64,000 nt of DNA, taken from positions 1-64,000 of the forward strand of contig NZ_NCSY01000013.1 in the NCBI RefSeq assembly GCF_002156875.1. The letters are read 5' to 3'. The stretch comes from Bacillus sp. EAC. Its GTDB lineage: Bacteria; Bacillota; Bacilli; Bacillales; Bacillaceae_G. The notes below the pieces were generated by a model. The model searched no databases and was not told where the DNA came from. It saw only the letters and a program-made list of their open reading frames with translations. The translations under genes were made by a program, and so were the position numbers. Below, one piece after another: positions 1 to 64,000 of the stretch (its first letter is position 1; each line of letters opens with the position of its first letter).

Positions 1-193
1 ACTGATTCCATTTACTTCTAATATCGCTTCAATTGGTTTGGCATTACTACTTATTATTTTGTTTCCAGCTAATATTAATGCTAGTAGAAAACGACTCACG
101 ATTGCTGGAAAGCCTACTACACCTTTATTTCTGCGAACTATCTTACAAATCATTTTTTTAGTAGTTGTTATATTAGTTGGTGAAATCTTTTAA
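1..193 (+). CDS. DoxX-family membrane protein, 3' part (cut by window edge)
   Basis: Only the last ~63 codons are inside the window, with the stop at 191-193. The visible part has two hydrophobic segments, the basic loop NASRKRLTIAGKPTTP between them, and the C-terminus ILVGEIF. It matches the 3' end of the complete gene at 34411-34854 with one visible base change (ACA/ACG, both Thr). DoxX-family proteins are small four-helix membrane proteins, some linked to quinone or thiol redox chemistry; the role here is unknown. The match runs past the stop into the repeat that follows, which marks a duplicated array unit. Confidence 0.8.
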   Translation, partial: LIPFTSNIASIGLALLLIILFPANINASRKRLTIAGKPTTPLFLRTILQIIFLVVVILVGEIF

Positions 194-234
194 AAGTTAG
201 AAAATTTAATGCTTTTACTTCCATTTCGTTCTTC

Positions 235-317
235 AACTAACTGGCGCTTTAGTTGAACAACATGATCGGCTGTATAGTCGATTTTTTTTAATGCTCTAGG
301 CAGTTTAGTTGAACAAG
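235..317 (+). repeat. Array junction 1: box A, hairpin, box B
   Basis: Box A is 235-254 with centre TGGCGC and a GTTAGTT arm changed to TTTAGTT. A hairpin of the ATCGRCT/AGTCGAT class with a T-run is at 263-288. Box B at about 293-317 ends TTTAGTTGAACAAG. The upstream flank matches junction 40 (34896) up to GAACAAC after box A and then diverges. Confidence 0.85.
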
Positions 318-397
318 AAAATCAACGATATGGAAATATATGTTAAAATATTAAATAACTAACCTAAAAACTAATTATTGTTAAGAGAGGGGTTTTT

Positions 398-682
398 ATG
401 AAAAGTTTCAGTACAATTTCGATTTTATTATTAATTATTGGATTGGCTTTGTTTGGGATACTTTATGTGATTCCAGGCTTCAACGAACTTATTGCTTTAG
501 TTGGTTTTTTATCTTTATTATTCGGTGCAATTTGTAGCTTTATAGCAATTTCTAAAAGAGAAGGAGGGAATACCAAGTTTTTTGCAGTGCCTTCCTTTTT
601 TATTATCTTTTTATTGATTACATGGTTTGAACCTTTTCGTATTGTATGGATGTTTACTTGGATGAAAAATTTACTTTCATAA
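398..682 (+). CDS. Small three-helix membrane protein, unknown function
   Basis: The 94-residue product is almost wholly hydrophobic. It has predicted membrane segments at about 5-27, 32-52 and 63-90, with a short basic loop SKREGGNTK between helices two and three. The ATG follows a good ribosome binding site (AGAGAGGGG, about 8 bases upstream). It is the only gene between junctions 1 and 2, so it is a single-gene array unit. I do not recognise the family; small membrane proteins of this kind are common in Bacilli. Confidence 0.6.
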   Translation: MKSFSTISILLLIIGLALFGILYVIPGFNELIALVGFLSLLFGAICSFIAISKREGGNTKFFAVPSFFIIFLLITWFEPFRIVWMFTWMKNLLS

Positions 683-717
683 CTTTTGCATATCGAAAAC
701 GTAAAAACTGCTTATGT

Positions 718-772
718 AACTAACTGGCGCGTTAGTTGTAGATCTTGGGTTGCCCTTGGCAGCTCATTTTTT
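718..772 (+). repeat. Array junction 2: box A and hairpin
   Basis: Box A 718-737 is the consensus AACTAACTGGCGCGTTAGTT. The hairpin at 747-765 pairs GGGTTGCC with GGCAGCTC using G-U pairs and is followed by a short T-run. No clear box B. Confidence 0.85.
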
Positions 773-913
773 ATGAAGAAAGAGACAAAATTCCCCCAAG
801 TTACAAATCTAAATATTAAGGTATAATTAAAATTAAATTATAAAAAAATGTAATTTTTAATCTTTATATTAGTATCTTGTAAATATTTGGATTTAAAATT
901 ATTGGAGAGTCAT

Positions 914-1024
914 ATGGGTTATATTGCCTTTTTATTGGTTGCAATTGTAATTAATGCTTTAGCCATTTTTTGTTTATTTATTTTAGACAAACAAAATAAT
1001 AAGAAAACAAAAATAAACAGATAG
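914..1024 (+). CDS. 36-residue single-helix membrane peptide
   Basis: A short reading frame (ATG 914, TAG 1022-1024) encodes one long hydrophobic helix followed by a basic, Asn/Lys-rich tail (DKQNNKKTKINR). A ribosome binding site (GGAGAG) sits about 6 bases upstream. It is the only possible gene in the unit between junctions 2 and 3. Its position, start signal and helix-plus-basic-tail form make it plausible, but length alone gives weak statistical support. No homologue is recognised. Confidence 0.5.
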   Translation: MGYIAFLLVAIVINALAIFCLFILDKQNNKKTKINR

Positions 1025-1126
1025 GACATACATAATTGAAATAGAAAAATTTAACTAGAATTCTTTTAAAGCTTACGATAGTTGGATAGTGGAGTTGCAA
1101 GTTTAATCATAAATAAATCTTTACTG

Positions 1127-1190
1127 AACTAACTGGCGCGTTAGTTGAACAAAAAAAAAAGAGGATGATCCTTAATAGATCATCCTCTTT
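1127..1190 (+). repeat. Array junction 3: box A and perfect terminator hairpin
   Basis: Box A 1127-1146 is consensus. The hairpin pairs GAGGATGATC (1161-1170) with GATCATCCTC (1178-1187) perfectly, with an A-run before and a T-run after, so it can terminate in both directions. Confidence 0.88.
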
Positions 1191-1293
1191 TTCACATTAT
1201 GACTGCATAGTTACACAAAGAAAGGATATTTTTGTTTTCTTATTGAATAGGTATATTATCGTAATCGCAATATTTTCAAAGAAGGAGAAATAC

Positions 1294-1617
1294 ATGGATA
1301 TAAATACGAATCCAAAAATAATAATTTCACGAACTTCACAATATGTTAATAAATTAAGAAGTTACAAAGTTTTTATTGATAGTAAAGTGGTAGGTAAAAT
1401 AAAAGACGGTGAACGTTTGACCTTAGAAGTAGCACCAGGAAAACACTCTATCTATTTAGAAATTGATTGGTGTAAAAGTAACAATATAAAGTTCAATAGT
1501 AAGCAAAATGAAATTACGCAGTTTAACTGTGGAAGTAATATAAAAGGGGTTAAAATCTTATTCACATGGTGCTTTTTATTTTCAAAAAACAAGTGGGTAT
1601 ATTTACAAAAAAGATAA
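1294..1617 (+). CDS. Conserved small cytosolic protein with PEGA-like beta region
   Basis: The product is 107 residues from ATG 1294, which has the ribosome binding site AGAAGGAGA about 6 bases upstream. An upstream in-frame ATG at 1165 lies inside the junction-3 hairpin and would translate the terminator, so it is rejected. The text YKVFIDSKVVGKIKDGERLTL..PGKHSIYLEIDWC resembles PEGA-like beta domains that recur in small Bacillus proteins. A hydrophobic patch (GVKILFTWCFLF) lies near the C-terminus. Function is unknown. Single-gene array unit. Confidence 0.6.
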   Translation: MDINTNPKIIISRTSQYVNKLRSYKVFIDSKVVGKIKDGERLTLEVAPGKHSIYLEIDWCKSNNIKFNSKQNEITQFNCGSNIKGVKILFTWCFLFSKNKWVYLQKR

Positions 1618-1625
1618 TACTGTTG

Positions 1626-1696
1626 AACTAACTGGCGCTTTACTTCAATAATGAAGTAGAGCTTTTTTAATGCAATAATGGCAGTTTAGTTGATGA
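1626..1696 (+). repeat. Array junction 4: box A, hairpin, box B
   Basis: Box A 1626-1645 has the degenerate right arm TTTACTT. That arm forms the left half of the hairpin TACTTCA-ATAA-TGAAGTA (1641-1658), followed by a T-run. Box B (ATGGCAGTTTAGTTGA) ends near 1696. Confidence 0.8.
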
Positions 1697-1767
1697 AGGA
1701 TTTTATATAAGAACAAAGAAGAATATTAATAAAATCGTTTTTTTATAAAAAAGGAGTTTATATAAAT

Positions 1768-2174
1768 ATGCAAAATTGGTTTGGTTCGTCAGGTATATGT
1801 ATAAATGAAAATAATGAATTGCTAATGGTTTTACAAGGAAGGCCTGAAGAGAAAAAAACGTGGTCTTTCCCAACAGGAGGAAAAGAAAACAACGAAACTT
1901 TTGAAGAATGTTGCGTTAGAGAAATTGAGGAAGAAAAGGGATATATTGTTGAAGTAATTAAAGAGATAAAGGTGAAAAGGGGTATTTATGAAGGACTTAA
2001 TATATCTTTTGAAGCTCATTATTTTTTAGTTAAGATAATCGGCGAGAGAGAAAAATACAAGACCCTGATAACTTAATTTATGATATTGCTTGGAAAACCT
2101 CAGATGAAATAAAGACCTTAGATTTAACATTTCCTGAAGATAGAGATTTTTTAATAAACTATATAAAAAAATAA
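1768..2174 (+). pseudogene. Nudix hydrolase, frameshifted near the 3' end
   Basis: The frame opens at ATG 1768 and carries an intact Nudix box (GX5EX7REUXEEXGU) spanning residues GGKENNETFEECC to REIEEEKGY, so Mg2+-dependent hydrolysis of a nucleoside diphosphate-type substrate was the ancestral role. The frame stops at 2076 after an out-of-family tail (KYKTLIT). The next frame continues with plausible Nudix C-terminal sequence, KIQDPDNLIYDIAWKTSDEIKTL, to TAA 2172-2174. A one-base indel in the A-run near 2050 explains both. This may be a genuine pseudogene or an assembly error. Single-gene array unit. Confidence 0.75.
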
Positions 2175-2195
2175 TATAGTTCCAATTCTTATTTA

Positions 2196-2221
2196 AACTA
2201 ACGCATGCGTTAGTTTATTGC
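2196..2221 (+). repeat. Array junction 5: box A only, palindromic centre
   Basis: AACTAACGCATGCGTTAGTT is a perfect 20-base palindrome at 2196-2215. No hairpin or T-run follows before the next gene. Confidence 0.85.
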
Positions 2222-2254
2222 AATTCCTATATTGACTGAAAGGAGCTGATTTCG

Positions 2255-2542
2255 TTGCAAAAAAAAGTGAGAGATATCGTGAAATTTCGAAAAATCTCGT
2301 TAACGTGTTTATTAATTGGAATGTTTATCAATATTCTTAACTACGTGTTTGTCCAATCATCATTAATGTATATTACAGGTGTGCTATTTTTCATTTTTTT
2401 CACTATAACACTCTTCTTTTGGAAGTGTCCAAAATGCAAAGAAAGACTTCCATTTCGGTTGAATATCGATACGGATGTTCATGATTATTACCGTTGTCCT
2501 TATTGCGAGACAAAGTTTTTAGACGGTTACATTGTCGAGTAA
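2255..2542 (+). CDS. Membrane protein with C-terminal zinc-ribbon, unknown function
   Basis: The 95-residue product starts at TTG 2255 behind AAAGGAGCTG. Two membrane segments (about residues 14-34 and 37-55) are followed by a cytosolic zinc-ribbon-like motif with CPKC and CPYC pairs (about residues 58-85). The four-cysteine pattern suggests one structural zinc. Similar two-helix plus ribbon proteins occur in Bacilli without known function. Single-gene unit between junctions 5 and 6. Confidence 0.65.
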   Translation: MQKKVRDIVKFRKISLTCLLIGMFINILNYVFVQSSLMYITGVLFFIFFTITLFFWKCPKCKERLPFRLNIDTDVHDYYRCPYCETKFLDGYIVE

Positions 2543-2581
2543 GTGTAATGTTACTAGTATTAGAAAAATAAAATCTTATCG

Positions 2582-2665
2582 AACTAACTGGAGCGTTAGT
2601 TATAAAAAACTAGTTGCTATGGCAACTAGTTTTTTTATTGAAATGAATGTCAGAAGTTGAATAAG
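2582..2665 (+). repeat. Array junction 6: box A, hairpin, degenerate box B
   Basis: Box A 2582-2601 has centre TGGAGC. The hairpin ACTAGTTGC/GCAACTAGT (2609-2630) carries a seven-T tail. A decayed box B (ATGTCAGAAGTTGAATAAG) ends near 2665. Confidence 0.85.
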
Positions 2666-2735
2666 TCAGAAGGTAATATTCAAAAACAATACGAATAGTT
2701 TAAAGGATAGTAAATTAATTCTGGGAGGCTTTTAT

Positions 2736-3239
2736 TTGTTTAAGCAATTATTGTTAAGTTGCATAATAATACTAGTAATTACTGGTTGTTCGAATAATGT
2801 ATCTATGAATGATGTTTTTATAGAGTCTATGAAATCTGATAAGAATGTTCAAAACTACACTGTTTTAGATGAAAAGGTAGAATCCAAAAATGGTTATATT
2901 TTCTATCAATCGAAATTGATATTACCTGGAGATGATAGGAATCAATTCATTTCACTCCGAATATACGATAAACAAAATGGGGGTTGGATACTAAAAGATA
3001 CTGCTAGCTGTAGTGAAAAATGGAATATTACGACAGAAGATGATGGTATGAATATTTATTGTGGAACAATTACAAATCCAAATTATACAAATGTATTAAT
3101 AGATGAAAAACAAGCAAAGATAATTAATTTGAAAAATAATCAATCAAAAGCATGGTTTTCAATAAATAACAACCCTAACTCAAGTATTATCGTAACTAGT
3201 CAAGATGGGGACAAAGTAACTTGGCATCAAAGTAAGTAG
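2736..3239 (+). CDS. Lipoprotein, unknown function
   Basis: The 167-residue product starts at TTG 2736 after CTGGGAGG. Its N-terminus is a lipoprotein signal peptide with lipobox ITGC (Cys at about residue 18), so it should be diacylated and anchored outside the cytoplasmic membrane. The mature part is polar and probably beta-rich, with two further cysteines (CSEKW, IYCGT) that could form a disulfide. I do not recognise a domain. Single-gene unit between junctions 6 and 7. Confidence 0.7.
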   Translation: MFKQLLLSCIIILVITGCSNNVSMNDVFIESMKSDKNVQNYTVLDEKVESKNGYIFYQSKLILPGDDRNQFISLRIYDKQNGGWILKDTASCSEKWNITTEDDGMNIYCGTITNPNYTNVLIDEKQAKIINLKNNQSKAWFSINNNPNSSIIVTSQDGDKVTWHQSK

Positions 3240-3254
3240 TTAGTAATCTTATGT

Positions 3255-3274
3255 AATTAACGAGCGCGTTAGTT
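3255..3274 (+). repeat. Array junction 7: box A only
   Basis: AATTAACGAGCGCGTTAGTT at 3255-3274 has centre GAGCGC and one changed base in the left arm. No hairpin follows. Confidence 0.8.
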
Positions 3275-3355
3275 AGGAAGAATATATATCACTTGATTAT
3301 TTTCATAAAAAAGAGAAAAATGATAGATAATGATTCATCATTAGGGAGGATTTTT

Positions 3356-3925
3356 ATGAAACAGTTAGAAGAAATTTTATATTATAATGAGCACTTTGTG
3401 GAAAATAGAGAATATGAAAAATATCAAACCGATAAGTTTCCGCATAAACGGCTCGTAATTCTTTCTTGTATGGATACTCGTTTAGTAGAATTGCTACCAA
3501 AAGCGATGAATGTAAACAATGGTGACGTAAAACTTATTAAAACTGCCGGTGCCCTTGTGTCACATCCATTTGGAAGCATTATGAGAAGTATTCTGGTTGC
3601 AGTCTATGAGCTAGGGGCGGAAGAAGTATGTGTTGTAGGTCACTATGATTGTGGAATGGCAAGCTTAAAAGCAGGGAGTACTTTAAATAAAATGAAAGAA
3701 CGAGGTGTAAGTCAAGATAAATTAGAGACACTTACTTACTCTGGGGTAGATTTTGAAAAGTTTTTACATGGCTTTGACTGCGTAGAAGACAGTGTGAAGC
3801 ATAGTGTGGAAACCATTCGTAACCACCCATTAATGCCAAATGATGTACCTGTGCACGGGTTAGTCATAGATCCGAAAACAGGAAAGTTAGACGTCATGGT
3901 CAACGGCTATCAAGAGCAGCTATAG
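3356..3925 (+). CDS. Beta-class carbonic anhydrase, YtiB type
   Basis: The 189-residue protein interconverts CO2 and bicarbonate in the cytosol. The beta-class zinc site is visible: Cys with the Asp/Arg dyad in SCMDTR, and His and Cys in GHYDCG. Overall sequence resembles Bacillus YtiB, which lacks the long N-terminus of plant-type enzymes. ATG 3356 follows AGGGAGGA; an upstream in-frame start at 3293 has no such site. The last codons (QEQL, stop 3923-3925) lie inside the terminator hairpin at 3913-3933, and no box A lies between this gene and the hairpin. In the array, only this gene ends this way. Confidence 0.92.
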   Translation: MKQLEEILYYNEHFVENREYEKYQTDKFPHKRLVILSCMDTRLVELLPKAMNVNNGDVKLIKTAGALVSHPFGSIMRSILVAVYELGAEEVCVVGHYDCGMASLKAGSTLNKMKERGVSQDKLETLTYSGVDFEKFLHGFDCVEDSVKHSVETIRNHPLMPNDVPVHGLVIDPKTGKLDVMVNGYQEQL

Positions 3926-3960
3926 GCTGTTCTTTTTTAATGAAGTAACTGGTAGGATTA
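3913..3960 (+). repeat. Array junction without box A: hairpin and box B
   Basis: AGAGCAGC-TATA-GGCTGTTCT (3913-3933) plus T-run is followed by box B-like AAGTAACTGGTAGGATTA. The same hairpin class and box B stand upstream of the paralogous gene at 27525. The hairpin overlaps the end of the carbonic anhydrase gene. Confidence 0.7.
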
Positions 3961-3978
3961 TTTTAAGGGGTGGGATTA

Positions 3979-4347
3979 TTGGCAAAAAATCCTAGAATAA
4001 ATACTTGGATTGAGGCGGAACAATGGAATCAAGATGAATGGAATTTTGAAGATGGTAACACGGATGTCATTGTTACATTTTCTGACCGTTCTAAATGGAT
4101 CGCAACTTTTTTTACATATAAAAATATCCAGACCTTAAGAGAGAAAAATATTAAAACAGGCGAATGTATGAATGGATCATATTTTCGGGCTAGTGATATG
4201 GTATTGATTGATTTTGTTAGTAGAGAACGCATTTTAGAAGTTATTGAATACCTAATCGATAATAACGAGTTTGAGTATACTTTTACTCGCTACCCTGATG
4301 TTGAACTTGAAGAAGACTACTTATATCCAGAAGGTTTCTTTTCATAA
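3979..4347 (+). CDS. Conserved protein of unknown function (copy 1 of an array pair)
   Basis: The product is 122 residues if it starts at TTG 3979, which has the ribosome binding site AAGGGGTGG; a GTG at 3970 would lie inside that site. It is acidic and aromatic-rich, with conserved stretches WNFEDGNTDV, FFTYKNIQTLREKN and YFRASDMVLID. It has no signal peptide or membrane segment. The gene at 27525-27914 is a close paralogue over almost its whole length, with the same upstream hairpin and box B. No named family recognised. Confidence 0.7.
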   Translation: MAKNPRINTWIEAEQWNQDEWNFEDGNTDVIVTFSDRSKWIATFFTYKNIQTLREKNIKTGECMNGSYFRASDMVLIDFVSRERILEVIEYLIDNNEFEYTFTRYPDVELEEDYLYPEGFFS

Positions 4348-4378
4348 AAACTGCTATTAAAAAATTTGAACCTTATTG

Positions 4379-4398
4379 AACTAACTGGCGCGTTAGTT
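4379..4398 (+). repeat. Array junction 8: box A
   Basis: Consensus AACTAACTGGCGCGTTAGTT, preceded by CCTTATTG. No strong hairpin follows. Confidence 0.85.
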
Positions 4399-4550
4399 AG
4401 ATAAAAGAATAGAAAAGCTTTCAAATTAGACAGTTTTTTTAGTTTGAATATCAACAAATTACTTTAACAGAGCCAAAATTTATAACGAGGGAATTTTAGG
4501 ATCGAAATAGAATAGTGCATTAAAAGGAAAATCTGGTGAGGAGGTTTTAA

Positions 4551-5042
4551 ATGAGAGTTACTAAGTTGAGACAATTATATCTTACAATTTTATTAATATT
4601 AACATTTTCATTAATTGGGTGTAGTGATAATCAAGTTACACATGCAAAATGCGGAGAGAAGAAGGACGTTCATGCAAAATGTGTAGGAAATTTCCTATTA
4701 GAAGGGAAAACTGTTAATAGTGTTACAATTTCAAGAGTTGGAGAGAGTGCGTTAGACTTAAAAGAACCACATGCTACATACCATAAAGATGCATCAATTG
4801 AACTTCAGACTTTTATTGACGCAATCAAAAAAGCAAATAAAATTGATGGAATAGTAGATGTTGCAAAAGCTGGCTACTATTTAACAATTTCGTTTGAAAA
4901 TAAAACAAGTTCACACTATTTTTTGTGGTTGAGTGATGATGGAGGTTCAATTATGAATGAAAACGATTCAAATACAATGTATACGATACATTCAGATTTA
5001 ATAAGTGATTTAAATAAATATGTTAATGGTAATAAGGAATAA
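4551..5042 (+). CDS. Lipoprotein, unknown function
   Basis: The 163-residue product starts at ATG 4551 after GGAGG. Lipobox LIGC at about residue 24 predicts membrane anchoring on the outer face. The N-terminal mature part contains two near-copies of HAKCGEK/HAKCVGN, which add two cysteines. The rest resembles small Bacillus lipoproteins with a beta-sheet core. Function is not recognisable. Single-gene unit between junctions 8 and 9. Confidence 0.68.
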   Translation: MRVTKLRQLYLTILLILTFSLIGCSDNQVTHAKCGEKKDVHAKCVGNFLLEGKTVNSVTISRVGESALDLKEPHATYHKDASIELQTFIDAIKKANKIDGIVDVAKAGYYLTISFENKTSSHYFLWLSDDGGSIMNENDSNTMYTIHSDLISDLNKYVNGNKE

Positions 5043-5110
5043 TTCAATTTGCATTATAATTGGATTCCTTGGTTTCAAAATCATTAAGTAATCATTTGAT
5101 ATAGTTGTTC

Positions 5111-5167
5111 AACTAACGAGCGACTTAGTTACATAAGATCACGAGTCGCAAATGCGACTCTTTTTTG
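5111..5167 (+). repeat. Array junction 9: box A and hairpin
   Basis: Box A 5111-5130 (AACTAACGAGCGACTTAGTT) has a degenerate right arm. Perfect hairpin GAGTCGCA-AA-TGCGACTC (5143-5160) plus six Ts. Confidence 0.83.
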
Positions 5168-5263
5168 TGTTGAAATCGGTCTTTAATTGGATGATATTTA
5201 AAAAAAGGTGAATATAAGACTTATGTCGAATAGTTGAAGAAATTAAAATATTTGGAGGTAAAT

Positions 5264-5365
5264 ATGTCATTATATGTTCTTGGACAACTAGAAATTTATG
5301 TCTTACCACTAGTTGCATTGTATTGGTTCGCACGATTTGTTAAAGCATATGAGTCAAAAAACTAA
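5264..5365 (+). CDS. 33-residue small membrane peptide
   Basis: ATG 5264 follows TTTGGAGG with ideal spacing, and the frame ends at TAA 5363-5365. The peptide has a hydrophobic centre (EIYVLPLVALYWFARFV) and a charged tail. It is the only open frame with a start signal between junctions 9 and 10, so I call it a single-gene unit. There is no homology evidence. Confidence 0.5.
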   Translation: MSLYVLGQLEIYVLPLVALYWFARFVKAYESKN

Positions 5366-5421
5366 TAAAATATTATTTCTTCTAAGTTGAAATCTGTAAT
5401 TGTGATAAAAATTTCTTATTC

Positions 5422-5507
5422 AACTAACTGGCGCGTTAGTTCAATATCACGAGTTGCCAGTTGCAGCTCTTTTTTTATTCAAGTAACTGGCAGTATAGGT
5501 GAACAAG
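5422..5507 (+). repeat. Array junction 10: box A, hairpin, box B (complete)
   Basis: Consensus box A 5422-5441; hairpin GAGTTGC-CAG-TTGCAGCTC with T-run (5451-5476); box B 5480-5507 (AAGTAACTGGCAGTATAGGTGAACAAG). A clean example of the three-part unit. Confidence 0.88.
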
Positions 5508-5585
5508 GTTTTTATCTATTAACGGAGAATTGATTATTTAGATTAGGTATTTTGAGGTGAAGAAAATGTTAACGGAGGTGTAGTT

Positions 5586-5966
5586 TTGAAAAAGTTTTTT
5601 CTAATCCTATCTACTGTTCCCTTATTTTTTGTTTTTAATGGTTGTCAAAAATCTTCAAACGAAATAGAACAGTATCAAATAAATGAAGCCAAAAGTAATG
5701 AAAAACAAACATTAGATGTAAGGGAAAGTATTTGGAATCAACTAACAAAAGAGGATAAAAAGCATACCCAGGGGAACTGGAAATATGCAAGTGTTCAGAA
5801 AATAAACCTTCGAGAATCAATGGGAATAATAAATGACAAAAATTTTATTGGAAAAGAAGTATACATTGTAGACTATTCTTCAAATGATAATCCCACAATA
5901 GGTGGGTTCGTGGTTTACGCAGATATAAAATCACATAAATTAATAGGGTATGGATATAGAGATTAA
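5586..5966 (+). CDS. Lipoprotein, unknown function
   Basis: The 126-residue product starts at TTG 5586 behind ACGGAGGTG. Lipobox FNGC (Cys at about residue 20) predicts a lipid anchor. The mature protein is polar with a C-terminal segment (VYIVDYSSNDNPTIGGFVVYAD) that looks like paired beta strands of a small secreted domain. No family recognised. Single-gene unit between junctions 10 and 11. Confidence 0.65.
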   Translation: MKKFFLILSTVPLFFVFNGCQKSSNEIEQYQINEAKSNEKQTLDVRESIWNQLTKEDKKHTQGNWKYASVQKINLRESMGIINDKNFIGKEVYIVDYSSNDNPTIGGFVVYADIKSHKLIGYGYRD

Positions 5967-6017
5967 ATAAAGGTGATACAACAAAACTATCCATTTCTGA
6001 ATATCAAACGCTTATTG

Positions 6018-6071
6018 AACTAACTGGCGCGATAGTTACATTACCTGAGTCACAGAAGTGACTCTTTTTTT
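6018..6071 (+). repeat. Array junction 11: box A and hairpin
   Basis: Box A 6018-6037 has right arm GATAGTT. Hairpin GAGTCACAGAAGTGACTC (6047-6064) with seven Ts. Confidence 0.85.
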
Positions 6072-6191
6072 GTTTTGTATACCAAGATAGTTAATCACCT
6101 TTTAAAGTACAAAGGAATATTTACATTTTATGTAGAAGTAATTATTAATCATGTTTTTCAGATATTGCTTATTTATAAAGGGGATCTAATC

Positions 6192-6686
6192 ATGAAAAAA
6201 GATGTAGCTTTATTTATAGTTTTAATTACATTAATCACAGCGTTAATGGGGTGTGCCATCAAAAAACCACCACAAAAAATCGAACTCAATGCGAATGGAC
6301 AATATACTAAAACTAGTTTCAGTTTAGGTGGTAACGCAAGCCTCCCAAAAGGCAGTATCCTGGAGTTGCAATTTAGCGAAATCGGTAAGAGTGAATTAAT
6401 ATATGACAAGAAAATACAAGTTGAAGAAAAAGGGATCTTCAGTTGGAGTGATACAAATTTAGATACTTCGAAGGATTACAGCATCGATTTAGTGTTTAAT
6501 CCAAGAAAGCAATCCGAAGAAATTCAAAAAAAATATGGTAAAAACGGTGAATATATAAAAGATGGAGATTTTTCTGGTCTTATCAAAAACAAAGACGGTG
6601 TACAAGTTGTTAAAAAATCAACATCAACTGAAAAGTTAGTTGGGGTTAAAAAAGGTGGTATTTTTTACTTCCAGAGTCCTAAATAA
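6192..6686 (+). CDS. Lipoprotein with beta-sandwich-like mature region
   Basis: The 164-residue product starts at ATG 6192 behind AAAGGGGATC; an upstream in-frame ATG at 6075 has no such site. Lipobox LMGC (Cys at about residue 20) predicts a lipid anchor. The mature region shows alternating hydrophobic strands (LELQFSEIG, SYSIDLVFNP) and ends in GGIFYFQSPK. Similar small lipoproteins exist in Bacilli, but I cannot name the family. A strong hairpin (6697-6722) follows immediately. Confidence 0.65.
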   Translation: MKKDVALFIVLITLITALMGCAIKKPPQKIELNANGQYTKTSFSLGGNASLPKGSILELQFSEIGKSELIYDKKIQVEEKGIFSWSDTNLDTSKDYSIDLVFNPRKQSEEIQKKYGKNGEYIKDGDFSGLIKNKDGVQVVKKSTSTEKLVGVKKGGIFYFQSPK

Positions 6687-6696
6687 GAATGGAGGA

Positions 6697-6728
6697 GACT
6701 CAAGATGTTCGACTCTTGAGTCATTTTT
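6697..6728 (+). terminator. Terminator between lipoprotein and permease pair
   Basis: GACTCAAGA (6697-6705) pairs with TCTTGAGTC (6714-6722), followed by ATTTTTA. No box A is present here, unlike most gene boundaries in the array. Confidence 0.75.
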
Positions 6729-6732
6729 AATT

Positions 6733-7608
6733 ATGAAAATGATTAGCATTACTTTTGAAAAACTTTTTCAATTACTCTTAACAATTGTCATGATTGGCTT
6801 AATCGTTGCATTCTCAGTTTCCTTACAAGTACCTAGAAGTGAGCTGTTTCATACATTTTGGGATCAAATTCAGCTATATCTCGGTAGTTTATTTTACATA
6901 AACACGATTACGATTCAAGATAATCAAGCACAGTTTGATCTATTAACAAACCTAATACAAGAACCATATGTTTATTCCTTAATCATACTAGCTGCTTCGT
7001 TTTTAACATCATTGATGGTTGCCCTCATCCTTTCATTTGGCTTGTTTTTATTACCAATAAGAATCCGAAAAATTGTACAAGAATGCTTATATTTTCTACA
7101 AAGTATCCCAGATGTAATGTTTATCTTTGCAACCCAGTTAATTTTTATTTGGATTTATCATAAAACAGGTGTGATCATCCTTGACCCAATCGCTGGTTTT
7201 GACAAAGTTTATATTCTGCCAATCCTAGTCGTGTCTATCCTTCCAGGAATGATGTTATCACAAATGACTTTACTGGCAATTGAAGAGGAGAGACAAAAAA
7301 CATATGTGGAATATGCGATAACAAAAGGATTAACAATGAAATGGATTTTATTTAAGCAAATTTTTCGAAATGTATTAGTGACAGTTTTCTCCAATATTCA
7401 ATATTTGTTTTGGTTTTTGATTTCAAATTTACTCGTTTTAGAGTATTTATTTAATATGAATGGCTACTTTAAACTGTTATATCAACTTAAGGATACACCT
7501 GAAGCATTTTTTGTTTGTTTGGTCTTTTTGTTTATACCATTCTATCTTTTCGATGTTGTTTCTAAACTGCTCATTTTTAAATTAACAGGTGAGGAGCAAT
7601 TGATATGA
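6733..7608 (+). CDS. ABC transporter permease, DppB/OppB-like
   Basis: The 291-residue integral membrane protein has an N-terminal helix, an extracytoplasmic loop and four or five further helices with the BPD_transp_1 coupling region (EEERQKTYVEYAITKGLTMKWILFKQIFRN), as in peptide/nickel importers. ATG 6733 is the first in-frame ATG after the hairpin; the ribosome binding site is weak. It overlaps the next permease by 4 bases (ATGA), which implies coupled translation. No ATPase or binding protein gene is adjacent, so the partners must be encoded elsewhere or the pair is an orphan. Confidence 0.8.
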   Translation: MKMISITFEKLFQLLLTIVMIGLIVAFSVSLQVPRSELFHTFWDQIQLYLGSLFYINTITIQDNQAQFDLLTNLIQEPYVYSLIILAASFLTSLMVALILSFGLFLLPIRIRKIVQECLYFLQSIPDVMFIFATQLIFIWIYHKTGVIILDPIAGFDKVYILPILVVSILPGMMLSQMTLLAIEEERQKTYVEYAITKGLTMKWILFKQIFRNVLVTVFSNIQYLFWFLISNLLVLEYLFNMNGYFKLLYQLKDTPEAFFVCLVFLFIPFYLFDVVSKLLIFKLTGEEQLI

Positions 7609-8597
7609 AGAAGTATTTAAAGAACAGCTCCTTTCTGATTGGCTCTCTATTTATTTTATTATTATTGAGTTTTAGTTTCATCTACTCACTTTATCTTAAA
7701 GATATCATTCAACCACCACCTACTTTTCTATATAACCAAGAAGGAAGAGTAGTCGATACTTTTCCATTTCCACCAAGTTTACATTATTTGTTTGGAGTAG
7801 ACCGGCATGGAAGAGATGTCTTTTGGTCAGTGATCGATGGTGCAAAATATACTATTCTTTTTGCGATTTTAATTGGATTCTTTCGTGTACTATTTGGAAT
7901 GATTTTTGGAGTGATATACGGCGTCTATTTACAAAGATTTCGATTTCTTTTTCAAGCATTTGAACGAGCATTCCGATTTGTTCCAGCAGTTTTTCTAGTA
8001 TTCTTGTTTTTTAAAGTGAATTTTATAAATCCAACAAGTGATGGATTTACATTGTTAATTTCACAACTAATGTTAATAACGATTGTTGCACTACCACCTT
8101 TGACAAGTGTGGTTGGAAATGAAGTGAATTTTTATCAAAAAAATGAGTTCATCACCTCTTCTAGGATCATGGGAGGAAGTAAACTTTGGGTCATTCGTAA
8201 ACATATCATTCCGTTTTTACGATCAAGATTGCTCCTCATGTTTGTGCAACAAATTATCCAAGTCCTTCTGTTAATGGTTCATTTAGGAGTTTTTAGTTTG
8301 GTAATTGGAGGTAGTCAAATCGTTAATACAGGTGAAAGAGAAGTTACCGTTTCATTGTCAAATGAATGGTCGGGTTTGATTGGCTTATCATACGCTGAAT
8401 TAATGTTAGATAAATGGATCGTAATTGGGCCAAGTATCGGGTTTGTTTTGACAATACTCGCATTTACATTGATTAAAAAAGGAATCGAAAATCCAACAGT
8501 GAGATTAAAGGATACAAATTCGATTCGTAAACGTTTGTCGAAGAAAGCAATTCATGAATTAGTGATGGACTTTTCATTCGTCAACGAAAAGAGTTAA
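7605..8597 (+). CDS. ABC transporter permease, DppC/OppC-like
   Basis: The 330-residue membrane protein contains the typical N-terminal helix, the FGVDRHGRDVFWSVIDGAKYT motif that marks DppC-type subunits, and the coupling loop EFITSSRIMGGSKLWVIRKHIIP. It would pair with the upstream DppB-like subunit to form the transmembrane pore of a peptide- or metal-type importer. The ATG overlaps the previous stop. The end of the protein is unusually long and charged (NSIRKRLSKKAIHELVMDFSFVNEKS). Substrate unknown. Confidence 0.82.
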   Translation: MKKYLKNSSFLIGSLFILLLLSFSFIYSLYLKDIIQPPPTFLYNQEGRVVDTFPFPPSLHYLFGVDRHGRDVFWSVIDGAKYTILFAILIGFFRVLFGMIFGVIYGVYLQRFRFLFQAFERAFRFVPAVFLVFLFFKVNFINPTSDGFTLLISQLMLITIVALPPLTSVVGNEVNFYQKNEFITSSRIMGGSKLWVIRKHIIPFLRSRLLLMFVQQIIQVLLLMVHLGVFSLVIGGSQIVNTGEREVTVSLSNEWSGLIGLSYAELMLDKWIVIGPSIGFVLTILAFTLIKKGIENPTVRLKDTNSIRKRLSKKAIHELVMDFSFVNEKS

Positions 8598-8657
8598 AAA
8601 TTTAAAACGGCTCCTAGTATGTTTTTCTATAACCTAGAATTGGTAGAATCCTTTTTG

Positions 8658-8677
8658 AACTAACGCATGCTTTAGTT
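8658..8677 (+). repeat. Array junction 12: box A only
   Basis: AACTAACGCATGCTTTAGTT: palindromic-class centre GCATGC with one arm mismatch. No adjacent hairpin; about 100 bases with no recognisable feature follow. Confidence 0.82.
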
Positions 8678-8788
8678 ACATAATCAGAAGACATGAGGGT
8701 GTATATAGTATTGAAGTTATTTTAGATGTTAGCTCTAAAATAGAAACAATTTTAATCCTTACTCAAGAAGTAAAAATATATAAAAAAT

Positions 8789-8832
8789 AAAAGCCACTTA
8801 TACCTATTCAAATAAGTATGTGTGGCTTTTTA
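8789..8832 (-). terminator. Terminator of the chemoreceptor gene
   Basis: AAAGCCAC and GTGGCTTT arms flank a partly paired interior near 8790-8828, with A- and T-runs on both sides, so it can work in both directions. Confidence 0.7.
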
Positions 8833-8834
8833 TT

Positions 8835-10535
8835 TTAAATGCTAAAACCTTTAACTGTATCTTGTAATTCAACGGCCATTTTACTTAATACTTCTGCTGA
8901 AGCAGACATTTCTTCAATAGAGGCATTTTGTTGCTCGGCTGCTGCCGCTACAGTCTGTGATTGTCCAGATGCCTCCATAGAAATTGCAGAGTTCTTTTCA
9001 ACGATATGCATGATATTTAAGGAACTTGCATTGATTTCTTCAAAGATAGCAGAAACTTCTTGTGTTTGTGAAGATACCTCTTCAATCATTTTTACTATAT
9101 GAGTAAAGTTTTCTCCCGATTCACTTACAAGGTGAATACCATTTTTTATTTCTTCTGAACCTTCATCCATTGATGTGATTACTTTTTTTACTTCATTTTG
9201 AATTAAGATAACTAGTTCAGATATTTGTTTTGATGCAGTTCGTGATTGTTCTGCAAGTTTCTTTACTTCATCAGCAACAACAGCAAAACCTTTTCCTTGT
9301 TCACCGGCTCTTGCAGCCTCAATTGCAGCATTTAGTGCTAATAGATTCGTTTGTTCTGAGATTTCAGTAATGATTGTGACAATGTTTCCGATTTCGTTTG
9401 ATTTTTCACCTAGTCCATTAACAATAATCGAAGTATTGTTAACTGTGTCATTGATCATATTCATTTGTTCCACTGTTTTTACCAATACTTTATTTCCATG
9501 AATCGCTTTTTCAGTTGTTGAAAGTGAGTTTTCGGCTACTGTTTGAATAGAAGAGGCTGCTTGCTCCATACCCGAAGAAATTTCCTTTACTACGATATAT
9601 GCCTCTTTACTACTATTCTCTTGTTGTTCTGAGCCCTCAGCAATTCCAATGATTGAATCAGTAATTTGTTCAGATGCACGACTTGTTTCTTCTGCACTAG
9701 CCGATAGTTCTTCAGAAGTTGATGCTACTAATTGAGAGTTCTCAATTACTTTTACTATGATCTCTTTTAAATTTATCGTCATTGTATTAAAGTCTTTTGC
9801 CAACTCACCAATTTCATCTTTATTCTTAATCGTAACTGGTTCAAGAGAAAGATTTCCATTTGATACTTCCCTTACTTGATTAGTTAGAAGGGTAAGTGGA
9901 TTTTTTATATTTCTAATCATTACGATAGCAATTGTAATTAAAGCAATAATAGAAAAACTTACAATAATAATTGTTACATCGAGCACGCTCTTAAATTGTT
10001 TTTCAGAATCACTTGTAATTGTTTTTGCCTCTTTTTTATGCAACTTTACTAGGGCATCTAAGTCAGTTTGCATTAGATCAAACAATTTAATACCATCATA
10101 CGAAGTTAGGATAGCATTCTCTGTATCATAATTGTTACTTAATGTAAGAACCTCATTGTTTTTTTTAAGATAGTTTTGCCATTTGATTTTTAAAGAATTG
10201 AAATGTTCTCTTTCACTATTTGTAGTTAATAGTTTTTGATAATTAGAGAAAGTTGTATCTAATAATGAGACAGTATTATCTATACTCTGTTCATATTGTG
10301 TCTTATAAGGTTTGTCTTTCGAAATAATGTGATTTTGAGTTAGTGTCATAATATGTTCAGTAAAATAATTAATATCACCGATATCAGCAATTTTAGGCGA
10401 AACACTCTTACTTAAATTACTAGTATTATTATTTAATGAATAAGCACTATAAATTGAGAACCCACTTAAAGCGATTATGATTAATAATATTGATACAAAA
10501 GTCAGTATTAGTTTCTTTCCAATGGTCCAGTTCAT
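8835..10535 (-). CDS. Methyl-accepting chemotaxis protein
   Basis: The 566-residue receptor has an N-terminal membrane helix (about 10-32), an extracytoplasmic four-helix-bundle-type sensor, a second helix (about 188-212), a HAMP region ([28 protein letters not shown]) and a long signalling coiled coil. The highly conserved hairpin tip is present ([41 protein letters not shown]). It lacks a C-terminal CheR-binding pentapeptide. The start at 10535 follows AGAGAGG with 8-base spacing; a longer N-terminus to 10577 is less likely. It is one of two clear minus-strand genes in the array. Confidence 0.93.
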
Positions 10536-10820
10536 AAAAAAATCCTCTCTTTTAAAAAAAGTAAAATTGTAATACATAGAATAATATCGACCGATGTGTC
10601 GAAGGTTTGAAGATAATGTCGAAAATTGTAAGGAATAAGTGTTGATAAGTTATTTTCACGGATAGATAATTGATTGTGTTTTATAACAATCTTAAGATAA
10701 ATATAGAAGTTAGAGGATGGAACAGGCGGTCATCGCTCTCGTTGGAGATGTGGGAGTGTCAACATCGCTTCATTTGTTTTAAGTTGCTCTCGTGGGTACC
10801 TTATATAATAGAACTTATGT
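10536..10820. other. Intergenic stretch with decayed GC-rich repeat
   Basis: This is the promoter side of the minus-strand receptor. From about 10720 to 10800 a patch of higher GC (GGCGGTCATCGCTCTCG ... GTGGGAGTGTCAAC) vaguely resembles the GC-rich repeats at 51.2 and 63.0 kb. No gene seen. Confidence 0.35.
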
Positions 10821-10899
10821 CACTAACTGGCGCGTTAGTTGGATAACATGATCGACTATTTAGTCGATTTTTTTATTGTGCTAACGCTATAATAAAAGG
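10821..10899 (+). repeat. Array junction 13: box A, hairpin, box B
   Basis: Box A 10821-10840 (CACTAACTGGCGCGTTAGTT); hairpin ATCGACTATTTAGTCGAT (10851-10868) with T-run; degenerate box B (GTGCTAACGCTATAATAAAAGG). Confidence 0.86.
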
Positions 10900-10946
10900 G
10901 ATATATTGCTTTAGGAAAGTGACTTGTTTTATTGGTGGTGATTTAA

Positions 10947-11108
10947 ATGGTGAAATTTTTGGGAATGATATTTGGTTTAACCGCTTTAGTTTTAAGTATT
11001 TTTGGCTTTATAACTAATAAGACGATATTAATGCCTTATATGATCTTTTTCTTAGGAGCAATGTTATTGGTGCTGGGTATATCAGAATTTCAATTAAAAC
11101 GAAAATGA
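10947..11108 (+). CDS. 53-residue two-helix membrane protein, YczI/DUF3953-like
   Basis: ATG 10947 to TGA 11106-11108, with the modest ribosome binding site TGGTGGTGA. Two membrane helices (about residues 3-21 and 29-47) and the C-terminal ISEFQLKRK recall the DUF3953 family represented by Bacillus YczI. Function unknown. It is the only gene between junctions 13 and 14. Confidence 0.6.
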   Translation: MVKFLGMIFGLTALVLSIFGFITNKTILMPYMIFFLGAMLLVLGISEFQLKRK

Positions 11109-11174
11109 ACTGGTTATATTATTTTTATTGTATCTCTGTTTGTATTCTTTGAATTAATACAAGGATTCTTATTG

Positions 11175-11258
11175 AACTAACTGGCGCGCTAGTTGAACAA
11201 CGATGGACTACTTTGGTAGTCCATTTTTTTGGGCATTATACTGTAATTAGAAATGTGA
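11175..11258 (+). repeat. Array junction 14: box A, hairpin, decayed box B
   Basis: Box A 11175-11194 (right arm GCTAGTT); hairpin TGGACTAC-TTTG-GTAGTCCA (11204-11223) with seven Ts; box B remnant ACTGTAATTAGAAATG. Confidence 0.85.
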
Positions 11259-11354
11259 GATGTTCTAACAAATGTTTAACAAAATATCACCCTTATAGGT
11301 AATTCAATACAAATAATTGAATTATATATTTGTAAAGATTTGGGTGGTAAATAA

Positions 11355-11399
11355 ATGACGAAGATGAAAGTTCAGGTTAAACAAGAAAATCTTCTTTAA
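11355..11399 (+). CDS. Possible 14-residue peptide (MTKMKVQVKQENLL)
   Basis: A very short frame follows GGGTGG at 7-base spacing. Its MKVQVK stretch resembles the start of the RiPP precursor peptide at 28072 (KIQVKK). No modification enzyme lies next to it. It could be a decayed leader, a regulatory leader peptide for the gene at 11513, or chance. Confidence 0.25.
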   Translation: MTKMKVQVKQENLL

Positions 11400-11512
11400 A
11401 AATATATTTCTTAAACTGCTCCTATTTCCGTTTATCCACGTCGGAAATATCTATATACATAGAAGTATTTATTGCTGTTATATTGTTATTAAGATAAAAG
11501 GAGTACGAAATT

Positions 11513-12253
11513 ATGTTTAATTTATTAAAGAAATATAGAAAAATTGTTTTGATTATATCACTTACAGTTTTATCATGTTTTACATATTACTTTGCTTTTA
11601 TATTAATTGATCAAAAATTTTCAATATATAACTTTGCAATATCAAAACAAGAGAATCCGCAATATTTTAATAATAAGTATTATGAACTTGGATTAAATCG
11701 TGGGGGTTATAGTAACCAGAAATATAGCTTTCTTTCTGAAATAATTCTTGAAAAAAATGAAATTATTGAAATTGAGCATGGTGTTCAAGTTAGTAAAAAC
11801 GACATTAAAAAAATACCAGAGTTAAAAGGGTATAATTATATATTCTCTGGAATAGAGATTGAGAATGGTAAAAATATGGATAAAATCAGTATTCGAAATT
11901 ATTATAAAAATAAAGAACTAGAATCATTTGGAACTTATGTTTTTCAATATGAAAAAGATGAGGAAGGTCTAACTTTATATAATAAACCAAAAGTTAAAAA
12001 TATTAGTGAACATCCAGACCAAATAAAAGAAAAAGGTCACTTTTTATATGTGAAAATTTATAAATTTCCAACAAATGTGCAACATTTCAAATGGATTAAA
12101 AATAAACAATCTTGGTTCAAAAATGAAATAACACAAAAAATAGATATTAATTATAAAGATGCTAATGGCAAATCTAGGAGTGAAGAGTTTACCTTCCAAC
12201 TTCATTGGATAAGATGGATGATATTTTTGGATCGATTCTTCTTTTCACAATAA
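11513..12253 (+). CDS. Membrane-anchored protein, unknown function
   Basis: The 246-residue product starts at ATG 11513 behind AAAAGGAG. One N-terminal helix (about residues 11-33) is followed by a polar, Lys/Tyr-rich domain that should lie outside the cell, since the N-terminus is basic. The end (RWMIFLDRFFFSQ) has a short aromatic hydrophobic patch. There is no lipobox. The region is very AT-rich and I recognise no family. Single-gene unit between junctions 14 and 15. Confidence 0.62.
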   Translation: MFNLLKKYRKIVLIISLTVLSCFTYYFAFILIDQKFSIYNFAISKQENPQYFNNKYYELGLNRGGYSNQKYSFLSEIILEKNEIIEIEHGVQVSKNDIKKIPELKGYNYIFSGIEIENGKNMDKISIRNYYKNKELESFGTYVFQYEKDEEGLTLYNKPKVKNISEHPDQIKEKGHFLYVKIYKFPTNVQHFKWIKNKQSWFKNEITQKIDINYKDANGKSRSEEFTFQLHWIRWMIFLDRFFFSQ

Positions 12254-12265
12254 CAATTCTTATGT

Positions 12266-12345
12266 AACTATCTGGCGCTTTAGTTGGATAACACCAATGG
12301 CTGTTATTGCGCCTTTTTTGCTCTAAATGTCAGGATAGTTTTTAG
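12266..12345 (+). repeat. Array junction 15: degenerate box A, weak hairpin, box B
   Basis: Box A 12266-12285 (AACTATCTGGCGCTTTAGTT). A weak GGC/GCC hairpin with T-run lies near 12299-12317. Box B remnant AATGTCAGGATAGTTT. Confidence 0.7.
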
Positions 12346-12607
12346 AGTGATGAATAAATAGGATAATTTGCTTTGGATATTTGAATACTTTAATTTATTT
12401 TTTTCCTTTTTATTAGTTTTTCCTGTGAGATTACCTTTGTATATTGTAACAAGAATGGGGTCGGGGGATCTTACCCTTGAAGCCTTGCTTTTTGGACATT
12501 GATTAATCACTTTCTTTCCTTGAGAATGTAATTATCATTTCTAAAAGCGAGGTTTTTTAACGTAAAAAGTTGTGAAAAATCATATCTTTAATAAAGGGGG
12601 TTTTTCT
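12346..12607. other. Gene-less stretch before cwlJ
   Basis: No supported gene. It contains a short, more GC-rich patch near 12450-12500 and the 5' region of the cortex hydrolase gene. A minus-strand frame here has no ribosome binding site or recognisable domain. Confidence 0.4.
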
Positions 12608-13063
12608 ATGACTCGAATAAAATATAATCTAAGTGATGTTGAATTATTGGCAAGATTAATCCGAACCGAAGCGGAAGCGGAAGGACAAAGGGGGATGTTA
12701 TCTGTTGGTGCTGTCGTGATAAATCGAGCCTTGGTCAAGTGTTCAGATTTCAAAAATGTTGATACAATTCGAGAGGTCATTTATCAATATCATGGGAGCG
12801 ACGCTTCCTTCGACGCGATTCAATCGCCATCTTTTTATCAAAGAGCAACCGAGCCTCATTTGAAGCTTGCTAGACAATGTTTACAGAATTGGAGACTATA
12901 TCCTGCTGTGTATTCTTTGTGGTATTTCAATCCATCGGGTGCTGGAGTTCAAAATACCAAGTGTCCGCCTACATGGTATGGTCAGCCTTATGCGGGAGTT
13001 TGGAAGAATCATTGCTTTTATGAGCCGACTGGGGCGGAATGTGCAGAAATTTACAAAATATAA
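12608..13063 (+). CDS. cwlJ: Spore cortex cell-wall hydrolase CwlJ
   Basis: The 151-residue protein belongs to the SleB/CwlJ Hydrolase_2 family, which degrades the muramic-lactam cortex peptidoglycan during germination. Family signatures are visible: LLARLIRTEAEAEGQRGMLSVGAVVINR with the catalytic Glu, then CSDFKNVDTIREVIYQ, SLWYFNPSGAG and HCFYEPT near the end. Length and lack of signal peptide fit CwlJ rather than SleB. ATG 12608 follows AAAGGGGG; the frame also opens upstream without a site. CwlJ is normally placed in the spore coat by partner GerQ, which is not in this window. Confidence 0.88.
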   Translation: MTRIKYNLSDVELLARLIRTEAEAEGQRGMLSVGAVVINRALVKCSDFKNVDTIREVIYQYHGSDASFDAIQSPSFYQRATEPHLKLARQCLQNWRLYPAVYSLWYFNPSGAGVQNTKCPPTWYGQPYAGVWKNHCFYEPTGAECAEIYKI

Positions 13064-13087
13064 AATAAAAAAAGAGCCGAAAATGAA

Positions 13088-13175
13088 GTGGACCCAAAAA
13101 GTTAGACAAATAGATTTATGCAGCCACTATTACAATCATGAGCGTATTAAGATAAAACTAAAAGGATTTCTTTTT
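13088..13175 (+). mobile_element. IS3-family transposase remnant and end fragment
   Basis: The text TGGACCCAAAAAGTTAGACA (about 13090-13109) resembles an IS3/IS150-group terminal repeat. Next to it, one frame reads YYNHERIKIKLKG, which matches the C-terminal signature of IS3-type OrfB transposases (YNxxRIKxKLKG). Everything between is missing, so this is a deleted relic after cwlJ. Confidence 0.6.
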
Positions 13176-13250
13176 TGGATTAGGTACGTATTTCTCTAGA
13201 GAATTGAAAAGATGGTGGGTTAAATAAATAGAGTTATAATTTTACTAATT

Positions 13251-13336
13251 GACTAACTGGCGCATTAGTTGAACAACAAGAGTTGCCGATGGCAGCTTTT
13301 TTTTTGTTGTATTAACTGACAGTATAGTTGTAAAAG
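13251..13336 (+). repeat. Array junction 16: box A, hairpin, box B
   Basis: Box A 13251-13270 (GACTAACTGGCGCATTAGTT); hairpin AGTTGCC-GAT-GGCAGCT with nine Ts (13281-13306); box B ATTAACTGACAGTATAGTTG. Confidence 0.87.
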
Positions 13337-13389
13337 AAATTAAAGTTTATAATTGAAAACGATGATAAAAAAATATAAGGATTTGATGC

Positions 13390-13791
13390 ATGAAGGAAGG
13401 CTTTTTTAGTTTATATATAAGAGATGAACAGTTAGATTTTGACTACATTACAGCAAACTTGAATATAATGCCTACTGACATTAAGAAAAAAGGTAGTTTC
13501 ATTGGTTCTTCAAGAAAAATGAAAGATGATTTATGGTCTTATGAAGTTGACTATGATGGTTATGAACATTTATATGAGGTATTAGAAGATTTTTTATTAA
13601 AGCTGTTAAAATCTAAGGATTTTATTCGGGAACTTTCTAACATTCATAATGTATATATTTTCTTTAGTGCTCGTTCAAACTTGGGACAAATGGGATTTGA
13701 ACTTACCCCTAAAGTACTACATTTGTTAGGAGAATTGAAAATAAGATTTGAAGTTCATATCTTATCTTTTGGGGAAGTAGAAAGCGAATAA
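13390..13791 (+). CDS. DUF4279-like cytosolic protein
   Basis: The 133-residue product starts at ATG 13390. Features in the order LNIMPTDIKKKGSFIG, DDLWSYEVDYDGY, then LLKSKDFIRELSNIHNVYIFFSARSNLGQMGFELTPKVL fit the DUF4279 pattern of small Bacillus and phage-associated proteins, sometimes found as immunity-like genes. No signal peptide. The ribosome binding site is weak (AAGGATTTG). Family assignment is from remembered pattern only. Confidence 0.6.
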   Translation: MKEGFFSLYIRDEQLDFDYITANLNIMPTDIKKKGSFIGSSRKMKDDLWSYEVDYDGYEHLYEVLEDFLLKLLKSKDFIRELSNIHNVYIFFSARSNLGQMGFELTPKVLHLLGELKIRFEVHILSFGEVESE

Positions 13792-13800
13792 TTCCTTATG

Positions 13801-13880
13801 TAACGAACAAACGAGTTTGTCGAAGAACATTCGAGTTGCTAAAGCAATTGACTTCAATAGATTGTTCGACCAAATGCGAC
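13801..13880 (+). repeat. Array junction 17: strongly diverged box A and hairpin
   Basis: AACGAACAAACGAGTTTGTCGAAGAAC keeps the left arm/right arm/GAAGAAC plan with many changes. A short GTTGCT/AGCAAT hairpin follows without a T-run. Recognised mainly by its position between two genes. Confidence 0.4.
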
Positions 13881-13915
13881 TCCGTAAAAGGATAGATTAG
13901 GATAGAGGTTTATTA

Positions 13916-14344
13916 ATGAAAAAAAGATTAAAGAAAAAACTGAAGACGTCAATAGTTTATACATACAATGTTTTACAAGACATAATAGAGCTTAAGAAGA
14001 GAAATAAACGGAAAGAAAAAGGAAAAAAAACTTTTGTCCTTTATTATGAGTTTCTGCCGATAGAAAAGGGGGACTATAAAAACTTGTGTAATGATGAAAT
14101 GATAGGTGGTAACGAGTACGCATATGCTTCACATTGGTTAGTTGCGTTACTCTTTACTAAAACTCCTCGAATTTTGATATTTCCAACTGCGTTTGACGGT
14201 AGTAGTCATACACCTTCACCTATTTTAATTACACTTTTTAATAGAGAATCACAAGAAAGTGATGAAGAGCTTTTAGATCAGGCAAAAATAAAATTTGATC
14301 AGAAAATTATAGATATAAAGAATGATGTTTTTTGGGAAACGTAA
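13916..14344 (+). CDS. Hypothetical protein with strongly basic N-terminus
   Basis: The 142-residue product starts at ATG 13916; a weak GATAGAGG site precedes it. The first 45 residues are highly basic and probably helical (MKKRLKKKLKT ... KRNKRKEKGKK). The rest is a mixed globular domain with FVLYYEFLPIEKG and ASHWLVALLFTKTPRILIFPTAF. No family recognised. The basic N-terminus could bind nucleic acid or phospholipid head groups; that is conjecture. Confidence 0.55.
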   Translation: MKKRLKKKLKTSIVYTYNVLQDIIELKKRNKRKEKGKKTFVLYYEFLPIEKGDYKNLCNDEMIGGNEYAYASHWLVALLFTKTPRILIFPTAFDGSSHTPSPILITLFNRESQESDEELLDQAKIKFDQKIIDIKNDVFWET

Positions 14345-14357
14345 TAACTTTAAAATA

Positions 14358-14376
14358 TTCAACTGGCGCTTTAGTT
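14358..14376 (+). repeat. Array junction 18: box A with eroded left arm
   Basis: TTCAACTGGCGCTTTAGTT lacks four bases of the left arm compared with consensus. No hairpin. Confidence 0.65.
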
Positions 14377-14407
14377 ACTGTTAAACTTATAAGTGATGGG
14401 GGATTAG

Positions 14408-14746
14408 ATGGTAGGTATTACATTTGTACTTGCAAAAACTAAAAAAAGAAAAGACATGTTGGATACATATGTGACATTTGAAGAACGGTTACATGTCCGT
14501 TTACGTAATAAGGAACGAAATAATACTAATCTAAGTTTACTTATTAATTTAGATCCATATGGAGATAAGCTTTTCAAAGAATTCCAAATTAAAGACTTAC
14601 ATACAATCTGTGAAGTTATTTTAGACAAATACCAAGATGAGAATAACGATTTGGAAGAAAAAATAAGAGAATTTGCGACAAACTTAAAAATGATGTGCAT
14701 AGAAGCTATAGACCAAAGGTATGTTATTTGGGCACTTGGCGATTAA
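14408..14746 (+). CDS. Hypothetical cytosolic protein
   Basis: The 112-residue product starts at ATG 14408 behind GATGGGGGA. It is helical and charged (KKRKDMLDTYVTFEERLHVRLRNKERNN; LEEKIREFATNLKMMCIEAIDQ), without signal peptide or membrane segment. The ending YVIWALGD is compact. I recognise no family; size and content fit small immunity-like or regulatory proteins in arrays. Single-gene unit. Confidence 0.55.
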   Translation: MVGITFVLAKTKKRKDMLDTYVTFEERLHVRLRNKERNNTNLSLLINLDPYGDKLFKEFQIKDLHTICEVILDKYQDENNDLEEKIREFATNLKMMCIEAIDQRYVIWALGD

Positions 14747-14778
14747 CAAAATAATTTAGATGGTTTATTTTCTTATTA

Positions 14779-14798
14779 AACTAACTGGCGCGTTAGTT
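14779..14798 (+). repeat. Array junction 19: box A
   Basis: Consensus AACTAACTGGCGCGTTAGTT. A hairpin remnant (GGTTGTGACTGGCAATG) follows but has lost its T-run. Confidence 0.82.
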
Positions 14799-14935
14799 AC
14801 ATAAGGTTGTGACTGGCAATGAAAAAGGAACTTATCAGTTGTATTACGGAATGGTTAATTTTGTGATAGAACAATTCAAGTTTTTACCTCGCATGGTAGA
14901 ATGTTGACATTCGCAGTATTGGGAGAGTGGTTAGA

Positions 14936-15529
14936 TTGAATAATTTTCAAGGCAATTCACGTGCAACGTCCAGAACAAGAAGAAAAAAAGCCAAACTCAT
15001 TTTAAGCGGATCTATTGTAATCGTAATTGTACTTATTGCGATTGTATCGATTTCGATTCTTTCGTCGAATGATAACAAGGCTGCATCCAAAAAAGATGCT
15101 CAAGCCTCATCCAAAAAAAAATCGGTTCACAGTATAAAGAAGGATGAGACAGCTGTTAAAGAGACTTCAATAAACATTCAAATAATTGAGGACTCATCGT
15201 CCCAAGATCAAACGAATGTTAATACGTTGGATAACTCGCAGTCAAATTCAACAATAGCTTCGGAAACACCGGAACAAACAGGTGTGCTTCATAATACAAG
15301 CTATGATTCAAGTTCTCAAGATTGGCAGGAGATGCTGCAGACAATCTCTTCTGCTACTGGAATAGATCAAAGCTATATGACTGTTTGGTTTTTAGGGAGC
15401 GACAAAAGCAACCCAGGCGGCTCAGTAGGGACAGTATCAGCAAAAGCAAAAGGTTCACAAAAATATCGTGTGTATCTCCAATGGGATGGCTCAAGATATA
15501 TAGCAACAAAAGTTGAACCTGCTACATAA
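14936..15529 (+). CDS. yrrS: YrrS-like DUF1510 membrane protein
   Basis: The 197-residue product has a basic N-terminus (SRTRRKKAKL), one membrane helix (about 23-43), a low-complexity Ser/Lys linker, and a C-terminal DUF1510 domain with ATGIDQSYMTVWFLG, GGSVGTVSAKAKGSQKYRVYLQWDG. In Bacillus, yrrS lies in the greA-yrrS-pbpI (yrrR) neighbourhood, but here it stands alone in an array unit. TTG 14936 is chosen because the GTG at 14927 overlaps the ribosome binding site GGGAG. A terminator (GGCTGTCGA/TCGACAGCC, about 15567-15591) follows. Confidence 0.75.
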   Translation: MNNFQGNSRATSRTRRKKAKLILSGSIVIVIVLIAIVSISILSSNDNKAASKKDAQASSKKKSVHSIKKDETAVKETSINIQIIEDSSSQDQTNVNTLDNSQSNSTIASETPEQTGVLHNTSYDSSSQDWQEMLQTISSATGIDQSYMTVWFLGSDKSNPGGSVGTVSAKAKGSQKYRVYLQWDGSRYIATKVEPAT

Positions 15530-15565
15530 AAAGGTAAAATAGGATGTATCTAAGGGACATCAACA

Positions 15566-15598
15566 GGCTGTCGAGAAACAATCGACAGCCTATTTTAA
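15566..15598 (+). terminator. Terminator after yrrS
   Basis: AGGCTGTCGA and TCGACAGCCT arms with a seven-base loop, then ATTTTAAG. Outside the usual box A-hairpin order; box A comes 120 bases later. Confidence 0.75.
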
Positions 15599-15710
15599 GT
15601 AATTTATTCATTGGGATAATCGTGTCATTGCTTGTATATTTGCTTATTAATCACACTTGTAGGGGAGATTTTGCGCCACATTCATCATTAAAAATGACTA
15701 ATACTTATGC

Positions 15711-15791
15711 AACTAACTGGCGCGTTAGTTGAACAGCATGGACTTCTTCAGCAGTCTTTTTTTTAGTTATCTGGCAAAATAGATTAATAAG
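15711..15791 (+). repeat. Array junction 20: box A, hairpin, box B
   Basis: Consensus box A 15711-15730; short hairpin GACT...AGTC with eight Ts (15741-15764); box B TAGTTATCTGGCAAAATAGATTAATAAG. Confidence 0.83.
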
Positions 15792-15873
15792 AAACCAAGA
15801 TTAAATTAGGATAGAATAAATGAAAGGGCGGTAAAAAGCTAAGCTATACCCAACAAGAATAAAATAATTCTTC
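15792..15873 (+). other. Gene-less array unit
   Basis: Only 82 bases separate junctions 20 and 21. The stretch has a ribosome-binding-like GATAGAATAAATG start but the frame stops after four codons (MKGR). It looks like an emptied or collapsed unit. Confidence 0.45.
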
Positions 15874-15942
15874 AACTAACGAGCGCGTTAGTTGAAAATC
15901 ATAAAGTTGCTTCAGTAGCTCTTTTCTGGATTGTTGAACATG
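15874..15942 (+). repeat. Array junction 21: box A and hairpin
   Basis: Box A 15874-15893 (AACTAACGAGCGCGTTAGTT); wobble hairpin AAAGTTGC/GTAGCTCTTT; possible box B remnant GGATTGTTGAACATG. Confidence 0.8.
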
Positions 15943-16051
15943 AAAGGGAAAGGATTGAAGTTAAGTCCTTGAAAAATAAAATATAAATAAAAATAAAGTT
16001 AGCTTAAAAATAGGCTGATTGTTCATTGAGACAAATAATTCACATTTTCAA

Positions 16052-16092
16052 AAGTAAAAATCCTCCTTTAAATTAAAGAGGATTTTACTTTT
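16052..16092 (-). terminator. Terminator of the WGxxGxxG protein gene
   Basis: AAAATCCTC and GAGGATTTT arms near 16056-16083, with A/T tails on both sides; placed downstream of the minus-strand gene at 16153. Confidence 0.75.
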
Positions 16093-16152
16093 GGGATTTA
16101 ACCAATACAGGGAAAGTTTAAAATAAAGTTATACTAAATCATCTCACTATTA

Positions 16153-16485
16153 TTACCTTCTGTCGTCACGATCTTTTCTTCGTAATCCTAACAAACCAAG
16201 TAATCCTAATAGTCCAAGCCAACCCCAATCAGTATCATCATCGTTTGTATCTGTAGTGTTAGTAACGTTCATTGGATTATATCGATTATTAGTCATATTA
16301 CTTGGATTATAACGACTATTAGTCATATTACTTGGATTGTATCGGTCATTATTCATATTATCGTTTAAATTGTATCGATTATTAGTCTTATATTCGTCAG
16401 AATTGGCATTTACAGCTGATGCATTATTAGTTAAAAATGATAGCGATAATAAGAAAGAGAATAAAACTAAACACAATCTTTTCAT
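16153..16485 (-). CDS. Secreted WGxxGxxG-CTERM protein with NRYNP repeats
   Basis: The 110-residue product has a signal peptide (residues 1-24, ending ASA), then repeats of the type (N/S)RYNPSNMTN, an acidic spacer (DTNDDDTD) and the C-terminus WGWLGLLGLLGLLGLRRKDRDDRR. Trp-Gly-rich helix plus basic tail is the form of the WGxxGxxG-CTERM class, thought to be a sorting or anchoring tail comparable with PEP-CTERM. The start follows AAAAAAGGTGGTG on the minus strand. Its processing enzyme is not recognised in this window. It lies in a multi-gene stretch without box A between 15.9 and 18.2 kb. Confidence 0.75.
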   Translation of the reverse strand: MKRLCLVLFSFLLSLSFLTNNASAVNANSDEYKTNNRYNLNDNMNNDRYNPSNMTNSRYNPSNMTNNRYNPMNVTNTTDTNDDDTDWGWLGLLGLLGLLGLRRKDRDDRR

Positions 16486-16651
16486 TTAGTTCACCACCTT
16501 TTTTTAGGATAAGAGCATTAATATTTTGAGTAGTAATGAATGAAAACAATCATGGCAATTTAAACCATTATTTTAAATATTGTTTTTCGCATACTTTCTA
16601 TTTTTTGATAAAGAATAGCTTTTGTACCTATTCCGTGAAAAGGAGAATAGT

Positions 16652-17197
16652 ATGAATTTAATAACGAAGGGAAGTAAGATTATTATGGGTATTTTAAGTG
16701 GAAATCCACAAGATGAGCCTTTACATTATGGAGAAGTATTTGGATTATGGAGCGCTGTATCAGTCGCAAAAGCTGCACTAGATGGATATCAGGTCTATAT
16801 AAACCATACTGGTGATCAAGAGTTGAAAGCATTTTTAAAACAAGTAATTGAATCATCAATCAAGCCCTCAATAAAGGAAATAGAAGAAATATTACTACAT
16901 AACGATATCGCGGTTCCGCCTACACCAGCAGAACGACCTGAAGCAGATCTTGAACAAATTCCTGTTGGAGCAAGATTCCTTGATGCTCAAATAGCTTATA
17001 TGGTAGCTGCTGATATTGCAGCAGGTGTTGTAGCATGTAGTCAAGGGATGAGCCAATCAATTCGTGTTGATGTTGGGTTAATGTATGGACAAATGGGTGC
17101 AAAAAAAGCAAAAGACGGTGCTCTATTACTTCAGATGATGAAAGATAAAGGTTGGTTGGTTCCGCCACCACTTCATCATGAAACAAAACAACAATAA
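16652..17197 (+). CDS. DUF3231 family protein
   Basis: The 181-residue product starts at ATG 16652 behind AAAGGAG. It is helical and resembles DUF3231, a ferritin-like helical-bundle family of Bacilli: YGEVFGLWSAVSVAKAALDGYQVYINHTGDQELKAFLKQVI and LPVGARFLDAQIAYMVAADIAAGVVACSQGMSQS-type stretches. Related proteins are linked to the spore surface, but function is unproven. It stands just upstream of the manganese catalase gene with its own terminator (17206-17232). Confidence 0.75.
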   Translation: MNLITKGSKIIMGILSGNPQDEPLHYGEVFGLWSAVSVAKAALDGYQVYINHTGDQELKAFLKQVIESSIKPSIKEIEEILLHNDIAVPPTPAERPEADLEQIPVGARFLDAQIAYMVAADIAAGVVACSQGMSQSIRVDVGLMYGQMGAKKAKDGALLLQMMKDKGWLVPPPLHHETKQQ

Positions 17198-17205
17198 AAC
17201 ATATA

Positions 17206-17236
17206 AAGTCCACTGAATAATCAGTGGACTTTATTG
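17206..17236 (+). terminator. Terminator after the DUF3231 gene
   Basis: AAAGTCCACTGA pairs with TCAGTGGACTTT around a short AATAA-type loop; T-rich tail is short. Confidence 0.75.
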
Positions 17237-17298
17237 ATAGTTATATTATTTTATTTCATTGAAATCATTTGATTAATTGAAGAAATGAGGTAGTTACA

Positions 17299-18153
17299 GT
17301 GTATTCTTATAAAGAAGAATTGATTAATATGATAAAGCCAGATAAGCCAGATCCTGCTGCTGCGAAGGTATTACAAGAAGCATTAGGTGGGCAATTTGGT
17401 GAAATGAGAACAATGATGCAATACTTTTTTCAAAGCTCAAATTTCAGAGGGAAAGCGAAACAATACCGTGACTTAATTAGAGGTGTTTTTTTAGAAGAAA
17501 TAAGTCATGTCGAGCTCGTTCAAAGTACAATTAACCAACTTTTAACAGGTGCAGGTGAATCTACACCAGGTAATGCTGGAGTAAATGGAGCACCACTTGA
17601 TGAAGAAGTTAAACATGCTAATCCACACCACTTTATTGTAGGTGCGCAATCATCATTACCTGTAGATGCTGGTGGAAATCCATGGAATGGTTCATGGGTA
17701 TATAACCACGGGAATTTAATAGCTGATTTATTAAACAACTTAATTTTAGAATCCACAGGTGTTTTACAAAAAACTAGGATTTATGAAATGAGCTCTAATC
17801 AAACTTTAAGAGAAACGTTGGGATTTCTAATAGTACGAGATAATGCCCATCAGAATGCATTTGCAAAGGCATTAGAAACATTAGGTGTAGAATGGGGTAA
17901 ATTATTGCCTGTCCCTAACTATGATATAAATAAGTATCCCGAATGCAGAAAGTTTGTTGAAATGGGTTACCATAATGCTCAATTTAATTTTAGGCTTGAT
18001 CAGTCACTTATTGGGGAAGTTTTCAAAGGAAAATCTCCAAGTAGAAATGGAGAAGAGTTAAAGGTAATTGAACCTCCAAAAGGCTTTCCAGTACCAGACC
18101 TACCTGAAATGCCAAATGAGCATAGTCCAGGTTTGTATGATTTGAATAATTAA
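17299..18153 (+). CDS. Manganese catalase
   Basis: The 284-residue protein belongs to the di-manganese catalase family (Bacillus YdbD/CotJC type), which breaks down hydrogen peroxide. Metal ligands in four-helix order are visible: Glu in GGQFGEMRTMMQYFFQS, Glu and His in EEISHVELV, Glu in LILESTGVLQK, and His in DNAHQNAFAKALE. The start is GTG 17299 after GAAATGAGG. With the DUF3231 gene it may act at the spore surface; that is inference from relatives. Confidence 0.88.
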   Translation: MYSYKEELINMIKPDKPDPAAAKVLQEALGGQFGEMRTMMQYFFQSSNFRGKAKQYRDLIRGVFLEEISHVELVQSTINQLLTGAGESTPGNAGVNGAPLDEEVKHANPHHFIVGAQSSLPVDAGGNPWNGSWVYNHGNLIADLLNNLILESTGVLQKTRIYEMSSNQTLRETLGFLIVRDNAHQNAFAKALETLGVEWGKLLPVPNYDINKYPECRKFVEMGYHNAQFNFRLDQSLIGEVFKGKSPSRNGEELKVIEPPKGFPVPDLPEMPNEHSPGLYDLNN

Positions 18154-18167
18154 ATATAAAATAATAA

Positions 18168-18202
18168 GCTTCCTTTAATTAATAATTAGGAAGGTTTTTT
18201 AT
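18168..18202 (+). terminator. Terminator after the manganese catalase gene
   Basis: GCTTCCTTTAA and an AGGAAGG arm around an AT-rich loop, then six Ts. Confidence 0.65.
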
Positions 18203-18234
18203 TTGATTTAAACATAAATTATAACTTGTTATTC

Positions 18235-18254
18235 AACTAACGCATGTGTTAGTT
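18235..18254 (+). repeat. Array junction 22: box A only
   Basis: AACTAACGCATGTGTTAGTT: GCATGT centre, one step from the perfect palindrome class. Confidence 0.84.
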
Positions 18255-18282
18255 GCATTAGCAAAAAAAGGAACTTCACACA

Positions 18283-18328
18283 GATGAACTGCCCCCGACA
18301 CGACTAACAATCGGGGTGCAGTTCAAGA
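18283..18328. mobile_element. GC-rich inverted repeat, possible insertion-sequence end relic
   Basis: TGAACTGCCCCCGA and TCGGGGTGCAGTTCA face each other around a 12-base spacer. The sequence is unlike the AT-rich surroundings and resembles insertion-sequence termini (TGAACTGCACCCC-type). It may be two ends joined by internal deletion. A terminator is less likely since no T-run directly follows. Confidence 0.4.
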
Positions 18329-18427
18329 AAATTCATTTTTTATAAAAATTAAACACTTGTCCATTTCTTTTTACTTGTCCAATCATAGGATGTTGAGATG
18401 AAATTAAAAGGAAAAGGTGTTGTTATA

Positions 18428-18637
18428 ATGGGTTGCAACTGTAACAATGAAAGAAATAACGATAGAAATAATGATAGAAACAGAAGAAGAGATAGAGATT
18501 TTACGTTTAATGCGAAAATCACGATTGATAAAGATGACTTCTGTCGTGCAGTAGAACGATGCGACGATGACAGACGTGATGAAAGACGCGATATTTTCGG
18601 TCGCAGTATTAGTGACAGAGGCGGTTGGAATTGGTAA
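18428..18637 (+). CDS. Small Asn/Arg/Asp-rich protein with N-terminal CNC
   Basis: The 69-residue product starts at ATG 18428 (AAAAGGTG upstream) with MGCNCNNERNN, then a low-complexity Asn-Asp-Arg run, a short globular stretch (FTFNAKITIDKDDFCRAVERCDDD) and the end GGWNW. Such composition is typical of small spore coat or exosporium proteins, but I cannot name a family. The longer ATG at 18398 is possible. Confidence 0.6.
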   Translation: MGCNCNNERNNDRNNDRNRRRDRDFTFNAKITIDKDDFCRAVERCDDDRRDERRDIFGRSISDRGGWNW

Positions 18638-18757
18638 GTTGAAAAAGCAGTTAAAAAGGAACTTCAATCATAGAAGATCCTTTTTTTTTGCCGATAAACA
18701 TATTTATGTAAATTAGATTCACATACAATTTCATGAGAAATAGGCTAGTTCTTTTAC

Positions 18758-18841
18758 AACTAACTGGCGCGTTAGTTCATTAAGAGTCAGGAGTCGATAA
18801 TGATCGACTCCTTTTTAAGTTTTTAGAAAGATAGTTAAAAG
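18758..18841 (+). repeat. Array junction 23: box A, hairpin, box B remnant
   Basis: Consensus box A 18758-18777; hairpin GGAGTCGA/TCGACTCC (18790-18811) with five Ts; box B remnant GAAAGATAGTTAAAAG. Confidence 0.86.
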
Positions 18842-19035
18842 ATGTTTAATAGTAAAAAAAGGTAAAAAATATGATTTTGTTGAATGTAAGAGGCTATGAG
18901 TATGTCAAAATGTAAAAATTAAGGGGAAATGGAGTGGTTAAACAAATTATTGAAAGTCAAATAACCTGTACATAATATCCCCTTTCAGTTCTTAGTGCAT
19001 AAAGTGGCTAAATTGGCAAAAGAGGTGAACCACCG

Positions 19036-20265
19036 ATGAAATTAAGGGAGCATAAAAGCTTCGTTCGTTTTTGGACTGCATCCACAACTTCAAACTTTGG
19101 CACAAATATTACGACTATTGCTCTGCAAGTATTAGTGGTGGTTAATATGGGAGGCAGTGCTGTTGATGTTGGCTGGGTTTCAGCATCTAGATGGCTTCCA
19201 TATGTACTGTTGGGATTAATAGCGGGGGTTTTGGTTGATCGTTTTCACCGAAAGACTGTACTGGTTATAACAGATATGGGGCGTGGCATTATATTTGCTA
19301 TTATTTGCTTTTTGGCTGTCGCAGGAGTACTAAGTATTGGCTGGCTAATGGTCCTGCTCATGCTCTTTGGCGCATTGTCTCTTTTTAATGATGTTGCCCA
19401 CCGATCCTTTGTGCCACATTTAGTCCCTCGTCCTTTATTAACTCGTGCATATGCACGATTAGAACAAAGCGCAGCTGTTGCGGAAACGAGCGGACCAGCC
19501 ATTGGAGGCGGGCTTGTCTCATGGATCGGTGCACCTTTTGCCCTTCTTGTAGATGCCGTATCGTATCTGTTTTCAGGTATTTTAATGGCCTCTGTTAAAC
19601 ACCTGCCAACAGAGAAAGTGAAGGCTGGGCCACTTGGTCAGCAAATCAAGGAAGGTTTGCAATGGGTCTACCAACACCAATACCTTCGTACACTCGCTTT
19701 AAACACGCACGTATGGTTTTTCTTCCATAGCATGACGATGACGGTACTTGTATCCTTTTTTTTGATTGAACTTGACTTCGATGCCTCGCACCTTGGGTTT
19801 GCCCTCGCCGCTGCAGGTGTCGGTGCAGTCGCTGGAACCTCTCTATCTACTCGGGCCGGTGATCGCTTGGGTATCGGCCGTGCAATTGCTTTTTCTCGAA
19901 TTCTCTATGCTCCAGCAGTGATTGTGATGGTTTTAGCTCCAGCAGCTAACAACTCCGACCCACTTAACATAGCTCTCATTTTTGTTGTTGTAGGGCAGCT
20001 ATTGTACGGCTTTGCCATGGGAATCGAGGGTCCTCTCGAAACGGGTTATCAGCAGTATGTCACGCCATCTCATCTACAAGGACGCATGAATGCAACGATG
20101 CGATCCATTAACCGTAGTGTGGTCGTTATCGGCGCCCCACTAGGTGGTGCCATCGCCGATGGACTAGGGTTCCTAACGGCCTTATGGATTTCGATAGCTG
20201 GTCTAGCTTTATGCGGACTATGGTTCAGTCTTTCATCGATGAGAAAAGCTCAAATAAAAGAATAA
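19036..20265 (+). CDS. MFS drug/metabolite exporter, EntS/Mef-like, likely acquired
   Basis: The 409-residue transporter has twelve predicted helices and MFS motif A variant GVLVDRFHRKTVLVITDMGRG in the first cytoplasmic loop. The N-terminal text FVRFWTASTTSNFGTNITTIALQVLVV matches the MFS_3 (EntS, macrolide-efflux) branch. ATG 19036 follows AGAGGTGA. Base and codon use are clearly richer in G+C than neighbouring genes (many GCC, CTC, CGC, GGC codons), which suggests recent transfer from a higher-GC Bacillota. Substrate unknown. Confidence 0.85.
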   Translation: MKLREHKSFVRFWTASTTSNFGTNITTIALQVLVVVNMGGSAVDVGWVSASRWLPYVLLGLIAGVLVDRFHRKTVLVITDMGRGIIFAIICFLAVAGVLSIGWLMVLLMLFGALSLFNDVAHRSFVPHLVPRPLLTRAYARLEQSAAVAETSGPAIGGGLVSWIGAPFALLVDAVSYLFSGILMASVKHLPTEKVKAGPLGQQIKEGLQWVYQHQYLRTLALNTHVWFFFHSMTMTVLVSFFLIELDFDASHLGFALAAAGVGAVAGTSLSTRAGDRLGIGRAIAFSRILYAPAVIVMVLAPAANNSDPLNIALIFVVVGQLLYGFAMGIEGPLETGYQQYVTPSHLQGRMNATMRSINRSVVVIGAPLGGAIADGLGFLTALWISIAGLALCGLWFSLSSMRKAQIKE

Positions 20266-20391
20266 AAGAATACGAAATCTAAAAATGCATTAAAATAATT
20301 AGACACTGACTGAGTATCTATTAAAATTATAATTAAATGTAGAATCTAGCGCAGGAAGAAGTAGTGTTTTGTCTGTGAAATAATGTACTTA

Positions 20392-20475
20392 AAGCAACGC
20401 ATGCGTTAGTTACACAACAAGAGTTGCCAATGGCAGCTTTTTTTGTTGTAGTAACTGACAGGTTAATTGAAAAAA
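20392..20475 (+). repeat. Array junction 24: box A, hairpin, box B
   Basis: Box A 20392-20411 (AAGCAACGCATGCGTTAGTT); hairpin AGTTGCC-AAT-GGCAGCT with seven Ts; box B AGTAACTGACAGGTTAATTGAAAAA. Confidence 0.86.
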
Positions 20476-20538
20476 AAAGGAAAAAATTATCTAATTTGTC
20501 GAAATAAAAGAGAAAAGGTTTTAAGGAAGGAGAAGTCT

Positions 20539-21003
20539 ATGAATTACAAAGCAGAAATGAGAAAATTTATTGGTCACGAAACCCTATTAACTGTTGGTTG
20601 TGGGATAATTATAGAGGATAATGAACAGATATTGTTGCAACATCGGACTGATGAGGACAATTGGTGTATTCCTGGCGGACTTATGGAAATTGGAGAAACT
20701 TTTGAAGAGACTGCAAAGAGGGAATCTTTTGAAGAAACGGGGCTAACGGTAACGGATTTAGAGCTGTTTGGTATTTATTCAGGAGAAAGATGTTTTGTTC
20801 AATATCCCAATGGAGATAAGGTCTTCAGTGTTCAAATAATTTTTAAATCCAAACATTTTACAGGGGAATTAAAACAAAAGGATGTTGAGAGCAGAGAACA
20901 TCGTTTTTTCAGAAAGACGGAACTTCCTGCTAACTTAAATCCCCGTCAAAAACCATTTATAATTGATTGGGCAGAAGAAAATAGTCATCCAATTATAAAA
21001 TAA
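20539..21003 (+). CDS. Nudix hydrolase
   Basis: The 154-residue enzyme carries a full Nudix box (GGLMEIGETFEETAKRE ... FEETGL) at about residues 53-75, followed by a beta-rich second half (ELFGIYSGERCFVQYPNGDKVFSVQIIF). It should hydrolyse a nucleoside diphosphate-linked compound with Mg2+. ATG 20539 follows AAGGAAGGAG at good spacing; the frame extends upstream to 20467 without a site. It is intact, unlike the Nudix gene at 1768. Confidence 0.88.
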   Translation: MNYKAEMRKFIGHETLLTVGCGIIIEDNEQILLQHRTDEDNWCIPGGLMEIGETFEETAKRESFEETGLTVTDLELFGIYSGERCFVQYPNGDKVFSVQIIFKSKHFTGELKQKDVESREHRFFRKTELPANLNPRQKPFIIDWAEENSHPIIK

Positions 21004-21010
21004 TCTGATT

Positions 21011-21092
21011 AACTAACTGGCGCGTTAGTTCTACAGACTGATCGACTATTTAGTCGATATTTTTTGCACTAAATGGCAGTTTAGATTGCAAT
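21011..21092 (+). repeat. Array junction 25: box A, hairpin, box B
   Basis: Consensus box A 21011-21030; hairpin ATCGACTA-TT-TAGTCGAT (21041-21058); box B TTGCACTAAATGGCAGTTTAGATTG. Starts only 8 bases after the Nudix stop. Confidence 0.88.
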
Positions 21093-21255
21093 CTAATAAT
21101 ATGAATAATTAACCAGTACCTGTTCACTTAATTTTGTGTGAAATACTAAATGAATAAAGGAAAGTCAATTCGAAAATGAAGGACTTAAACGGAATGTAAA
21201 GAAATAGAATTAAGTATTGATGGAAAATGTTATTAACTATACGGAGGATAATATT

Positions 21256-22227
21256 ATGGAGCAAGCCGTTGAACGAGTTTTTAAGAAAGAGATTTTACTA
21301 AATGCAGCTTCACAATTTGGGATAACCGTCGATGAAAAGCCACTCGGTGATTTTGAAAACTATATATTTAAAGGATATACAAAGGACGGAATTCCGAAAG
21401 TATTACGTTTAACTCATTCTTCTCATCGTTTAAAGGAAGAAATTGAAGCAGAGTTAATGTTTGTAAAATTTGTAAGTGAAAACGATGCGAACGTGGCTGG
21501 GTCATTAGTTTCATTACATGGGAATTTGGTTGAAGAGCACATTGCTAGTGATGGGACGAGCTTCTTTGCTTCAATGTTTGAATTTGCAGAAGGAAAATTA
21601 GTAGACCGCATGAATCCAAATGAGTGGAATGATGATTTGATGTATGCTTGGGGGAAGACAATTGGAAAGTTACACGCTTTAACAGTTAATTACCCTAAAA
21701 CAACAAACAGAGAACATTTGTCTGAAAATGCGTACGTAAATGGAATGCTAAAACATGAAGAGCTTGGTCTATATACAAAAAGACTTATGGAAGAAATACA
21801 AAGCTACGAGAGAAAAGATGATTCATATGGTTTGATTCATAGTGATTTACATTTTCAAAACTTCTTCATAAATGAAGAGTGCAAAATTACGGCTTTTGAT
21901 TTTGATGATCTGCATTATAATTATTTTATTTCCGATATCGCAATTGTATTGTATTATTCTGCTTGGGTAAGTAAGGATTCAATTGAAGAAAAGTCACAAT
22001 TTGCACGAAAACAACTAGAAGTATTTAAAAAAGGATATGAAACGGAATTTCTACTAGAGGATGAATGGTATAATAGAATACCTGCGTTTTTAAAGTTAAG
22101 AGATCATACAGTGTTTTATGTATTAACAATGAAATATGAAGGGGAAGACAAAACTCAAAGAATAATTGAACTATGTGAAGAAATTCGTCAAAGAATTATT
22201 AGTGATAAAGCAATCATTGAAATATAA
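21256..22227 (+). CDS. Aminoglycoside phosphotransferase-fold kinase
   Basis: The 323-residue protein has the APH/choline-kinase fold. The catalytic loop GLIHSDLHFQNFFINEE (Asp and Asn) and the metal-binding AFDFDDLHYNYFISDIA are present. N-terminal strand text NYIFKGYTKDGIPKVLRLTHSSHR fits the nucleotide-binding lobe. ATG 21256 follows TACGGAGG; an upstream in-frame ATG at 21217 is less well placed. Members phosphorylate antibiotics, choline, homoserine or sugars; substrate cannot be read here. A perfect terminator follows. Confidence 0.82.
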   Translation: MEQAVERVFKKEILLNAASQFGITVDEKPLGDFENYIFKGYTKDGIPKVLRLTHSSHRLKEEIEAELMFVKFVSENDANVAGSLVSLHGNLVEEHIASDGTSFFASMFEFAEGKLVDRMNPNEWNDDLMYAWGKTIGKLHALTVNYPKTTNREHLSENAYVNGMLKHEELGLYTKRLMEEIQSYERKDDSYGLIHSDLHFQNFFINEECKITAFDFDDLHYNYFISDIAIVLYYSAWVSKDSIEEKSQFARKQLEVFKKGYETEFLLEDEWYNRIPAFLKLRDHTVFYVLTMKYEGEDKTQRIIELCEEIRQRIISDKAIIEI

Positions 22228-22244
22228 TTTGAAAAATATTCATA

Positions 22245-22282
22245 AAAAACCTCGGAAAACCTATTGAGTTTCCGAGGTTTTA
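22245..22282 (+). terminator. Terminator after the kinase gene
   Basis: AAACCTCGGAAA pairs with TTTCCGAGGTTT, followed by T-rich sequence. It lies before, and separate from, the box A hairpin. Confidence 0.85.
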
Positions 22283-22337
22283 TTTATTTCAATTTGCAGG
22301 GGATGATTTTATTACTAAATAAATATATTCGATATTG

Positions 22338-22422
22338 AACTAACGAGTGCGTTAGTTCAACAACAATGGCTGCTTAGGCAGTCTTTTTTTTATTGCACTA
22401 TCTGGCAGGATAGTTTAATAAG
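22338..22422 (+). repeat. Array junction 26: box A, hairpin, box B
   Basis: Box A 22338-22357 (centre GAGTGC); hairpin GGCTGC-TTA-GGCAGTC with eight Ts; box B ATTGCACTATCTGGCAGGATAG. Confidence 0.87.
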
Positions 22423-22564
22423 AATATGACCGCTTTTTTTATTGAAGCAAGCAAATGGCGGCATTGGTAAATTAAAAAGGTTTCTATCATTTATTGTGGA
22501 ATATAATAATTATACAAATGGAAATTAATACCATTAATAAAAAATTTAAAGGAATTAGATAAAA

Positions 22565-23611
22565 ATGAACATAAATATTTCACAAAGAATTTCAAATATC
22601 CAAAATAATAATCATTTCTCAGGTACAGCATTCGTTAAAGATGATGAAGAAAGAGTTTTGTTAGATCTAAGCTTCGGTTATGCCAATCGATCCGAAGGTT
22701 TAAAAAACCTTACATCGACCAGATATGGCATAGCCTCGGGATGTAAGCTCTTCACTTCAATAGCTATATGTCAGCTTGTGGAAAAAGGAATACTTTCGTT
22801 TGATTCTACTTTAAGTGAATGTATTGATATAAATTTTCCGAATTGGGATGAAAAGATAACCATCCATCATTTACTGACACATACTTCTGGAATACCAGAT
22901 TATTTTGATGAAGAAGTCATGGATGATTTTGAGGAACTATGGATCAACCACCCTATGTATCACATTAGGCGTTCGAGAGACTTTTTACCACTTTTTCAAA
23001 ATGAGCACATGAAATCAAAATTGGGAGAGCGGTTTCACTATAATAATGCAGGTTATATATTGTTAGGTTTAGTTGTAGAACAATTAAGTGGGGTTTCCTT
23101 TACTGACTACATTGATGTACATATCTTTAATAAAGCTGGCATGATGGATTCAGGGTACTTTGCGTTTGACTCTCTTCCTGAAAGGACAGCAATAGGTTAT
23201 ATTGATAATTCAGATGGTACATGGAAAACAAATATTTATTCATTACCAGCTAAAGGTGGCCCGGATGGTGGAGCATATGTAACAGCTAAAGATATGATGA
23301 AATTTTGGTATGCCCTTATGAACTACAAACTATTAGACGAGGCATTAACCAATCAGTTATTAACAGCTCACACCCAAGTTAAAGAAGATAGTTTTTATGG
23401 TTATGGTATATGGATTAAGAAAATTGAAAATAACATCATTAAGTACCATGTAATGGGATATGATCCTGGGGTTAGCTTTCATTCTGCTTATTTTCCTAAC
23501 TCATCTTTCAAAATTGTTGTATGCTCCAATAAGTCATCAGGAGCATTTGACATTACGAACGGAATTGAAGAAGAATTGACGAAGATTAAAAACCCTTATA
23601 ATCATATGTGA
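22565..23611 (+). CDS. Serine hydrolase of the class C beta-lactamase/DD-peptidase fold
   Basis: The 348-residue enzyme has the SxxK nucleophile motif in GIASGCKLFTS (Ser about 58) and the second-site Tyr in FHYNNAGYILLG (YxN). The third motif is a HTSGIPDYF / YDPGVSFH-type region. There is no signal peptide, so it is cytosolic, as in EstB-like esterases and penicillin-binding-related proteins of Bacilli. The start ATG 22565 has a moderate site (AAAGGAATT). Substrate unknown; family includes esterases, D-aminopeptidases and beta-lactamases. Confidence 0.82.
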   Translation: MNINISQRISNIQNNNHFSGTAFVKDDEERVLLDLSFGYANRSEGLKNLTSTRYGIASGCKLFTSIAICQLVEKGILSFDSTLSECIDINFPNWDEKITIHHLLTHTSGIPDYFDEEVMDDFEELWINHPMYHIRRSRDFLPLFQNEHMKSKLGERFHYNNAGYILLGLVVEQLSGVSFTDYIDVHIFNKAGMMDSGYFAFDSLPERTAIGYIDNSDGTWKTNIYSLPAKGGPDGGAYVTAKDMMKFWYALMNYKLLDEALTNQLLTAHTQVKEDSFYGYGIWIKKIENNIIKYHVMGYDPGVSFHSAYFPNSSFKIVVCSNKSSGAFDITNGIEEELTKIKNPYNHM

Positions 23612-23675
23612 TTCTGAAAAGTAAAATATTAGTTTAAATTAATAATACATATTGATAGCAAAAGGGGTGGTTTTA

Positions 23676-24203
23676 ATGGAATGGATAGCTACAGACACAC
23701 TACATTGCGACCTACTTACCATTAAGGATATTGTCTATAATCCATGCAGATTTGATTGCTCTCTGCCACGTATAGAATCACAAAATGCTGAATATGGGGC
23801 ATATGTATTTAATTTGAATTCCTTATCCATAAGATTTCGTGTCGCTAAAATTACCCCTAAAAAGGTTGGACAATTTGTGACTTTATGGGAAAGAATTGGG
23901 GATAGTCCAATCCAACCATATGACATATCAGATCCAGTCGATCTATTCGTTATTAGTACCCGTAATGATGATAAATTTGGTCAGTTTATATTTCCTAAAA
24001 CTGTTCTTTGTGATCAGGGGATATTATCAAATAAAGGTAAAGGCGGTAAACGTGCAATAAGAGTTTATCCACCTTGGGACAAGCCCTCTAGCCGTCAGGC
24101 AAAAAAAACTCAGACATGGCAACTGGAATATTTCCTTGAGACACCTTTAAGTAGACCGATAGATTGTGTTCGTGCACATAATCTTTATAATACCCAATCA
24201 TAA
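23676..24203 (+). CDS. MepB family protein
   Basis: The 175-residue product starts at ATG 23676 after AAAGGGGTGG. It shows the MepB family pattern: ESQNAEYGAYVFNLNSLSIRFRVAKITPKKVGQFVTLWER, then DPVDLFVISTRNDDKFGQFIFPKTVL and KGKGGKRAIRVYPPW. In Staphylococcus aureus mepB belongs to the mepRAB multidrug efflux operon, but its biochemical role is unknown. Here no MepA or MepR gene is next to it. Confidence 0.8.
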   Translation: MEWIATDTLHCDLLTIKDIVYNPCRFDCSLPRIESQNAEYGAYVFNLNSLSIRFRVAKITPKKVGQFVTLWERIGDSPIQPYDISDPVDLFVISTRNDDKFGQFIFPKTVLCDQGILSNKGKGGKRAIRVYPPWDKPSSRQAKKTQTWQLEYFLETPLSRPIDCVRAHNLYNTQS

Positions 24204-24273
24204 TTTCATGTTTTAGGAAATTTAGTTTACAAAAAAGGACTTTCTATGTATGAAGATACATTTATTCTTATTC

Positions 24274-24330
24274 AACTAACTGGCGCGTTAGTTCAAGATC
24301 ATGAGTCACAGCTGCGGCTTGGCAGTATAT
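24274..24330 (+). repeat. Array junction 27: box A and hairpin without T-run, box B remnant
   Basis: Consensus box A 24274-24293. Hairpin remnant GAGTCACAGCTGCGGCTT lost its T-run and passes straight into TGGCAGTATATTCAC, a box B fragment. An open frame runs through the repeat into the next coding sequence. Confidence 0.78.
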
Positions 24331-24335
24331 TCACT

Positions 24336-24764
24336 ATGGTTTCATATGCTGTTATTATGGTCATATCTTATATGTACTTTAATGAAGAACAAATGCTACA
24401 TGCTATTTGGGCTACTTTAAATATGACAAAGATTATTTCGTTCCCGATTTTAGAACGTTTTGAGTATGTTGTAATATTCTCTTGGTTTTTAGTTGTCCTT
24501 CCTACAGTTTGTTTACCAGTTTGGAGTGTTGGACGAAGTCTAGAGATTTTATTTAATGTTAAACCAAAAAATTCACTTCTTATTGTTTCTATTATTATAT
24601 ATTCTTCCGTTTTTTTTATAAAAGGAAGAATAAGCATAAATATGTTAAATAAATTAGTAGGTACACTAGGGTTATATTTTATTTATATTTATATTCCTTT
24701 CCTATTTGTTATAAATTACATAATATCAAAAATACAGCGCCACTTTAGTAGCAAAGCTTTATAA
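24336..24764 (+). pseudogene. Spore germinant permease (GerAB/GerKB family), 3' fragment
   Basis: The 142 residues from ATG 24336 match the C-terminal part of GerAB/ArcD/ProY-type germination permeases: MTKIISFPILERFEYVVIFSWFLVVLPTVCLPVWSVGRSL, then three hydrophobic helices and a basic end. Full members have about 360 residues and ten helices; here the first six or so are missing. Sequence upstream is the array repeat, and the frame continues through it to ATG 24246, giving an artificial N-terminus. No GerAA or GerAC gene is adjacent. Probably non-functional. Confidence 0.75.
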
Positions 24765-24847
24765 TTTGTATAATTCTATATGATATGGATTGTTTATATT
24801 ACATCAATTTATACGAAAACCACCACATTAAATATTTTTACTTATTC

Positions 24848-24932
24848 AACTAACGAGCGCATTATTTATACTACGAGGGACTACTTAGGTAGTCTATTTT
24901 TTATTTCATTAACTGGCAATTAAAATAATAAG
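24848..24932 (+). repeat. Array junction 28: box A, hairpin, box B
   Basis: Box A 24848-24867 has a decayed right arm (ATTATTT); hairpin GACTAC-TTAG-GTAGTC; box B TTCATTAACTGGCAATTAAAATAATAAG. Confidence 0.82.
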
Positions 24933-25051
24933 TTAAAGGGTTTAATAGCTTTTAATGGAATATAGTTATTAACATATTATGGAAATTAGATACTATTTAA
25001 AAGGAATTTTAACATTTAGAGTACGAGAGTTTATAAATAGGAGTTGATTAA

Positions 25052-25630
25052 ATGAAAAAACTCGGGATTTTATTAGTATTAATTTTATTGACTAGCGCTT
25101 CAACATTATTCTTAAAACCACGAGCAACTTTTGCTTGTTCATGCGTAAAAGAGCAAACCGTACAGAAGGAATTCTCTCAATCGAAGGCTGTATTTAGTGG
25201 TAAAGTAATTGATATTAAAACTACTAAATTTTCAAATCCTAACTATAAAAAAGTTCTTTTTGAAGTTTCTAAAACGTGGAAAGGCATTACTAGTTCACAA
25301 GTAATTATTCAAACAGGATTGAGTGGCGGAGACTGTGGATTTAACTTCAATAAAGGAGAAATATATATTGTTTACGCCAGAAATTCTACAATGTATGGTG
25401 AAAACTACAAATCGCTAACAACTACTATTTGCGATCGAACAAAAGAATTAAGCTTATCTCACGAAGATTTAACAATATTAGGTGAGGGAAAGAAACCAAC
25501 AAATAACGTAAATTATGAAGATAATTTTCAAAGAAATAAATTCGAAATTGTAATAGTAATTTTTTTAGTAGGATGTATACTGACATTATTAATTACTATA
25601 TTTAGAAAAAGTATGAAAAAAAGGAATTAA
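25052..25630 (+). CDS. Secreted TIMP/NTR-like protein with C-terminal membrane anchor
   Basis: The 192-residue product has a signal peptide (residues 1-28) with the mature end at CSCVKEQTVQKEFSQSKAVFSGKV, the CxC opening of bacterial tissue-inhibitor-of-metalloproteinase-like (NTR/OB-fold) proteins. Further cysteines (GGDCGFNF, TTICDRT) can form the family disulfides. A C-terminal helix (about 163-184) and the basic tail RKSMKKRN anchor it in the membrane. ATG 25052 follows TAGGAG. Protease inhibition is not established for bacterial members. Confidence 0.78.
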   Translation: MKKLGILLVLILLTSASTLFLKPRATFACSCVKEQTVQKEFSQSKAVFSGKVIDIKTTKFSNPNYKKVLFEVSKTWKGITSSQVIIQTGLSGGDCGFNFNKGEIYIVYARNSTMYGENYKSLTTTICDRTKELSLSHEDLTILGEGKKPTNNVNYEDNFQRNKFEIVIVIFLVGCILTLLITIFRKSMKKRN

Positions 25631-25703
25631 AATGTGCTGAGTGATTTGGTTCTAAAGATTTTAATCGAAACTAAACATTCTACATGATTTCTTTTTCTTA
25701 TGT

Positions 25704-25790
25704 AACTAACTGGCGTGTTAGTTCAAAAACTAGAGTCGCTAATGCGGCTCTTTTTTTATTTATGTAAATGGCAGTAAAGTTAAAAACAAG
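25704..25790 (+). repeat. Array junction 29: box A, hairpin, box B
   Basis: Box A 25704-25723 (centre TGGCGT); hairpin AGAGTCGC-TAAT-GCGGCTCT with T-run; box B ATGTAAATGGCAGTAAAGTTAAAAACAAG. Confidence 0.87.
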
Positions 25791-25835
25791 AGGTTGTGAT
25801 AACATTAGGTTGATTAATTATTTGGAGGAAATTAA

Positions 25836-26237
25836 ATGGCAAGTAAGATAAGGAAAATAAGAAATATTTTTATCGCAATAGTTATACTGTTTTCTTTATT
25901 TGTAGGTGGAAAATATGTATTGAATCTATTTTTGGAATTCGGCGATATGTGTGGTAATGAAATTATTCAAAAAGTCCCCTCACCAAGTCTTGAAAAAGAT
26001 GCTTACATTTTTATTAGAAATTGTGGAGCTACAACTGCGGAATCATATCAGTTATCAATTTTAAATAAAGATGATAAACTTCCAAATGATTCCGGAAATA
26101 CATTCGTTTCAGATAATAAATTCAAAATTGATTGGCTTAATGAAAGAGGATTGAGAGTAAATTATGATGAAAACTCTGAAACTTATAAAAAGGATGAAAG
26201 CGTAAATGGTATTAAAATTAGGTATATAGGAAAATGA
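25836..26237 (+). CDS. DUF5412 family membrane-anchored protein
   Basis: The 133-residue product has an N-terminal helix (about 10-31) and then CGNEIIQKVPSPSLEKDAYIFIRNCGATTAESYQLSILN, GNTFVSDNKFKIDWLNERGLRVNY, which is the DUF5412 pattern. ATG 25836 follows TTGGAGG. The C-terminal domain should face outside. A related DUF5412-type gene, more diverged, lies outside the array at 46135. Function unknown. Confidence 0.75.
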   Translation: MASKIRKIRNIFIAIVILFSLFVGGKYVLNLFLEFGDMCGNEIIQKVPSPSLEKDAYIFIRNCGATTAESYQLSILNKDDKLPNDSGNTFVSDNKFKIDWLNERGLRVNYDENSETYKKDESVNGIKIRYIGK

Positions 26238-26267
26238 AAGATTTAGGATTTTTGAATTTCCTTATTG

Positions 26268-26352
26268 AACTAACTGGCGCGTTAGTTGAAGTTTAAGAGT
26301 AGCCAATGGCTGCTTTTTTTTATGAACAAATTAGTTGGATAGATGAACAAGG
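26268..26352 (+). repeat. Array junction 30: box A, hairpin, box B
   Basis: Consensus box A 26268-26287; hairpin AGTAGCC-AAT-GGCTGCT with eight Ts; box B ACAAATTAGTTGGATAGATGAACAAGG. Confidence 0.87.
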
Positions 26353-26409
26353 AATTAATATATAAATCTAGAAATAAATCATTAAATGGTATAGGCATGA
26401 GGGAAAGAA

Positions 26410-26661
26410 ATGAATGGTTCAATTGGGGTAAGTTACTCTACTAGTTTATATGAAATTATTGGAACGCTATTAGCAGGAATAATTTTAGGAGTGTTATTAT
26501 TAATCTATAGCAATAAAAGGGGAGTAAGAAAGGTAGGGTTCTTAGGACTTGGTGCATGTGTAGCAAGCAGTTTTATCCTCGGACTGTATGTGCAAATTCC
26601 AGTTTTTATAATCTTTTTATTTTTAATTAAAGTCTCTTCTAGAAAACAAATAAATACGTAA
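26410..26661 (+). CDS. Small membrane protein, unknown function
   Basis: The 83-residue product starts at ATG 26410 behind GAGGGAAAG. It has helices at about 12-31, 39-57 and 60-76 with a basic loop (SNKRGVRKVG). No family recognised. Single-gene unit between junctions 30 and 31. Confidence 0.6.
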   Translation: MNGSIGVSYSTSLYEIIGTLLAGIILGVLLLIYSNKRGVRKVGFLGLGACVASSFILGLYVQIPVFIIFLFLIKVSSRKQINT

Positions 26662-26690
26662 GTTTTTGAAATAGATTTTTATCCTTATTG

Positions 26691-26710
26691 TACTAACGAG
26701 CGCGTTAGTT
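26691..26710 (+). repeat. Array junction 31: box A only
   Basis: TACTAACGAGCGCGTTAGTT, preceded by CCTTATTG. No hairpin before the next start codon 32 bases later. Confidence 0.83.
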
Positions 26711-26742
26711 CGGCAACAAAGAACAAAAATCGGGAGGTTGAA

Positions 26743-26913
26743 ATGAGTTTTTTTGAGATACTAGGATGTTTTACTGCTTTTTTCGTATTAAGATATTTTT
26801 TGGACCTCAATTATAAAAAAACAGAAAAGAAAATGATTGTTATTGAATTCGTAATTACTACTGTTTTAGCGTTTATTATTGCATCTGGAATACGTTATTT
26901 ATTCAACTTATGA
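26743..26913 (+). CDS. 56-residue two-helix membrane peptide whose stop codon lies in box A
   Basis: ATG 26743 follows CGGGAGG at ideal spacing. The frame codes two hydrophobic helices separated by a basic segment (DLNYKKTEKKM). The stop codon TGA (26911-26913) is formed by bases of the box A copy at 26905-26924, so the last residues (FNL) are written by the repeat. This suggests the natural 3' end was replaced when the unit formed, or that the gene co-evolved with the repeat. Confidence 0.6.
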   Translation: MSFFEILGCFTAFFVLRYFLDLNYKKTEKKMIVIEFVITTVLAFIIASGIRYLFNL

Positions 26914-26990
26914 GCGTGTTAGTTGAATATCCGAACAAGAGTTAACTTTGGTAACTCTTGTTTCAATTAATGGGAAAATTAGTTTAAAGG
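26905..26990 (+). repeat. Array junction 32: box A, hairpin, box B
   Basis: Box A 26905-26924 (AACTTATGAGCGTGTTAGTT); hairpin AACAAGAGTTA/TAACTCTTGTT (26934-26962); box B CAATTAATGGGAAAATTAGTTTAAAGG. Confidence 0.82.
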
Positions 26991-27087
26991 TTGAGCCTAA
27001 CCAATGGGTTTATTATAGAAAACAGCTAATTGTGAACCACCAAAATCAAGGTGGAAAAGTATAAAAAAAGAAAAAAAGGTGCTTTTA

Positions 27088-27384
27088 ATGTTTTTTTTAA
27101 ATAAATGTAGTCATGAAGTATATTAAGTAGAAGCAGATTTTGCTGATCCTATTTGGTGTGCTAAGTGTAATTGGAATTTTGATGTCGATGACCTTCCATT
27201 ATCTGAAGAGTTAGACATTGAATTAACATCATGGGTACTTGAATATCAAAATTCGGTAGATTTATTTTAGTCACCTTCACTTCCAGAGGATAACAAAATT
27301 AAACATAATGAAACAGGAGCATTATTAGCAAAAAAAGTTCAAAATGAATTGGGTATTCCTGTAATTTTTAATCCTTTAACATAG
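27088..27384 (+). pseudogene. Degenerate small protein gene with CxxC motif
   Basis: A single frame of 99 codons from ATG 27088 to TAG 27382-27384 is interrupted by two in-frame stops (TAA after VY, TAG after VDLF). Between them the text reads as real protein: EADFADPIWCAKCNWNFDVDDLPLSEELDIELTSWVLEYQ, then SPSLPEDNKIKHNETGALLAKKVQNELGIPVIFNP. A WCAKC zinc-type pair is visible. No family named; two stops without frame loss indicate point-mutation decay. Confidence 0.7.
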
Positions 27385-27408
27385 AAGTTATTAATAGTTT
27401 CTTTGTTC

Positions 27409-27493
27409 AACTAACGAGAGCGTTAGTTGAAGATTAAGAGCAGCCATTGGCTGTTCTTTTTTAATGCAGTAACTGGTAGATTATTGAACAAGG
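27409..27493 (+). repeat. Array junction 33: box A, hairpin, box B
   Basis: Box A 27409-27428 (centre GAGAGC); hairpin AGAGCAGCC-ATT-GGCTGTTCT with six Ts; box B AGTAACTGGTAGATTATTGAACAAGG. Hairpin and box B match the box A-less junction at 3913. Confidence 0.87.
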
Positions 27494-27524
27494 AATGTTG
27501 TAACTTACTAAAGGAGTGGGGTTA

Positions 27525-27914
27525 TTGAAAAAAAATCTTAGAATAACTATTTGGATTGAGGTGGAACAATGGCATCAAGATGAATGGAATTTTGAAGATG
27601 TTAACACGGATGTTACCGTAACATACTCTTACCGTTCTAGATGGATTGCAACTTTTTTTACATATAAAAATATCCAGACCTTGAGGGAGAAAAATATTAA
27701 AACAGGTGAATGTATGAATGGGTCATATTTTCGTGCAAGTGATATGGTATTGATTGATCTTGTTAGTAGAGGACGTATTTTAGAAGTTATTGACTACTTA
27801 ATCGAAAAAGAGGAGTTTGATTATACTTTTACACGCTACCCTGATGTTGAACCTGAAGAAGACTATACATATCCAGAAGGTTTTTTTCATAAAAACTGCT
27901 GTGAAAAAATTTGA
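27525..27914 (+). CDS. Conserved protein of unknown function (copy 2 of an array pair)
   Basis: The 129-residue product (TTG 27525, site AAAGGAGTGG) is a close paralogue of the 3979-4347 product: LRITIWIEVEQWHQDEWNFEDVNTDVTVTYSYRSRWIATFF aligns residue by residue, with a longer C-terminus (HKNCCEKI) caused by a shifted stop near FFHKNC. The flanks match too: hairpin and box B upstream, AAAAACTGCT...AAAAAATTTGAAACTTATTGAACTAAC downstream. It is thus a duplicated array unit that has diverged. Confidence 0.72.
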   Translation: MKKNLRITIWIEVEQWHQDEWNFEDVNTDVTVTYSYRSRWIATFFTYKNIQTLREKNIKTGECMNGSYFRASDMVLIDLVSRGRILEVIDYLIEKEEFDYTFTRYPDVEPEEDYTYPEGFFHKNCCEKI

Positions 27915-27923
27915 AACTTATTG

Positions 27924-27943
27924 AACTAACGCATGAGTTAATT
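27924..27943 (+). repeat. Array junction 34: box A
   Basis: AACTAACGCATGAGTTAATT has centre GCATGA and a decayed right arm. It marks the left edge of the RiPP unit. Confidence 0.8.
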
Positions 27944-28002
27944 TAGCTATATATTATTTTGAAATTATAAATTAACTAAATATTCATAATATAAATAATA
28001 TA

Positions 28003-28046
28003 TTGACAATTATTATAGATTAAAGCAATAATAATATGTACTACCA
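28003..28046 (+). promoter_or_regulatory. Possible promoter of the precursor peptide
   Basis: TTGACA at 28003-28008 is followed by AT-rich -10-like sequence; the best TAATAA/TAATAT matches (28029-28037) are spaced wider than ideal. A TACCA-TATTT-TGGTA inverted repeat (28042-28056) sits directly before the ribosome binding site. Confidence 0.4.
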
Positions 28047-28071
28047 TATTTTGGTAAAGGAGGTATTATTT

Positions 28072-28134
28072 GTGAAAATTCAAGTTAAAAAAGTTGAAAA
28101 AGTTCGTACAACTATGGACCAAGTTAATGTTTAA
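28072..28134 (+). CDS. Putative RiPP precursor peptide (20 residues)
   Basis: GTG 28072 follows an almost perfect ribosome binding site (AAAGGAGGT) at 7 bases; stop TAA 28132-28134. The first half (KIQVKKVEKV) is amphipathic and basic, like a leader bound by a leader-recognition domain. The second half (RTTMDQVNV) has Thr, Asp, Gln and Asn but no Cys or Ser. It is followed by a GC-rich hairpin and then the ThiF-type enzyme gene. This small frame with strong start, attenuator and modifying enzyme is the usual RiPP layout. Length is shorter than most precursors but longer than the 7-residue MccA. Confidence 0.62.
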   Translation: MKIQVKKVEKVRTTMDQVNV

Positions 28135-28158
28135 TTAGTAATTAATTTTTTATAGAGT

Positions 28159-28185
28159 AAAGGGCAGATAATCTGCTCTTTTTCT
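28159..28185 (+). terminator. Attenuator-like hairpin between precursor and enzyme genes
   Basis: GGGCAGA pairs with TCTGCTC (one G-U pair) around TAA at about 28162-28178, followed by TTTTTC. Read-through would give high peptide and low enzyme expression. Confidence 0.7.
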
Positions 28186-28207
28186 TTATGACTGGGGGAA
28201 CTACTTA

Positions 28208-29362
28208 ATGAAACCTTGTTTTAAGCATATACATCCTGTTTATGAAGTAGAAAAAGGGATTTTACGCGTTGGAGAAACATTGGATATTGCTGTAGAAATG
28301 GAAGACGAAGATGGATCTATTCGGTTTCTTATAAGCCTAATGGATGGAACTAGGACATTGGAGAATATTTATAAGGAAATATTAATCCAATATCCTCACA
28401 TTCAGTTTAATGAAATTATTGATGCTATTAATGAATTTAATAATATAGGAATGTTGTACGATTACGAACAAGAAGAATCAACAAAACTTACAGAGAGAGA
28501 GTTAGAGCGTTACAAGGTGAACCTCAATTACTTTTCTTTGTTTTCTAATTTAGATTTAAGTCCTCGCATGATACAAGAAAAACTAAATGACGCTAAAGTT
28601 ACAATTATAGGTGTAGGTGCATTTGGATGTAGTTTGTTACTTTACTTATCAGCTTTAGGTGTAAAACAAATCCAAATTATTGATGATGATACAATAGAAT
28701 TGAGCAATCTTAACCGTCAACTTATATTTAATGAATCGGATATTGGAAGATATAAGGTAGACGTGGCAAAAGAGTATATCGCAAAATTTCATTCTAGTAC
28801 AAGAATTGAAGCAATATCAAAACGAATTCTATCAAAAAGTGATGTAGAAGCTTATGTTACTGGTAGTGATTGTGTATTGCTTGCAGCTGACTATCCGAAA
28901 TTCATTTTGCAAGGTTGGGTTAATTCTGTGTGCGTTCAGCATAATATTCCTGCAATTTATGGCGGAGTAAATCTAGATAAAGGATTTGTATACTCTGTTA
29001 TACCTGGGAAAACTGGCTGTATTGATTGTATGATGTTAAATCGAGCAGAACAAGCAATTGACTTTGTTTCAATTTTGGAAAAGTATTTATTACTTAAATT
29101 CCAAAATCCATCAAGTGTTACTGCTCCTAATCTAATGATGGTGACAGGTATAATGGCAACTGAATTTCAAAGAATGGTAACTGGTGTAGGCGAAAAACTC
29201 TCTGCGGGACGTATACTAGCTGTTGATTTTGTGACTTATTCAACTTCAACAATTGAGGAATGGGAACAAAACCATGAAAAATGTCCAACTTGTGGTATAG
29301 GTTCACATGATCAGCCCATTTTTAAGGTTCTGGCACAGGCAGAAGAATATTTACTTTGTTAG
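28208..29362 (+). CDS. ThiF/MccB-type peptide-adenylating enzyme with leader-binding N-terminus
   Basis: The 384-residue protein has an N-terminal ~95-residue domain (HPVYEVEKGILRVGETLDIAVEMEDEDGSI ... LMDGTRTLENI) that looks like a RiPP recognition element, then an E1/ThiF domain: GVGAFG (135-140), DDDTIELSNLNRQ (159-171), and paired zinc cysteines CIDC (271-274) and CPTC (359-362). ThiF-like RiPP enzymes such as MccB and PaaA activate a peptide carboxylate or side chain with ATP. No YcaO gene is present, so azoline formation is not indicated. Stop and next start are 13 bases apart, so the two genes are likely one operon. Confidence 0.82.
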   Translation: MKPCFKHIHPVYEVEKGILRVGETLDIAVEMEDEDGSIRFLISLMDGTRTLENIYKEILIQYPHIQFNEIIDAINEFNNIGMLYDYEQEESTKLTERELERYKVNLNYFSLFSNLDLSPRMIQEKLNDAKVTIIGVGAFGCSLLLYLSALGVKQIQIIDDDTIELSNLNRQLIFNESDIGRYKVDVAKEYIAKFHSSTRIEAISKRILSKSDVEAYVTGSDCVLLAADYPKFILQGWVNSVCVQHNIPAIYGGVNLDKGFVYSVIPGKTGCIDCMMLNRAEQAIDFVSILEKYLLLKFQNPSSVTAPNLMMVTGIMATEFQRMVTGVGEKLSAGRILAVDFVTYSTSTIEEWEQNHEKCPTCGIGSHDQPIFKVLAQAEEYLLC

Positions 29363-29375
29363 TGAGGCTAAATAT

Positions 29376-30605
29376 ATGGAGTTAAATAAATCAAGTCGTT
29401 TAACTATGCATTCACTTGGTAGAAGAACTGTTAATGAAGATGAAACTTTAATTGGTAGGTATGATTTAGGTGATTTTCTAATCATGCCTAATATTGCTGT
29501 GGACATTATTGATATGTTTTGTCTTGGGAAATCAATTGCAGAGGTAGAAGTAATAACAAGAGAACAGTTAGGTCAAGACGTTGATGTCTTAGATTTTGCT
29601 CAAGATCTAGTTTATGAATATAAGTTTGTTTTTACTGTGGATGATACGATTGTAAATCCTAGTTTAAATAGAAAAGACCACTTTAGGTGGCTTTCAGAAC
29701 CAATTTCAAAGTTCTTCTTTCGTAAGAGTCTCTACTTTTTTTACACACTTTTAATCCTTTCTAGTATGGTAATTATGGGATTTAATAAGAAGTACTTTCC
29801 TGTTTATTCAGATATATTTTTCACAAAATCAACAACAATAATTATTCTTACATTGGTTATTTCCGGTTGGCTTCTTACATTATTTCATGAGACTGCTCAT
29901 TTAATTGCTGCTCGTTCATTAGGGATAGGTAGTAGGTTTGGTCTAAGTCATCGACTAGTTTTTGCAGTAGCAGAAACAGATATGTCTAATATTGTCCTTG
30001 TTGAACCAGCAAAACGTTATAGAGCATATTTTGCAGGTATGGTTTGTGATGGAATTATCATGAGTATGGGAATTTGGTTACAGTTTCTACTAGATACTTC
30101 TTTTCCCTCAATACCTAGTTTTCTAATTTCTGTATACAAGTTAATCAATTTCATACTTCTGATGCGGTTAGCTTTTCAATTTATGTTTTTCATGAAAACA
30201 GATATGTACTATGTATTCGCAACTTTATTTAAGTGTAACAATTTAATTGATAATACGAAGTTGTATCTCAAAGGACTTATATTTAATTTGAACAACACTG
30301 AAAAAAATGAATGGGAAAACATAGAAGACAATGAAAAATTGGTAATAAGTCGTATGTATGCTTGGTTTTATATAGCTGGTAGTATATGGGGAATTTGGTA
30401 TTTTTATCAATTCAATATAAAGCCACTATTGGAAGTAATAATACGTGTATGGAACGAAATGAAACATCACTCTATATTATCAATCGAATACTTTGATGGT
30501 ATTGGTGTAATAATTTTGTTATTGATTCCTTTTGCAATAGTGATCTTCTCTATTAGACGTAGTCTAAAAGTAAATCGAGAACAATTAATTCAACAATCTA
30601 ATTAA
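29376..30605 (+). CDS. Membrane M50-type metallopeptidase with PqqD-like N-terminus
   Basis: The 409-residue protein starts at ATG 29376 (GTGAGG upstream). Residues 1-90 resemble a PqqD/RRE-type domain (GRRTVNEDETLIGRYDLGDFLIMPNIAVDIIDMF). Then come several membrane helices with the zinc motif HETAH (171-175) in WLLTLFHETAHLIAARSLGIG and a second conserved site AGMVCDGIIMSMG (about 220-232). This fits site-2-protease-like M50 proteins found in RiPP loci, where they trim or export the modified peptide or give immunity. No ABC exporter is adjacent. The frame also opens upstream inside thiF, without a site. Confidence 0.78.
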   Translation: MELNKSSRLTMHSLGRRTVNEDETLIGRYDLGDFLIMPNIAVDIIDMFCLGKSIAEVEVITREQLGQDVDVLDFAQDLVYEYKFVFTVDDTIVNPSLNRKDHFRWLSEPISKFFFRKSLYFFYTLLILSSMVIMGFNKKYFPVYSDIFFTKSTTIIILTLVISGWLLTLFHETAHLIAARSLGIGSRFGLSHRLVFAVAETDMSNIVLVEPAKRYRAYFAGMVCDGIIMSMGIWLQFLLDTSFPSIPSFLISVYKLINFILLMRLAFQFMFFMKTDMYYVFATLFKCNNLIDNTKLYLKGLIFNLNNTEKNEWENIEDNEKLVISRMYAWFYIAGSIWGIWYFYQFNIKPLLEVIIRVWNEMKHHSILSIEYFDGIGVIILLLIPFAIVIFSIRRSLKVNREQLIQQSN

Positions 30606-30616
30606 ATTTATGACTC

Positions 30617-30648
30617 TCAAAAGCACCTATAGGTGCTTTTTTATTTTT
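30617..30648 (+). terminator. Terminator of the RiPP operon
   Basis: AAAAGCACC-TAT-AGGTGCTTTTTT: strong stem and T-run directly after the peptidase stop. Confidence 0.88.
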
Positions 30649-30778
30649 AACTATTTGACGGTAGGTAGTAATCTGAATTTAATATTATCGATATTGATTA
30701 TTAATATTTATTTTTAACCATTCAAGATTCTTTGTCTACTCTTTAAAAATATAAGACTGACATAAATACATCTTATGC

Positions 30779-30862
30779 AACTAACGCATGCGTTAGTTGA
30801 TCAAAACTTAGGAGCTGAAGGTCAGCTCCTATTTCACTATTTGGCAGTAACCTTCAAATAAG
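30779..30862 (+). repeat. Array junction 35: box A, hairpin, box B
   Basis: Perfect palindromic box A (AACTAACGCATGCGTTAGTT); hairpin AGGAGCTGA-AGG-TCAGCTCCT; box B TTTCACTATTTGGCAGTAACCTTCAAATAAG. Right edge of the RiPP unit. Confidence 0.87.
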
Positions 30863-31033
30863 AAAAAGGAATACTTTATTAGCGATTTTATTTGATGACT
30901 TGATTTGGATTTAATTAATAGAAAAATAATAGTATACGACATTTTCATACTGAGTTTGATGAGTAGTCCAAGCTCTTTTTTGGGTCTAACATATAATATT
31001 TTAATTTATTAAATAAAAAAGGGTGATTTAATT

Positions 31034-32062
31034 TTGAAAAAGAAGCCTCTACAGAGGTGCTGTCCACCTGTTCCTGTTCCAAGATTACCAAAGCATAAAT
31101 CCCCTGGGCCACATGAGCCAGGTTTTCCTAGTGATTTAGATTGTCCAGATCCTACTGATAATACTATAACTGTTGGCCCAGCTGGACCTCCGACGTTCGA
31201 TTTCTCGACAATACAGGCAGCTATAGACGCTGCAAATAACGGGGATACAATATCGGTATCCGCAGGAACTTATCTAGAACAGATTACAATTCCCGCTGGT
31301 AAGGACAACCTCATTATTGTTTCTTCGAGACAAACAAGAGCAATTATTAAACCCCCACCAGGAGGCTTGACAGGTAATCTTTCTATTCTCACAATAAATG
31401 CAAAGTGTACTAGGTTTGCAAACTTCAACATCTCAGGACCATCCACTACCCCTGGAAATTTAAAAAACGGAATACTTGTAACGAAAGATGCTTCTGCAAT
31501 AATAACAAACACTGTGATTTCCGAAATTAGAGATAATCCCTTATCAGATCTTCATCAAGGGACAGGAATTAATGTAGATGGTGGGGCTGCAAAAATAATT
31601 AGTAATACCGTTTCTAACTATCAATTAACAGGAATTCGAGTAAATGGTCAAAATAAAAGTGAGAGTACTATTTTTAACACGGTTGTTACAGGTGTTGGGC
31701 CAACTAATGTCATTGTCCAAAATGGAATACAAATTTCTCGTGGTGCTCGTGCTTGGATTCAATCCAATTTAATAAGAAAGAATTTCTATACAGGTCAAGG
31801 TTTTGTTTCCACTGGAATTTTATTATACCAAATAGAAGATCGAGTGGTTGTTGTAGAAAACGGAGCTTCAAATAATAATGCTGGGACATATTTAGCAACA
31901 ACAACAAGATCTAATTTTGGAAAAAATATTTTCACTAATAATCAATTTGGAATATTTGTGACGCCTGACTCTGTAAGTAACATATTTTCTCGTGGTCAAG
32001 CTAGTCGAAATACAATTTTTGATGTTGGATTTACAAACGACTTATCTATTTCAGTCGATTAA
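31034..32062 (+). CDS. Right-handed beta-helix protein with Cys/Pro-rich N-terminus
   Basis: The 342-residue product starts at TTG 31034 behind AAAGGGTGA. Residues 1-45 are basic and rich in Pro and Cys (RCCPPVPVPRLPKHKSPGPHEPG), without signal peptide. From about 60 on, FSTIQAAIDAANNGDTISVSAGTYLEQITIPAGKDNLIIVS opens a pectate-lyase/NosD-type beta helix with Asn-ladder turns (IISNTVSNYQLTGIRVNG; GKNIFTNNQFGIFVTP). Similar leaderless beta-helix proteins occur on spores of the B. cereus relatives. A sugar-binding or structural spore-surface role is plausible but unproven. Confidence 0.75.
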   Translation: MKKKPLQRCCPPVPVPRLPKHKSPGPHEPGFPSDLDCPDPTDNTITVGPAGPPTFDFSTIQAAIDAANNGDTISVSAGTYLEQITIPAGKDNLIIVSSRQTRAIIKPPPGGLTGNLSILTINAKCTRFANFNISGPSTTPGNLKNGILVTKDASAIITNTVISEIRDNPLSDLHQGTGINVDGGAAKIISNTVSNYQLTGIRVNGQNKSESTIFNTVVTGVGPTNVIVQNGIQISRGARAWIQSNLIRKNFYTGQGFVSTGILLYQIEDRVVVVENGASNNNAGTYLATTTRSNFGKNIFTNNQFGIFVTPDSVSNIFSRGQASRNTIFDVGFTNDLSISVD

Positions 32063-32124
32063 ATTTTAATTTAAAAAAAGATAATATTTTTTATTTTAAT
32101 TTGAGAACTCTATCAAGGTTAACA

Positions 32125-32386
32125 ATGTCTGAGGTATTTAGGTTCCCTATCCATTCAAAAGGTTTTGATGGTTATAATGATTGGATTCGTGATTTAGACT
32201 GGCTTGATAAAGATGGCTATGTTTAGCAATTTATAACTTTAGAAAATTTCTAAGGTCAGTTTAAATATCTAAAATCGAGTTATTGAGAATATTACTGATA
32301 CAATCTTTCCTTTTTGGAAAAAAGAGGTAACGAGAGTAGTAGTAGAAGGAAAAGTAAAGCCTTTTACAGTGTTTTTAGTGGATTAA
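32125..32386 (+). pseudogene. Degenerate small protein gene (immunity-like)
   Basis: ATG 32125 opens MSEVFRFPIHSKGFDGYNDWIRDLDWLDKDGYV and stops at TAG 32224; the same frame goes on QFITLENF before a second stop. Near the end another frame reads ITDTIFPFWKKEVTRVVVEGKVKPFTVFLVD to TAA 32384. The ordered pieces imply one ancestral protein of about 85 residues broken by stops and a frameshift. The pattern faintly recalls barstar-like immunity proteins; I am not sure of that. Confidence 0.6.
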
Positions 32387-32415
32387 TTTCTAAAGAATGT
32401 TAAGTTTCCTTATTC

Positions 32416-32495
32416 AACTAACGAGCGCGTTAGTTGAACAACCTGATCGACTGTTTAGTCGATTTTTTTATTGCACTAACTGGCAGTTTAGTTTT
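32416..32495 (+). repeat. Array junction 36: box A, hairpin, box B
   Basis: Box A 32416-32435 (centre GAGCGC); hairpin ATCGACT-GTTT-AGTCGAT with seven Ts; box B TTGCACTAACTGGCAGTTTAG, the clearest copy of box B. Confidence 0.9.
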
Positions 32496-32552
32496 AAAAA
32501 AAATGATAGAATTATCTTATATTAAATAAATGAGTTGAGGTAGTTTGAAAAT

Positions 32553-32951
32553 ATGTTAAAGGAAAAATGTATAATTTGTGACCATATTTATAAGGATTTT
32601 CACAAGAAAGATTACTTTAAAAGTTATGATCTTATGAAAAAACTTGTTGAAACAAATGAATTTACTTTTGTTGCGGGTAGTTGTCCTCTGAATGATCTAT
32701 ATAAACACTTAGATATTGAAGATTTATATACCATTGAGCACTATTTTAAGTGTAAATGTGGGAGATACTTTTATACTGGATGCTGTATTAGAGGAACACC
32801 TATTTTGAAAGTTATGAATACATTGCCAAAAAAAATTGAAAAAACAATTTCTGGACGATACGGTACATATTTTAACGTTAATAAGAATTTTACCTCAAAG
32901 TTTAAGAACTTTATAAATTTTATTTTTAAGGAAAAAAATCAAAGGAGATAA
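32553..32951 (+). CDS. Cysteine-rich cytosolic protein, unknown function
   Basis: The 132-residue product starts at ATG 32553. Cysteines occur as KCIICD near the N-terminus, GSCPL in the middle and YFKCKCGRYFYTGCCIRG, suggesting zinc binding at two sites. The C-terminus is basic (KFKNFINFIFKEKNQRR). Ribosome binding site is weak (TTGAGGTAG). No family recognised. Confidence 0.6.
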   Translation: MLKEKCIICDHIYKDFHKKDYFKSYDLMKKLVETNEFTFVAGSCPLNDLYKHLDIEDLYTIEHYFKCKCGRYFYTGCCIRGTPILKVMNTLPKKIEKTISGRYGTYFNVNKNFTSKFKNFINFIFKEKNQRR

Positions 32952-32974
32952 TAAGTTTTTTTCTCTTCTTATGC

Positions 32975-33060
32975 AACTAACTGGCGCATTAGTTGAATAA
33001 GGATAGGCTGCTACGGCAGTCTATTTTTTATTGTGCTAACTGGCAGTATAGTTCATTAAG
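32975..33060 (+). repeat. Array junction 37: box A, hairpin, box B
   Basis: Box A 32975-32994 (AACTAACTGGCGCATTAGTT); hairpin ATAGGCTGC-TAC-GGCAGTCTAT with T-run; box B TTGTGCTAACTGGCAGTATAG. Confidence 0.9.
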
Positions 33061-33105
33061 AGTGATATAATTAATAGCAAAATAGTCTAAAAGGATGTTT
33101 GAAAA

Positions 33106-33663
33106 ATGAAGTTTGAATATAAGTTAATAAGTACTGGTTGGGCAATTTTTAATATAGAAATTAATTCACAAAGTTTTAGTTTTAGTCCAGGATATCTCAC
33201 AGATGCATTAGGTGGTGTTTTAAATGCAATAAAAGATATCCATCCTTTATTTGATACTAGAGGCGATTATAAAGAAGATGGCTCAAATTATAGTTGGGAT
33301 GCAGAACCTGATATTTTAAAATGGAACTTTAAATACTTAGATAACGAGAATTTACTCATCGTTCTTACTCATTTTGTCGATGATGAAGGAGATTGGGAAG
33401 TAGTATTAAACGAAGTATGTCCTTATGATGTTTTTCTAAAAGAATTTCTAAGAGAAGTCGAACTTATTCTTGTAGAGTATGGAATTGTTGGATATAAGGA
33501 AATGTGGCATGAAAATGAATTTCCATTAAGTACATTTTTAGAACTAAAATTTTACTTAGAAAATAAGAAACGCTTTCCGATTGCTACAAATGTAGAAGGA
33601 TATGAAAAAACGAAAAAGAGTGATTTGAAATTTGAAATGGATTTCATTAATAAATTAATCTAA
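33106..33663 (+). CDS. Hypothetical acidic cytosolic protein, immunity-like
   Basis: The 185-residue product starts at ATG 33106. It has alternating beta strands (YKLISTGWAIFNIEINSQSFSFSPGYLTDALGGVLNAI; WNFKYLDNENLLIVLTHF) and many acidic residues. This composition and the opening strand pair with PGYLTDAL are seen in small proteins found singly near toxin or immunity genes of Bacilli. I cannot assign a family. Its stop codon is 6 bases before box A of junction 38. Confidence 0.6.
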   Translation: MKFEYKLISTGWAIFNIEINSQSFSFSPGYLTDALGGVLNAIKDIHPLFDTRGDYKEDGSNYSWDAEPDILKWNFKYLDNENLLIVLTHFVDDEGDWEVVLNEVCPYDVFLKEFLREVELILVEYGIVGYKEMWHENEFPLSTFLELKFYLENKKRFPIATNVEGYEKTKKSDLKFEMDFINKLI

Positions 33664-33666
33664 TTC

Positions 33667-33750
33667 AACTAACTGGCGCGATAGTTGAAGATAAAGAGTT
33701 GCCAATGGTGACTCTTTTTTTGTGCTAACTGGTAGTTTGGTTGAATAAGA
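33667..33750 (+). repeat. Array junction 38: box A, hairpin, box B
   Basis: Box A 33667-33686 (right arm GATAGTT); imperfect hairpin AGAGTTGCC-AAT-GGTGACTCT with seven Ts; box B TGTGCTAACTGGTAGTTTGG. Confidence 0.88.
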
Positions 33751-33813
33751 AAGGAATTGTATTGGTGTTTCTTGAATAAAGAAAATTAGATTAATTACAA
33801 CTAAGGAGGGTTT

Positions 33814-34242
33814 ATGAAAAAACGATACTTTCTAACATTAATTCTATCATTTTGTATATTTATTTCCGCATGTTCAACAATGAATGCCAGCAATGAAACG
33901 GAACAACCTAAAACATTGGACGTTAAACAAACCAGGGTACTTAAGGATTGGGATATTAAAGTAATTCCAAGGTTAGACCATAAAAAATGGGTTTATGACA
34001 CGTCGATTACATATTTGGGAGAAAAAAACGTACTTCATTTAACTGTAACAGATTACGCAAAAACTGAAGTAGAATATGAAAATGTAAAACCTCATTCACC
34101 ACTTAAAACCTTTGGAAGTTATGATTATGAAGGTAGTGTCTATTCAAACAAAAAGAATCAGTTATCGTTTACATTAACATGGAGTGAAGGTAACAACAAT
34201 TACTCTAAAATTGCTACATTTAAAATAAAACCCAAATATTAA
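33814..34242 (+). CDS. Lipoprotein, unknown function
   Basis: The 142-residue product starts at ATG 33814 behind AAGGAGGG. Signal peptide and lipobox ISAC (Cys at about residue 20) predict a lipid anchor. The mature part is beta-rich (WVYDTSITYLGEKNVLHLTVTDY; NQLSFTLTWSEGNNNYSKIATFKI), like an Ig-type domain. No family named. Single-gene unit between junctions 38 and 39. Confidence 0.66.
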   Translation: MKKRYFLTLILSFCIFISACSTMNASNETEQPKTLDVKQTRVLKDWDIKVIPRLDHKKWVYDTSITYLGEKNVLHLTVTDYAKTEVEYENVKPHSPLKTFGSYDYEGSVYSNKKNQLSFTLTWSEGNNNYSKIATFKIKPKY

Positions 34243-34291
34243 AGTCATCTTAAGATTGATAAAAATACTTAATTAAACTAAATGCTTATTC

Positions 34292-34311
34292 AACTAACTG
34301 GCGCGTTAGTT
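34292..34311 (+). repeat. Array junction 39: box A
   Basis: Consensus AACTAACTGGCGCGTTAGTT followed by GAAAAC; no hairpin with T-run. Confidence 0.86.
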
Positions 34312-34410
34312 GAAAACATTTTCACTTTAAAAGTATTTATGTAATCTATAGGTGAATAGTTTATAAAGTAGTATCAATAGATTATAAATTGTTAAGGGGA
34401 GGAAATTTAG

Positions 34411-34854
34411 TTGGCACCGTTTATTATCCTAATCTTTTCATTTTCTATTTTTCGTATAACCGGTGTATTAGGTATAGATTATTTTGACGGGTGGGAATCT
34501 TCTTTGCGAGTTGCTGTTGCTCTGATGTTTTTATTTACGGCTTCTGCTCACTGGGGAAAGAGACGTCCCGATCTTATTAAAATGGTACCCTCGAGGGTAC
34601 CAAACGCTGGACTTATGGTGACGATTACTGGGATACTTGAGGTTATAGGCGCTATATGTTTACTGATTCCATTTACTTCTAATATCGCTTCAATTGGTTT
34701 GGCATTACTACTTATTATTTTGTTTCCAGCTAATATTAATGCTAGTAGAAAACGACTCACGATTGCTGGAAAGCCTACTACGCCTTTATTTCTGCGAACT
34801 ATCTTACAAATCATTTTTTTAGTAGTTGTTATATTAGTTGGTGAAATCTTTTAA
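34411..34854 (+). CDS. DoxX-family membrane protein (last array unit)
   Basis: The 147-residue product starts at TTG 34411 after GGGGAGGAAA. Four hydrophobic segments and the motifs SLRVAVALMFLFTASAHWGKRR and GLMVTITGILEVIGAICLLIPFTS fit the DoxX family. Its 3' part is nearly identical to the gene cut by the window start (1-193), including the non-coding flank up to and into box A. It is the last gene before the repeat array ends. Confidence 0.8.
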   Translation: MAPFIILIFSFSIFRITGVLGIDYFDGWESSLRVAVALMFLFTASAHWGKRRPDLIKMVPSRVPNAGLMVTITGILEVIGAICLLIPFTSNIASIGLALLLIILFPANINASRKRLTIAGKPTTPLFLRTILQIIFLVVVILVGEIF

Positions 34855-34895
34855 AAGTTAGAAAATTTAATGCTTTTACTTCCATTTCGTTCTTC

Positions 34896-34968
34896 AACTA
34901 ACTGGCGCGTTACTTGAACAACAAATTGAGTGAAATAAAGTATGATCAAATAATGATCATACTCTTTC
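34896..34968 (+). repeat. Array junction 40 (last): box A and hairpin
   Basis: Box A 34896-34915 (right arm GTTACTT), then GAACAAC; hairpin AGTATGATCA/TGATCATACT (34939-34963) followed by CTTT. No box B. I find no further copy of the repeat from here to base 64000. Confidence 0.83.
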
Positions 34969-34996
34969 GCATGAATGTAAGTGATAAATAGTTAAC

Positions 34997-35290
34997 TTAC
35001 TCTACGCCATCAGGAAAGTGCTTTTTGTGATTCTTGTCTCCACGGTGTTCCAAGTCATCCAGTGTAATTTCTAATGTGTGAATAATTTCTTTTTTTACTT
35101 GTAAGAGCGTTTCATGAAACACTTTTTCTACTATACCTACAGGAGAGACGCCGGCAGTAGCCTGCATGCTAACAAGTTTGCGATGTTTTTCAATTAATTC
35201 GTCAATTGCATCAAGTGTATGTTTTGTTTGCAAGAATAAATCTTTGTGTTGTTGAGTAATGAGGCGTCTTTCGAGTTCGTGCATTTTCAA
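34997..35290 (-). CDS. Small helical protein, unknown function
   Basis: The 97-residue product is mostly helical and charged (MHELERRLITQQHKDLFLQTKHTLDAIDELIEKHRKLVSMQ ... VKKEIIHTLEITLDDLEHRGDKNHKKH), with no signal or membrane segment. The start is a TTG at 35290 or ATG 35284; the site AAAGGAATG lies upstream. It is the first gene beyond the array, read toward it. No family recognised. Confidence 0.55.
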   Translation of the reverse strand: MKMHELERRLITQQHKDLFLQTKHTLDAIDELIEKHRKLVSMQATAGVSPVGIVEKVFHETLLQVKKEIIHTLEITLDDLEHRGDKNHKKHFPDGVE

Positions 35291-35592
35291 TTGTCATTTC
35301 ATTCCTTTCAGATTAAGTTGTTCGTTTCAGATTTAGGATACTACGTTTGTAAAGTTCCATGCATTGTTCAGAAGCTTTCAGAAAAATTTATGGGAAATGA
35401 TTACTATGTTAAATGTAATAAATCGTATGATTTTGAATTGGAATTGAAAATAAAAGACCAAAGCTATAAGAGTGTAACTTTGTAACGGTTACAGTTAAAA
35501 GAGTAACTATTTGAAGCACGTTGAAACACAAATTTAGTGATAATATTTTATGAATTGGAAAACAATAGTGCGTAGGAAAGGAGGGATTGCGC
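35291..35592. other. Intergenic stretch with possible gene fragment
   Basis: A frame ending at 35485 reads DLGYYVCKVPCIVQKLSEKFMGNDYYVKCNKSYDFELELKI, which looks protein-like, but has no start signal and its 5' part overlaps the minus-strand gene. It may be a decayed gene. The ribosome binding site AAAGGAGGG for the cupredoxin gene is at about 35577. Confidence 0.35.
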
Positions 35593-35982
35593 ATGTCTAT
35601 GAAAAAGTGGTTAACTAGATTTGTCGTTTTACTGGCGATGATTGTGGTTGTGACATCTTCTAGCCCATTCTCTGCTTTCGCCGAATCCGTCGACTTAACG
35701 CAGCCTACTGAGACAGCGAAAGCGATTAAGGTCGAGTTGGACGATGATTACTTTAATCCGAAAGTCATCACTATTCCGAATGGAAAAACGACAACGTTGA
35801 GATTGAGAAATGAAGGTTTGAAAGTACACACCTTCACAGTAGAAAAGCTCGGTATTGATGTTGAAGTTCAGCCGAGAAAAGAAAAAACCATTACCGTGGA
35901 ACCGAAAATGTCCGGTACATATGAACTGATTTGTCGGTACCATTTCAATGAAGGAATGGCGGGTAAGGTAATAGTCAAATAA
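35593..35982 (+). CDS. Secreted cupredoxin-domain protein
   Basis: The 129-residue product starts at ATG 35593, 8 bases after AAAGGAGGG. It has a signal peptide (about 1-31, ending AFA) and a cupredoxin fold: IKVELDDDYFNPKVITIPNGKTTTLRLRNEGLKVHTFTV, with the His, and ELICRYHFNEGMAGKVIV with Cys, His and Met, the four type-1 copper ligands. It should bind copper at the cell surface, as electron carrier or copper-handling protein. Confidence 0.85.
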   Translation: MSMKKWLTRFVVLLAMIVVVTSSSPFSAFAESVDLTQPTETAKAIKVELDDDYFNPKVITIPNGKTTTLRLRNEGLKVHTFTVEKLGIDVEVQPRKEKTITVEPKMSGTYELICRYHFNEGMAGKVIVK

Positions 35983-35983
35983 A

Positions 35984-36010
35984 AGCAGGGCCAATAGGGT
36001 CTTGCCTTTT
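35984..36010 (+). terminator. Terminator after the cupredoxin gene
   Basis: AGCAGGGCC-AATA-GGGTCTTGC pair imperfectly and are followed by CTTTTT. Confidence 0.55.
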
Positions 36011-36042
36011 TAATGTCTAAAAGTTGTATGCTAATATGTCGT

Positions 36043-38274
36043 CTAAAAATCGGATCGAACAAGATAATAGACTTCAGATTGGAAATCCCCCATACGTCGC
36101 GCTATTTTTTTGTTTGCCCCATTAAATTCAAGAGGGAGTGGAATACCGTTATACATCAGTTCATCACCTTTGAAAGTTCGATTAACCCCGCTAAGATAAT
36201 AGTTGCTATAAGGGTTTAATCCAGCCAATTTTATCGTCTTATACGCTTTTGGGTTTGGAGTTGCCAATACTTTATACCAGCCAAAGATCGCTTCTCTTTT
36301 ATCTTTGCTAACAATCATCCAAGCTGTTTCATTTCCTTTAAATGGGTCAAGTAAGCGGTGAAAATCTCCGGTCCGAATCAGGGTTCGATGTTGCTTGAAA
36401 AAATTGATCTGAGATGTAATTTGTGACTTTTCTTCATCTGATAGAATTGACGGATCTAGTTCATAACCAAACGTCCCAAAATAAGCGACATTTGCTCTCG
36501 TTGATAACGGGGTAATACGTCCCGTTTGATGATTAGGGGAAGTAGATACATGTGATCCGATGCTATAAATTGGATAAGCGAGTGATGTGCCATATTGTAT
36601 TTTTAACCGTTCAATAGGATCTGTATCATCGCTTGCCCAAGCTTGTGGGGCGTAAAATAATAAGCCGGCATCAAAACGGCCACCACCACCAGCACAGGAT
36701 TCAAATAAAACGTGAGGAAATTCCGTTAACAGCTTTTCATATAAATCATACACTCCTAAAATATATCGATGATAAAACTCATCCTGCATATCGTTCTCTA
36801 ATGCAGGGGAATAAGCCTCTGTAATATATCGATTCATATCCCATTTTATATACGATAAATTTGTCTCTTTAATGATAGCTGCCATCCTATTATATATTTC
36901 TTCCACTACTTCTTTTCTAGAAAAGTCTAAAACAAGTTGATTTCTGCCGAGTGAAATAAGTCGATTAGGTGTGCTAACAATCCAATCGGGATGTTCTTTA
37001 AATAAATGACTATTTGGACTTACCATTTCGGGCTCAAACCAGAGACCAAATTTTAAACCTAATTGATTTATTTTTTGAGAAAAAGTCTTGATGCCGTTAG
37101 GGAATTTCTCTAAATTCGTGTACCAATCACCGAGGGATGAATAAGAATTGTTTCTTTTACCGAACCATCCATCATCTAAAACAAATAACTCACATCCAAG
37201 TTCCTTTGCTTGTGTTGCTATATTTAATAGCATTTCTTCATTGAAATTAAAATAAGTGGCCTCCCAATTATTTATTAAAATAGGGCGGTCTGCATTTTTC
37301 CAATTTCCTCTGATTAAATGGTTTCGATATAAGTCGTGATAAGTCTGACTCATTCCATTTAATCCTGAATTAGAATAAACCATTACTACTTCAGGTGATT
37401 GAAAATGTTCATTTTTGGCTAATTTCCAAGTAAAACGAAAAGGATGAATTCCCATCGTAATTCTAGTTGTATCATAATGATCGACCTCAGCTTGGGCGAT
37501 GAAATTTGAGCTATAAACAAAATTAAAACTATAAACCTCTCCCTGACTTTCTGTTGTATCTTTCCTTTTAAAAGCTAGAAATGGGTTATGTTGATGGGAG
37601 CTTGCACCTCGAATACTTGAAATCGACTGAATACCAGACTCTAAAGGTCGCTCCTTTATATATCTTTCTCTCGACCATGCACCACTTAGCTGAATCATAA
37701 TGTAATCCTTATCAGGCAAATCGATAGATGCACTCATAAATCGTTCTAAATAGAAGGGATGCGTTCCTTCGTTACAAATATATGCGCTTCGTGTAATCAC
37801 AGGTAAATCCTTGAAAATCGTATAACATAAAACAAGTTCTGCTTGAAGTAATGAATCTTCAAGGACTATCTGTATTGTTTCAGCATCGTCTTCATTTTCT
37901 GTGTAAGTTGCAGGTAGGCCTTCTAGAATAGGTTTTCCTTTTGTAATTGAATAATATTTATAAATAAAATTCGAAATATGGCTACCATTTAATTGTCGGA
38001 TGCTTAGGGCTGGTTCACGATAATCCGTTGAACCATAGACTGGATATTCCTGTCTAATCGTATCAAGACTGAATGATCGGTCATCATAATAATGAGAGGT
38101 GTATGTTGTAGGACGATTTCCATCAAGAAATGGAGATACATCTTCAAATTGATGAATCGCTTTTCCGAAGTAAAATGAGCCAAGATGTCCATTTCTCAAC
38201 ACATAAAATATATAACTAACTTTTCCATTTGTTAGATGGAACTGTTTCAGTTTTTCATTTACAAAAATAAACAT
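36043..38274 (-). CDS. Alpha-galactosidase, glycoside hydrolase family 36
   Basis: The 743-residue cytosolic enzyme removes terminal alpha-1,6-galactose from raffinose-type sugars. GH36 features in order: beta-sandwich N-terminal domain, then a TIM barrel with CELFVLDDGWFGKRN, LKFGLWFEPEMVSPNS, the nucleophile Asp in NLSYIKWDMNRYITE, ESCAGGGGRFDAGLL and the acid/base Asp region WASDDTDPIERLKIQYG. Length fits bacterial tetrameric AgaA/AgaN-type enzymes. The start at 38274 follows AGGAGTGATC. No transporter or regulator is adjacent. Confidence 0.93.
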   Translation of the reverse strand: MFIFVNEKLKQFHLTNGKVSYIFYVLRNGHLGSFYFGKAIHQFEDVSPFLDGNRPTTYTSHYYDDRSFSLDTIRQEYPVYGSTDYREPALSIRQLNGSHISNFIYKYYSITKGKPILEGLPATYTENEDDAETIQIVLEDSLLQAELVLCYTIFKDLPVITRSAYICNEGTHPFYLERFMSASIDLPDKDYIMIQLSGAWSRERYIKERPLESGIQSISSIRGASSHQHNPFLAFKRKDTTESQGEVYSFNFVYSSNFIAQAEVDHYDTTRITMGIHPFRFTWKLAKNEHFQSPEVVMVYSNSGLNGMSQTYHDLYRNHLIRGNWKNADRPILINNWEATYFNFNEEMLLNIATQAKELGCELFVLDDGWFGKRNNSYSSLGDWYTNLEKFPNGIKTFSQKINQLGLKFGLWFEPEMVSPNSHLFKEHPDWIVSTPNRLISLGRNQLVLDFSRKEVVEEIYNRMAAIIKETNLSYIKWDMNRYITEAYSPALENDMQDEFYHRYILGVYDLYEKLLTEFPHVLFESCAGGGGRFDAGLLFYAPQAWASDDTDPIERLKIQYGTSLAYPIYSIGSHVSTSPNHQTGRITPLSTRANVAYFGTFGYELDPSILSDEEKSQITSQINFFKQHRTLIRTGDFHRLLDPFKGNETAWMIVSKDKREAIFGWYKVLATPNPKAYKTIKLAGLNPYSNYYLSGVNRTFKGDELMYNGIPLPLEFNGANKKIARRMGDFQSEVYYLVRSDF

Positions 38275-38733
38275 ACGATCACTCCTAATTAAAATGAGCG
38301 GGTTCTATTAGACATGTAACTTACATTTTTATTGGAATAAACATAGTCATCACTTCGGTTTATGTTATCTTGAAATACCTTTAATCGAAGAATCTTTCTA
38401 AAAGCTTCTTCTTGTACATTAAAAGGTATTTTTATAGTTAGTCGGTAGATAAAAAAATGATTGGAGTGAAATTTGAGAGATTCCTGGGGGAGATAGCAAC
38501 AAAATTTAAGCTTCATCCTAAAATTAGAATATTTAGTAGGAGTTAAATGTATTACATAAAAAGAATCAAATCAAAATAATGCGATAAATTATGATTTATT
38601 GAAAGTTTATTAAATTATATTTACATAAAATTATAATCCTTTAGTCGGTTTTTTCATGAGAATTTCATAAAACAATTCTATAATCTTCACTGGATAATAA
38701 ATTTAGAATATGCAAGAAAAGGAGCTAGATTTT
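38275..38733. other. Divergent intergenic region before gtaB
   Basis: About 460 bases carry promoters for the galactosidase gene (left) and gtaB (right). A minus-strand frame here has no site and no recognisable domain. AT-rich; no repeat found. Confidence 0.4.
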
Positions 38734-39627
38734 ATGAGAAAGGTCAAAAAAGCAATTATACCCGCTGCTGGATACGGAACACGCTTTTTACCAGCTACAA
38801 AAGCATTACCAAAAGAAATGCTCCCAATCGTAAACAAACCCACGATTCAATATATTGTAGAAGAAGCTATTGAAGCAGGAATTGAAGATATTATTATAGT
38901 TACAGGTAAAGGGAAACGTGCAATTGAGGACCATTTTGATCATGTATATGAGTTAGAACGAAAACTATATGAAAATGGTAAGGACATATTACTTGAACAG
39001 GTTCTGAAAGCATCCAAATTGGCAGATATCCATTTTATTCGTCAAAAGGAACCAAAAGGTTTAGGACATGCAGTTTGGTGTGCGAGAAAGTTTATTGGAG
39101 ATGAACCATTTGCAGTCCTATTAGGTGATGATATCGTAGATGCACCAACTCCCTGTATAAAACAACTAATGAATCAATTTGAACAATTAGATACATCAAT
39201 CATTGGAGTAAAGTCAGTTCCTGAATCAGAAACAGATCGGTACGGAATAGTTGATTCTCTCTCTTTAATTCAGAAGGAAAATTTATATAAAATTTTCAAT
39301 TTAGTTGAAAAACCTTTGCTAGGGGAAGCCCCTTCAAATTTGGCAATAATGGGAAGATATTTATTAACTCCTGAGATATTTGGTTTTCTGGAAAATTTAA
39401 AACCAGATTTAAAAGGTGAAATACAATTAACGGATGCTTTGCAGCAATTAAATAAAATTCAAAACATTTATGGATATGAATTTGAAGGCACAAGATATGA
39501 TGTAGGTGATTTGAGTGGGTTTATTACAACTAATATTGAATATGCATTACGAAATAAAGAACTTAGAGCACCACTTTTAAAGTATATAGAAAGTATTATG
39601 GCGAATACCTCTATTCAGGGCGTGTAA
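38734..39627 (+). CDS. gtaB: UTP-glucose-1-phosphate uridylyltransferase
   Basis: The 297-residue enzyme makes UDP-glucose from UTP and glucose-1-phosphate for teichoic acid, glycolipid and polysaccharide synthesis. Nucleotidyltransferase signatures are intact: [30 protein letters not shown] at the N-terminus, then [38 protein letters not shown] and [16 protein letters not shown] 38734 follows AAAAGGAG. It is followed, after 480 bases, by glycosyltransferase genes and galE, which use its product. Confidence 0.94.
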
Positions 39628-40107
39628 ACTTTTATCTTTCAGGCTCATTACTAGATCATTAGTGTTTAATAAATAGGCTTTTGTTAAAGCAAAATGATTG
39701 TAAAGAAACTAGTTGGAGATTAAAGGCGTGATACTCCTGTGGCAGTGGTGGTCAGGTAAGTCTCCACAGGCACAATTGCGCTTAGGAGTCCCATCTCCAG
39801 ACGAATGAAAAAGAAGCATTTAGTAGCAGAAACAATCTCCTTATTAAATTGGAACAATGATTTTGAAAACAGCTTTCCTTAAATTTTTACAAAATAAAAT
39901 TTATTTGGTTCTGAAATGAGATTTCCCTAGTTTTGAAGGGCAGAATTGCATAGTATTCTCGCAAATTTCTACCTCCGGCCATCTCGCAGCAAATTTTTAT
40001 AGCAGGAGTTGGAGGATTCTCTGTCTAATTAGTATCTTGGAAAAACAGCATAATAATAGAACAGAGCCCGTTATTAAAAAAAGGAATTATAGTGTGGTGT
40101 ATCAATT
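39628..40107. other. Intergenic stretch with a GC-rich repeat-like patch
   Basis: No gene seen. From about 39718 to 39810 GC-rich sequence (GATACTCCTGTGGCAGTGG ... GGAGTCCCATCTCCAG) recalls the 51.2 and 63.0 kb repeats but is strongly diverged. A second odd patch (CTACCTCCGGCCATCTCGC) lies near 39970. Confidence 0.35.
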
Positions 40108-41793
40108 ATGAAATTTATGACAGTTTGGAGTAAGGAAAAGAAGCACTTATTTATAGCAACAATTTTAATACTCATCTATGTTTCTCCACTTTTTATCTTA
40201 GGAGAAAACGCACATATAAGAGTTCATGATAATTTAGATTCGAACATCGCTTGGTATAAGACACTGAAAAACTCCGGAGAATTATTTAGTAGTATTAATT
40301 CAGTCGTTCCACAAGTTATTAATGGATTACCTAGGAATGCATATGGTACGGAGTTTAGTGGTATTCAGTGGCTGAATAATATTTTCCCTTCAATGCTTGC
40401 TTATTCAATTTCCCAAATGATTACTAGATTAATCGCGTTTTTAGGGATGTATTTGTTATTAAAAAACCATTTTATTTTTTCTAAAGAAAATTATCTGATT
40501 AGAGTATGGGTTTCACTTGCATTTGCGCTTACACCGTTTTGGCCATCCGGTATGCTAAGTACTTTAGGCATGCCCTTAGCTCTATGGGCATTCTTGAATA
40601 TTAGAAGCGGTAAATATTCATGGAAAGAATGGGTGACCTTAATCTTAATACCTTTCTATTCTAGCTTTGTATTAGGATTTTTCTTTTTTCTAGTTTTTAT
40701 GGGTTTTCTCTGGTTAAGAGACTTACTCGTTAAAAAGAAAATGAATTGGGTATTCTTTTTAAGTATTGTACTAATGACAGTAATTTACCTAGGAATTGAA
40801 TATCGACTTGTATATTCCTTAGTATTTCCTTCAGAGCCAACAAGTAGAAATGAATTCCAAAGTTCTAAATTGAGTTTTTGGCATACGATTCGTTTAGTAT
40901 TTAAAAATTATCTTTTGGGACATACGCATGTACTTACGTTACACACGCTCGTCATTGTACCCCTTTCTTTTATGGCTTTTTGGATGATACGTAATCAAAA
41001 AAAAGAGAATATCGAAAAACGATATATCTATCTATTTATTTTCAATTTTTTATTATCAGTTTGGTATGCTTTTTGGTTTTATAAAGGTTGGAAGCCATTA
41101 AAGGATCATTATCAATTACTAAATACGTTTAATTTTGCTAGATTTCATTTCTTAAGACCTTTAATAATCTATATTATGTTTGCAGTTGGCAGCTATATAT
41201 TATGGGTTAAGGGTAAAGGATGGCAAAAGTTTGTGAAAATATGCCTTGCTATTCAAATAATAGTTATGTTTGGTGCAAATGATGAAATTGTATACAGAGT
41301 AGCTGCTAAACCTTCCTTTAAACAATTTTATGCGGTCGATCAATTTAAAGAAATTGCACAATATATTGGGAAACCAAAAAAGAGTTATCGTGTAGCAAGT
41401 ATAGGAATTCATCCAGCAATTGCACAATATAATGGGTTCTATACTCTTGACACATATAATAATTTTTATTCACTTAAATACAAACACCAATTTAGAAAAA
41501 TTATTTCTCCTGAATTAGATAAAAGTCTATTGCTTAAGAAGTATTTTGATGAATGGGGTGGTAGATGCTACATCTTCGTGGCTGAGTTAGGTAAAAACTA
41601 TGAATTTAAAAAAGATTCGAAAGTGAAAATTCATCATTTGAAACTTAATATCGAAGCGTTTAAGAAAATGGGTGGCGAATATATTTTTTCTGCCGTACCA
41701 ATAGAAAATGCAAAAAGTAATGGACTGTTACTGAAGAAAGTATTTGATGAAAAAGATTCTGCATGGAGAATTTATCTTTACGAAGTAAAATAA
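40108..41793 (+). CDS. Multi-spanning membrane protein, YkoS/DUF6044-like
   Basis: The 561-residue protein has about eleven membrane helices and a soluble C-terminal part (from about 420). N-terminal text VHDNLDSNIAWYKTLKNSGELF and PRNAYGTEFSGIQWLNNIFPS match the YkoS-like/DUF6044 group, which is distantly related to GT-C glycosyltransferases such as YfhO. It is followed closely by a GtrB-type transferase and a GtrA protein, so it may transfer or modify lipid-linked sugars at the outer membrane face. The exact acceptor is unknown. Confidence 0.75.
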   Translation: MKFMTVWSKEKKHLFIATILILIYVSPLFILGENAHIRVHDNLDSNIAWYKTLKNSGELFSSINSVVPQVINGLPRNAYGTEFSGIQWLNNIFPSMLAYSISQMITRLIAFLGMYLLLKNHFIFSKENYLIRVWVSLAFALTPFWPSGMLSTLGMPLALWAFLNIRSGKYSWKEWVTLILIPFYSSFVLGFFFFLVFMGFLWLRDLLVKKKMNWVFFLSIVLMTVIYLGIEYRLVYSLVFPSEPTSRNEFQSSKLSFWHTIRLVFKNYLLGHTHVLTLHTLVIVPLSFMAFWMIRNQKKENIEKRYIYLFIFNFLLSVWYAFWFYKGWKPLKDHYQLLNTFNFARFHFLRPLIIYIMFAVGSYILWVKGKGWQKFVKICLAIQIIVMFGANDEIVYRVAAKPSFKQFYAVDQFKEIAQYIGKPKKSYRVASIGIHPAIAQYNGFYTLDTYNNFYSLKYKHQFRKIISPELDKSLLLKKYFDEWGGRCYIFVAELGKNYEFKKDSKVKIHHLKLNIEAFKKMGGEYIFSAVPIENAKSNGLLLKKVFDEKDSAWRIYLYEVK

Positions 41794-41817
41794 CAGCTAA
41801 AATGGAAGTGAAATATA

Positions 41818-42813
41818 ATGAAAAAGCCTATTCTGACAATTGTTGTACCTTGTTACAACGAACAAGAAGTATTTGGGGAAACAGCGTTACAGCTTACAAT
41901 CGTTTTAGAAGATATGATCGCAGATTATCTTATTTCTGAAGAAAGTAAAATTCTTTTCGTAAACGATGGAAGTAAGGACAGAACTTGGGAATTAATCGAA
42001 AATGAATGTGAAAGAAATCATTTAGTAAAAGGATTAAAACTTGCGAAAAATGTAGGACATCAGAATGCTCTAATTGCCGGTCTTGAGGTAGCAAGTAAGC
42101 AATCTGATTGTGTAATTTCCATCGATGCAGACTTACAGGATGATATTAATGTCATTCGAACATTTGTAGAAAAATATTTGGATGGTTTCGATATTGTCTA
42201 TGGTGTGAGAGATAGTAGGGATACGGATACGTTTTTTAAACGTACAACTGCAATTGGATTTTATCGTTTTATGGAGAAAATCGGGATCAACTTAGTACCT
42301 AATCATGCGGATTTTCGGCTGATGAGTAAACGTGCACTAGATGAATTGTTTAATTATACAGAAACTAACTTATTCCTTAGAGGACTTGTACCTCTAGTAG
42401 GTTTCGCTTCAACAAAAGTTTATTATGATCGAAAAGAAAGACTCGCTGGAGAATCGAAATATCCATTAAAAAAGATGATTGCATTTGCGTTTGATGGAAT
42501 TACTTCGTTTAGTATCGCTCCAATTAGATTAGTAACATTTCTTGGATTCTTATCTTTAATATTGAGTACGATAGCTGGAGGTTATGCATTTATCCAAGAG
42601 ATTTTAGGCAATACGGAATCAGGGTGGTCTTCATTAATGATTTCGATTTGGTTTGTAGGTGGTCTGCAATTGATGGGTATTGGAATCATTGGTGAGTATA
42701 TAGGGAAAATTTATCAAGAAGTTAAAAGACGTCCTAGATATGCAATTGAATGTGATTTATATTCTTTAAACAAAACGCAACAACTAGCTAAAGTGATTCA
42801 TAAAAAGGGTTAA
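41818..42813 (+). CDS. GtrB-type family 2 glycosyltransferase (YkoT-like)
   Basis: The 331-residue enzyme has a GT-A domain (LTIVVPCYNEQEVFGET; ILFVNDGSKDRTWELI; VISIDADLQDDINVI, with the metal-binding DxD-type DAD) and two C-terminal helices (ITSFSIAPIRLVTFLGFLSLILS; LMISIWFVGGLQLMGIGIIGEYIGKIYQE). It probably loads a sugar from UDP-glucose or UDP-galactose on undecaprenyl phosphate inside the cell. It ends 2 bases before the GtrA gene. Confidence 0.9.
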   Translation: MKKPILTIVVPCYNEQEVFGETALQLTIVLEDMIADYLISEESKILFVNDGSKDRTWELIENECERNHLVKGLKLAKNVGHQNALIAGLEVASKQSDCVISIDADLQDDINVIRTFVEKYLDGFDIVYGVRDSRDTDTFFKRTTAIGFYRFMEKIGINLVPNHADFRLMSKRALDELFNYTETNLFLRGLVPLVGFASTKVYYDRKERLAGESKYPLKKMIAFAFDGITSFSIAPIRLVTFLGFLSLILSTIAGGYAFIQEILGNTESGWSSLMISIWFVGGLQLMGIGIIGEYIGKIYQEVKRRPRYAIECDLYSLNKTQQLAKVIHKKG

Positions 42814-42815
42814 TT

Positions 42816-43247
42816 ATGAAAAATACTTTTGTTCGTTTTATTCTAGTTGGAATTGCCAATACGATTGTAGGCTTAAGTGTAATATATGTACTGTTACATG
42901 TAGCTGGTCTATCGTATTGGACGGCCACATTTTTGGGGAATTCAGTTGGGGCATGTGTAAGCTTTCTATTAAATCGGAATTTCACATTTCAAAGTAAAGG
43001 ATCTGTTAGAAAAAGTATGATCCGATTTATTCTTGTTATCCTATCTTGTTATCTAATTGCATATAATCTGGGAACTAAAATAATCGATTTATTACTTAGT
43101 AAGAGCACTTTTATTCCATCACATTATAAAACCGATGTTGCTGTTTTAATAAGTACTTGTTTATACACTATATTAAATTATTATTGCCAGAAACTATTTG
43201 TTTTTTCACGTGGAAAAGCACTAGTAATTGAAAAAGAAAGAATGTGA
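42816..43247 (+). CDS. GtrA-family membrane protein (lipid-linked sugar flippase)
   Basis: The 143-residue protein has four helices and the GtrA family opening FVRFILVGIANTIVGLSVIYVLLHVAG and FLGNSVGACVSFLLNRNFTF. GtrA proteins move polyprenyl-phosphate-sugars across the membrane for outer-face glycosylation. It follows the GtrB gene with a 2-base gap and overlaps or abuts galE. Confidence 0.88.
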   Translation: MKNTFVRFILVGIANTIVGLSVIYVLLHVAGLSYWTATFLGNSVGACVSFLLNRNFTFQSKGSVRKSMIRFILVILSCYLIAYNLGTKIIDLLLSKSTFIPSHYKTDVAVLISTCLYTILNYYCQKLFVFSRGKALVIEKERM

Positions 43248-43251
43248 TGAT

Positions 43252-44271
43252 TTGAGTATACTAGTCCTAGGTGGAGCAGGGTATATAGGATCTCATGCTG
43301 TATATCAACTCATTGATAATGGTTATAAAGTAGTAATCATAGATAATTTTCAAACTGGTCATGAAGAAGCCATTCACTCTGAGGCAAAATTCTATAAAGG
43401 TGATATTCGAGATAAAGAATTTTTGCGGACCGTATTTCAAAACGAGAGAATTGACGGAGTAATACATTTTGCAGCAAACAGCTTAGTAGGCGAATCAATG
43501 GAGAAGCCTTTGGACTATTTTAGTAATAATGTAGTTGGAACTCAAATGATTTTAGAAGTTATGAATGAGTTTCACGTTAAAAATATTGTATTTTCTTCAT
43601 CAGCGGCGGTATATGGTGAACCTGAACTAGTGCCTATTTCAGAGGATTTTAGTACTAACCCTACAAACACCTATGGTGAAACAAAGTTAATGATGGAAAA
43701 AATGATGAAATGGTGCAGTAGAGCATATGGAATTAAGTATATTTCACTTAGATACTTTAATGTCGCTGGGGCTAGGTGTACTGCCGAAATTGGAGAAGAT
43801 CATACGCCTGAGACTCACCTAATTCCATTAATTTTAAAAGTTGCTTTAAACCAAAGAGAAGAGATCACAATTTTTGGAGATGATTATGTAACTCCGGATG
43901 GAACTTGCATAAGAGACTATATTCATGTGGAAGACTTAGTCGATGCTCATCTATTAGCACTTAACTATCTGTCCAATGGAGGAGAAAGTGATATTTTTAA
44001 TCTCGGAAATAACAAGGGATATTCAGTATTAGAAGTTGTTGATGCCGTTAGAAAGATAACAAATCATCCCATTCCTTTGAAAATAGGAAAGAGAAGAACT
44101 GGTGATCCAAGTATATTAATCGCTTCTTCAGAGAAAGCGAAGAAAATATTAGGTTGGACAATTAGACATGAAGATATCACTTCAATAATTAGTGATGCAT
44201 GGAATTGGCATAAGTCCAATCCAAATGGTTATTCTGATCACAAAAAGAGACTTCAATTAAAGTACAATTAA
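43252..44271 (+). CDS. galE: UDP-glucose 4-epimerase
   Basis: The 339-residue enzyme interconverts UDP-glucose and UDP-galactose. NAD-binding GGAGYIGSHAVYQL, the region SSSAAVYGEPE with catalytic Ser, and YGETKLMMEKMM with the YxxxK dyad are present, then LRYFNVAGA and DYIHVEDLVDAH. I choose TTG 43252; an earlier TTG at 43228 overlaps gtrA. With gtaB it supplies UDP-sugars for the preceding transferases. Confidence 0.93.
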   Translation: MSILVLGGAGYIGSHAVYQLIDNGYKVVIIDNFQTGHEEAIHSEAKFYKGDIRDKEFLRTVFQNERIDGVIHFAANSLVGESMEKPLDYFSNNVVGTQMILEVMNEFHVKNIVFSSSAAVYGEPELVPISEDFSTNPTNTYGETKLMMEKMMKWCSRAYGIKYISLRYFNVAGARCTAEIGEDHTPETHLIPLILKVALNQREEITIFGDDYVTPDGTCIRDYIHVEDLVDAHLLALNYLSNGGESDIFNLGNNKGYSVLEVVDAVRKITNHPIPLKIGKRRTGDPSILIASSEKAKKILGWTIRHEDITSIISDAWNWHKSNPNGYSDHKKRLQLKYN

Positions 44272-44282
44272 TATACTATTTA

Positions 44283-44328
44283 AAAAGAGGTTTTAGAGTA
44301 ATTAATAACTCCAATGCCTCTTTTTTTG
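44283..44328 (+). terminator. Terminator after galE
   Basis: AAAGAGG/CCTCTTT outer stem with an inner GAGT/ACTC pair, followed by seven Ts. Confidence 0.75.
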
Positions 44329-44509
44329 TCATAGAATGTCGATATCTGATCCAAAGAAAGTATTTTATATTAAATCTGTATTAATCAGCTTAAATTTAGA
44401 GAATGGGCAAAAATGATATGCAACGAAAGAAAGGAAATTACATGTAATTTCTGTATTGAGTTTCGACTATTGTCCGTAATTAGCAAAGAAGGAATGGTAG
44501 GAGGATTAC

Positions 44510-45271
44510 ATGATCTATATACTTTTCGCCTTAGTCTTAATAGGTGGTTTACTCTTGATATATATGTACAAACAGGCACATTTAAATATAGTGAGAAAAC
44601 ATGAATTTTCTTTCTCACATTTGAAACTTAATAAGCCTATACGATTATTTTTTATATCTGATATTCATAGAAGAACGATTCATCCTTCAATTATTGATGA
44701 AGTAATTGGTCAAGTAGATGTTGTTATTATAGGCGGAGACTTACTAGAAAAAGGTGTTCCATTAAAAAGAGTACATAATAATCTGGAAAAGCTACGCAGA
44801 TTAGGTCCAATTTATTTTGTTTGGGGTAATAATGACAAAGAGGTTTTACAGGTGCCAATCATGTCTTTATTTCGGAAGAATGGTGTACAAGTGTTGAAAA
44901 ATACATCTGCAACAATCTTTCATGATAATAAAGGCTTTTCTTTAATCGGAGTAGACGATATGAATACGGGGCTTGTAGATTTAGAAACAGCGCTAAGCGG
45001 AGTAAATGAAAGCTCATTTAAAATATTAGTAAGTCATGATCCAAGAGTTTTGAGTTTAATTGAACCTCAACATAAAATTTCGCTTGTTTTGAGTGGGCAT
45101 ACCCATGGAGGTCAAATACGAATCTTCGGTTTTGGACCATATGAAATGGGGAAAACCCATATTTCTAAAGAAGTAATACAAATTGTTAGTAATGGTTATG
45201 GTACGACTGCTCTACCGCTAAGATTACAGGCAAAACCGGAAGCGCATCATATCATTATTGAGAGTTATTAA
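44510..45271 (+). CDS. Membrane-anchored metallophosphoesterase, YpbG-like
   Basis: The 253-residue product starts at ATG 44510 behind TAGGAGG. One N-terminal helix is followed by a calcineurin-type phosphoesterase with all blocks: DIHRR, GGDLLEKG, WGNNDKE, SHDPRVL and SGHTHGGQIRIFG. Two metal ions are expected. Relatives such as YpbG/YkuE act on phospholipid or nucleotide phosphates; substrate unknown. Confidence 0.87.
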   Translation: MIYILFALVLIGGLLLIYMYKQAHLNIVRKHEFSFSHLKLNKPIRLFFISDIHRRTIHPSIIDEVIGQVDVVIIGGDLLEKGVPLKRVHNNLEKLRRLGPIYFVWGNNDKEVLQVPIMSLFRKNGVQVLKNTSATIFHDNKGFSLIGVDDMNTGLVDLETALSGVNESSFKILVSHDPRVLSLIEPQHKISLVLSGHTHGGQIRIFGFGPYEMGKTHISKEVIQIVSNGYGTTALPLRLQAKPEAHHIIIESY

Positions 45272-45315
45272 ACGTAAGTTAGTAAGTAGAACTATTTATC
45301 AAACTAAATTAGTGT

Positions 45316-45354
45316 TAGAAAAGCCCGTGTTCTTATTCAGTCATGGGTTTTCTT
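45316..45354 (+). terminator. Terminator after the phosphoesterase gene
   Basis: AAAGCCCGTG and CATGGGTTTT arms, then CTTATG; moderate T-content. Confidence 0.6.
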
Positions 45355-45594
45355 ATGTCCACGTAACTTGATTAGGCAATTATTAAAGCTTGTTTACAGA
45401 TCGGCTGCAATAGACCTGTAAATTGAGATGAGTAAGTTGACTTGGAAGTTTTCATCTAAAAGGGGCGGATTTAGAATAAAAGTAATCTAGTTAACTGGGT
45501 TATTATTTAAAATAGCTAATTAATAAATGTAAAATAATGGTAAAATATAGTTGTGCTTATTGTGAAGGACTTTACTTACTGAAGGGGGGATAAA

Positions 45595-46128
45595 ATGAGG
45601 AATACATTCCTTGTTTTTTTCATTTGCTTATTTTGTTTAGTAGCCTGCAGTACTCAAAATACAATTGCACCGCCATATAATGGAAATCGTTTAATAATAG
45701 GAATCATAGGGAATCCCCCTGAGATCAGAGAAAACAATATAAAGTTTCATAAAATTTCATTCAAAGAATTAGAGGATAGTAGGCTGCTTTCTTCTTTTGA
45801 TGCGGTCATGATCATGAAAGAGCACCTGTCAGAAGCAGCGGAGAGTAAATATGCAAAAGTTTATAAGCAAGCAAGTATTCCATTCTTTTTTGTACAGTCA
45901 ACAAAAGCTTTTTTACCTTTTACTGAAGAAGATTTGTCATATGAAGATACTCCTGAATTAGATGCATGGAGTTATGCTGCAGGATATAGGCGAACTCCAG
46001 AAGGAATCGATAATTCATGGTCTTTTGGCTTATATGACGATAAGGTAACAAAAGAGAATATATGGGATGTTTATTCAAGGATATTTACTGTCATAGAGAC
46101 TGAGTCAAAAAAGTATGGGAGATTCTAA
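45595..46128 (+). CDS. Lipoprotein, unknown function
   Basis: The 177-residue product starts at ATG 45595 behind GAAGGGGGG. Lipobox LVAC (Cys at about 18) predicts a lipid anchor. The mature protein has LIIGIIGNPPEIRENNIKFHKISFKELEDSRLLSSFDAVMIMKEHL, alternating strands and helices that suggest a small Rossmann-like domain. It is 6 bases upstream of the DUF5412-type gene, so they are probably co-expressed. No named family. Confidence 0.68.
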   Translation: MRNTFLVFFICLFCLVACSTQNTIAPPYNGNRLIIGIIGNPPEIRENNIKFHKISFKELEDSRLLSSFDAVMIMKEHLSEAAESKYAKVYKQASIPFFFVQSTKAFLPFTEEDLSYEDTPELDAWSYAAGYRRTPEGIDNSWSFGLYDDKVTKENIWDVYSRIFTVIETESKKYGRF

Positions 46129-46134
46129 ACTAAT

Positions 46135-46518
46135 ATGAAAATTTCGGGTAGGCTATTTTTTACCTTTTATTTTATCTTAATCGTAATCGTTTTAGGAATT
46201 TTTTGTTTGTTTCATTCAAAGCAGTCCAATTCGATCGCCATTTTGGACCACGTAAATACGAATAAATTAGATGTCATTGAGGAGCTTCCTTCCCCGAATG
46301 GACATCAAAAGTTGACCATTTATTTATATGGTGGCGTTTTTTTGAAATCAGATTATAGCTATATCGGACAGTTAACTTCCAAAGGCCATAAAAAAGGAAA
46401 GTTCATATTGTGGTTATCTCCAGACAAGTATAATGTGAGTTGGGTAAATAATCATGAAATACTTATAAATCATAAAAAGATAAATGTTCAAAAAGAAAAG
46501 TATGATTTTAGATATTAA
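46135..46518 (+). CDS. DUF5412-like membrane-anchored protein
   Basis: The 127-residue product has an N-terminal helix and then IEELPSPNGHQKLTIYLYGG, GKFILWLSPDKYNVSWVNNHEILINHKKINV, the DUF5412-like plan also seen in the array gene at 25836 (PSPSLEKDAYIF ... FKIDWLNERGLRVNY). It follows the lipoprotein gene closely. Function unknown. Confidence 0.65.
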   Translation: MKISGRLFFTFYFILIVIVLGIFCLFHSKQSNSIAILDHVNTNKLDVIEELPSPNGHQKLTIYLYGGVFLKSDYSYIGQLTSKGHKKGKFILWLSPDKYNVSWVNNHEILINHKKINVQKEKYDFRY

Positions 46519-46690
46519 CTTAACTAACAGAGGGATAATCAGTGTTAGATCCAGTAAAAATGGTTTTAAAGAACGAAATCGGAGATCCAAATTAAATTGA
46601 ACGAAGATGATTTTGTACAAATTTCAAAAGCACTTTTTGATGAAATGGAAGTTGAGTTATTAGAAGTTAGCAATAATTAATTTAACTTTA
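46519..46690 (+). pseudogene. Possible gene remnant
   Basis: Short frames read MLDPVKMVLKNEIGDPN (from 46541, GTG) and, in another frame, LNEDDFVQISKALFDEMEVELLEVSNN ending near 46679. Together they look like pieces of one helical protein broken by a frameshift. Support is weak. Confidence 0.3.
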
Positions 46691-46698
46691 AAAGGTAA

Positions 46699-46738
46699 AG
46701 AACCTCACTAGTCTTAAACTGGAGAGGTTCTTTATTTA
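46699..46738 (+). terminator. Terminator before the alkaline phosphatase gene
   Basis: AAGAACCTC and GAGGTTCTT arms around a partly paired loop, followed by TATTTATTT. Confidence 0.75.
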
Positions 46739-46874
46739 TTTCTATATATAAAATTTACTCATTCAATACATTCTTTAATATCAATTTACAGCGGCTCCAT
46801 AGCAGATTAATAATTCTATTTTATAGTTAAAAAGTAATTAGAAAATAATTAAAAACGTTAAGGGGGATATTCAT

Positions 46875-48242
46875 TTGTTAAATAACACACTAAAAAAGAA
46901 ATTAATTCCTGTAGCAGTGCTTTCAACTATGGTAGTAGGTACATTTATTGGTTCATTTGCGAATAATGAAGTTCAAGCGAAAGAAGTTTCAAAAAAAGAT
47001 GAAATCAGAAACGTCATTTTCTTCATTGGTGATGGTATGGGAGTATCTTATACAACTGCTCTTCGCTACTTAAAAGATGATCCAGCAACTAAAGAAGTTG
47101 AGCAAACTGAATTAGATAAATATCTTGTAGGCCAACAAATGACTTATCCTGAAGATCCAAAACAAAACATCACAGATTCTGCTGCAGCGGCTACCGCAAT
47201 GTCGGCTGGTATAAAAACATACAATGCAGCGATTGGCGTAGATAATGATGGATCCTCTGTTAAAACAGTTCTAGAAGCTGCTAAAGAAAAAGGTAAATCA
47301 ACAGGTTTGGTTGCAACTTCTGAAATCACACATGCTACACCTGCTTCTTACGGTGCACACGACGTTAACCGTAAAAACATGAATGCAATAGCAGATGACT
47401 ATTATGATGAAATGATTAAAGGTGGTCACAAAATTGATGTCATGTTAGGTGGCGGATTAAGTAATTTTGTACGAGAAGACCGTGATTTAACAAAACAATT
47501 TAAAAAAGATGGTTACTCTTATGTAACAAATAAAAATGAGATGTTAAATGATAAAAACTCTAAAATATTAGGACTGTTTTCCCCAGGTGGAATGCCAAAA
47601 ATGATTGATCGCGATTCAACTATGCCTTCATTAAGAGATATGACAAATACTGCGATTAATAAGTTAAATAAAAATAAAGATGGTTTCTTTTTAATGGTAG
47701 AAGGTAGCCAAATTGACTGGGCTGGTCATGATAATGATATTGTTGCATCTATGAGTGAAATGGAAGATTTCGAAAACGCATTTAAGTCGGCAATCGCTTT
47801 TGCTAAAAAGGACAAACATACATTAGTAGTAGCTACAGCTGACCACTCAACAGGTGGCTTTTCAATTGGTGCAAAAGGTGATTACAACTGGTACGGTGCT
47901 CCAATTATGGCTGCAAAACGTACACCTGACTTTATGGCAGAGCAAATTTCAAAAGGTGCAGATGTAGAGCAAACACTAAAATCTTATATCGGCTTACAAT
48001 TAAAACCAGAAGAAATCCAGTCTGTTAAAACTGCGGCGCAATCTAAAGATCTAGTTCAAATTGATAATTCTATTGAAGCGATATTTGATAATCGCTCAGT
48101 AACTGGATGGACAACAGGTGGTCATACAGGCGAAGATGTTAATGTATATGCTTATGGTCCTGGTAGTCAATTATTTGCTGGTAAAATCGATAATACTGAT
48201 CAAGCGAAAAACATCTTTAACATCTTGAAAAATGGAAGATAA
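46875..48242 (+). CDS. Secreted alkaline phosphatase
   Basis: The 455-residue enzyme is of the PhoA/PhoB type and frees phosphate from organic esters outside the cell. It has a signal peptide (about 1-35, ending VQA), the first metal site FFIGDGMGVSYTTAL, the Ser nucleophile in NITDSAAAATAMSAG, then EITHATPASYGAHD, MVEGSQIDWAGHDND, VVATADHSTGGF and GGHTGEDVNVYAYGP. TTG 46875 follows AAGGGGGAT. PhoP control is usual in Bacillus, but I see no clear Pho boxes upstream. Confidence 0.93.
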   Translation: MLNNTLKKKLIPVAVLSTMVVGTFIGSFANNEVQAKEVSKKDEIRNVIFFIGDGMGVSYTTALRYLKDDPATKEVEQTELDKYLVGQQMTYPEDPKQNITDSAAAATAMSAGIKTYNAAIGVDNDGSSVKTVLEAAKEKGKSTGLVATSEITHATPASYGAHDVNRKNMNAIADDYYDEMIKGGHKIDVMLGGGLSNFVREDRDLTKQFKKDGYSYVTNKNEMLNDKNSKILGLFSPGGMPKMIDRDSTMPSLRDMTNTAINKLNKNKDGFFLMVEGSQIDWAGHDNDIVASMSEMEDFENAFKSAIAFAKKDKHTLVVATADHSTGGFSIGAKGDYNWYGAPIMAAKRTPDFMAEQISKGADVEQTLKSYIGLQLKPEEIQSVKTAAQSKDLVQIDNSIEAIFDNRSVTGWTTGGHTGEDVNVYAYGPGSQLFAGKIDNTDQAKNIFNILKNGR

Positions 48243-48247
48243 AATGA

Positions 48248-48288
48248 ATGTTCCCGTTAGATGAGTTAATTTAACGGGAACTTTCTTT
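48248..48288 (+). terminator. Terminator after the alkaline phosphatase gene
   Basis: GTTCCCGTTA pairs with TAACGGGAAC around an 11- to 12-base loop, then TTTCTTT. Confidence 0.85.
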
Positions 48289-48326
48289 GAATTACTCATG
48301 ACATAAGAAGATAGAGGGGGATTGAC

Positions 48327-49001
48327 GTGAAAAAAATGATTCCAATGTTTTTAGCATTTACGATGTTAAGTGGATGTAACTTTGTGCAAGATACTGATAA
48401 ACAACATGTTAATACCGATCATACTCAATCGGATAAAGCTTCAACTATCGAGCACAAAGCAAAATCACTATCAGATATTTATGTACCGAACCCTCAAGTA
48501 ACAGATGATACAAAATTATTAAAAATAGGACAAATAATAAAAGATGATAAGGGTGAAGTGACTTTAAATGGATTAGCTGCTTTGAATAAATCATTTCATA
48601 TTGGTCCAATCGAAATGAAAATTAAAAATGTGAAACTAATTCATAATTTACCGACATATTCCTTGATGGACTATTTTCATTATTACACCGAACATTATGA
48701 GGAGTTTGAATTTGTAAAAGTAGAGGTAGAATTGATTAATCATTCAAGTGAAAATGTACGATTTGGACCTGTTTCACATTTGATTACTAGTAATAGTGAA
48801 GAAAAAGTATTTAAAGATGATTTTTATATTGAATATTTAGGTGGAGAGATTGCTGCAAACAGCTCCAAGCAAGGTGCCTTAGGTTTTATAGTGGAAAAAA
48901 CTTCACCTAGGCTCAATTGGTTAGAGATTACAACCAGTGATGTACTTGATGACAATCAAAAAGTTATACAAAAGGGTCAAAGAATAAAAGTAGATTTTTA
49001 A
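48327..49001 (+). CDS. Lipoprotein with DUF4352-like domain
   Basis: The 224-residue product starts at GTG 48327 behind AGGGGGATTG. Lipobox LSGC (Cys at about residue 17) predicts a lipid anchor. After a polar linker, the domain IGPIEMKIKNVKLIHNL ... YEEFEFVKVEVELINHSSENVRFGPVSHLIT ... AANSSKQGALGFIVE resembles DUF4352/telomere-like immunoglobulin domains common in Firmicute lipoproteins. Role unknown. Confidence 0.72.
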   Translation: MKKMIPMFLAFTMLSGCNFVQDTDKQHVNTDHTQSDKASTIEHKAKSLSDIYVPNPQVTDDTKLLKIGQIIKDDKGEVTLNGLAALNKSFHIGPIEMKIKNVKLIHNLPTYSLMDYFHYYTEHYEEFEFVKVEVELINHSSENVRFGPVSHLITSNSEEKVFKDDFYIEYLGGEIAANSSKQGALGFIVEKTSPRLNWLEITTSDVLDDNQKVIQKGQRIKVDF

Positions 49002-49039
49002 CTGTTTAATAAAAAATAAATTAGATTTAATTTAGTAAA

Positions 49040-49078
49040 TAAAAAACTCCTTTTCTTATAAAAAAGGAGTTTTTTTCA
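49040..49078. terminator. Bidirectional terminator
   Basis: AAAAACTCCTTTT and AAAAGGAGTTTTT arms between convergent genes (lipoprotein on +, HxlR on -). Confidence 0.85.
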
Positions 49079-49093
49079 TCCGATCATTTTACA

Positions 49094-49462
49094 TTATAAA
49101 GTGACTTCGTCTTCTACAGGTGAAAGAAGCACTTCGTTTTTATCAGGATACATTTGTTCAATGTGGTGTTCACCCCAAGAACATAATAAATCTAATACTT
49201 CTTTAAGTGACCATCCATATTCAGTTAAAGAATATTCAACTTTTGGAGGAACTTGATTAAATACTTCTCTATTAACAATATTGTCTTCTTGTAGCTCTTT
49301 TAATTGTTGAGTAAGCATTTTTTGAGTGATGTTAGGCATCAACTTTTTTAATTCACTCGTTCGTCTCTTACCTTTTATTAAATGACAAAGGATTACAACC
49401 TTCCATTTGCCTCCAATAACATCTAACGAAGCTTCTACTGGAATGTTATATTTTTTCATCAT
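49094..49462 (-). CDS. HxlR-family transcription regulator
   Basis: The 122-residue winged-helix protein shows the HxlR pattern: VEASLDVIGGKWKVVILCHLIKGKRRTSELKKLMPNITQKMLTQQLKELQEDNIVNREVFNQVPPKVEYSLTEYGWSL. HxlR-type regulators often sense electrophiles or redox stress and control neighbouring exporters or reductases. Start chosen at 49462 (MMKK) after GGGGGC on the minus strand. It is divergent from an MFS exporter gene and an aldo/keto reductase gene, its likely targets. Cysteines at CHLIKG and LLCSWG could be sensors. Confidence 0.88.
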   Translation of the reverse strand: MMKKYNIPVEASLDVIGGKWKVVILCHLIKGKRRTSELKKLMPNITQKMLTQQLKELQEDNIVNREVFNQVPPKVEYSLTEYGWSLKEVLDLLCSWGEHHIEQMYPDKNEVLLSPVEDEVTL

Positions 49463-49911
49463 AATGCCCCCATACAATATTTTTTTACTAGTACGATCCT
49501 TTTATACACTATCTTTCAAAATAGCCAGTACATGTTCATTTATGTGATTAAAATATCATACCACTCTTAGTCGATACTGTGTAGATTTCAGCGTTATTTA
49601 TATTTTTTTCCAAAAAATTTCTATAAAAATTCCTTTATTTTCAAAAATGTTACTAAAAAGTAACTATATCACTTCAAAGTGCATACTTCTCATCGTTTCT
49701 AGAGTAGTTCATAATGACAACTAGTTGATGATCAATACAGGACATCAATATACAACATTAGTCAATTGTAGAGTTTCTTTTAATATGTATGAAAAAGTAT
49801 CTACAATTTATGGTTCATATTTTCTGTTATTACTAAAAGGACATAATTTTTAGGCGCCATGTCCCTAAAGTAATTGAACAACAAAATATATTATACAAGG
49901 AGGATTCTTAA
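49463..49911. other. Divergent regulatory region between hxlR-type and MFS genes
   Basis: About 450 AT-rich bases. It contains the sequence ACTATCTTTCAAAATAGCCAGT and a second ACTTTGAAGTG-like half (CACTTCAAAGTGCAT, 49671-49685), the latter a short inverted repeat that could be an operator. ACTAAAAAGTAACTATATC lies just before it. Not proven. Confidence 0.4.
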
Positions 49912-51126
49912 ATGAGTTCGACTGCTCACGCGATAAATAGTCAAGAGAAAAAAACTGGGACTCCAGCTTTAATGGCTCTAGCAATTAGTGCTTTCGGAAT
50001 TGGAACAACTGAATTTGTTCCTGTTGGATTACTTTCAACACTATCGGACGACCTTAGTATTTCGATTACTTTGGCAGGTTTATTGATTTCAGGGTATGCA
50101 ATGGGTGTTGCTTTTGGGGCACCGATTTTAACAGCTTTAACAAACAAAATGAATCGAAAATCATTATTAATGCTTTTAATGATTATTTTTATAGTAGGAA
50201 ACAGTGTCGCTGCAATTTCGACAAGTTTTGGATTACTTTTAGTTGCTCGAATTATAACAGCATTTTCTCATGGTGTTTTCTTTTCAATTGGTTCAACGAT
50301 TGCAGCTGATTTAGTGCCAGAAAATAAAAGAGCTAGTGCAATAGCATTTATGTTTACTGGTTTAACCGTTGCTACTGTAACAGGTGTGCCATTAGGGACC
50401 TTTATCGGTCAACATTTTGGATGGAGATCAACCTTCTGGGCAGTTGCCATTTTAGGATTCATAGCAATCATTGCAATTTCAATACTAGTTCCTAAAAACA
50501 TTAAACAAGCACCTGCTTCAAAGCTTAGTGATAACTTCAAAATACTAACGAATGGTCCATTATTATTAGCGTTTGCCATTACAGCATTGGGTTATGGTGG
50601 TACATTTGTTGCGTTCACGTATTTAACACCCATATTAGAAAAAATTACAGGTTTTGCACCAAGTGCTGTAAGTATCATTTTACTTGTATATGGTGTTGCT
50701 GTTGCATTAGGAAACACTTTCGGTGGAAAGGCTGCGAATAAAAATCCATTAAAAGCATTAACTTGGATGTTTCTAATTCAAGCAATTATACTCGTGATTT
50801 TAACGTTTACAGCTCCATATAAAGTAGTTGGGACTGTTACTATTTTCTTCTTAGGATTATTAGCATTTATGAATGTCCCAGGATTACAAATATACGTGGT
50901 TAAATTAGCTGAGAAATATGTTCCTTCAGCTGTTGATATTGCTTCAGCTTTAAACATCGCTGCATTTAACGTGGGGATTGCAATTGGTGCTTTCGTTGGT
51001 GGATTAATTGTTGATTCAATCGGATTAACTCATACACCATGGATTGGTGGATTAATGGTTTTTGGAGCAGTTCTTTTAAGTTTATGGAGTGCAGCACTAG
51101 AAAAAAGAAAATTAAAATCCCTCTAA
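49912..51126 (+). CDS. MFS exporter, AraJ/YdhP type
   Basis: The 404-residue transporter has twelve helices and the sugar-efflux/AraJ-type N-terminus LMALAISAFGIGTTEFVPVGLLSTLSDDLSISITLAGLLISGYAMGVAFGAPIL, with SHGVFFSIGSTIAADLVPENKRASAIAFMFTGLTVATVTGVPLGTFIGQHFGWR further on. ATG 49912 follows AAGGAGG. Such transporters export arabinose-like sugars or drugs. With the divergent HxlR gene and the reductase downstream it looks like a small stress or detoxification set. Confidence 0.88.
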   Translation: MSSTAHAINSQEKKTGTPALMALAISAFGIGTTEFVPVGLLSTLSDDLSISITLAGLLISGYAMGVAFGAPILTALTNKMNRKSLLMLLMIIFIVGNSVAAISTSFGLLLVARIITAFSHGVFFSIGSTIAADLVPENKRASAIAFMFTGLTVATVTGVPLGTFIGQHFGWRSTFWAVAILGFIAIIAISILVPKNIKQAPASKLSDNFKILTNGPLLLAFAITALGYGGTFVAFTYLTPILEKITGFAPSAVSIILLVYGVAVALGNTFGGKAANKNPLKALTWMFLIQAIILVILTFTAPYKVVGTVTIFFLGLLAFMNVPGLQIYVVKLAEKYVPSAVDIASALNIAAFNVGIAIGAFVGGLIVDSIGLTHTPWIGGLMVFGAVLLSLWSAALEKRKLKSL

Positions 51127-51187
51127 TTAAAAGGCTCTTTTCTAAAAGATTGTTGTTTTTAAAACAAACCGTAAATAAAGAAAATGA

Positions 51188-51306
51188 TAAACGGATATGC
51201 GAGACTCCTGTGGGAGTAGCGGGAAAGATGAGACCTTAGCAGGCGCGCCGAGGAGGCTCATCGCCCGCCCCACGGAAAAGCGAGCATCCTGGAGTGGAAA
51301 TCGACG
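51188..51306 (+). repeat. GC-rich ~110-bp chromosomal repeat (direct copy)
   Basis: GAGACTCCTGTGGGAGTAGC ... GAGGAGGCTCATCGCCCGCC ... GCGAGCATCCTGGAGTGGAAATC is much richer in G+C than its surroundings. It matches a repeat type widely scattered in Bacillaceae genomes. An inverted copy lies at about 62985-63105. No coding capacity. Confidence 0.75.
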
Positions 51307-51404
51307 AATTACTTTTTTAATAGCTACAAATTTTACTAAAACAACCAATTAAAAATATGTCAAATCATCAGTATTGAAATTGAATATAAAAGGAGATAGA
51401 AAAA

Positions 51405-52247
51405 ATGACTAATAGAATTAAAAATCACGTTACATTAAATAATGGAATCGAAATGCCTACTATAGGATTAGGCGTTTTTCAAGTTGAAGATGGACAAATT
51501 GTTGTTGATTCAGTTAAAGCGGCAATCAGAAATGGATATCGTAGTATTGATACAGCAGCTATCTATCAAAACGAAGAAGGCGTTGGTCAAGGTATAAAAG
51601 AGGCTCTTGAAGAGAATGGATTAAGCAGAGAAGAGTTATTTATTACTTCAAAAGTATGGAATGCGGATCTAGGCTACGAATCAACTTTAGAAGCATTTGA
51701 ACTTAGCTTAAAAAAATTAGGACTAGATTATTTAGACCTTTATCTAATACATTGGCCAGTTGAAGGCAAATACGTTGATACGTGGAAAGCACTTGAAACA
51801 CTTTATAAAAATGGAAAAGTTAAGGCTATTGGTATGAGCAATTTCCAAATTCACCACTTAAAAGATGTAATGTCGAATGTAGAAATTATGCCAATGGTAA
51901 ACCAAGTTGAACTACACCCTTTATTAAGCCAAGTAGAATTAAGAGAATTCTTAAAAGAAAATTCAATTCAAGTAGAAGCATGGGCACCATTAATGCAAGG
52001 ACAATTATTTGAGAATGAAACGTTATTAAAAATTGCTAAATCACATAATAAATCAATTGCTCAAATTGTATTACGTTGGCATTTACAAAATGGAGTTGTT
52101 ATTATCCCTAAATCAATTAAAGAACATCGAATCCAAGAAAATGCAGATCTATTTGATTTCGAATTATCTTTAGAGGAAATGAGCGAAATAAATGCTTTAA
52201 ATCAAAATCATCGAGTAGGTCCTGATCCAGATAACTTTGATTTTTAA
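51405..52247 (+). CDS. Aldo/keto reductase (YtbE/YvgN-like)
   Basis: The 280-residue NADPH-dependent enzyme reduces aldehydes such as methylglyoxal. Catalytic tetrad segments are present: GYRSIDTAAIYQNEEGVGQG (Asp, Tyr), FITSKVWNADLG (Lys), YLIHWPVEG (His). The C-terminal VIIPKSIKEHRIQENADLFDFELS binds the cofactor phosphate. ATG 51405 follows AAAGGAG. It lies behind the MFS gene and may share HxlR control. Confidence 0.92.
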   Translation: MTNRIKNHVTLNNGIEMPTIGLGVFQVEDGQIVVDSVKAAIRNGYRSIDTAAIYQNEEGVGQGIKEALEENGLSREELFITSKVWNADLGYESTLEAFELSLKKLGLDYLDLYLIHWPVEGKYVDTWKALETLYKNGKVKAIGMSNFQIHHLKDVMSNVEIMPMVNQVELHPLLSQVELREFLKENSIQVEAWAPLMQGQLFENETLLKIAKSHNKSIAQIVLRWHLQNGVVIIPKSIKEHRIQENADLFDFELSLEEMSEINALNQNHRVGPDPDNFDF

Positions 52248-52295
52248 TTAGGCTCATTTTGAAAAGAAAAACTTAGCCTATAAATATAATAGAAG

Positions 52296-52332
52296 AAAAA
52301 GAGTGGTAACAAATTGTTACTACTCTTTTTGT
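52296..52332 (+). terminator. Terminator after the aldo/keto reductase gene
   Basis: AAAGAGTGGTAAC and GTTACTACTCTTT arms around AAATT, with five or more Ts. Confidence 0.85.
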
Positions 52333-52674
52333 ATTTTCATAGAGAACTTATTATTTTTTCAAGAAAGTATAAAAGAAAGTACTCTAAGTTAAATGTTCAA
52401 TAGTCGTAAGTGAGTTTTGTAAAGAAATCGAGCGTATAATGCTCTACTTCAACCTCAGAGATGGGATGTAAGGTGTACTATTGGTCATTTTTTTAAAAAT
52501 TTATTATAATATAGGTAAAATTTCCCTCACTCTCAGACTAAAGTCTTATTAAATTTAATACTTAGGTGCATATGAGAAATGGAAGTTGTTATTTACAATT
52601 AAAATGAGGTAGTTTACGAAATTGATAGATTGCTAAATAGAATCTCGGAGTAGTGGAGGGGGTTAATTAATCTG
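52333..52674. other. Gene-less stretch
   Basis: No gene or repeat found. The ribosome binding site GTGGAGGGGG of the next gene is at its right end. Confidence 0.4.
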
Positions 52675-53553
52675 ATGCAAAAAAAGAAAAATATGATGAA
52701 AGAACTCTCGATACATGTCTTACTGGCAGCAGTATCAATTTTCTTTTTACTTGAATTTTTACCTACGGTTGTTTCGATCTATAAAGGGCTATTTACCTTT
52801 GCCATAATGAGTATCTTATTACTTGATTTTTATCTTGTTCTATCAAATCACAAAAAGATATTAAAAGTAACGAAAATTGCATTAGTCTTGATATTGATTT
52901 GTATTTCAGTAGTCGGATTAATTTTTTATATTACAAAGTTTTTAGTTTTTGCTGATACGTATGGAGTTGAACGAATATTAATAGATCATATATCGATAGC
53001 TAAATTAATATTTTTTACAATTTGCTTTTTTCAACCTATCTTTTTACCAATACCAGAAGCAGTAACATTACCAGCAGGTAGTGCAGTGTTAGGTTCCTTC
53101 CAAGGAGCTTATATTGGATTTCTTGGGTCTATATCAGGGATAGTTGTCATGTATTTCTTAGCAAGAATAGGTGGTTTAAAACTTGTAGCCAAGTTTGTTA
53201 AAGAGAAACATTTAAAAAGGTATCAAGAGTATGTTTCTAAGAATGAAACCATTATTTTAACGTTGATGTTTATTATCCCAATTTTGCCAGATGAAATTAT
53301 CTGTGTTGGAGCGGGAATCAGCAAGGTCTCTTTTAAGCGATTTATAATAATCGCCTCAATTTCAAAGTTGGTTACTTCATCATTGTTATCATATTCGGTC
53401 TACTTAGCTAAACTGTTTTCATTATCGGCGACTCAATTGATTTTTGGTAGCTCGATCATTATACTGTTCGTTTTTCTTCTATCTTTTATTATTAAAAAAT
53501 CTATTAAAAAAGCGAATGCGAAAGAAGTATATATGACATCTCATGGAGAATAA
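52675..53553 (+). CDS. TVP38/VTT-domain membrane protein
   Basis: The 292-residue protein has three N-terminal helices and a VTT (SNARE-associated/DedA-like) domain with the conserved loop FLPIPEAVTLPAGSAVLGSFQGAYIGFLGSISGIVVMYFLARIGG and ILPDEIICVGAGISKVSFKRF. VTT proteins are thought to scramble or transport lipids or keep membrane potential. The start at ATG 52675 is 12 bases after GGAGGGGG. Function unknown. Confidence 0.82.
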   Translation: MQKKKNMMKELSIHVLLAAVSIFFLLEFLPTVVSIYKGLFTFAIMSILLLDFYLVLSNHKKILKVTKIALVLILICISVVGLIFYITKFLVFADTYGVERILIDHISIAKLIFFTICFFQPIFLPIPEAVTLPAGSAVLGSFQGAYIGFLGSISGIVVMYFLARIGGLKLVAKFVKEKHLKRYQEYVSKNETIILTLMFIIPILPDEIICVGAGISKVSFKRFIIIASISKLVTSSLLSYSVYLAKLFSLSATQLIFGSSIIILFVFLLSFIIKKSIKKANAKEVYMTSHGE

Positions 53554-53638
53554 GAGGAAATGAATAATATTCTTTTATTTGTCGAATAAGACAATTTCCT
53601 AAGAAATAATGTAGAAAAACATATAAAAAACACAAAAA

Positions 53639-53668
53639 AAAAACACAGTAAATGAACTGTGTTTTTTG
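53639..53668. terminator. Bidirectional terminator
   Basis: AAACACAGT and ACTGTGTTT arms with A- and T-runs, between convergent genes. Confidence 0.85.
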
Positions 53669-53671
53669 TCG

Positions 53672-53983
53672 TTATGGATTCATTAAAACCTTTATGCCTT
53701 GAACAATATTCCAAATAAATACTACTAAATTAATGATGAATGCAAGTGCAAATCCTATTACAGTCAATCCGACGGCACCGTCGAAATTTCCAAATGAAAA
53801 GATTGAAATAATAATGAAAATGGCAATTGTTATGAATGGGAGCAAATGAGAAAAAAATGCTCGTTTCGAATGAGATTTAATTTGTAAATCTTTCGCCACA
53901 AAATAAACGATTATAGGGAATAAAAATGGCGCAAAGAACACGCTGAAATAACATAATGAGGACAATATCTTATTTGTTTCCAA
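53672..53983 (-). CDS. DUF4870-family membrane protein
   Basis: The 103-residue protein has three helices and the DUF4870 (Tic20-like) order LSSLCYFSVFFAPFLFPIIVYFVAKD, KSHSKRAFFSHLLPFITIAIFIII, GFALAFIINLVVFIWNIVQGIKVL. TTG 53983 follows CTGGAGG. Function unknown. Confidence 0.82.
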   Translation of the reverse strand: METNKILSSLCYFSVFFAPFLFPIIVYFVAKDLQIKSHSKRAFFSHLLPFITIAIFIIISIFSFGNFDGAVGLTVIGFALAFIINLVVFIWNIVQGIKVLMNP

Positions 53984-54132
53984 TTGTTTACCTCCAGAAC
54001 TTTTATTAAATTTTACTAATAATCTTATTATAGTTCAAAATTAAGATGAAATCAGATTTTTTTAGTGAATCAATCCAAATGTTACCAGTAGCTGATTAAA
54101 TGGATGATCAAATTTTAATAGTATCTAACAAA

Positions 54133-54777
54133 TCAGGATGAATAATTAATATCCTTTTTTTGTTTCCTTCTAATAGAAAAATACAGAACTGTTAGGAGTA
54201 AAATTGGTAAAGAAATACACAGTGTAATCCATGGATATTCTAATAAAAAATTACCATATAGTGTGTAAAGGATTGCAATTGGAATATTTCCTGCTAAGAC
54301 GATTAGAATGTATGACAAGTATTTCATATTCGTTGAAGCGGCAATAAAGCAAGCGCCATCGGTAGGGGCAAGAGGGGTCGCAACAGTAATAAATAAGTAT
54401 TTTTTTCGATTTAATAGAATTTCTTTATTGAGAGAAGGATATTTTTCTTCCATGAATTGTTGAATACGATCACTTAAAATACTTCTACTAAGTGCATAAA
54501 TGATAGACTCAGTTATTAACATGCCTGTAAGTGAAAGTACAATCGCTTCGAGTGGGTTGAAAAATAAACTCCCAACTACAATTAATATCGAGCTTGGAAT
54601 AAATAAAAAGATTCGAGCACAGAAAATGATTAAAAATAAAACTGTAGGAGGAAGAGTTGAATGGATAATGAGCTGTTTTATTTCTTCTAATGATAAATGA
54701 AATAAATTATATCGAAAGGCTACTAGTAACAAAATGATCCAGGAACTGATGACAATGAATGGTAGGACTTTTTTCAT
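54133..54777 (-). CDS. TVP38/TMEM64-family membrane protein
   Basis: The 214-residue protein has about five helices and the VTT loop FLFIPSSILIVVGSLFFNPLEAIVLSLTGMLITESIIYALSRSIL, then APTDGACFIAASTNMKYLSYIL. It is a paralogue of the type at 52675, only 600 bases away and on the opposite strand. ATG 54777 follows AAAAGGGGAG on the minus strand. Role unproven; lipid movement is suggested for the family. Confidence 0.83.
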   Translation of the reverse strand: MKKVLPFIVISSWIILLLVAFRYNLFHLSLEEIKQLIIHSTLPPTVLFLIIFCARIFLFIPSSILIVVGSLFFNPLEAIVLSLTGMLITESIIYALSRSILSDRIQQFMEEKYPSLNKEILLNRKKYLFITVATPLAPTDGACFIAASTNMKYLSYILIVLAGNIPIAILYTLYGNFLLEYPWITLCISLPILLLTVLYFSIRRKQKKDINYSS

Positions 54778-54954
54778 GTTAAGGCTCCCCTTTTACTAGA
54801 GAAATCATATGTTATACTATTCTATTCTAATTAGTGAGGAAAACTGATTTATTTTTAAAAATTTATTATGAATATCTGACATATTCGTTTTAAATTATGA
54901 ATATCCATTACTAAGCAATAAATATCTCAAATTAAAGAGAATTGAGGTGTAGAT

Positions 54955-55341
54955 ATGCTTGATGAAGGACTATTGATTCTAAGACTTGTTTTAGGAATTA
55001 TTTTAGCGGCACATGGTGTACAGAAATTATTTGGATGGTTTGGTGGTTATGGTATTAAAGGGACTGGTCAATGGTTAGAATCAATTGGTGTTAAACCCGG
55101 TGCATTTTTTGCATTTTTAGCTGGTGCAGCTGAACTCGTAGGCGGATTTTTCGTTGCGGCTGGTGTCTATACGACAGTTGGAGCATGGTTAATCATATTG
55201 GTGATGTTAGTGGCCGTCTTAAAAGTTCATTTGAAAAACGGATTTTGGAATGGTTCAAATGGATTTGAATTTAATTTGTTAATCATTGCCGCAGCTGTTA
55301 GTGTATTATTAACTGGACCTGGTTCATATACATTATTTTAA
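54955..55341 (+). CDS. DoxX-family membrane protein
   Basis: The 128-residue protein has four helices and clear DoxX motifs (LILRLVLGIILAAHGVQKLFGWFGGYGIKGTGQWLESIGVKPG; AGAAELVGGFFVAAGVYT). ATG 54955 follows TTGAGGTG. It is more typical of the family (YfiD/CatD-like) than the array DoxX at 34411 and is not a close copy. Possible role in quinone or thiol stress. Confidence 0.88.
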   Translation: MLDEGLLILRLVLGIILAAHGVQKLFGWFGGYGIKGTGQWLESIGVKPGAFFAFLAGAAELVGGFFVAAGVYTTVGAWLIILVMLVAVLKVHLKNGFWNGSNGFEFNLLIIAAAVSVLLTGPGSYTLF

Positions 55342-55350
55342 ATTTTTCAA

Positions 55351-55383
55351 AGAGGACATTCAGAAAATGAATGTTCTTTTTTA
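55351..55383 (+). terminator. Terminator after the DoxX gene
   Basis: AGGACATTCA and TGAATGTTCT arms with six Ts. Confidence 0.85.
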
Positions 55384-55447
55384 TGCTGAAAAATAACAAT
55401 ATTTTCTGTTAAGATAATATAAGCATATCGAAAATGGAGGGGACAGA

Positions 55448-55915
55448 ATGAAAGATTCGATTTTTGAACAACTTAAATTTACGAGATCTTATACTTTAAG
55501 ATTATTAAGTTCAGTTTCAACAGACGTGGTAGAGAAAGTACCCGCAGGATTTAATAATAATATTCTTTGGAATGCTGGTCACATTTTAGCAGCATATGAA
55601 CAATTACTTTATGCAAATACAGGTGATGAACTTAACCTTTCTGAAGATGTTATTAGTTTCTTTAAAGGCGGTACAAAACCTAGTGATTGGAATAGTGAGC
55701 CTCCTAGTTTTGAAGAAATTATTGCTTTATTAGAAAAGCAAATCGAACAAATTATTTCTACATATGAAGGTCGTTTAGATGAAGAAATGAAAAAAGAAAT
55801 AAAGTTAGGTGGATTTGAAATTAAAACTGTTCGTGACATGATTAGTTTTAATATTTTCCATGAAGGTTTACATTCAGGTTTGATAAATGGATTAAAAAGA
55901 ACATTTGGTCAATAA
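55448..55915 (+). CDS. DinB-family protein
   Basis: The 155-residue helical-bundle protein has the DinB metal-ligand pattern: His in NAGHILAAYEQLL, and HExxH-like FHEGLHSGLINGLKR near the C-terminus. DinB/YfiT-type proteins are thiol- or metal-dependent transferases or hydrolases. ATG 55448 follows GGAGGGG. Substrate unknown. Confidence 0.85.
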   Translation: MKDSIFEQLKFTRSYTLRLLSSVSTDVVEKVPAGFNNNILWNAGHILAAYEQLLYANTGDELNLSEDVISFFKGGTKPSDWNSEPPSFEEIIALLEKQIEQIISTYEGRLDEEMKKEIKLGGFEIKTVRDMISFNIFHEGLHSGLINGLKRTFGQ

Positions 55916-55918
55916 TTG

Positions 55919-55954
55919 ATAAAATCTAAGAGTATCTGCTCTTAGATTTTTTTG
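55919..55954 (+). terminator. Terminator after the DinB gene
   Basis: AAAATCTAAGAG and CTCTTAGATTTT arms with seven Ts. Confidence 0.88.
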
Positions 55955-56008
55955 TTATAATCAATTTTAACTATTGCAAAGTAGAATATGAAAAATGAGG
56001 TTATTAAA

Positions 56009-56662
56009 ATGAAAAAAGAAAGTAATTTAATTATTTACGATCTAATTTTGTATTTAGTATTTCCGCTTGTTTTATATAAATTTTTAAAGCCTGTTATTGG
56101 AGATTATTGGGCAATGATCGTTCCAACAATTCCAGGGATTTTATATACGTTGTTTCGCTTTTGGTATACTAAACAGTTTAATGTAACGGGTATTTTTCTT
56201 ATTTCTACGATGACGGTTAGTACAGCTGTGGATTTGTATGCGGGGTCGGCATCAAACTTAATCTTATACAATGTGTATTATCACTTTGCACTTGTCGCAG
56301 TATTTTTTCTGTTACTAGTACTTAAAAAGCCATTACCGTATTATTTTATGATCGATATTGCAGCTATTCAAGGTCAAGATAGGGAAGAAAGTAAAAAGTT
56401 ATATAAACATCCATCTCTATTTAAATTATTTAATTATTTAATGATCGCTTGGATTATAAAAGATATTTTGTTTGCGGCTGCCCAGTGGTGGATGTTAGAG
56501 AATTATGGAATTAAAGCATACTATTCTCGTACAATTATCTTTACTGTTGGGGGATATGTTTTTGGGATAATCATGGCAATTGGCTATGCGATGGTAACAT
56601 TAAGAGCCCAAAAAATTAAAGAAAACGATGAAGACAAACCTTCAGATGAATTGATTATATAA
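56009..56662 (+). CDS. VC0807-like membrane protein
   Basis: The 217-residue protein has about six helices with LILYLVFPLVLYKFLKPVIGDYWAMIVPTIPGILYTL and FLISTMTVSTAVDLYAGSASNLIL, which fits the VC0807 family of unknown function. ATG 56009 (AATGAGG upstream) is favoured over the frame's earlier ATG at 55988. Confidence 0.72.
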   Translation: MKKESNLIIYDLILYLVFPLVLYKFLKPVIGDYWAMIVPTIPGILYTLFRFWYTKQFNVTGIFLISTMTVSTAVDLYAGSASNLILYNVYYHFALVAVFFLLLVLKKPLPYYFMIDIAAIQGQDREESKKLYKHPSLFKLFNYLMIAWIIKDILFAAAQWWMLENYGIKAYYSRTIIFTVGGYVFGIIMAIGYAMVTLRAQKIKENDEDKPSDELII

Positions 56663-56663
56663 T

Positions 56664-56699
56664 AGAAAAGACGCATCTAATTTAGATGCGTCTTTTGTT
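56664..56699. terminator. Bidirectional terminator
   Basis: AAAAGACGCATCTAA pairs perfectly with TTAGATGCGTCTTTT, between convergent genes. Confidence 0.9.
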
Positions 56700-56760
56700 T
56701 TGGATGCTTATAGTTTTTTAGCTGAGTTTATCAAAATCATTTCGAAGAACGATTCGAAAA

Positions 56761-57633
56761 CTATGCGTTTCTCACTTTTTCATTTTCAGGTTCAACATGA
56801 ATTAAAATATTCGGATTGATAAGAACTTTTTTGATATCATCTTCAATTTTATCGCACAATATATGGGCCTCTTCAATGCTCATGCTAGATGGTAATACTA
56901 AATGAAAATCGATATGTTCTTCTGCACCAGAACGTCTTGTGCGTAGATCATGATACTCTATAAACTGAGATTTATAAGATAGTAATACTTCTTCTATTTG
57001 CGTAAGTTCATCTGATGTAAGCCCAGTATCAAGTAAAGGAGTAAAAGATTTTCGACCAAGCTCTACGGATTCCTTCATTATATATAATGCGATTCCAATT
57101 CCTATAAGTGCATCAAGTACTTCCCATCCTGTTAAACTAACTAATAGTAAACTTATGGCAACACCAACTGATGAGTAAACATCTGTTAATAAATGTAATG
57201 CATTGGATTGCATAGCAACTGAATGTGTTTCATCACCGACCTTTTTAACTATTTTACCAACTCTCCAGTTAATCAGTGCCCCAATCAACATAACGATAAC
57301 GCCTATAAAAGGTAGTTTAATAGGTGTCGGATGAAGAAGTTTTTGAACTGATTCAACAATAATCCAAATACCTGCAATGAAGATAAGGATTGTTTCAACT
57401 GTTCCAGAAATATTTTCAAATTTCCCATGCCCATACGGATGTTCTTTATCTGGTGGTCTATTTGAAATTTTGACTGAGAAAAACGCGATAACTGACGCAA
57501 TTAAATCCAATAATGAATGAATTGCTTCTGAGATAATTGCAACTGAACCAGTAATGATTCCTACAACTAATTTTAATAATACGATGAATGAATTACTGAA
57601 AATCGAAAGGATTGCTATTTTGGTTGAACGCAA
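56761..57633 (-). CDS. Cation diffusion facilitator (metal exporter)
   Basis: The 290-residue transporter exports Zn2+, Mn2+ or Fe2+ in exchange for protons. CDF motifs: SEAIHSLLDLIASVIAFFSVKIS in helix 2, PPDKEHPYGHGKFEN between helices 2 and 3, SNALHLLTDVYSSVGVAISLLL in helix 5 with metal-binding Asp/His, and a C-terminal domain with RTRRSGAEEHIDFHLVLPSSMS. TTG 57633 follows AGGGGTG; a GTG at 57642 is within that site. Metal unknown. Confidence 0.9.
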   Translation of the reverse strand: MRSTKIAILSIFSNSFIVLLKLVVGIITGSVAIISEAIHSLLDLIASVIAFFSVKISNRPPDKEHPYGHGKFENISGTVETILIFIAGIWIIVESVQKLLHPTPIKLPFIGVIVMLIGALINWRVGKIVKKVGDETHSVAMQSNALHLLTDVYSSVGVAISLLLVSLTGWEVLDALIGIGIALYIMKESVELGRKSFTPLLDTGLTSDELTQIEEVLLSYKSQFIEYHDLRTRRSGAEEHIDFHLVLPSSMSIEEAHILCDKIEDDIKKVLINPNILIHVEPENEKVRNA

Positions 57634-57698
57634 TCTTATCACCCCTGACCAATTTTTTCTACTTAAGTTAAGAGTTTTGTCCTAGTGCAACAAAAAAG

Positions 57699-57732
57699 AA
57701 AAACCACTAACAGTTGTTAGTGGTTTGTTTTT
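57699..57732. terminator. Strong hairpin upstream of the CDF gene
   Basis: AAACCACTAACA pairs with TGTTAGTGGTTT. No gene ends here on the + strand, so its role is unclear; it may end a short upstream transcript. Confidence 0.6.
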
Positions 57733-57889
57733 TAAAATTTATATATTTTAATTGTTTGCCAAAAAGTTTTTTCATTTTGATCACCTTATTTTCTCGCATA
57801 AAATATATTCTATAGTAAAGATAATATTTTGAAAAGAAAAATTTGTGTAGTGGAATGTGGTAATATTCCTTCCTTATACTGAAAATAGT

Positions 57890-57918
57890 TTGACACTAAT
57901 TTTAGACTATGTTATACA
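57890..57918 (+). promoter_or_regulatory. SigA-type promoter of lysA
   Basis: TTGACA (57890-57895) and TATACA (57913-57918) with a 17-base spacer, placed about 30 bases upstream of the riboswitch. Confidence 0.75.
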
Positions 57919-57944
57919 TAGACTAATATAATAAATAACTATCA

Positions 57945-58118
57945 ATTCGTAGAGGTTGCATCGTATAAGATTATCGTTTATGAGAACTGTGGGTTCAGTG
58001 ATTAAATGAAAAAGGATTCGATGCCGAAGTAGTAAAGTGCCACACGCTTTATTGCTGGGACTACATTTAATAAGTGTAGTACTGTCACATGTGTTTGTGA
58101 AGAGCTATTGAAGAGATG
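57945..58118 (+). ncRNA. Lysine riboswitch (L-box)
   Basis: Conserved pieces of the lysine aptamer appear in order: AGAGGTTGC, GATGCCGAAG, TTGCTGGGACT, GTACTGTCAC and GAAGAGCTAT. High lysine should stabilise the aptamer and promote the terminator at 58155-58187. It precedes lysA, the last step of lysine synthesis. Ends are approximate. Confidence 0.92.
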
Positions 58119-58154
58119 TGATTGGCTAAATCCTTTTAATATTTAAAAGTACTA

Positions 58155-58188
58155 GGCACATGAACATATCCTTCATGTGTCTTTTTTA
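58155..58188 (+). terminator. Riboswitch-controlled terminator of lysA
   Basis: GGCACATGAA and TTCATGTGTC arms with six Ts; lies between aptamer and lysA start. Confidence 0.88.
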
Positions 58189-58254
58189 ATACACTAATAC
58201 ATTGATGAAGCTTCTTAGAATGAACTTACATTTAGTTATGAAGGGAGAATATTA

Positions 58255-59577
58255 ATGTATTTACATGGTACTAGTCGAATTGATCACAATGGACATTTAG
58301 AAATTGGAGGTTGCAGTACAGTTCAATTAGCAGAACAGTATGGTACACCTTTATATATATACGACGAAGCATTAATTGAATCAAAATGTAGGGAATTTCA
58401 TGAAGCGCTAAAAAAGACAGGAATGAAGTATCAAGTAGCGTATGCTAGTAAAGCATTTTTATGTATGGAACAAGCCCGTTTAATTGAAAGAGAAGGACTT
58501 TGTTTAGATGTAGTATCGAGCGGTGAATTATATACGGCACTACAAGCAGGGTTTCCAGCCGAAAAGATTCATTTTCATGGAAACAACAAGTCTATTGAAG
58601 AGCTTGAAGAAGCATTGGATGCAAAAATTGGTTGTTTTGTAGTCGATAACTTTTTTGAACTAGAAGTTTTACAAGCTCTAGCAGAGCAACGTGGAGAAAT
58701 TGTTTCAATTTTATTACGTGTTACGCCTGGGGTAGAAGCGCATACGCACGAATATGTAATGACAGGTCAAGAAGATTCAAAATTTGGATTTGATATCATG
58801 TCTAAGCAAGCATATGAAGCAGTTGAAAACTCTATACATTCTCAAAATTTAAGATTATTGGGAATCCATTCCCATATAGGATCTCAAATTTTTGAACCAG
58901 ATGGATTTGTTCATGCAATTAATATATTAATTAGCTTTTTAAATGGTATAAAAAATGATTTAGAATATACAGCAGAGATATTAAATGTAGGTGGAGGCTT
59001 CGGAATTCGTTATACTTCAGAAGACGAACCTTTAGCTATTCATACTCATATTGAAACAATTACTTCTATTATAAAAGAAGAATGTGAAAAATTGGGTTAT
59101 GCACTTCCTGAGTTATGGTTAGAACCAGGTCGCAGTATCGTTGGTGAAGCAGGTACAACACTATACACTGTTGGGGCAACTAAAAATCTTCCATCCATTC
59201 GAAAATATGTTTCAGTTGATGGAGGAATGACAGATAATATTCGCCCAGCACTTTATGGATCTAAATACGAAGCAATGCTTGCTAATCGTGGAAAAGATGA
59301 AAATAAAGAAGTTGTTTCAATAGCAGGTAAATGCTGTGAAAGTGGAGATATGTTAATCTGGGACTGTGAATTACCGGTAGTTGAAAGTAATGACTTATTA
59401 GCAGTATCTTGTACTGGCGCATATGGATATTCAATGGCAAATAACTATAATCGTATTCGTCGTCCAGCAGTCATTTTTGTAAAAGATGGAACTTCAAGAG
59501 TAGTTGTTCGACGCGAAACATATAAAGACTTAGTTAAAAATGATATGATTTACATTGAAAACTCTTCTATTAGATAA
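58255..59577 (+). CDS. lysA: Diaminopimelate decarboxylase
   Basis: The 440-residue PLP enzyme converts meso-diaminopimelate to lysine. The PLP lysine lies in YQVAYASKAFLCMEQARLI; further fold-III decarboxylase motifs are GIHSHIGSQIF, LNVGGGFGIRYT, ELWLEPGRSIVGEAG and the catalytic Cys in SIAGKCCESGDML, followed by GAYGYSMANNYN. ATG 58255 follows AAGGGAG. Controlled by the lysine riboswitch upstream. Confidence 0.96.
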   Translation: MYLHGTSRIDHNGHLEIGGCSTVQLAEQYGTPLYIYDEALIESKCREFHEALKKTGMKYQVAYASKAFLCMEQARLIEREGLCLDVVSSGELYTALQAGFPAEKIHFHGNNKSIEELEEALDAKIGCFVVDNFFELEVLQALAEQRGEIVSILLRVTPGVEAHTHEYVMTGQEDSKFGFDIMSKQAYEAVENSIHSQNLRLLGIHSHIGSQIFEPDGFVHAINILISFLNGIKNDLEYTAEILNVGGGFGIRYTSEDEPLAIHTHIETITSIIKEECEKLGYALPELWLEPGRSIVGEAGTTLYTVGATKNLPSIRKYVSVDGGMTDNIRPALYGSKYEAMLANRGKDENKEVVSIAGKCCESGDMLIWDCELPVVESNDLLAVSCTGAYGYSMANNYNRIRRPAVIFVKDGTSRVVVRRETYKDLVKNDMIYIENSSIR

Positions 59578-59596
59578 TAGAAGAGTTTTGTTTCTA
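59562..59596 (+). terminator. Terminator overlapping the lysA stop
   Basis: AACTCTTCTAT pairs with ATAGAAGAGTT; the last codons and stop of lysA lie inside the hairpin. Confidence 0.85.
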
Positions 59597-59736
59597 TTTC
59601 GTTAATTTTGAATTATTATTTATCGACATATAAAGACATATTTATCATTTATGTTACAATATTGTAACAAAAGCGACTCACTTCGCGAATCTATGGTATA
59701 AATACAAAGTAGATAAGCGAGAGGAGACACGCTGAA

Positions 59737-60894
59737 ATGTTTAGAAAAAAACTTACAGTGCTGGCTATTGCAGGTGCTTTAATTGTATCTTTAACGCCAA
59801 ATGCTTCGGTTTATGCTGAAAGTAAAGTAGAAAAAAAGCAAGCTGAAGTAGGTAAATTTCAATCACAATTTAAAAAATTAAGTAACGATGTTAAAAAGAT
59901 AGATTCACAGATTAAATCAACTAAAGAAAAAATCGCTGCTAAAAAAGCAGAAATTTCTGAAACACAAGAAATCATAAAAGATAAAAATGCTAGAATTACA
60001 TACTTACAGGATCGAATTGAAAAACGTAATGAAATGTTACAAGACCGTTTAGTTGCGATGCAAAAGCAACCAAAAGTTAATTTAGTAACTGATGTTCTAT
60101 TTAATTCTGATGGTATTGTAGATTTTTTCAATCGTTTAAATTCAATTAATACGCTTTTTCAAGCGGACCAAGATATCATAAAAGAACAAGAGTCAGAACA
60201 AGCGGAAGTTAAGAAAGAAAAACAACTTGTTGACGAAAAGAAAGATGCTCTTGTAAAAGCTAAAGAAGATTTAGTAGCTCAAGAAAGCGATTTATCTAAA
60301 TCACAAGCAGCTAAGCAAAAATCATTAAGATCAGCTGAATATAGATTAAAATTAGCAGTTAAAGAACTTCAAGATGCTAAAGAAGACGAAAGAGTAAGAG
60401 AACTTGAAAAACAATCACTTGAATTAGCCGAATTATCTAATGATGGTGATGACAATGATAATAGCAATACTGGCAGCAGTAGTAATGGATCATCTGGCAG
60501 TGGATCAGTTTCTGATAATGACGGTGGGCCAATTGCTTCAGGTAACGCAATTGTAGACTTTGCTATGCAATATCAAGGTGTTCCTTATGTATTTGGCGGT
60601 ACTTCTCCAAGCGGATTCGATTGCAGTGGATTTATTTGGTACGTATATTCACATAATGGATACAGTATCTCACGAGCAAACGTAAAATCATACTGGAGTA
60701 GAGCGACTAAAATTAGTTCTCCACAACCTGGTGACCTAGTATTCTTAGAAAACACTTATATAAATGGTCCATCTCATATGGGTATTTATATTGGTGGAAA
60801 CAAAATGGTTCATGCTGGAAGTAAAGGTATTGGTACAATCAGCATTAGTAGTAGCTGGGTACAATCTCACTTCTTAGGATATGGCCGATTCTAA
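59737..60894 (+). CDS. NlpC/P60 peptidoglycan hydrolase with coiled-coil N-terminus (CwlO-like)
   Basis: The 385-residue secreted protein has a signal peptide (ending VYA), a long coiled coil (about 30-235), a Ser/Gly/Asp/Asn-rich linker and a C-terminal NlpC/P60 domain with catalytic Cys in GGTSPSGFDCSGFIWYVY and His in GPSHMGIYIGGNKMVHAG. It should cut gamma-D-Glu-DAP bonds in the wall during growth. This is the CwlO plan, where FtsEX controls activity through the coiled coil. ATG 59737 follows GAGAGGAG. Confidence 0.9.
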   Translation: MFRKKLTVLAIAGALIVSLTPNASVYAESKVEKKQAEVGKFQSQFKKLSNDVKKIDSQIKSTKEKIAAKKAEISETQEIIKDKNARITYLQDRIEKRNEMLQDRLVAMQKQPKVNLVTDVLFNSDGIVDFFNRLNSINTLFQADQDIIKEQESEQAEVKKEKQLVDEKKDALVKAKEDLVAQESDLSKSQAAKQKSLRSAEYRLKLAVKELQDAKEDERVRELEKQSLELAELSNDGDDNDNSNTGSSSNGSSGSGSVSDNDGGPIASGNAIVDFAMQYQGVPYVFGGTSPSGFDCSGFIWYVYSHNGYSISRANVKSYWSRATKISSPQPGDLVFLENTYINGPSHMGIYIGGNKMVHAGSKGIGTISISSSWVQSHFLGYGRF

Positions 60895-60902
60895 TAAACT
60901 AA

Positions 60903-60942
60903 TAACCTCGTATTATATTTAGTATAGTACGAGGTTTTTTAT
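60903..60942 (+). terminator. Terminator after the hydrolase gene
   Basis: ACCTCGTA and TACGAGGT arms with six Ts. Confidence 0.85.
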
Positions 60943-60958
60943 TATTGATAGATTAATA

Positions 60959-61002
60959 AAAAAAGGCATAAGCTCATTATATTATGAGCTCATGCCTTTT
61001 TG
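60959..61002 (-). terminator. Terminator of mscL
   Basis: AAAAGGCATAAGCTCAT and ATGAGCTCATGCCTTTT arms; partly inside the mscL 3' end. Confidence 0.8.
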
Positions 61003-61374
61003 ATTTTCTGCTTGTTCTTTTAATAGGTCGCGAATTTCAATTAAAAGTGCTTCCTCTTTTGATGGTACAACAGGTTTAGCCTCTTCAACAACTTTCTTTT
61101 TAAACGACAATCGATTTATTAAACGGATAAAGAAGAATACTGAAATAGAGATAATAAGGAAATCGATTACGGTTTGTATAAATGAGCCATACATTATACC
61201 GTGAAACTGAAAGCCGGTAAAATCACTTTTTCCTAAGATAAGTGCGATAATTGGCATCATGATATCAGCAACTAAAGAGGATACAATCTTACCGAAAGCT
61301 CCACCGATAATTACCCCGACTGCCAAATCAAGCACATTACCTTTTAATGCAAACTTCTTAAACTCTTCAAACAT
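60982..61374 (-). CDS. mscL: Large-conductance mechanosensitive channel
   Basis: The 130-residue protein is of normal MscL length and forms a pentameric emergency pore that opens on osmotic downshock. Signatures: [47 protein letters not shown] in the first helix, then the periplasm-side loop and [24 protein letters not shown]. The start at 61374 has AGGAGG upstream on the minus strand. Confidence 0.96.
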
Positions 61375-61523
61375 TTTTATTCCTCCTGTGCAATTATCGT
61401 ATTAGTTTACATACAATTATTAAATCTTTCAAGTCTGTAATTGACACTTATAAGCAAAAATATTTATATCAGCTATTTAATATGGTAAATACTAAGTAAT
61501 GACAATTATTAGGGGGTTAAAGA

Positions 61524-62474
61524 ATGGGGAATGAATTAGCTACATTTGCCGGAGGTTGTTTTTGGTGCATGGTAAAACCATTTGATAAAGAAGACGGCAT
61601 ACTAAAGGTCATGTCAGGTTATACTGGTGGCGAAAAAGAAAACCCAACTTATGAAGAAGTATGTACGCATATGACTGGGCATTATGAGGCTGTTCAAATT
61701 ACGTTTGATCCAGAAGTATATCCGTATGAAAAATTATTAGCATTATTTTGGCAGCAAATTGATCCAACTGATGCAGGTGGACAATTTCATGATCGAGGCA
61801 GTTCCTATAAAACAGCTATTTTTTATCATAATGAAACACAAAAAGAACAAGCGCTAGCTTCAAAAGAAGAAATTGAAAAAAGTGGAGTATTTAAAAAGCC
61901 AATTGTGACAGAAATTCTACCTGCTAAACCTTTTTATGAAGCGGAGGAATATCATCAACATTATTATAAGAAACATCCACTGCGCTATCAGCTTTACTAT
62001 AAAGGTTCAGGCCGACAACGGTTTTTAAAAGAGCATTGGAAAACAGGGCAAGAAGAATTAAAGAAAAAACTTACACCAATTCAATATTCAGTAACACAAG
62101 AAGACGCAACAGAGCCTCCGTTCCGAAATGAATTTTGGGATCATAAAGAAAAAGGAATTTATGTTGATATCGTTTCTGGCGTACCCTTGTTTAGTTCAAT
62201 CGATAAATTTGATTCTAGTTGCGGATGGCCTAGTTTCACAAAACCAATCTTAAAAGGCGAAATTGAAGAGAAAAAGGATTATAGTCACGGGATGATGCGA
62301 ATTGAAGTACGTAGTGCAGAAGCTGACTCGCATTTAGGTCACGTTTTCGATGATGGACCTGGACCAGAAGGGTTGAGATATTGTATTAATTCAGCATCCT
62401 TGAAATTTATTCCGTATGAGAAAATGGATGAGGAAGGTTACGGTAATTATAAAAGTATCTTTTTTAATAAATAG
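61524..62474 (+). CDS. msrAB: Fused methionine sulfoxide reductase MsrA-MsrB
   Basis: The 316-residue protein repairs both diastereomers of methionine sulfoxide. The MsrA part (about 1-160) has catalytic GCFWC and [12 protein letters not shown]; the MsrB part (about 180-310) has [35 protein letters not shown] and the active-site Cys in [11 protein letters not shown]. MsrB zinc CxxC pairs are absent, as in many such fusions. ATG 61524 follows TAGGGGG. Fusion of A then B is common in Bacilli. Confidence 0.95.
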
Positions 62475-62483
62475 TATGTACGT

Positions 62484-62515
62484 CAAACCGAGATAGGGAA
62501 CATCTCGGTTTTTTC
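62484..62515 (+). terminator. Terminator after msrAB
   Basis: AACCGAGAT and ATCTCGGTT arms around AGGGAAC, with six Ts. Confidence 0.87.
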
Positions 62516-62640
62516 TATTATTCAAAATATTTCAAGAAAAGGGTTACAACAAAAAAGATTTATGATAATATAAAAGTGTCACAAAGTTGTCACATTTTAG
62601 GTATTGCAATTCACAAAAAATAATACAGGAGGTTATTTAT

Positions 62641-62868
62641 ATGAAGCAAACTGATTATGAAATCGTTGAAACTTATACAAGATATTCTGGTATTGCCTTT
62701 TTTATTGGTCTTATTCTTTTTTTACTTTATTTCACTGGAAACGGTTTCGTACATACCGACTTAATGTTAACAGTGAGCATTGTATTGATGGGCTCTTGTT
62801 CTACCTTATTTTTATTAGGGACTTTTTTGGGATTGATGTTTACAATTTCTACAAAAGAACAAGCTTAA
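62641..62868 (+). CDS. Small two-helix membrane protein
   Basis: The 75-residue product starts at ATG 62641 behind CAGGAGG; an upstream in-frame start at 62587 has none. Helices lie at about 16-34 and 42-68. N-terminus is polar (MKQTDYEIVETYTRY). Family unknown. Confidence 0.65.
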   Translation: MKQTDYEIVETYTRYSGIAFFIGLILFLLYFTGNGFVHTDLMLTVSIVLMGSCSTLFLLGTFLGLMFTISTKEQA

Positions 62869-62875
62869 AAAAAAG

Positions 62876-62920
62876 AATGGGTGTTCAATGACTTAGGTCA
62901 TTTGAACATCCTTTTATTTT
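62876..62920 (+). terminator. Terminator after the small membrane protein gene
   Basis: GGGTGTTCAATGAC and a TCATTTGAACATCC arm, followed by TTTTATTTTT. Confidence 0.82.
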
Positions 62921-62984
62921 TGTTTCAATTTTTATTTGATGAGGCGTTTTTTAAAATTTGGCTTTGTTAAAGAAGATAGTTGAT

Positions 62985-63108
62985 TTCCACTACAGGATGC
63001 TTGCTTTCCGGGGGCATGTGTTGAGCCTCCTCGGTGCTATGCGCCTTGCGTGAGTCTCAACTTTCCCGTTACTCCCACTGGAGTCGAGCACCTTACGTCC
63101 AATCAAAA
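62985..63108 (-). repeat. GC-rich ~110-bp chromosomal repeat (inverted copy)
   Basis: ACTACAGGATGCTTGCTTTC ... GAGCCTCCTCGGTGC ... GAGTCTCAACTTTCCC is the reverse complement type of the 51188-51306 element (GCGAGCATCCTGGAGTGG; GAGGAGGCTCATC). Sits between the small membrane gene and the next MFS gene. Confidence 0.72.
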
Positions 63109-63270
63109 TCTTATATATCGATTGTCTTCTTTACGTCAACCTAACTATAAAAACAATCTTTTAAAGGAAGCTTTTATATATAAAACAATATACATTAACA
63201 GAGCCTAAAATTTAATTCATCTTATCAAAATACTTATCAAGTTTATACGCACTAGGAGGTGTCGCATTAG

Positions 63271-64000
63271 ATGGGATTTTTTAATAAATTAAAGGGAATG
63301 GATCGCAATGTGTGGATCCGGGTAATTGGTGAAACGATTACAAGTAGTGCAATGATGATGCTGATGCCGTTTTTTGCATTATATTTAGAGGGCAAAGTTG
63401 ATTCAATGCTAAAAGTAGGTTTTATTATGTCTATTTCACCTATAGCTTCATTATTTGGTTCAATGGCTGGTGGAAGATTAGCGGATCTTTACGGACGAAA
63501 GCGAATGATGGTTTTTTCAACACTTGCTTCTTCCATTATTCTTCTATTATTTTCAATAGCAGAAGGTTATACTGCATTTCTGATTTTATCTATTTTATTA
63601 GGAATAAGTAATTCCTTTTTTAATCCAGCTGCATCTGCTATGGTGGCTGACGTGACTGAACCAGAAGAAAGAACCGAAGCATATGGATTGTTAAGGGTAG
63701 GAAGTAACTTTGGGACAGTAATTGGTCCTTTACTTGGCAGTTCAATTGTTTTCTTTTCAAAAGATAGTTTGTTTTATATTGCTGCAACGGCTTTAGGTCT
63801 ATATAGTATCGCTCAATTATTTTTACTGAAGGAAACCCTTCCAGTAGGAAATAAAACGAAAAATGAAAATGAGGGTTCAAAAATTCCTCTTAAAAAAGTA
63901 ATGAATATTATCTTGGCAGATAAGTTACTTTTATTTTACGTAGCAACCGGGGTTATCATTTCGATGGGTTTCTCACAAATTGAAGGTATGCTTCCATTGT
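63271..64000 (+). CDS. MFS transporter, multidrug type (cut by window end)
   Basis: The first 243 codons are visible from ATG 63271, behind TAGGAGGTG. About seven helices are present with the MFS motif A GGRLADLYGRKRMMVF in the first loop and ADVTEPEERTEAYGLLRVGSNFGTVIGPLLG in the region of helices 4-5, the plan of the YttB/YfmO-like multidrug exporters. The stop lies beyond the window. Confidence 0.85.
   Translation, partial: MGFFNKLKGMDRNVWIRVIGETITSSAMMMLMPFFALYLEGKVDSMLKVGFIMSISPIASLFGSMAGGRLADLYGRKRMMVFSTLASSIILLLFSIAEGYTAFLILSILLGISNSFFNPAASAMVADVTEPEERTEAYGLLRVGSNFGTVIGPLLGSSIVFFSKDSLFYIAATALGLYSIAQLFLLKETLPVGNKTKNENEGSKIPLKKVMNIILADKLLLFYVATGVIISMGFSQIEGMLPL

Follow-up and report, generated by a model that had tools for sequence, protein, structure and literature searches.

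Single-recombinase Xer systems such as XerA and XerH act on one dif site per chromosome and resolve dimers. In Acinetobacter, dif (pdif) modules are recombined by Xer-type enzymes and have dyads with 6-bp spacers at their borders. According to PMC13141974, their C/D and D/C sites alternate, XerC and XerD each use an arm of their own, and high spacer identity is needed. Complete integrons are reported to be almost absent from Firmicutes; PMC9024848 lists Limnochorda pilosa as the one complete case, alongside a few CALIN. Here, we analyzed a 64,000-bp stretch (“the window”) of contig NZ_NCSY01000013.1 from Bacillus sp. EAC, a relative of Gottfriedia (Bacillales), along with the rest of its genome. 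The window probably holds part of a chromosomal gene-cassette array in which a tyrosine recombinase, likely a 279-amino acid (aa) Xer-like protein, moves units reaching from one copy of a short dyad (box A) to the next.

Extent, Orientation, and Layering of the Array

Box A is a dif-like dyad with 7-bp inverted arms and a 6-bp spacer. The pattern AACTAACN6GTTAGTT (≤2 mismatches) matches the window 40 times against 0.45 expected, a count reached in 0 of 100 shuffles, and 39 of the matches lie within positions 1-35,000. Judged by the spacer, 33 matches point along the + strand, 6 are undecidable, and 1 is opposite. These counts bear out a first-pass annotation of the window, which had described about 40 one-way copies in 34.7 kb; its statement that the following 29 kb hold none is nearly correct, as the single match there (38,214) has 2 mismatches and an odd centre and is probably due to chance. 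The match at 32,474 is a second box (box B) rather than box A, leaving 38 box A sites in the window part of the array (1-34923, + strand). The median distance between sites in the window is 619 bp. After the last box A (34896-34915), there is no further copy up to the contig end at 80,147, save the weak match mentioned above. Of 8 relatives, 7 also carry the gene adjoining the array.

Position 1 of the window is a contig end inside the array, and positions 1-262 are a 99% repeat of 34662-34923; several contigs end at duplicated units. The sharp clustering reported earlier holds within the window, but the array exceeds it and continues on other contigs: the genome has 116 exact box A copies, and one contig carries an array of about 160 kb. 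A search of the whole genome for the reversed pattern found 0 exact sites, and site orientation is near-uniform within each contig.

The genes mostly run with the array, one per unit, as first annotated. Across 368 units from this genome and G. solisilvae, the longest ATG-initiated open reading frame lies along the array in 294 units and against it in 35, and is shorter than 50 aa in 39. A gene for a methyl-accepting chemotaxis protein (8838-10577, - strand) is opposite to the array direction. The median distance is 29 bp from a stop codon to the next box A and 161 bp from box A to the ATG (245 units). When 25 kb out of the 35 kb of array served as query, plasmids gave one 91-bp Vibrio match, within the chemotaxis gene, and phages gave none; exact box patterns in viral contigs numbered 0, 0, and 1.

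Box A spacers in the window, all on the + strand, include TGGCGC (718-737, with exact arms), GAGCGC (3255-3274 and 15874-15893), GCATGC (2196-2215 and 8658-8677), GCATGT (18235-18254), and GCATGA (27924-27943). Further + strand copies are located at 2582-2601, 4379-4398, 6018-6037, 10821-10840, 11175-11194, 14779-14798, 18758-18777, 24274-24293, 24848-24867, and 26905-26924, and the copy at 34292-34311 (+) precedes a DoxX-like unit (26.1 bits, just missing the Pfam cut-off of 26.3). Spacer types are layered in the order TGG, GAG, and NNATG, both along contig C26 of this genome (rho 0.57, 0 of 2,000 permutations) and along contig C11 of G. solisilvae (rho 0.44, 0 of 2,000 permutations), where a recombinase remnant stands at the TGG end. 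Such layering in two species is as expected of growth from one end.

Composite Sites

The order within a unit is box A, terminator, box B, and gene. Composite sites consisting of box A, a T-tailed hairpin, and box B occur on the + strand of the window at 227-323, 1119-1225 (box A at 1127), 1618-1704 (box A at 1626), 5414-5513 (box A at 5422, box B at 5481), 12258-12353, 13243-13342, 15703-15797, 20384-20481, 21003-21099, 22330-22428 (box A spacer GAGTGC, box B at 22396), 25696-25794, 27401-27499, 30771-30867, and 32967-33066, in addition to those discussed with their copies below. The hairpin and box B had been described as frequent companions of box A, which is what we found: 234 of 368 units have a T-run after box A, compared with 314 of 1,840 random positions, and 177 of 351 sites have a box B above the 99% level of the null, that is, often but not always. 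Hexamers resembling TATAAT are commonest 33 bp into box B, at 22 of 201; the positions on either side have 6 and 8 and no other position exceeds 12, which hints that a minority of units carry promoters.

Box A is conserved in sequence. Covariation between boxes A and B was not found in a test of two registers over 65 sites, to which invariant arms contribute no information (1127 paired cells, 1133 expected). In 4 of 5 sites, boxes A and B pair with each other in the best fold of the array strand, and a site's own box B folds about 0.4 kcal/mol better than a swapped one (5 of 5 swaps), while the number of A-B folds after swapping remains similar (55 vs. 51 of 176). Folding of the attC type was rejected as a requirement because A-B covariation is absent and A-B folds survive box B swaps. 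Given their sequence conservation and lack of covariation, the elements are not attC-like in this respect, contrary to the initial comparison.

Unit Mobility and Breakpoints

Homologous units were compared between species (G. solisilvae and other relatives) and as duplicates within genomes. Among 31 pairs, the adjacent units were homologous in 0 of 28 decidable cases on the left and 0 of 26 on the right, and an earlier set of 21 pairs gave 0 of 19 and 0 of 17. In the window, the box A-to-box A unit at 5111-5441 (+) has a 91.8% identical homologue in G. solisilvae, the unit of the composite site at 26260-26357 (+) a 97.7% copy on contig C26, and the unit reaching from the composite site at 33659-33755 (+) to 34291 a 93.6% copy on contig C13, each among different neighbours. 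The rare TACTAAC arm of the box A at 26691-26710 (+) recurs in the C26 copy, and the composite site at 32408-32506 (+; box A at 32416, box B at 32474) has a near-identical copy on contig C12.

Concordance between homologous units switches within box A. In the 16 pairs with at least 94% identity, position -3 of the right box is kept in 16 of 16 and +20 in 5 of 16, and position -1 of the left box is kept in 4 of 16 and +21 in 14 of 16. As neighbours never match and concordance switches inside box A, single-gene units move individually by recombination in box A. Blast gave 93 matches of at least 150 bp, of which 22 begin and 29 stop within a 23-bp interval at box A of at least one of the two sequences, where one random position would fall with a chance of 2%; both ends are in box A for 14 of the 93, and many of the others are partial gene similarities. 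Single-unit shuffling with breakpoints in box A, which the first-pass annotation had named as a test between strains, is thus seen between species and between duplicates within genomes, and the refuting pattern named with it, a fixed gene order with independently inserted boxes, is not. A crossover within 9 bp, derived from the 21 pairs, was dropped because the 31 pairs show mixed inheritance at the -2, -1 dinucleotide and in the spacer; accordingly, the crossover is claimed only for the core, from about -2 to +13. In the 16 closest pairs, 3 left boxes and 5 right ones have spacers that differ at two or more of the first four bases, and such mismatches in recombined sites are poorly tolerated by ordinary double-strand Xer exchange.

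The stretch 3' of box A is concordant with the downstream unit and not with the upstream one. The composite site therefore precedes the gene with which it moves, opposite to the order in an integron cassette and to the first-pass annotation, which had placed each site behind (3' of) its gene. A unit without a visible box B or terminator has three copies in G. solisilvae, and a need of box B for mobility was rejected on this basis.

An Array-Encoded Xer-Like Recombinase

A dedicated recombinase had been suggested for the array, and its gene was found inside it, though on contig C22 rather than on that of the window. The gene (C22:14704-15543) is opposite to the array genes, has box sites around it, and encodes a 279-aa Xer-like tyrosine recombinase. 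The protein has the six catalytic residues (R138, K162, H228, R231, H254, and Y263) and PF00589 and PF02899 as its only domains, as in a simple Xer-type enzyme with a core-binding and a catalytic domain; all six residues (R-K-H-R-H-Y) are present in 31 of 32 aligned family members. Its closest solved relative by sequence is 4a8e (114.8 bits), deposited as a probable XerC-like recombinase and an archaeal XerA; the scores against XerD, XerA 5hxy, and IntI4 (2a3v) are 111.1, 83.7, and 52.9 bits. This protein is likely the enzyme acting on box A.

A true integron or CALIN, in which IntI acts on folded attC sites and was missed because of divergence, would also show a one-way array of one-gene units, a divergent recombinase gene, and layered growth, and the composite site can fold. 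We nevertheless consider this explanation improbable. The recombinase scores 94.5 bits with the integron-integrase model TIGR02249, far below the cut-off of 265, and is nearer to 4a8e and XerD than to IntI4. From the catalytic Lys to HxxR, the place of the IntI insertion, the protein has 66 aa, fewer than the 71 of XerD and the 73 of XerC in the same genome, in an alignment made up without IntI sequences. The absence of A-B covariation, the indifference of fold number to box B swapping, the movement of sites with the downstream gene, and the thrice-copied unit lacking box B all argue in the same direction.

Several relatives have the recombinase gene between box A and box B, and sites lie on both sides of the gene in G. 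acidiceleris and the plasmid CP053689.1. A box B-like site (≤5 mismatches), a candidate counterpart of the attI next to an integrase gene, was identified 5' of the gene at 5 loci out of 20, compared with 7 of 1020 in the null; the site in the window's genome has 7 mismatches. The scan covered those of 36 loci for which a simple search found an ATG-start gene. The position of the recombinase gene between box A and box B and the inverted repeats at the outer site edges would suit a tyrosine-recombinase transposon (box A - int - box B) whose MITEs or terminator elements were inserted independently behind genes. Such insertion should be independent of the neighbouring genes, whereas here genes travel with their sites, and the near-uniform orientation and clustering also speak against it, making this origin improbable as well.

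Recombinase orthologues were identified in 83 of 397 genomes of the order. An orthologue is present in 14 of 17 genomes with at least five exact sites and in 69 of the 380 others (Fisher 4.7e-8, uncorrected for kinship), and 69 of the 83 recombinase-bearing genomes have fewer than five exact sites. Three site-bearing genomes (G009, G017, and G348) had no orthologue among the at most six candidates scored per genome. A scan for repeated dyads at 20 recombinase loci of the order found the array type in 2, and is insensitive, as it also missed the arrays of Psychrobacillus vulpis. This species has a recombinase of 66% identity and its own box A-hairpin-box B elements, in which boxes and spacers are altered; the fetched stretches contain 64 such boxes, compared with 0 in shuffles.

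The host also encodes XerC and XerD, and, given the dif-like architecture of box A, these could shuffle units as in dif modules, with the array recombinase as a passenger. This is no less doubtful than the transposon origin: as indirect evidence, a separate dif-like site of other sequence occurs once in each of two genomes, box spacers change along with the array recombinase in P. vulpis and a Sporosarcina plasmid, and site orientation does not alternate. Homologous recombination between the boxes, in favour of which are their direct repetition and the contigs ending at duplicated units, is the least probable explanation, since it leaves the layering unexplained and the boxes, with a core of 20 bp, are short substrates for RecA.

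Proposed Mechanism and Implications

In the favoured reading of a recombinase-driven cassette array, a mobile unit would comprise the right part of one box A, a terminator hairpin, box B, a gene, and the left part of the next box A. The 279-aa recombinase, encoded divergently from the array genes, may excise and insert such units by strand exchange inside box A, presumably as circles. New units would enter mostly near the recombinase gene, and spacer types would then represent age layers. As each unit usually brings its own upstream terminator, the genes may be insulated from each other and should have their own promoters; box B may have a role that the mobility of units does not depend on. 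Several observations weigh against this reading: the recombinase gene is not on the contig of the window, sites occur on either side of it in G. acidiceleris and CP053689.1, most recombinase-bearing genomes have few exact sites, three site-bearing genomes yielded no orthologue, most blast matches lack a box A at one or both ends, and spacers of recombined sites sometimes differ. More broadly, we give even chances to a second cassette platform in Bacillales with an origin separate from the integron, comprising an Xer-derived recombinase on double-stranded dif-like sites, terminator-insulated and self-promoted cassettes, arrays of more than 100 units grown from the recombinase end, and a recombinase gene, lying between the two boxes in several relatives, as perhaps the autonomous source of cassette sites.

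With its superintegron size, the array is an integron-like platform within Bacillales, and searches based on IntI and attC would probably overlook it. A related system exists in at least one other genus, and the recombinase and sites also occur on plasmids. The array would help to show, independently of integrons, which parts a cassette system requires, with folded sites, a shared promoter, and IntI perhaps dispensable, and opens a stock of mobile genes that are largely unnamed.

Comparison With Known Systems

Among single-recombinase Xer systems, the likeness lies in 4a8e as the best solved relative, and the near-symmetric arms of box A would suit a single enzyme; the array differs in having many sites plus a separate dif-like site. 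With pdif modules, it shares 6-bp-spacer dyads at the module borders and an Xer-type enzyme, but its sites are in direct orientation, number more than 100 in one genome, sometimes differ in spacer after recombination, and are accompanied by a dedicated recombinase within the array.

Like those of integrons, the array is long and almost uniformly oriented, its mobile units mostly carry single genes of mixed or unknown function, its recombinase gene is divergent from it, its site variants are typical of the species, and its layers lead away from a recombinase remnant (here in one genome). In contrast to integrons, the recombinase is Xer-like without the IntI insertion, the site is conserved in sequence, with no A-B covariation found, and precedes its travelling gene, units usually begin with a terminator, and the host belongs to Bacillales. 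The initial proposal, a Bacillota system resembling integrons but served by a recombinase of its own, is supported by the recombinase within the array and by single-unit shuffling. The array is an integron-like platform that fits the definition of neither integrons nor dif modules, and it appears to use an enzyme and a site other than those of integrons.

Composite sites and their extent

Allowing up to two mismatches, the window contains 40 matches to the box A dyad (AACTAAC-N6-GTTAGTT) against 0.45 expected, and 39 of these lie within 1-35,000 (the match at 32,474 is a box B), which bears out the first-pass annotation of about 40 copies clustered in the first ~35 kb. Its statement that no box occurs in the following 29 kb holds for the array density, which ends there, but not strictly, as one weak match is present at 38,214, the sole one beyond 35,000. 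The genome (4.33 Mb in 28 contigs, of which C4, 80 kb long, holds the window as its bases 1-64,000) has 116 exact copies of box A and none of the reversed pattern. At up to two mismatches, the fetched stretches hold about 240 sites (40 in the window, 21 on C7, 16 on C10, 15 on C12, 10 on C13, 12 on C14, 15 on C22, and 113 on C26), a total that takes in a few box B sites and, towards the far end of C26, matches that are probably due to chance. Gottfriedia solisilvae, of the same genus as the window, has 135 exact sites. Site orientation is near-uniform inside each contig, as had been noted for the boxes; contrary spacer centres occur once in the window, once in C7, once in the first 60 kb of C26, and three times further along C26.

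Units are duplicated at the ends of several contigs, and the assembly thus seems to be broken by the array. Window positions 1-262 repeat 34662-34923 directly (99% identical), so that the contig starts with a second copy of the last unit, and C7 ends in this same unit. Positions 1-3828 of C13 carry imperfect repeats that precede its array part and also match the end of C10.

Unit anatomy and cargo

Box A (consensus CTTATTC-AACTAAC-TGGCGC-GTTAGTT-GAACAAC) is followed by a T-tailed hairpin, box B (consensus ATTGCACTAAC-TGGCAG-TTTAGTT-GAACAAG), and the gene. At 177 of 351 sites, box B scored above the 99% level of the null; it follows box A often, as annotated, but not at every site. The dinucleotides flanking the core are drawn from similar pools (as reverse complements), with no visible within-site correlation for the one position pair tabulated. 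The 368 units of this genome and of G. solisilvae have a median length of 653 bp. Their longest ATG ORF follows the array direction in 294 and opposes it in 35, and in 39 it is shorter than 50 aa, in agreement with the single gene direction first noted. The medians from box A to ATG and from stop to next box A are 161 bp and 29 bp, respectively (245 units with an along-array ORF of at least 80 aa).

A Pfam scan of 38 array ORFs left 17 without a family at 0.001. The others include Nudix (2), carbonic anhydrase, Mn catalase, an MFS transporter, an APH-family protein, a beta-lactamase-family protein (PF00144), MepB-like, cell-wall hydrolase, ThiF, and several DUFs; some are under Pfam's cut-off, and all are family matches rather than functions. 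PADLOC returned one match among 10 array proteins, the ThiF protein to E1-E2 models. Within one unit (28208-30605), an unnamed 432-aa ORF overlaps the ThiF/E1-like gene, whose best E1-E2 defence-model match scored 51.6 bits. A methyl-accepting chemotaxis protein gene lies within the array on the minus strand (8838-10577), and a Lysine riboswitch (Rfam RF00168, 117.6 bits) beyond it (57942-58115).

Movement of single units

Within and between the arrays of the two genomes, 93 BLAST matches of at least 150 bp were found, of which 22 start, 29 end, and 14 do both in a 23-bp window at box A (counted if the match end falls there on one or both sequences; 2% for a single random position). The remaining matches end outside these windows and are often partial gene similarities. 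Fourteen matches, picked for ends at box A, were inspected base by base; in one example, two G. solisilvae units share 99.4% identity across 474 bp, and their flanks are unrelated. Among 464 units from eight genomes (12 being second-orientation copies of two short stretches), 31 homologous pairs were identified (coverage ≥ 0.7, identity ≥ 68%), some sharing members and hence not independent. Of the neighbours that could be decided, 0 of 28 on the left and 0 of 26 on the right were homologous.

Among the 16 pairs with at least 94% identity, the right box is conserved in all 16 at position -3, in 9 at -2, in 11 at -1, in 10 to 14 across spacer positions 7-10, and in 5 at +20. Conservation of the left box extends to 4 pairs at -1, 13 to 14 across spacer positions 7-10, and 12 to 16 from +20 to +26. 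This position-wise inheritance places the exchange inside the box A core, with the terminator and box B after it travelling with the downstream gene. The rare left-arm variants AACAAAC and TACTAAC, common to paired right boxes, agree with such exchange. Within the pairs of at least 94% identity, 3 left and 5 right boxes differ at two or more of the first four spacer bases, which is hard to square with strict spacer homology. By these sequence comparisons, units move singly by exchange inside the box A core. The first-pass annotation, which had asked for breakpoints in box A, is upheld on that point, but the site moves with the gene 3' of it.

The first-pass annotation had likened the outer edges to those of attC sites. 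The best fold of the array strand joins box A to box B around the terminator at 4 of 5 sites (z-scores between -2.3 and -5.3 for the eight strands that were folded in all). Against this, A-B covariation was absent among 65 of the 77 composite sites of this genome, both in the direct register (1127 paired cells versus 1133 expected) and in the bulged register (600 versus 599.4), invariant arms being uninformative here. Swapping box B among 176 sites hardly changed the number of A-B folds (55 versus 51), although own pairs were about 0.4 kcal/mol more stable than swapped ones in five of five swaps. The composite site is read as a double-stranded recombinase site, single-strand use of box A being less likely.

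The array recombinase

Five genes of the genome match the phage-integrase family: one XerC- and one XerD-type above cut-off, two others, and one of 279 aa. The last lies at C22:14704-15543, pointing opposite to the cassette genes; C22 opens in array sequence and carries sites at 12,588, 14,588, 15,630, and 15,689. A recombinase gene, which the first-pass annotation proposed to seek by extending the contig, thus lies among the sites, on C22 rather than C4. The models that fit this protein best are NF040815 (XerA-type; 207.8 bits, cut-off 220) and XerC (205.1 bits, cut-off 335), and the integron integrase model gives 94.5 bits (cut-off 265). All six catalytic residues are present in 31 of 32 aligned family members. 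This family is short in the stretch where IntI has its insertion, which PMC8138268 describes as essential to the working of integrons. In several relatives, box A was seen by eye just beyond the recombinase 3' end and box B about 75-150 bp upstream of the start. Box B with up to five mismatches occurs upstream at 5 of 20 loci versus 7 of 1,020 random stretches, and the box B-like site of the present genome has seven mismatches. A second G. solisilvae copy (L061:10001-10831), 91% identical to the query, has Asp for the catalytic Tyr.

Distribution

By recombinase, the nearest named relatives include G. solisilvae (92%) and G. acidiceleris (82%). Of 397 genomes from the order, 83 have an orthologue (E at most 1e-60, with partial or broken copies counted), spread over 42 of 135 genera; at least five exact N6/N7 sites occur in 17 of the 397. 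An orthologue is present in 14 of these 17 and in 69 of the 380 genomes with fewer sites (Fisher 4.7e-8, uncorrected for kinship), so most carriers are without arrays of the exact sequence found here. A repeated-dyad scan of 20 fetched loci, which also missed Psychrobacillus vulpis loci known to hold boxes, found the box type only in L181 (six dyads) and L170 (two). The P. vulpis recombinase is 66% identical, and this species has its own A-hairpin-B elements with spacers GGGTGC and 7-nt GGGGCAG-like; 64 boxes were counted in 0.19 Mb versus 0 in shuffles, in stretches mostly chosen for holding the pattern.

Recombinase and sites also occur on plasmids of Sporosarcina psychrophila and CP053689.1. 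The latter, labelled Arthrobacter citreus NEB 577, bears a Gottfriedia-type array, and its coordinates recur in G016, a genome of the window's genus; the label looks wrong. Of two IMG/VR contigs (L164; L231), one codes for a recombinase of 59% identity and the other has an exact P. vulpis-type box B. A Peribacillus simplex plasmid (L166, 15873-18840) carries two tyrosine recombinase genes about 1.3 kb apart.

Layering along the array

Spacers follow the order TGG, GAG, NNATG in the first 160 kb of C26 (rho 0.57, 90 of 109 sites classified), and a like order is found at 440-600 kb of G. solisilvae C11 (rho 0.44, 141 of 151); 0 of 2,000 permutations were as strong in either case. On C11, the TGG end holds the remnant of a recombinase gene (455,951), ahead of the first sites near 460.7 kb. 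As the recombinase contig of the present genome is not joined to C26, the layer direction is visible only in G. solisilvae. The CP053689.1 plasmid and G. acidiceleris have sites to either side of the recombinase gene, which is not what a strict rule of growth from one end predicts. Each genome has one dif-like site (C26:197886-197908 here; C1:32243-32265 in G. solisilvae). The former is about 40 kb past the dense part of the C26 array, which may therefore lie near the replication terminus.

Comparison with known systems

Among the open-access matches listed, no description of such arrays in Bacillales was found, and the array type is probably novel. The comparison drew on PMC9024848 and PMC8876359 for integrons and on PMC13141974 for dif modules. 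Integrons likewise form arrays, and dif modules are likewise bounded by dyads with a 6-bp spacer. The integron-like system with its own recombinase that the first-pass annotation suspected in Bacillota is supported by units that move singly and a non-IntI recombinase gene among the sites. What sets this integron-like cassette platform apart is a recombinase other than IntI, a site resembling dif, cassettes of reversed polarity, and terminators built into the units; although it operates as an integron does, it falls outside integrons on several tests of membership.
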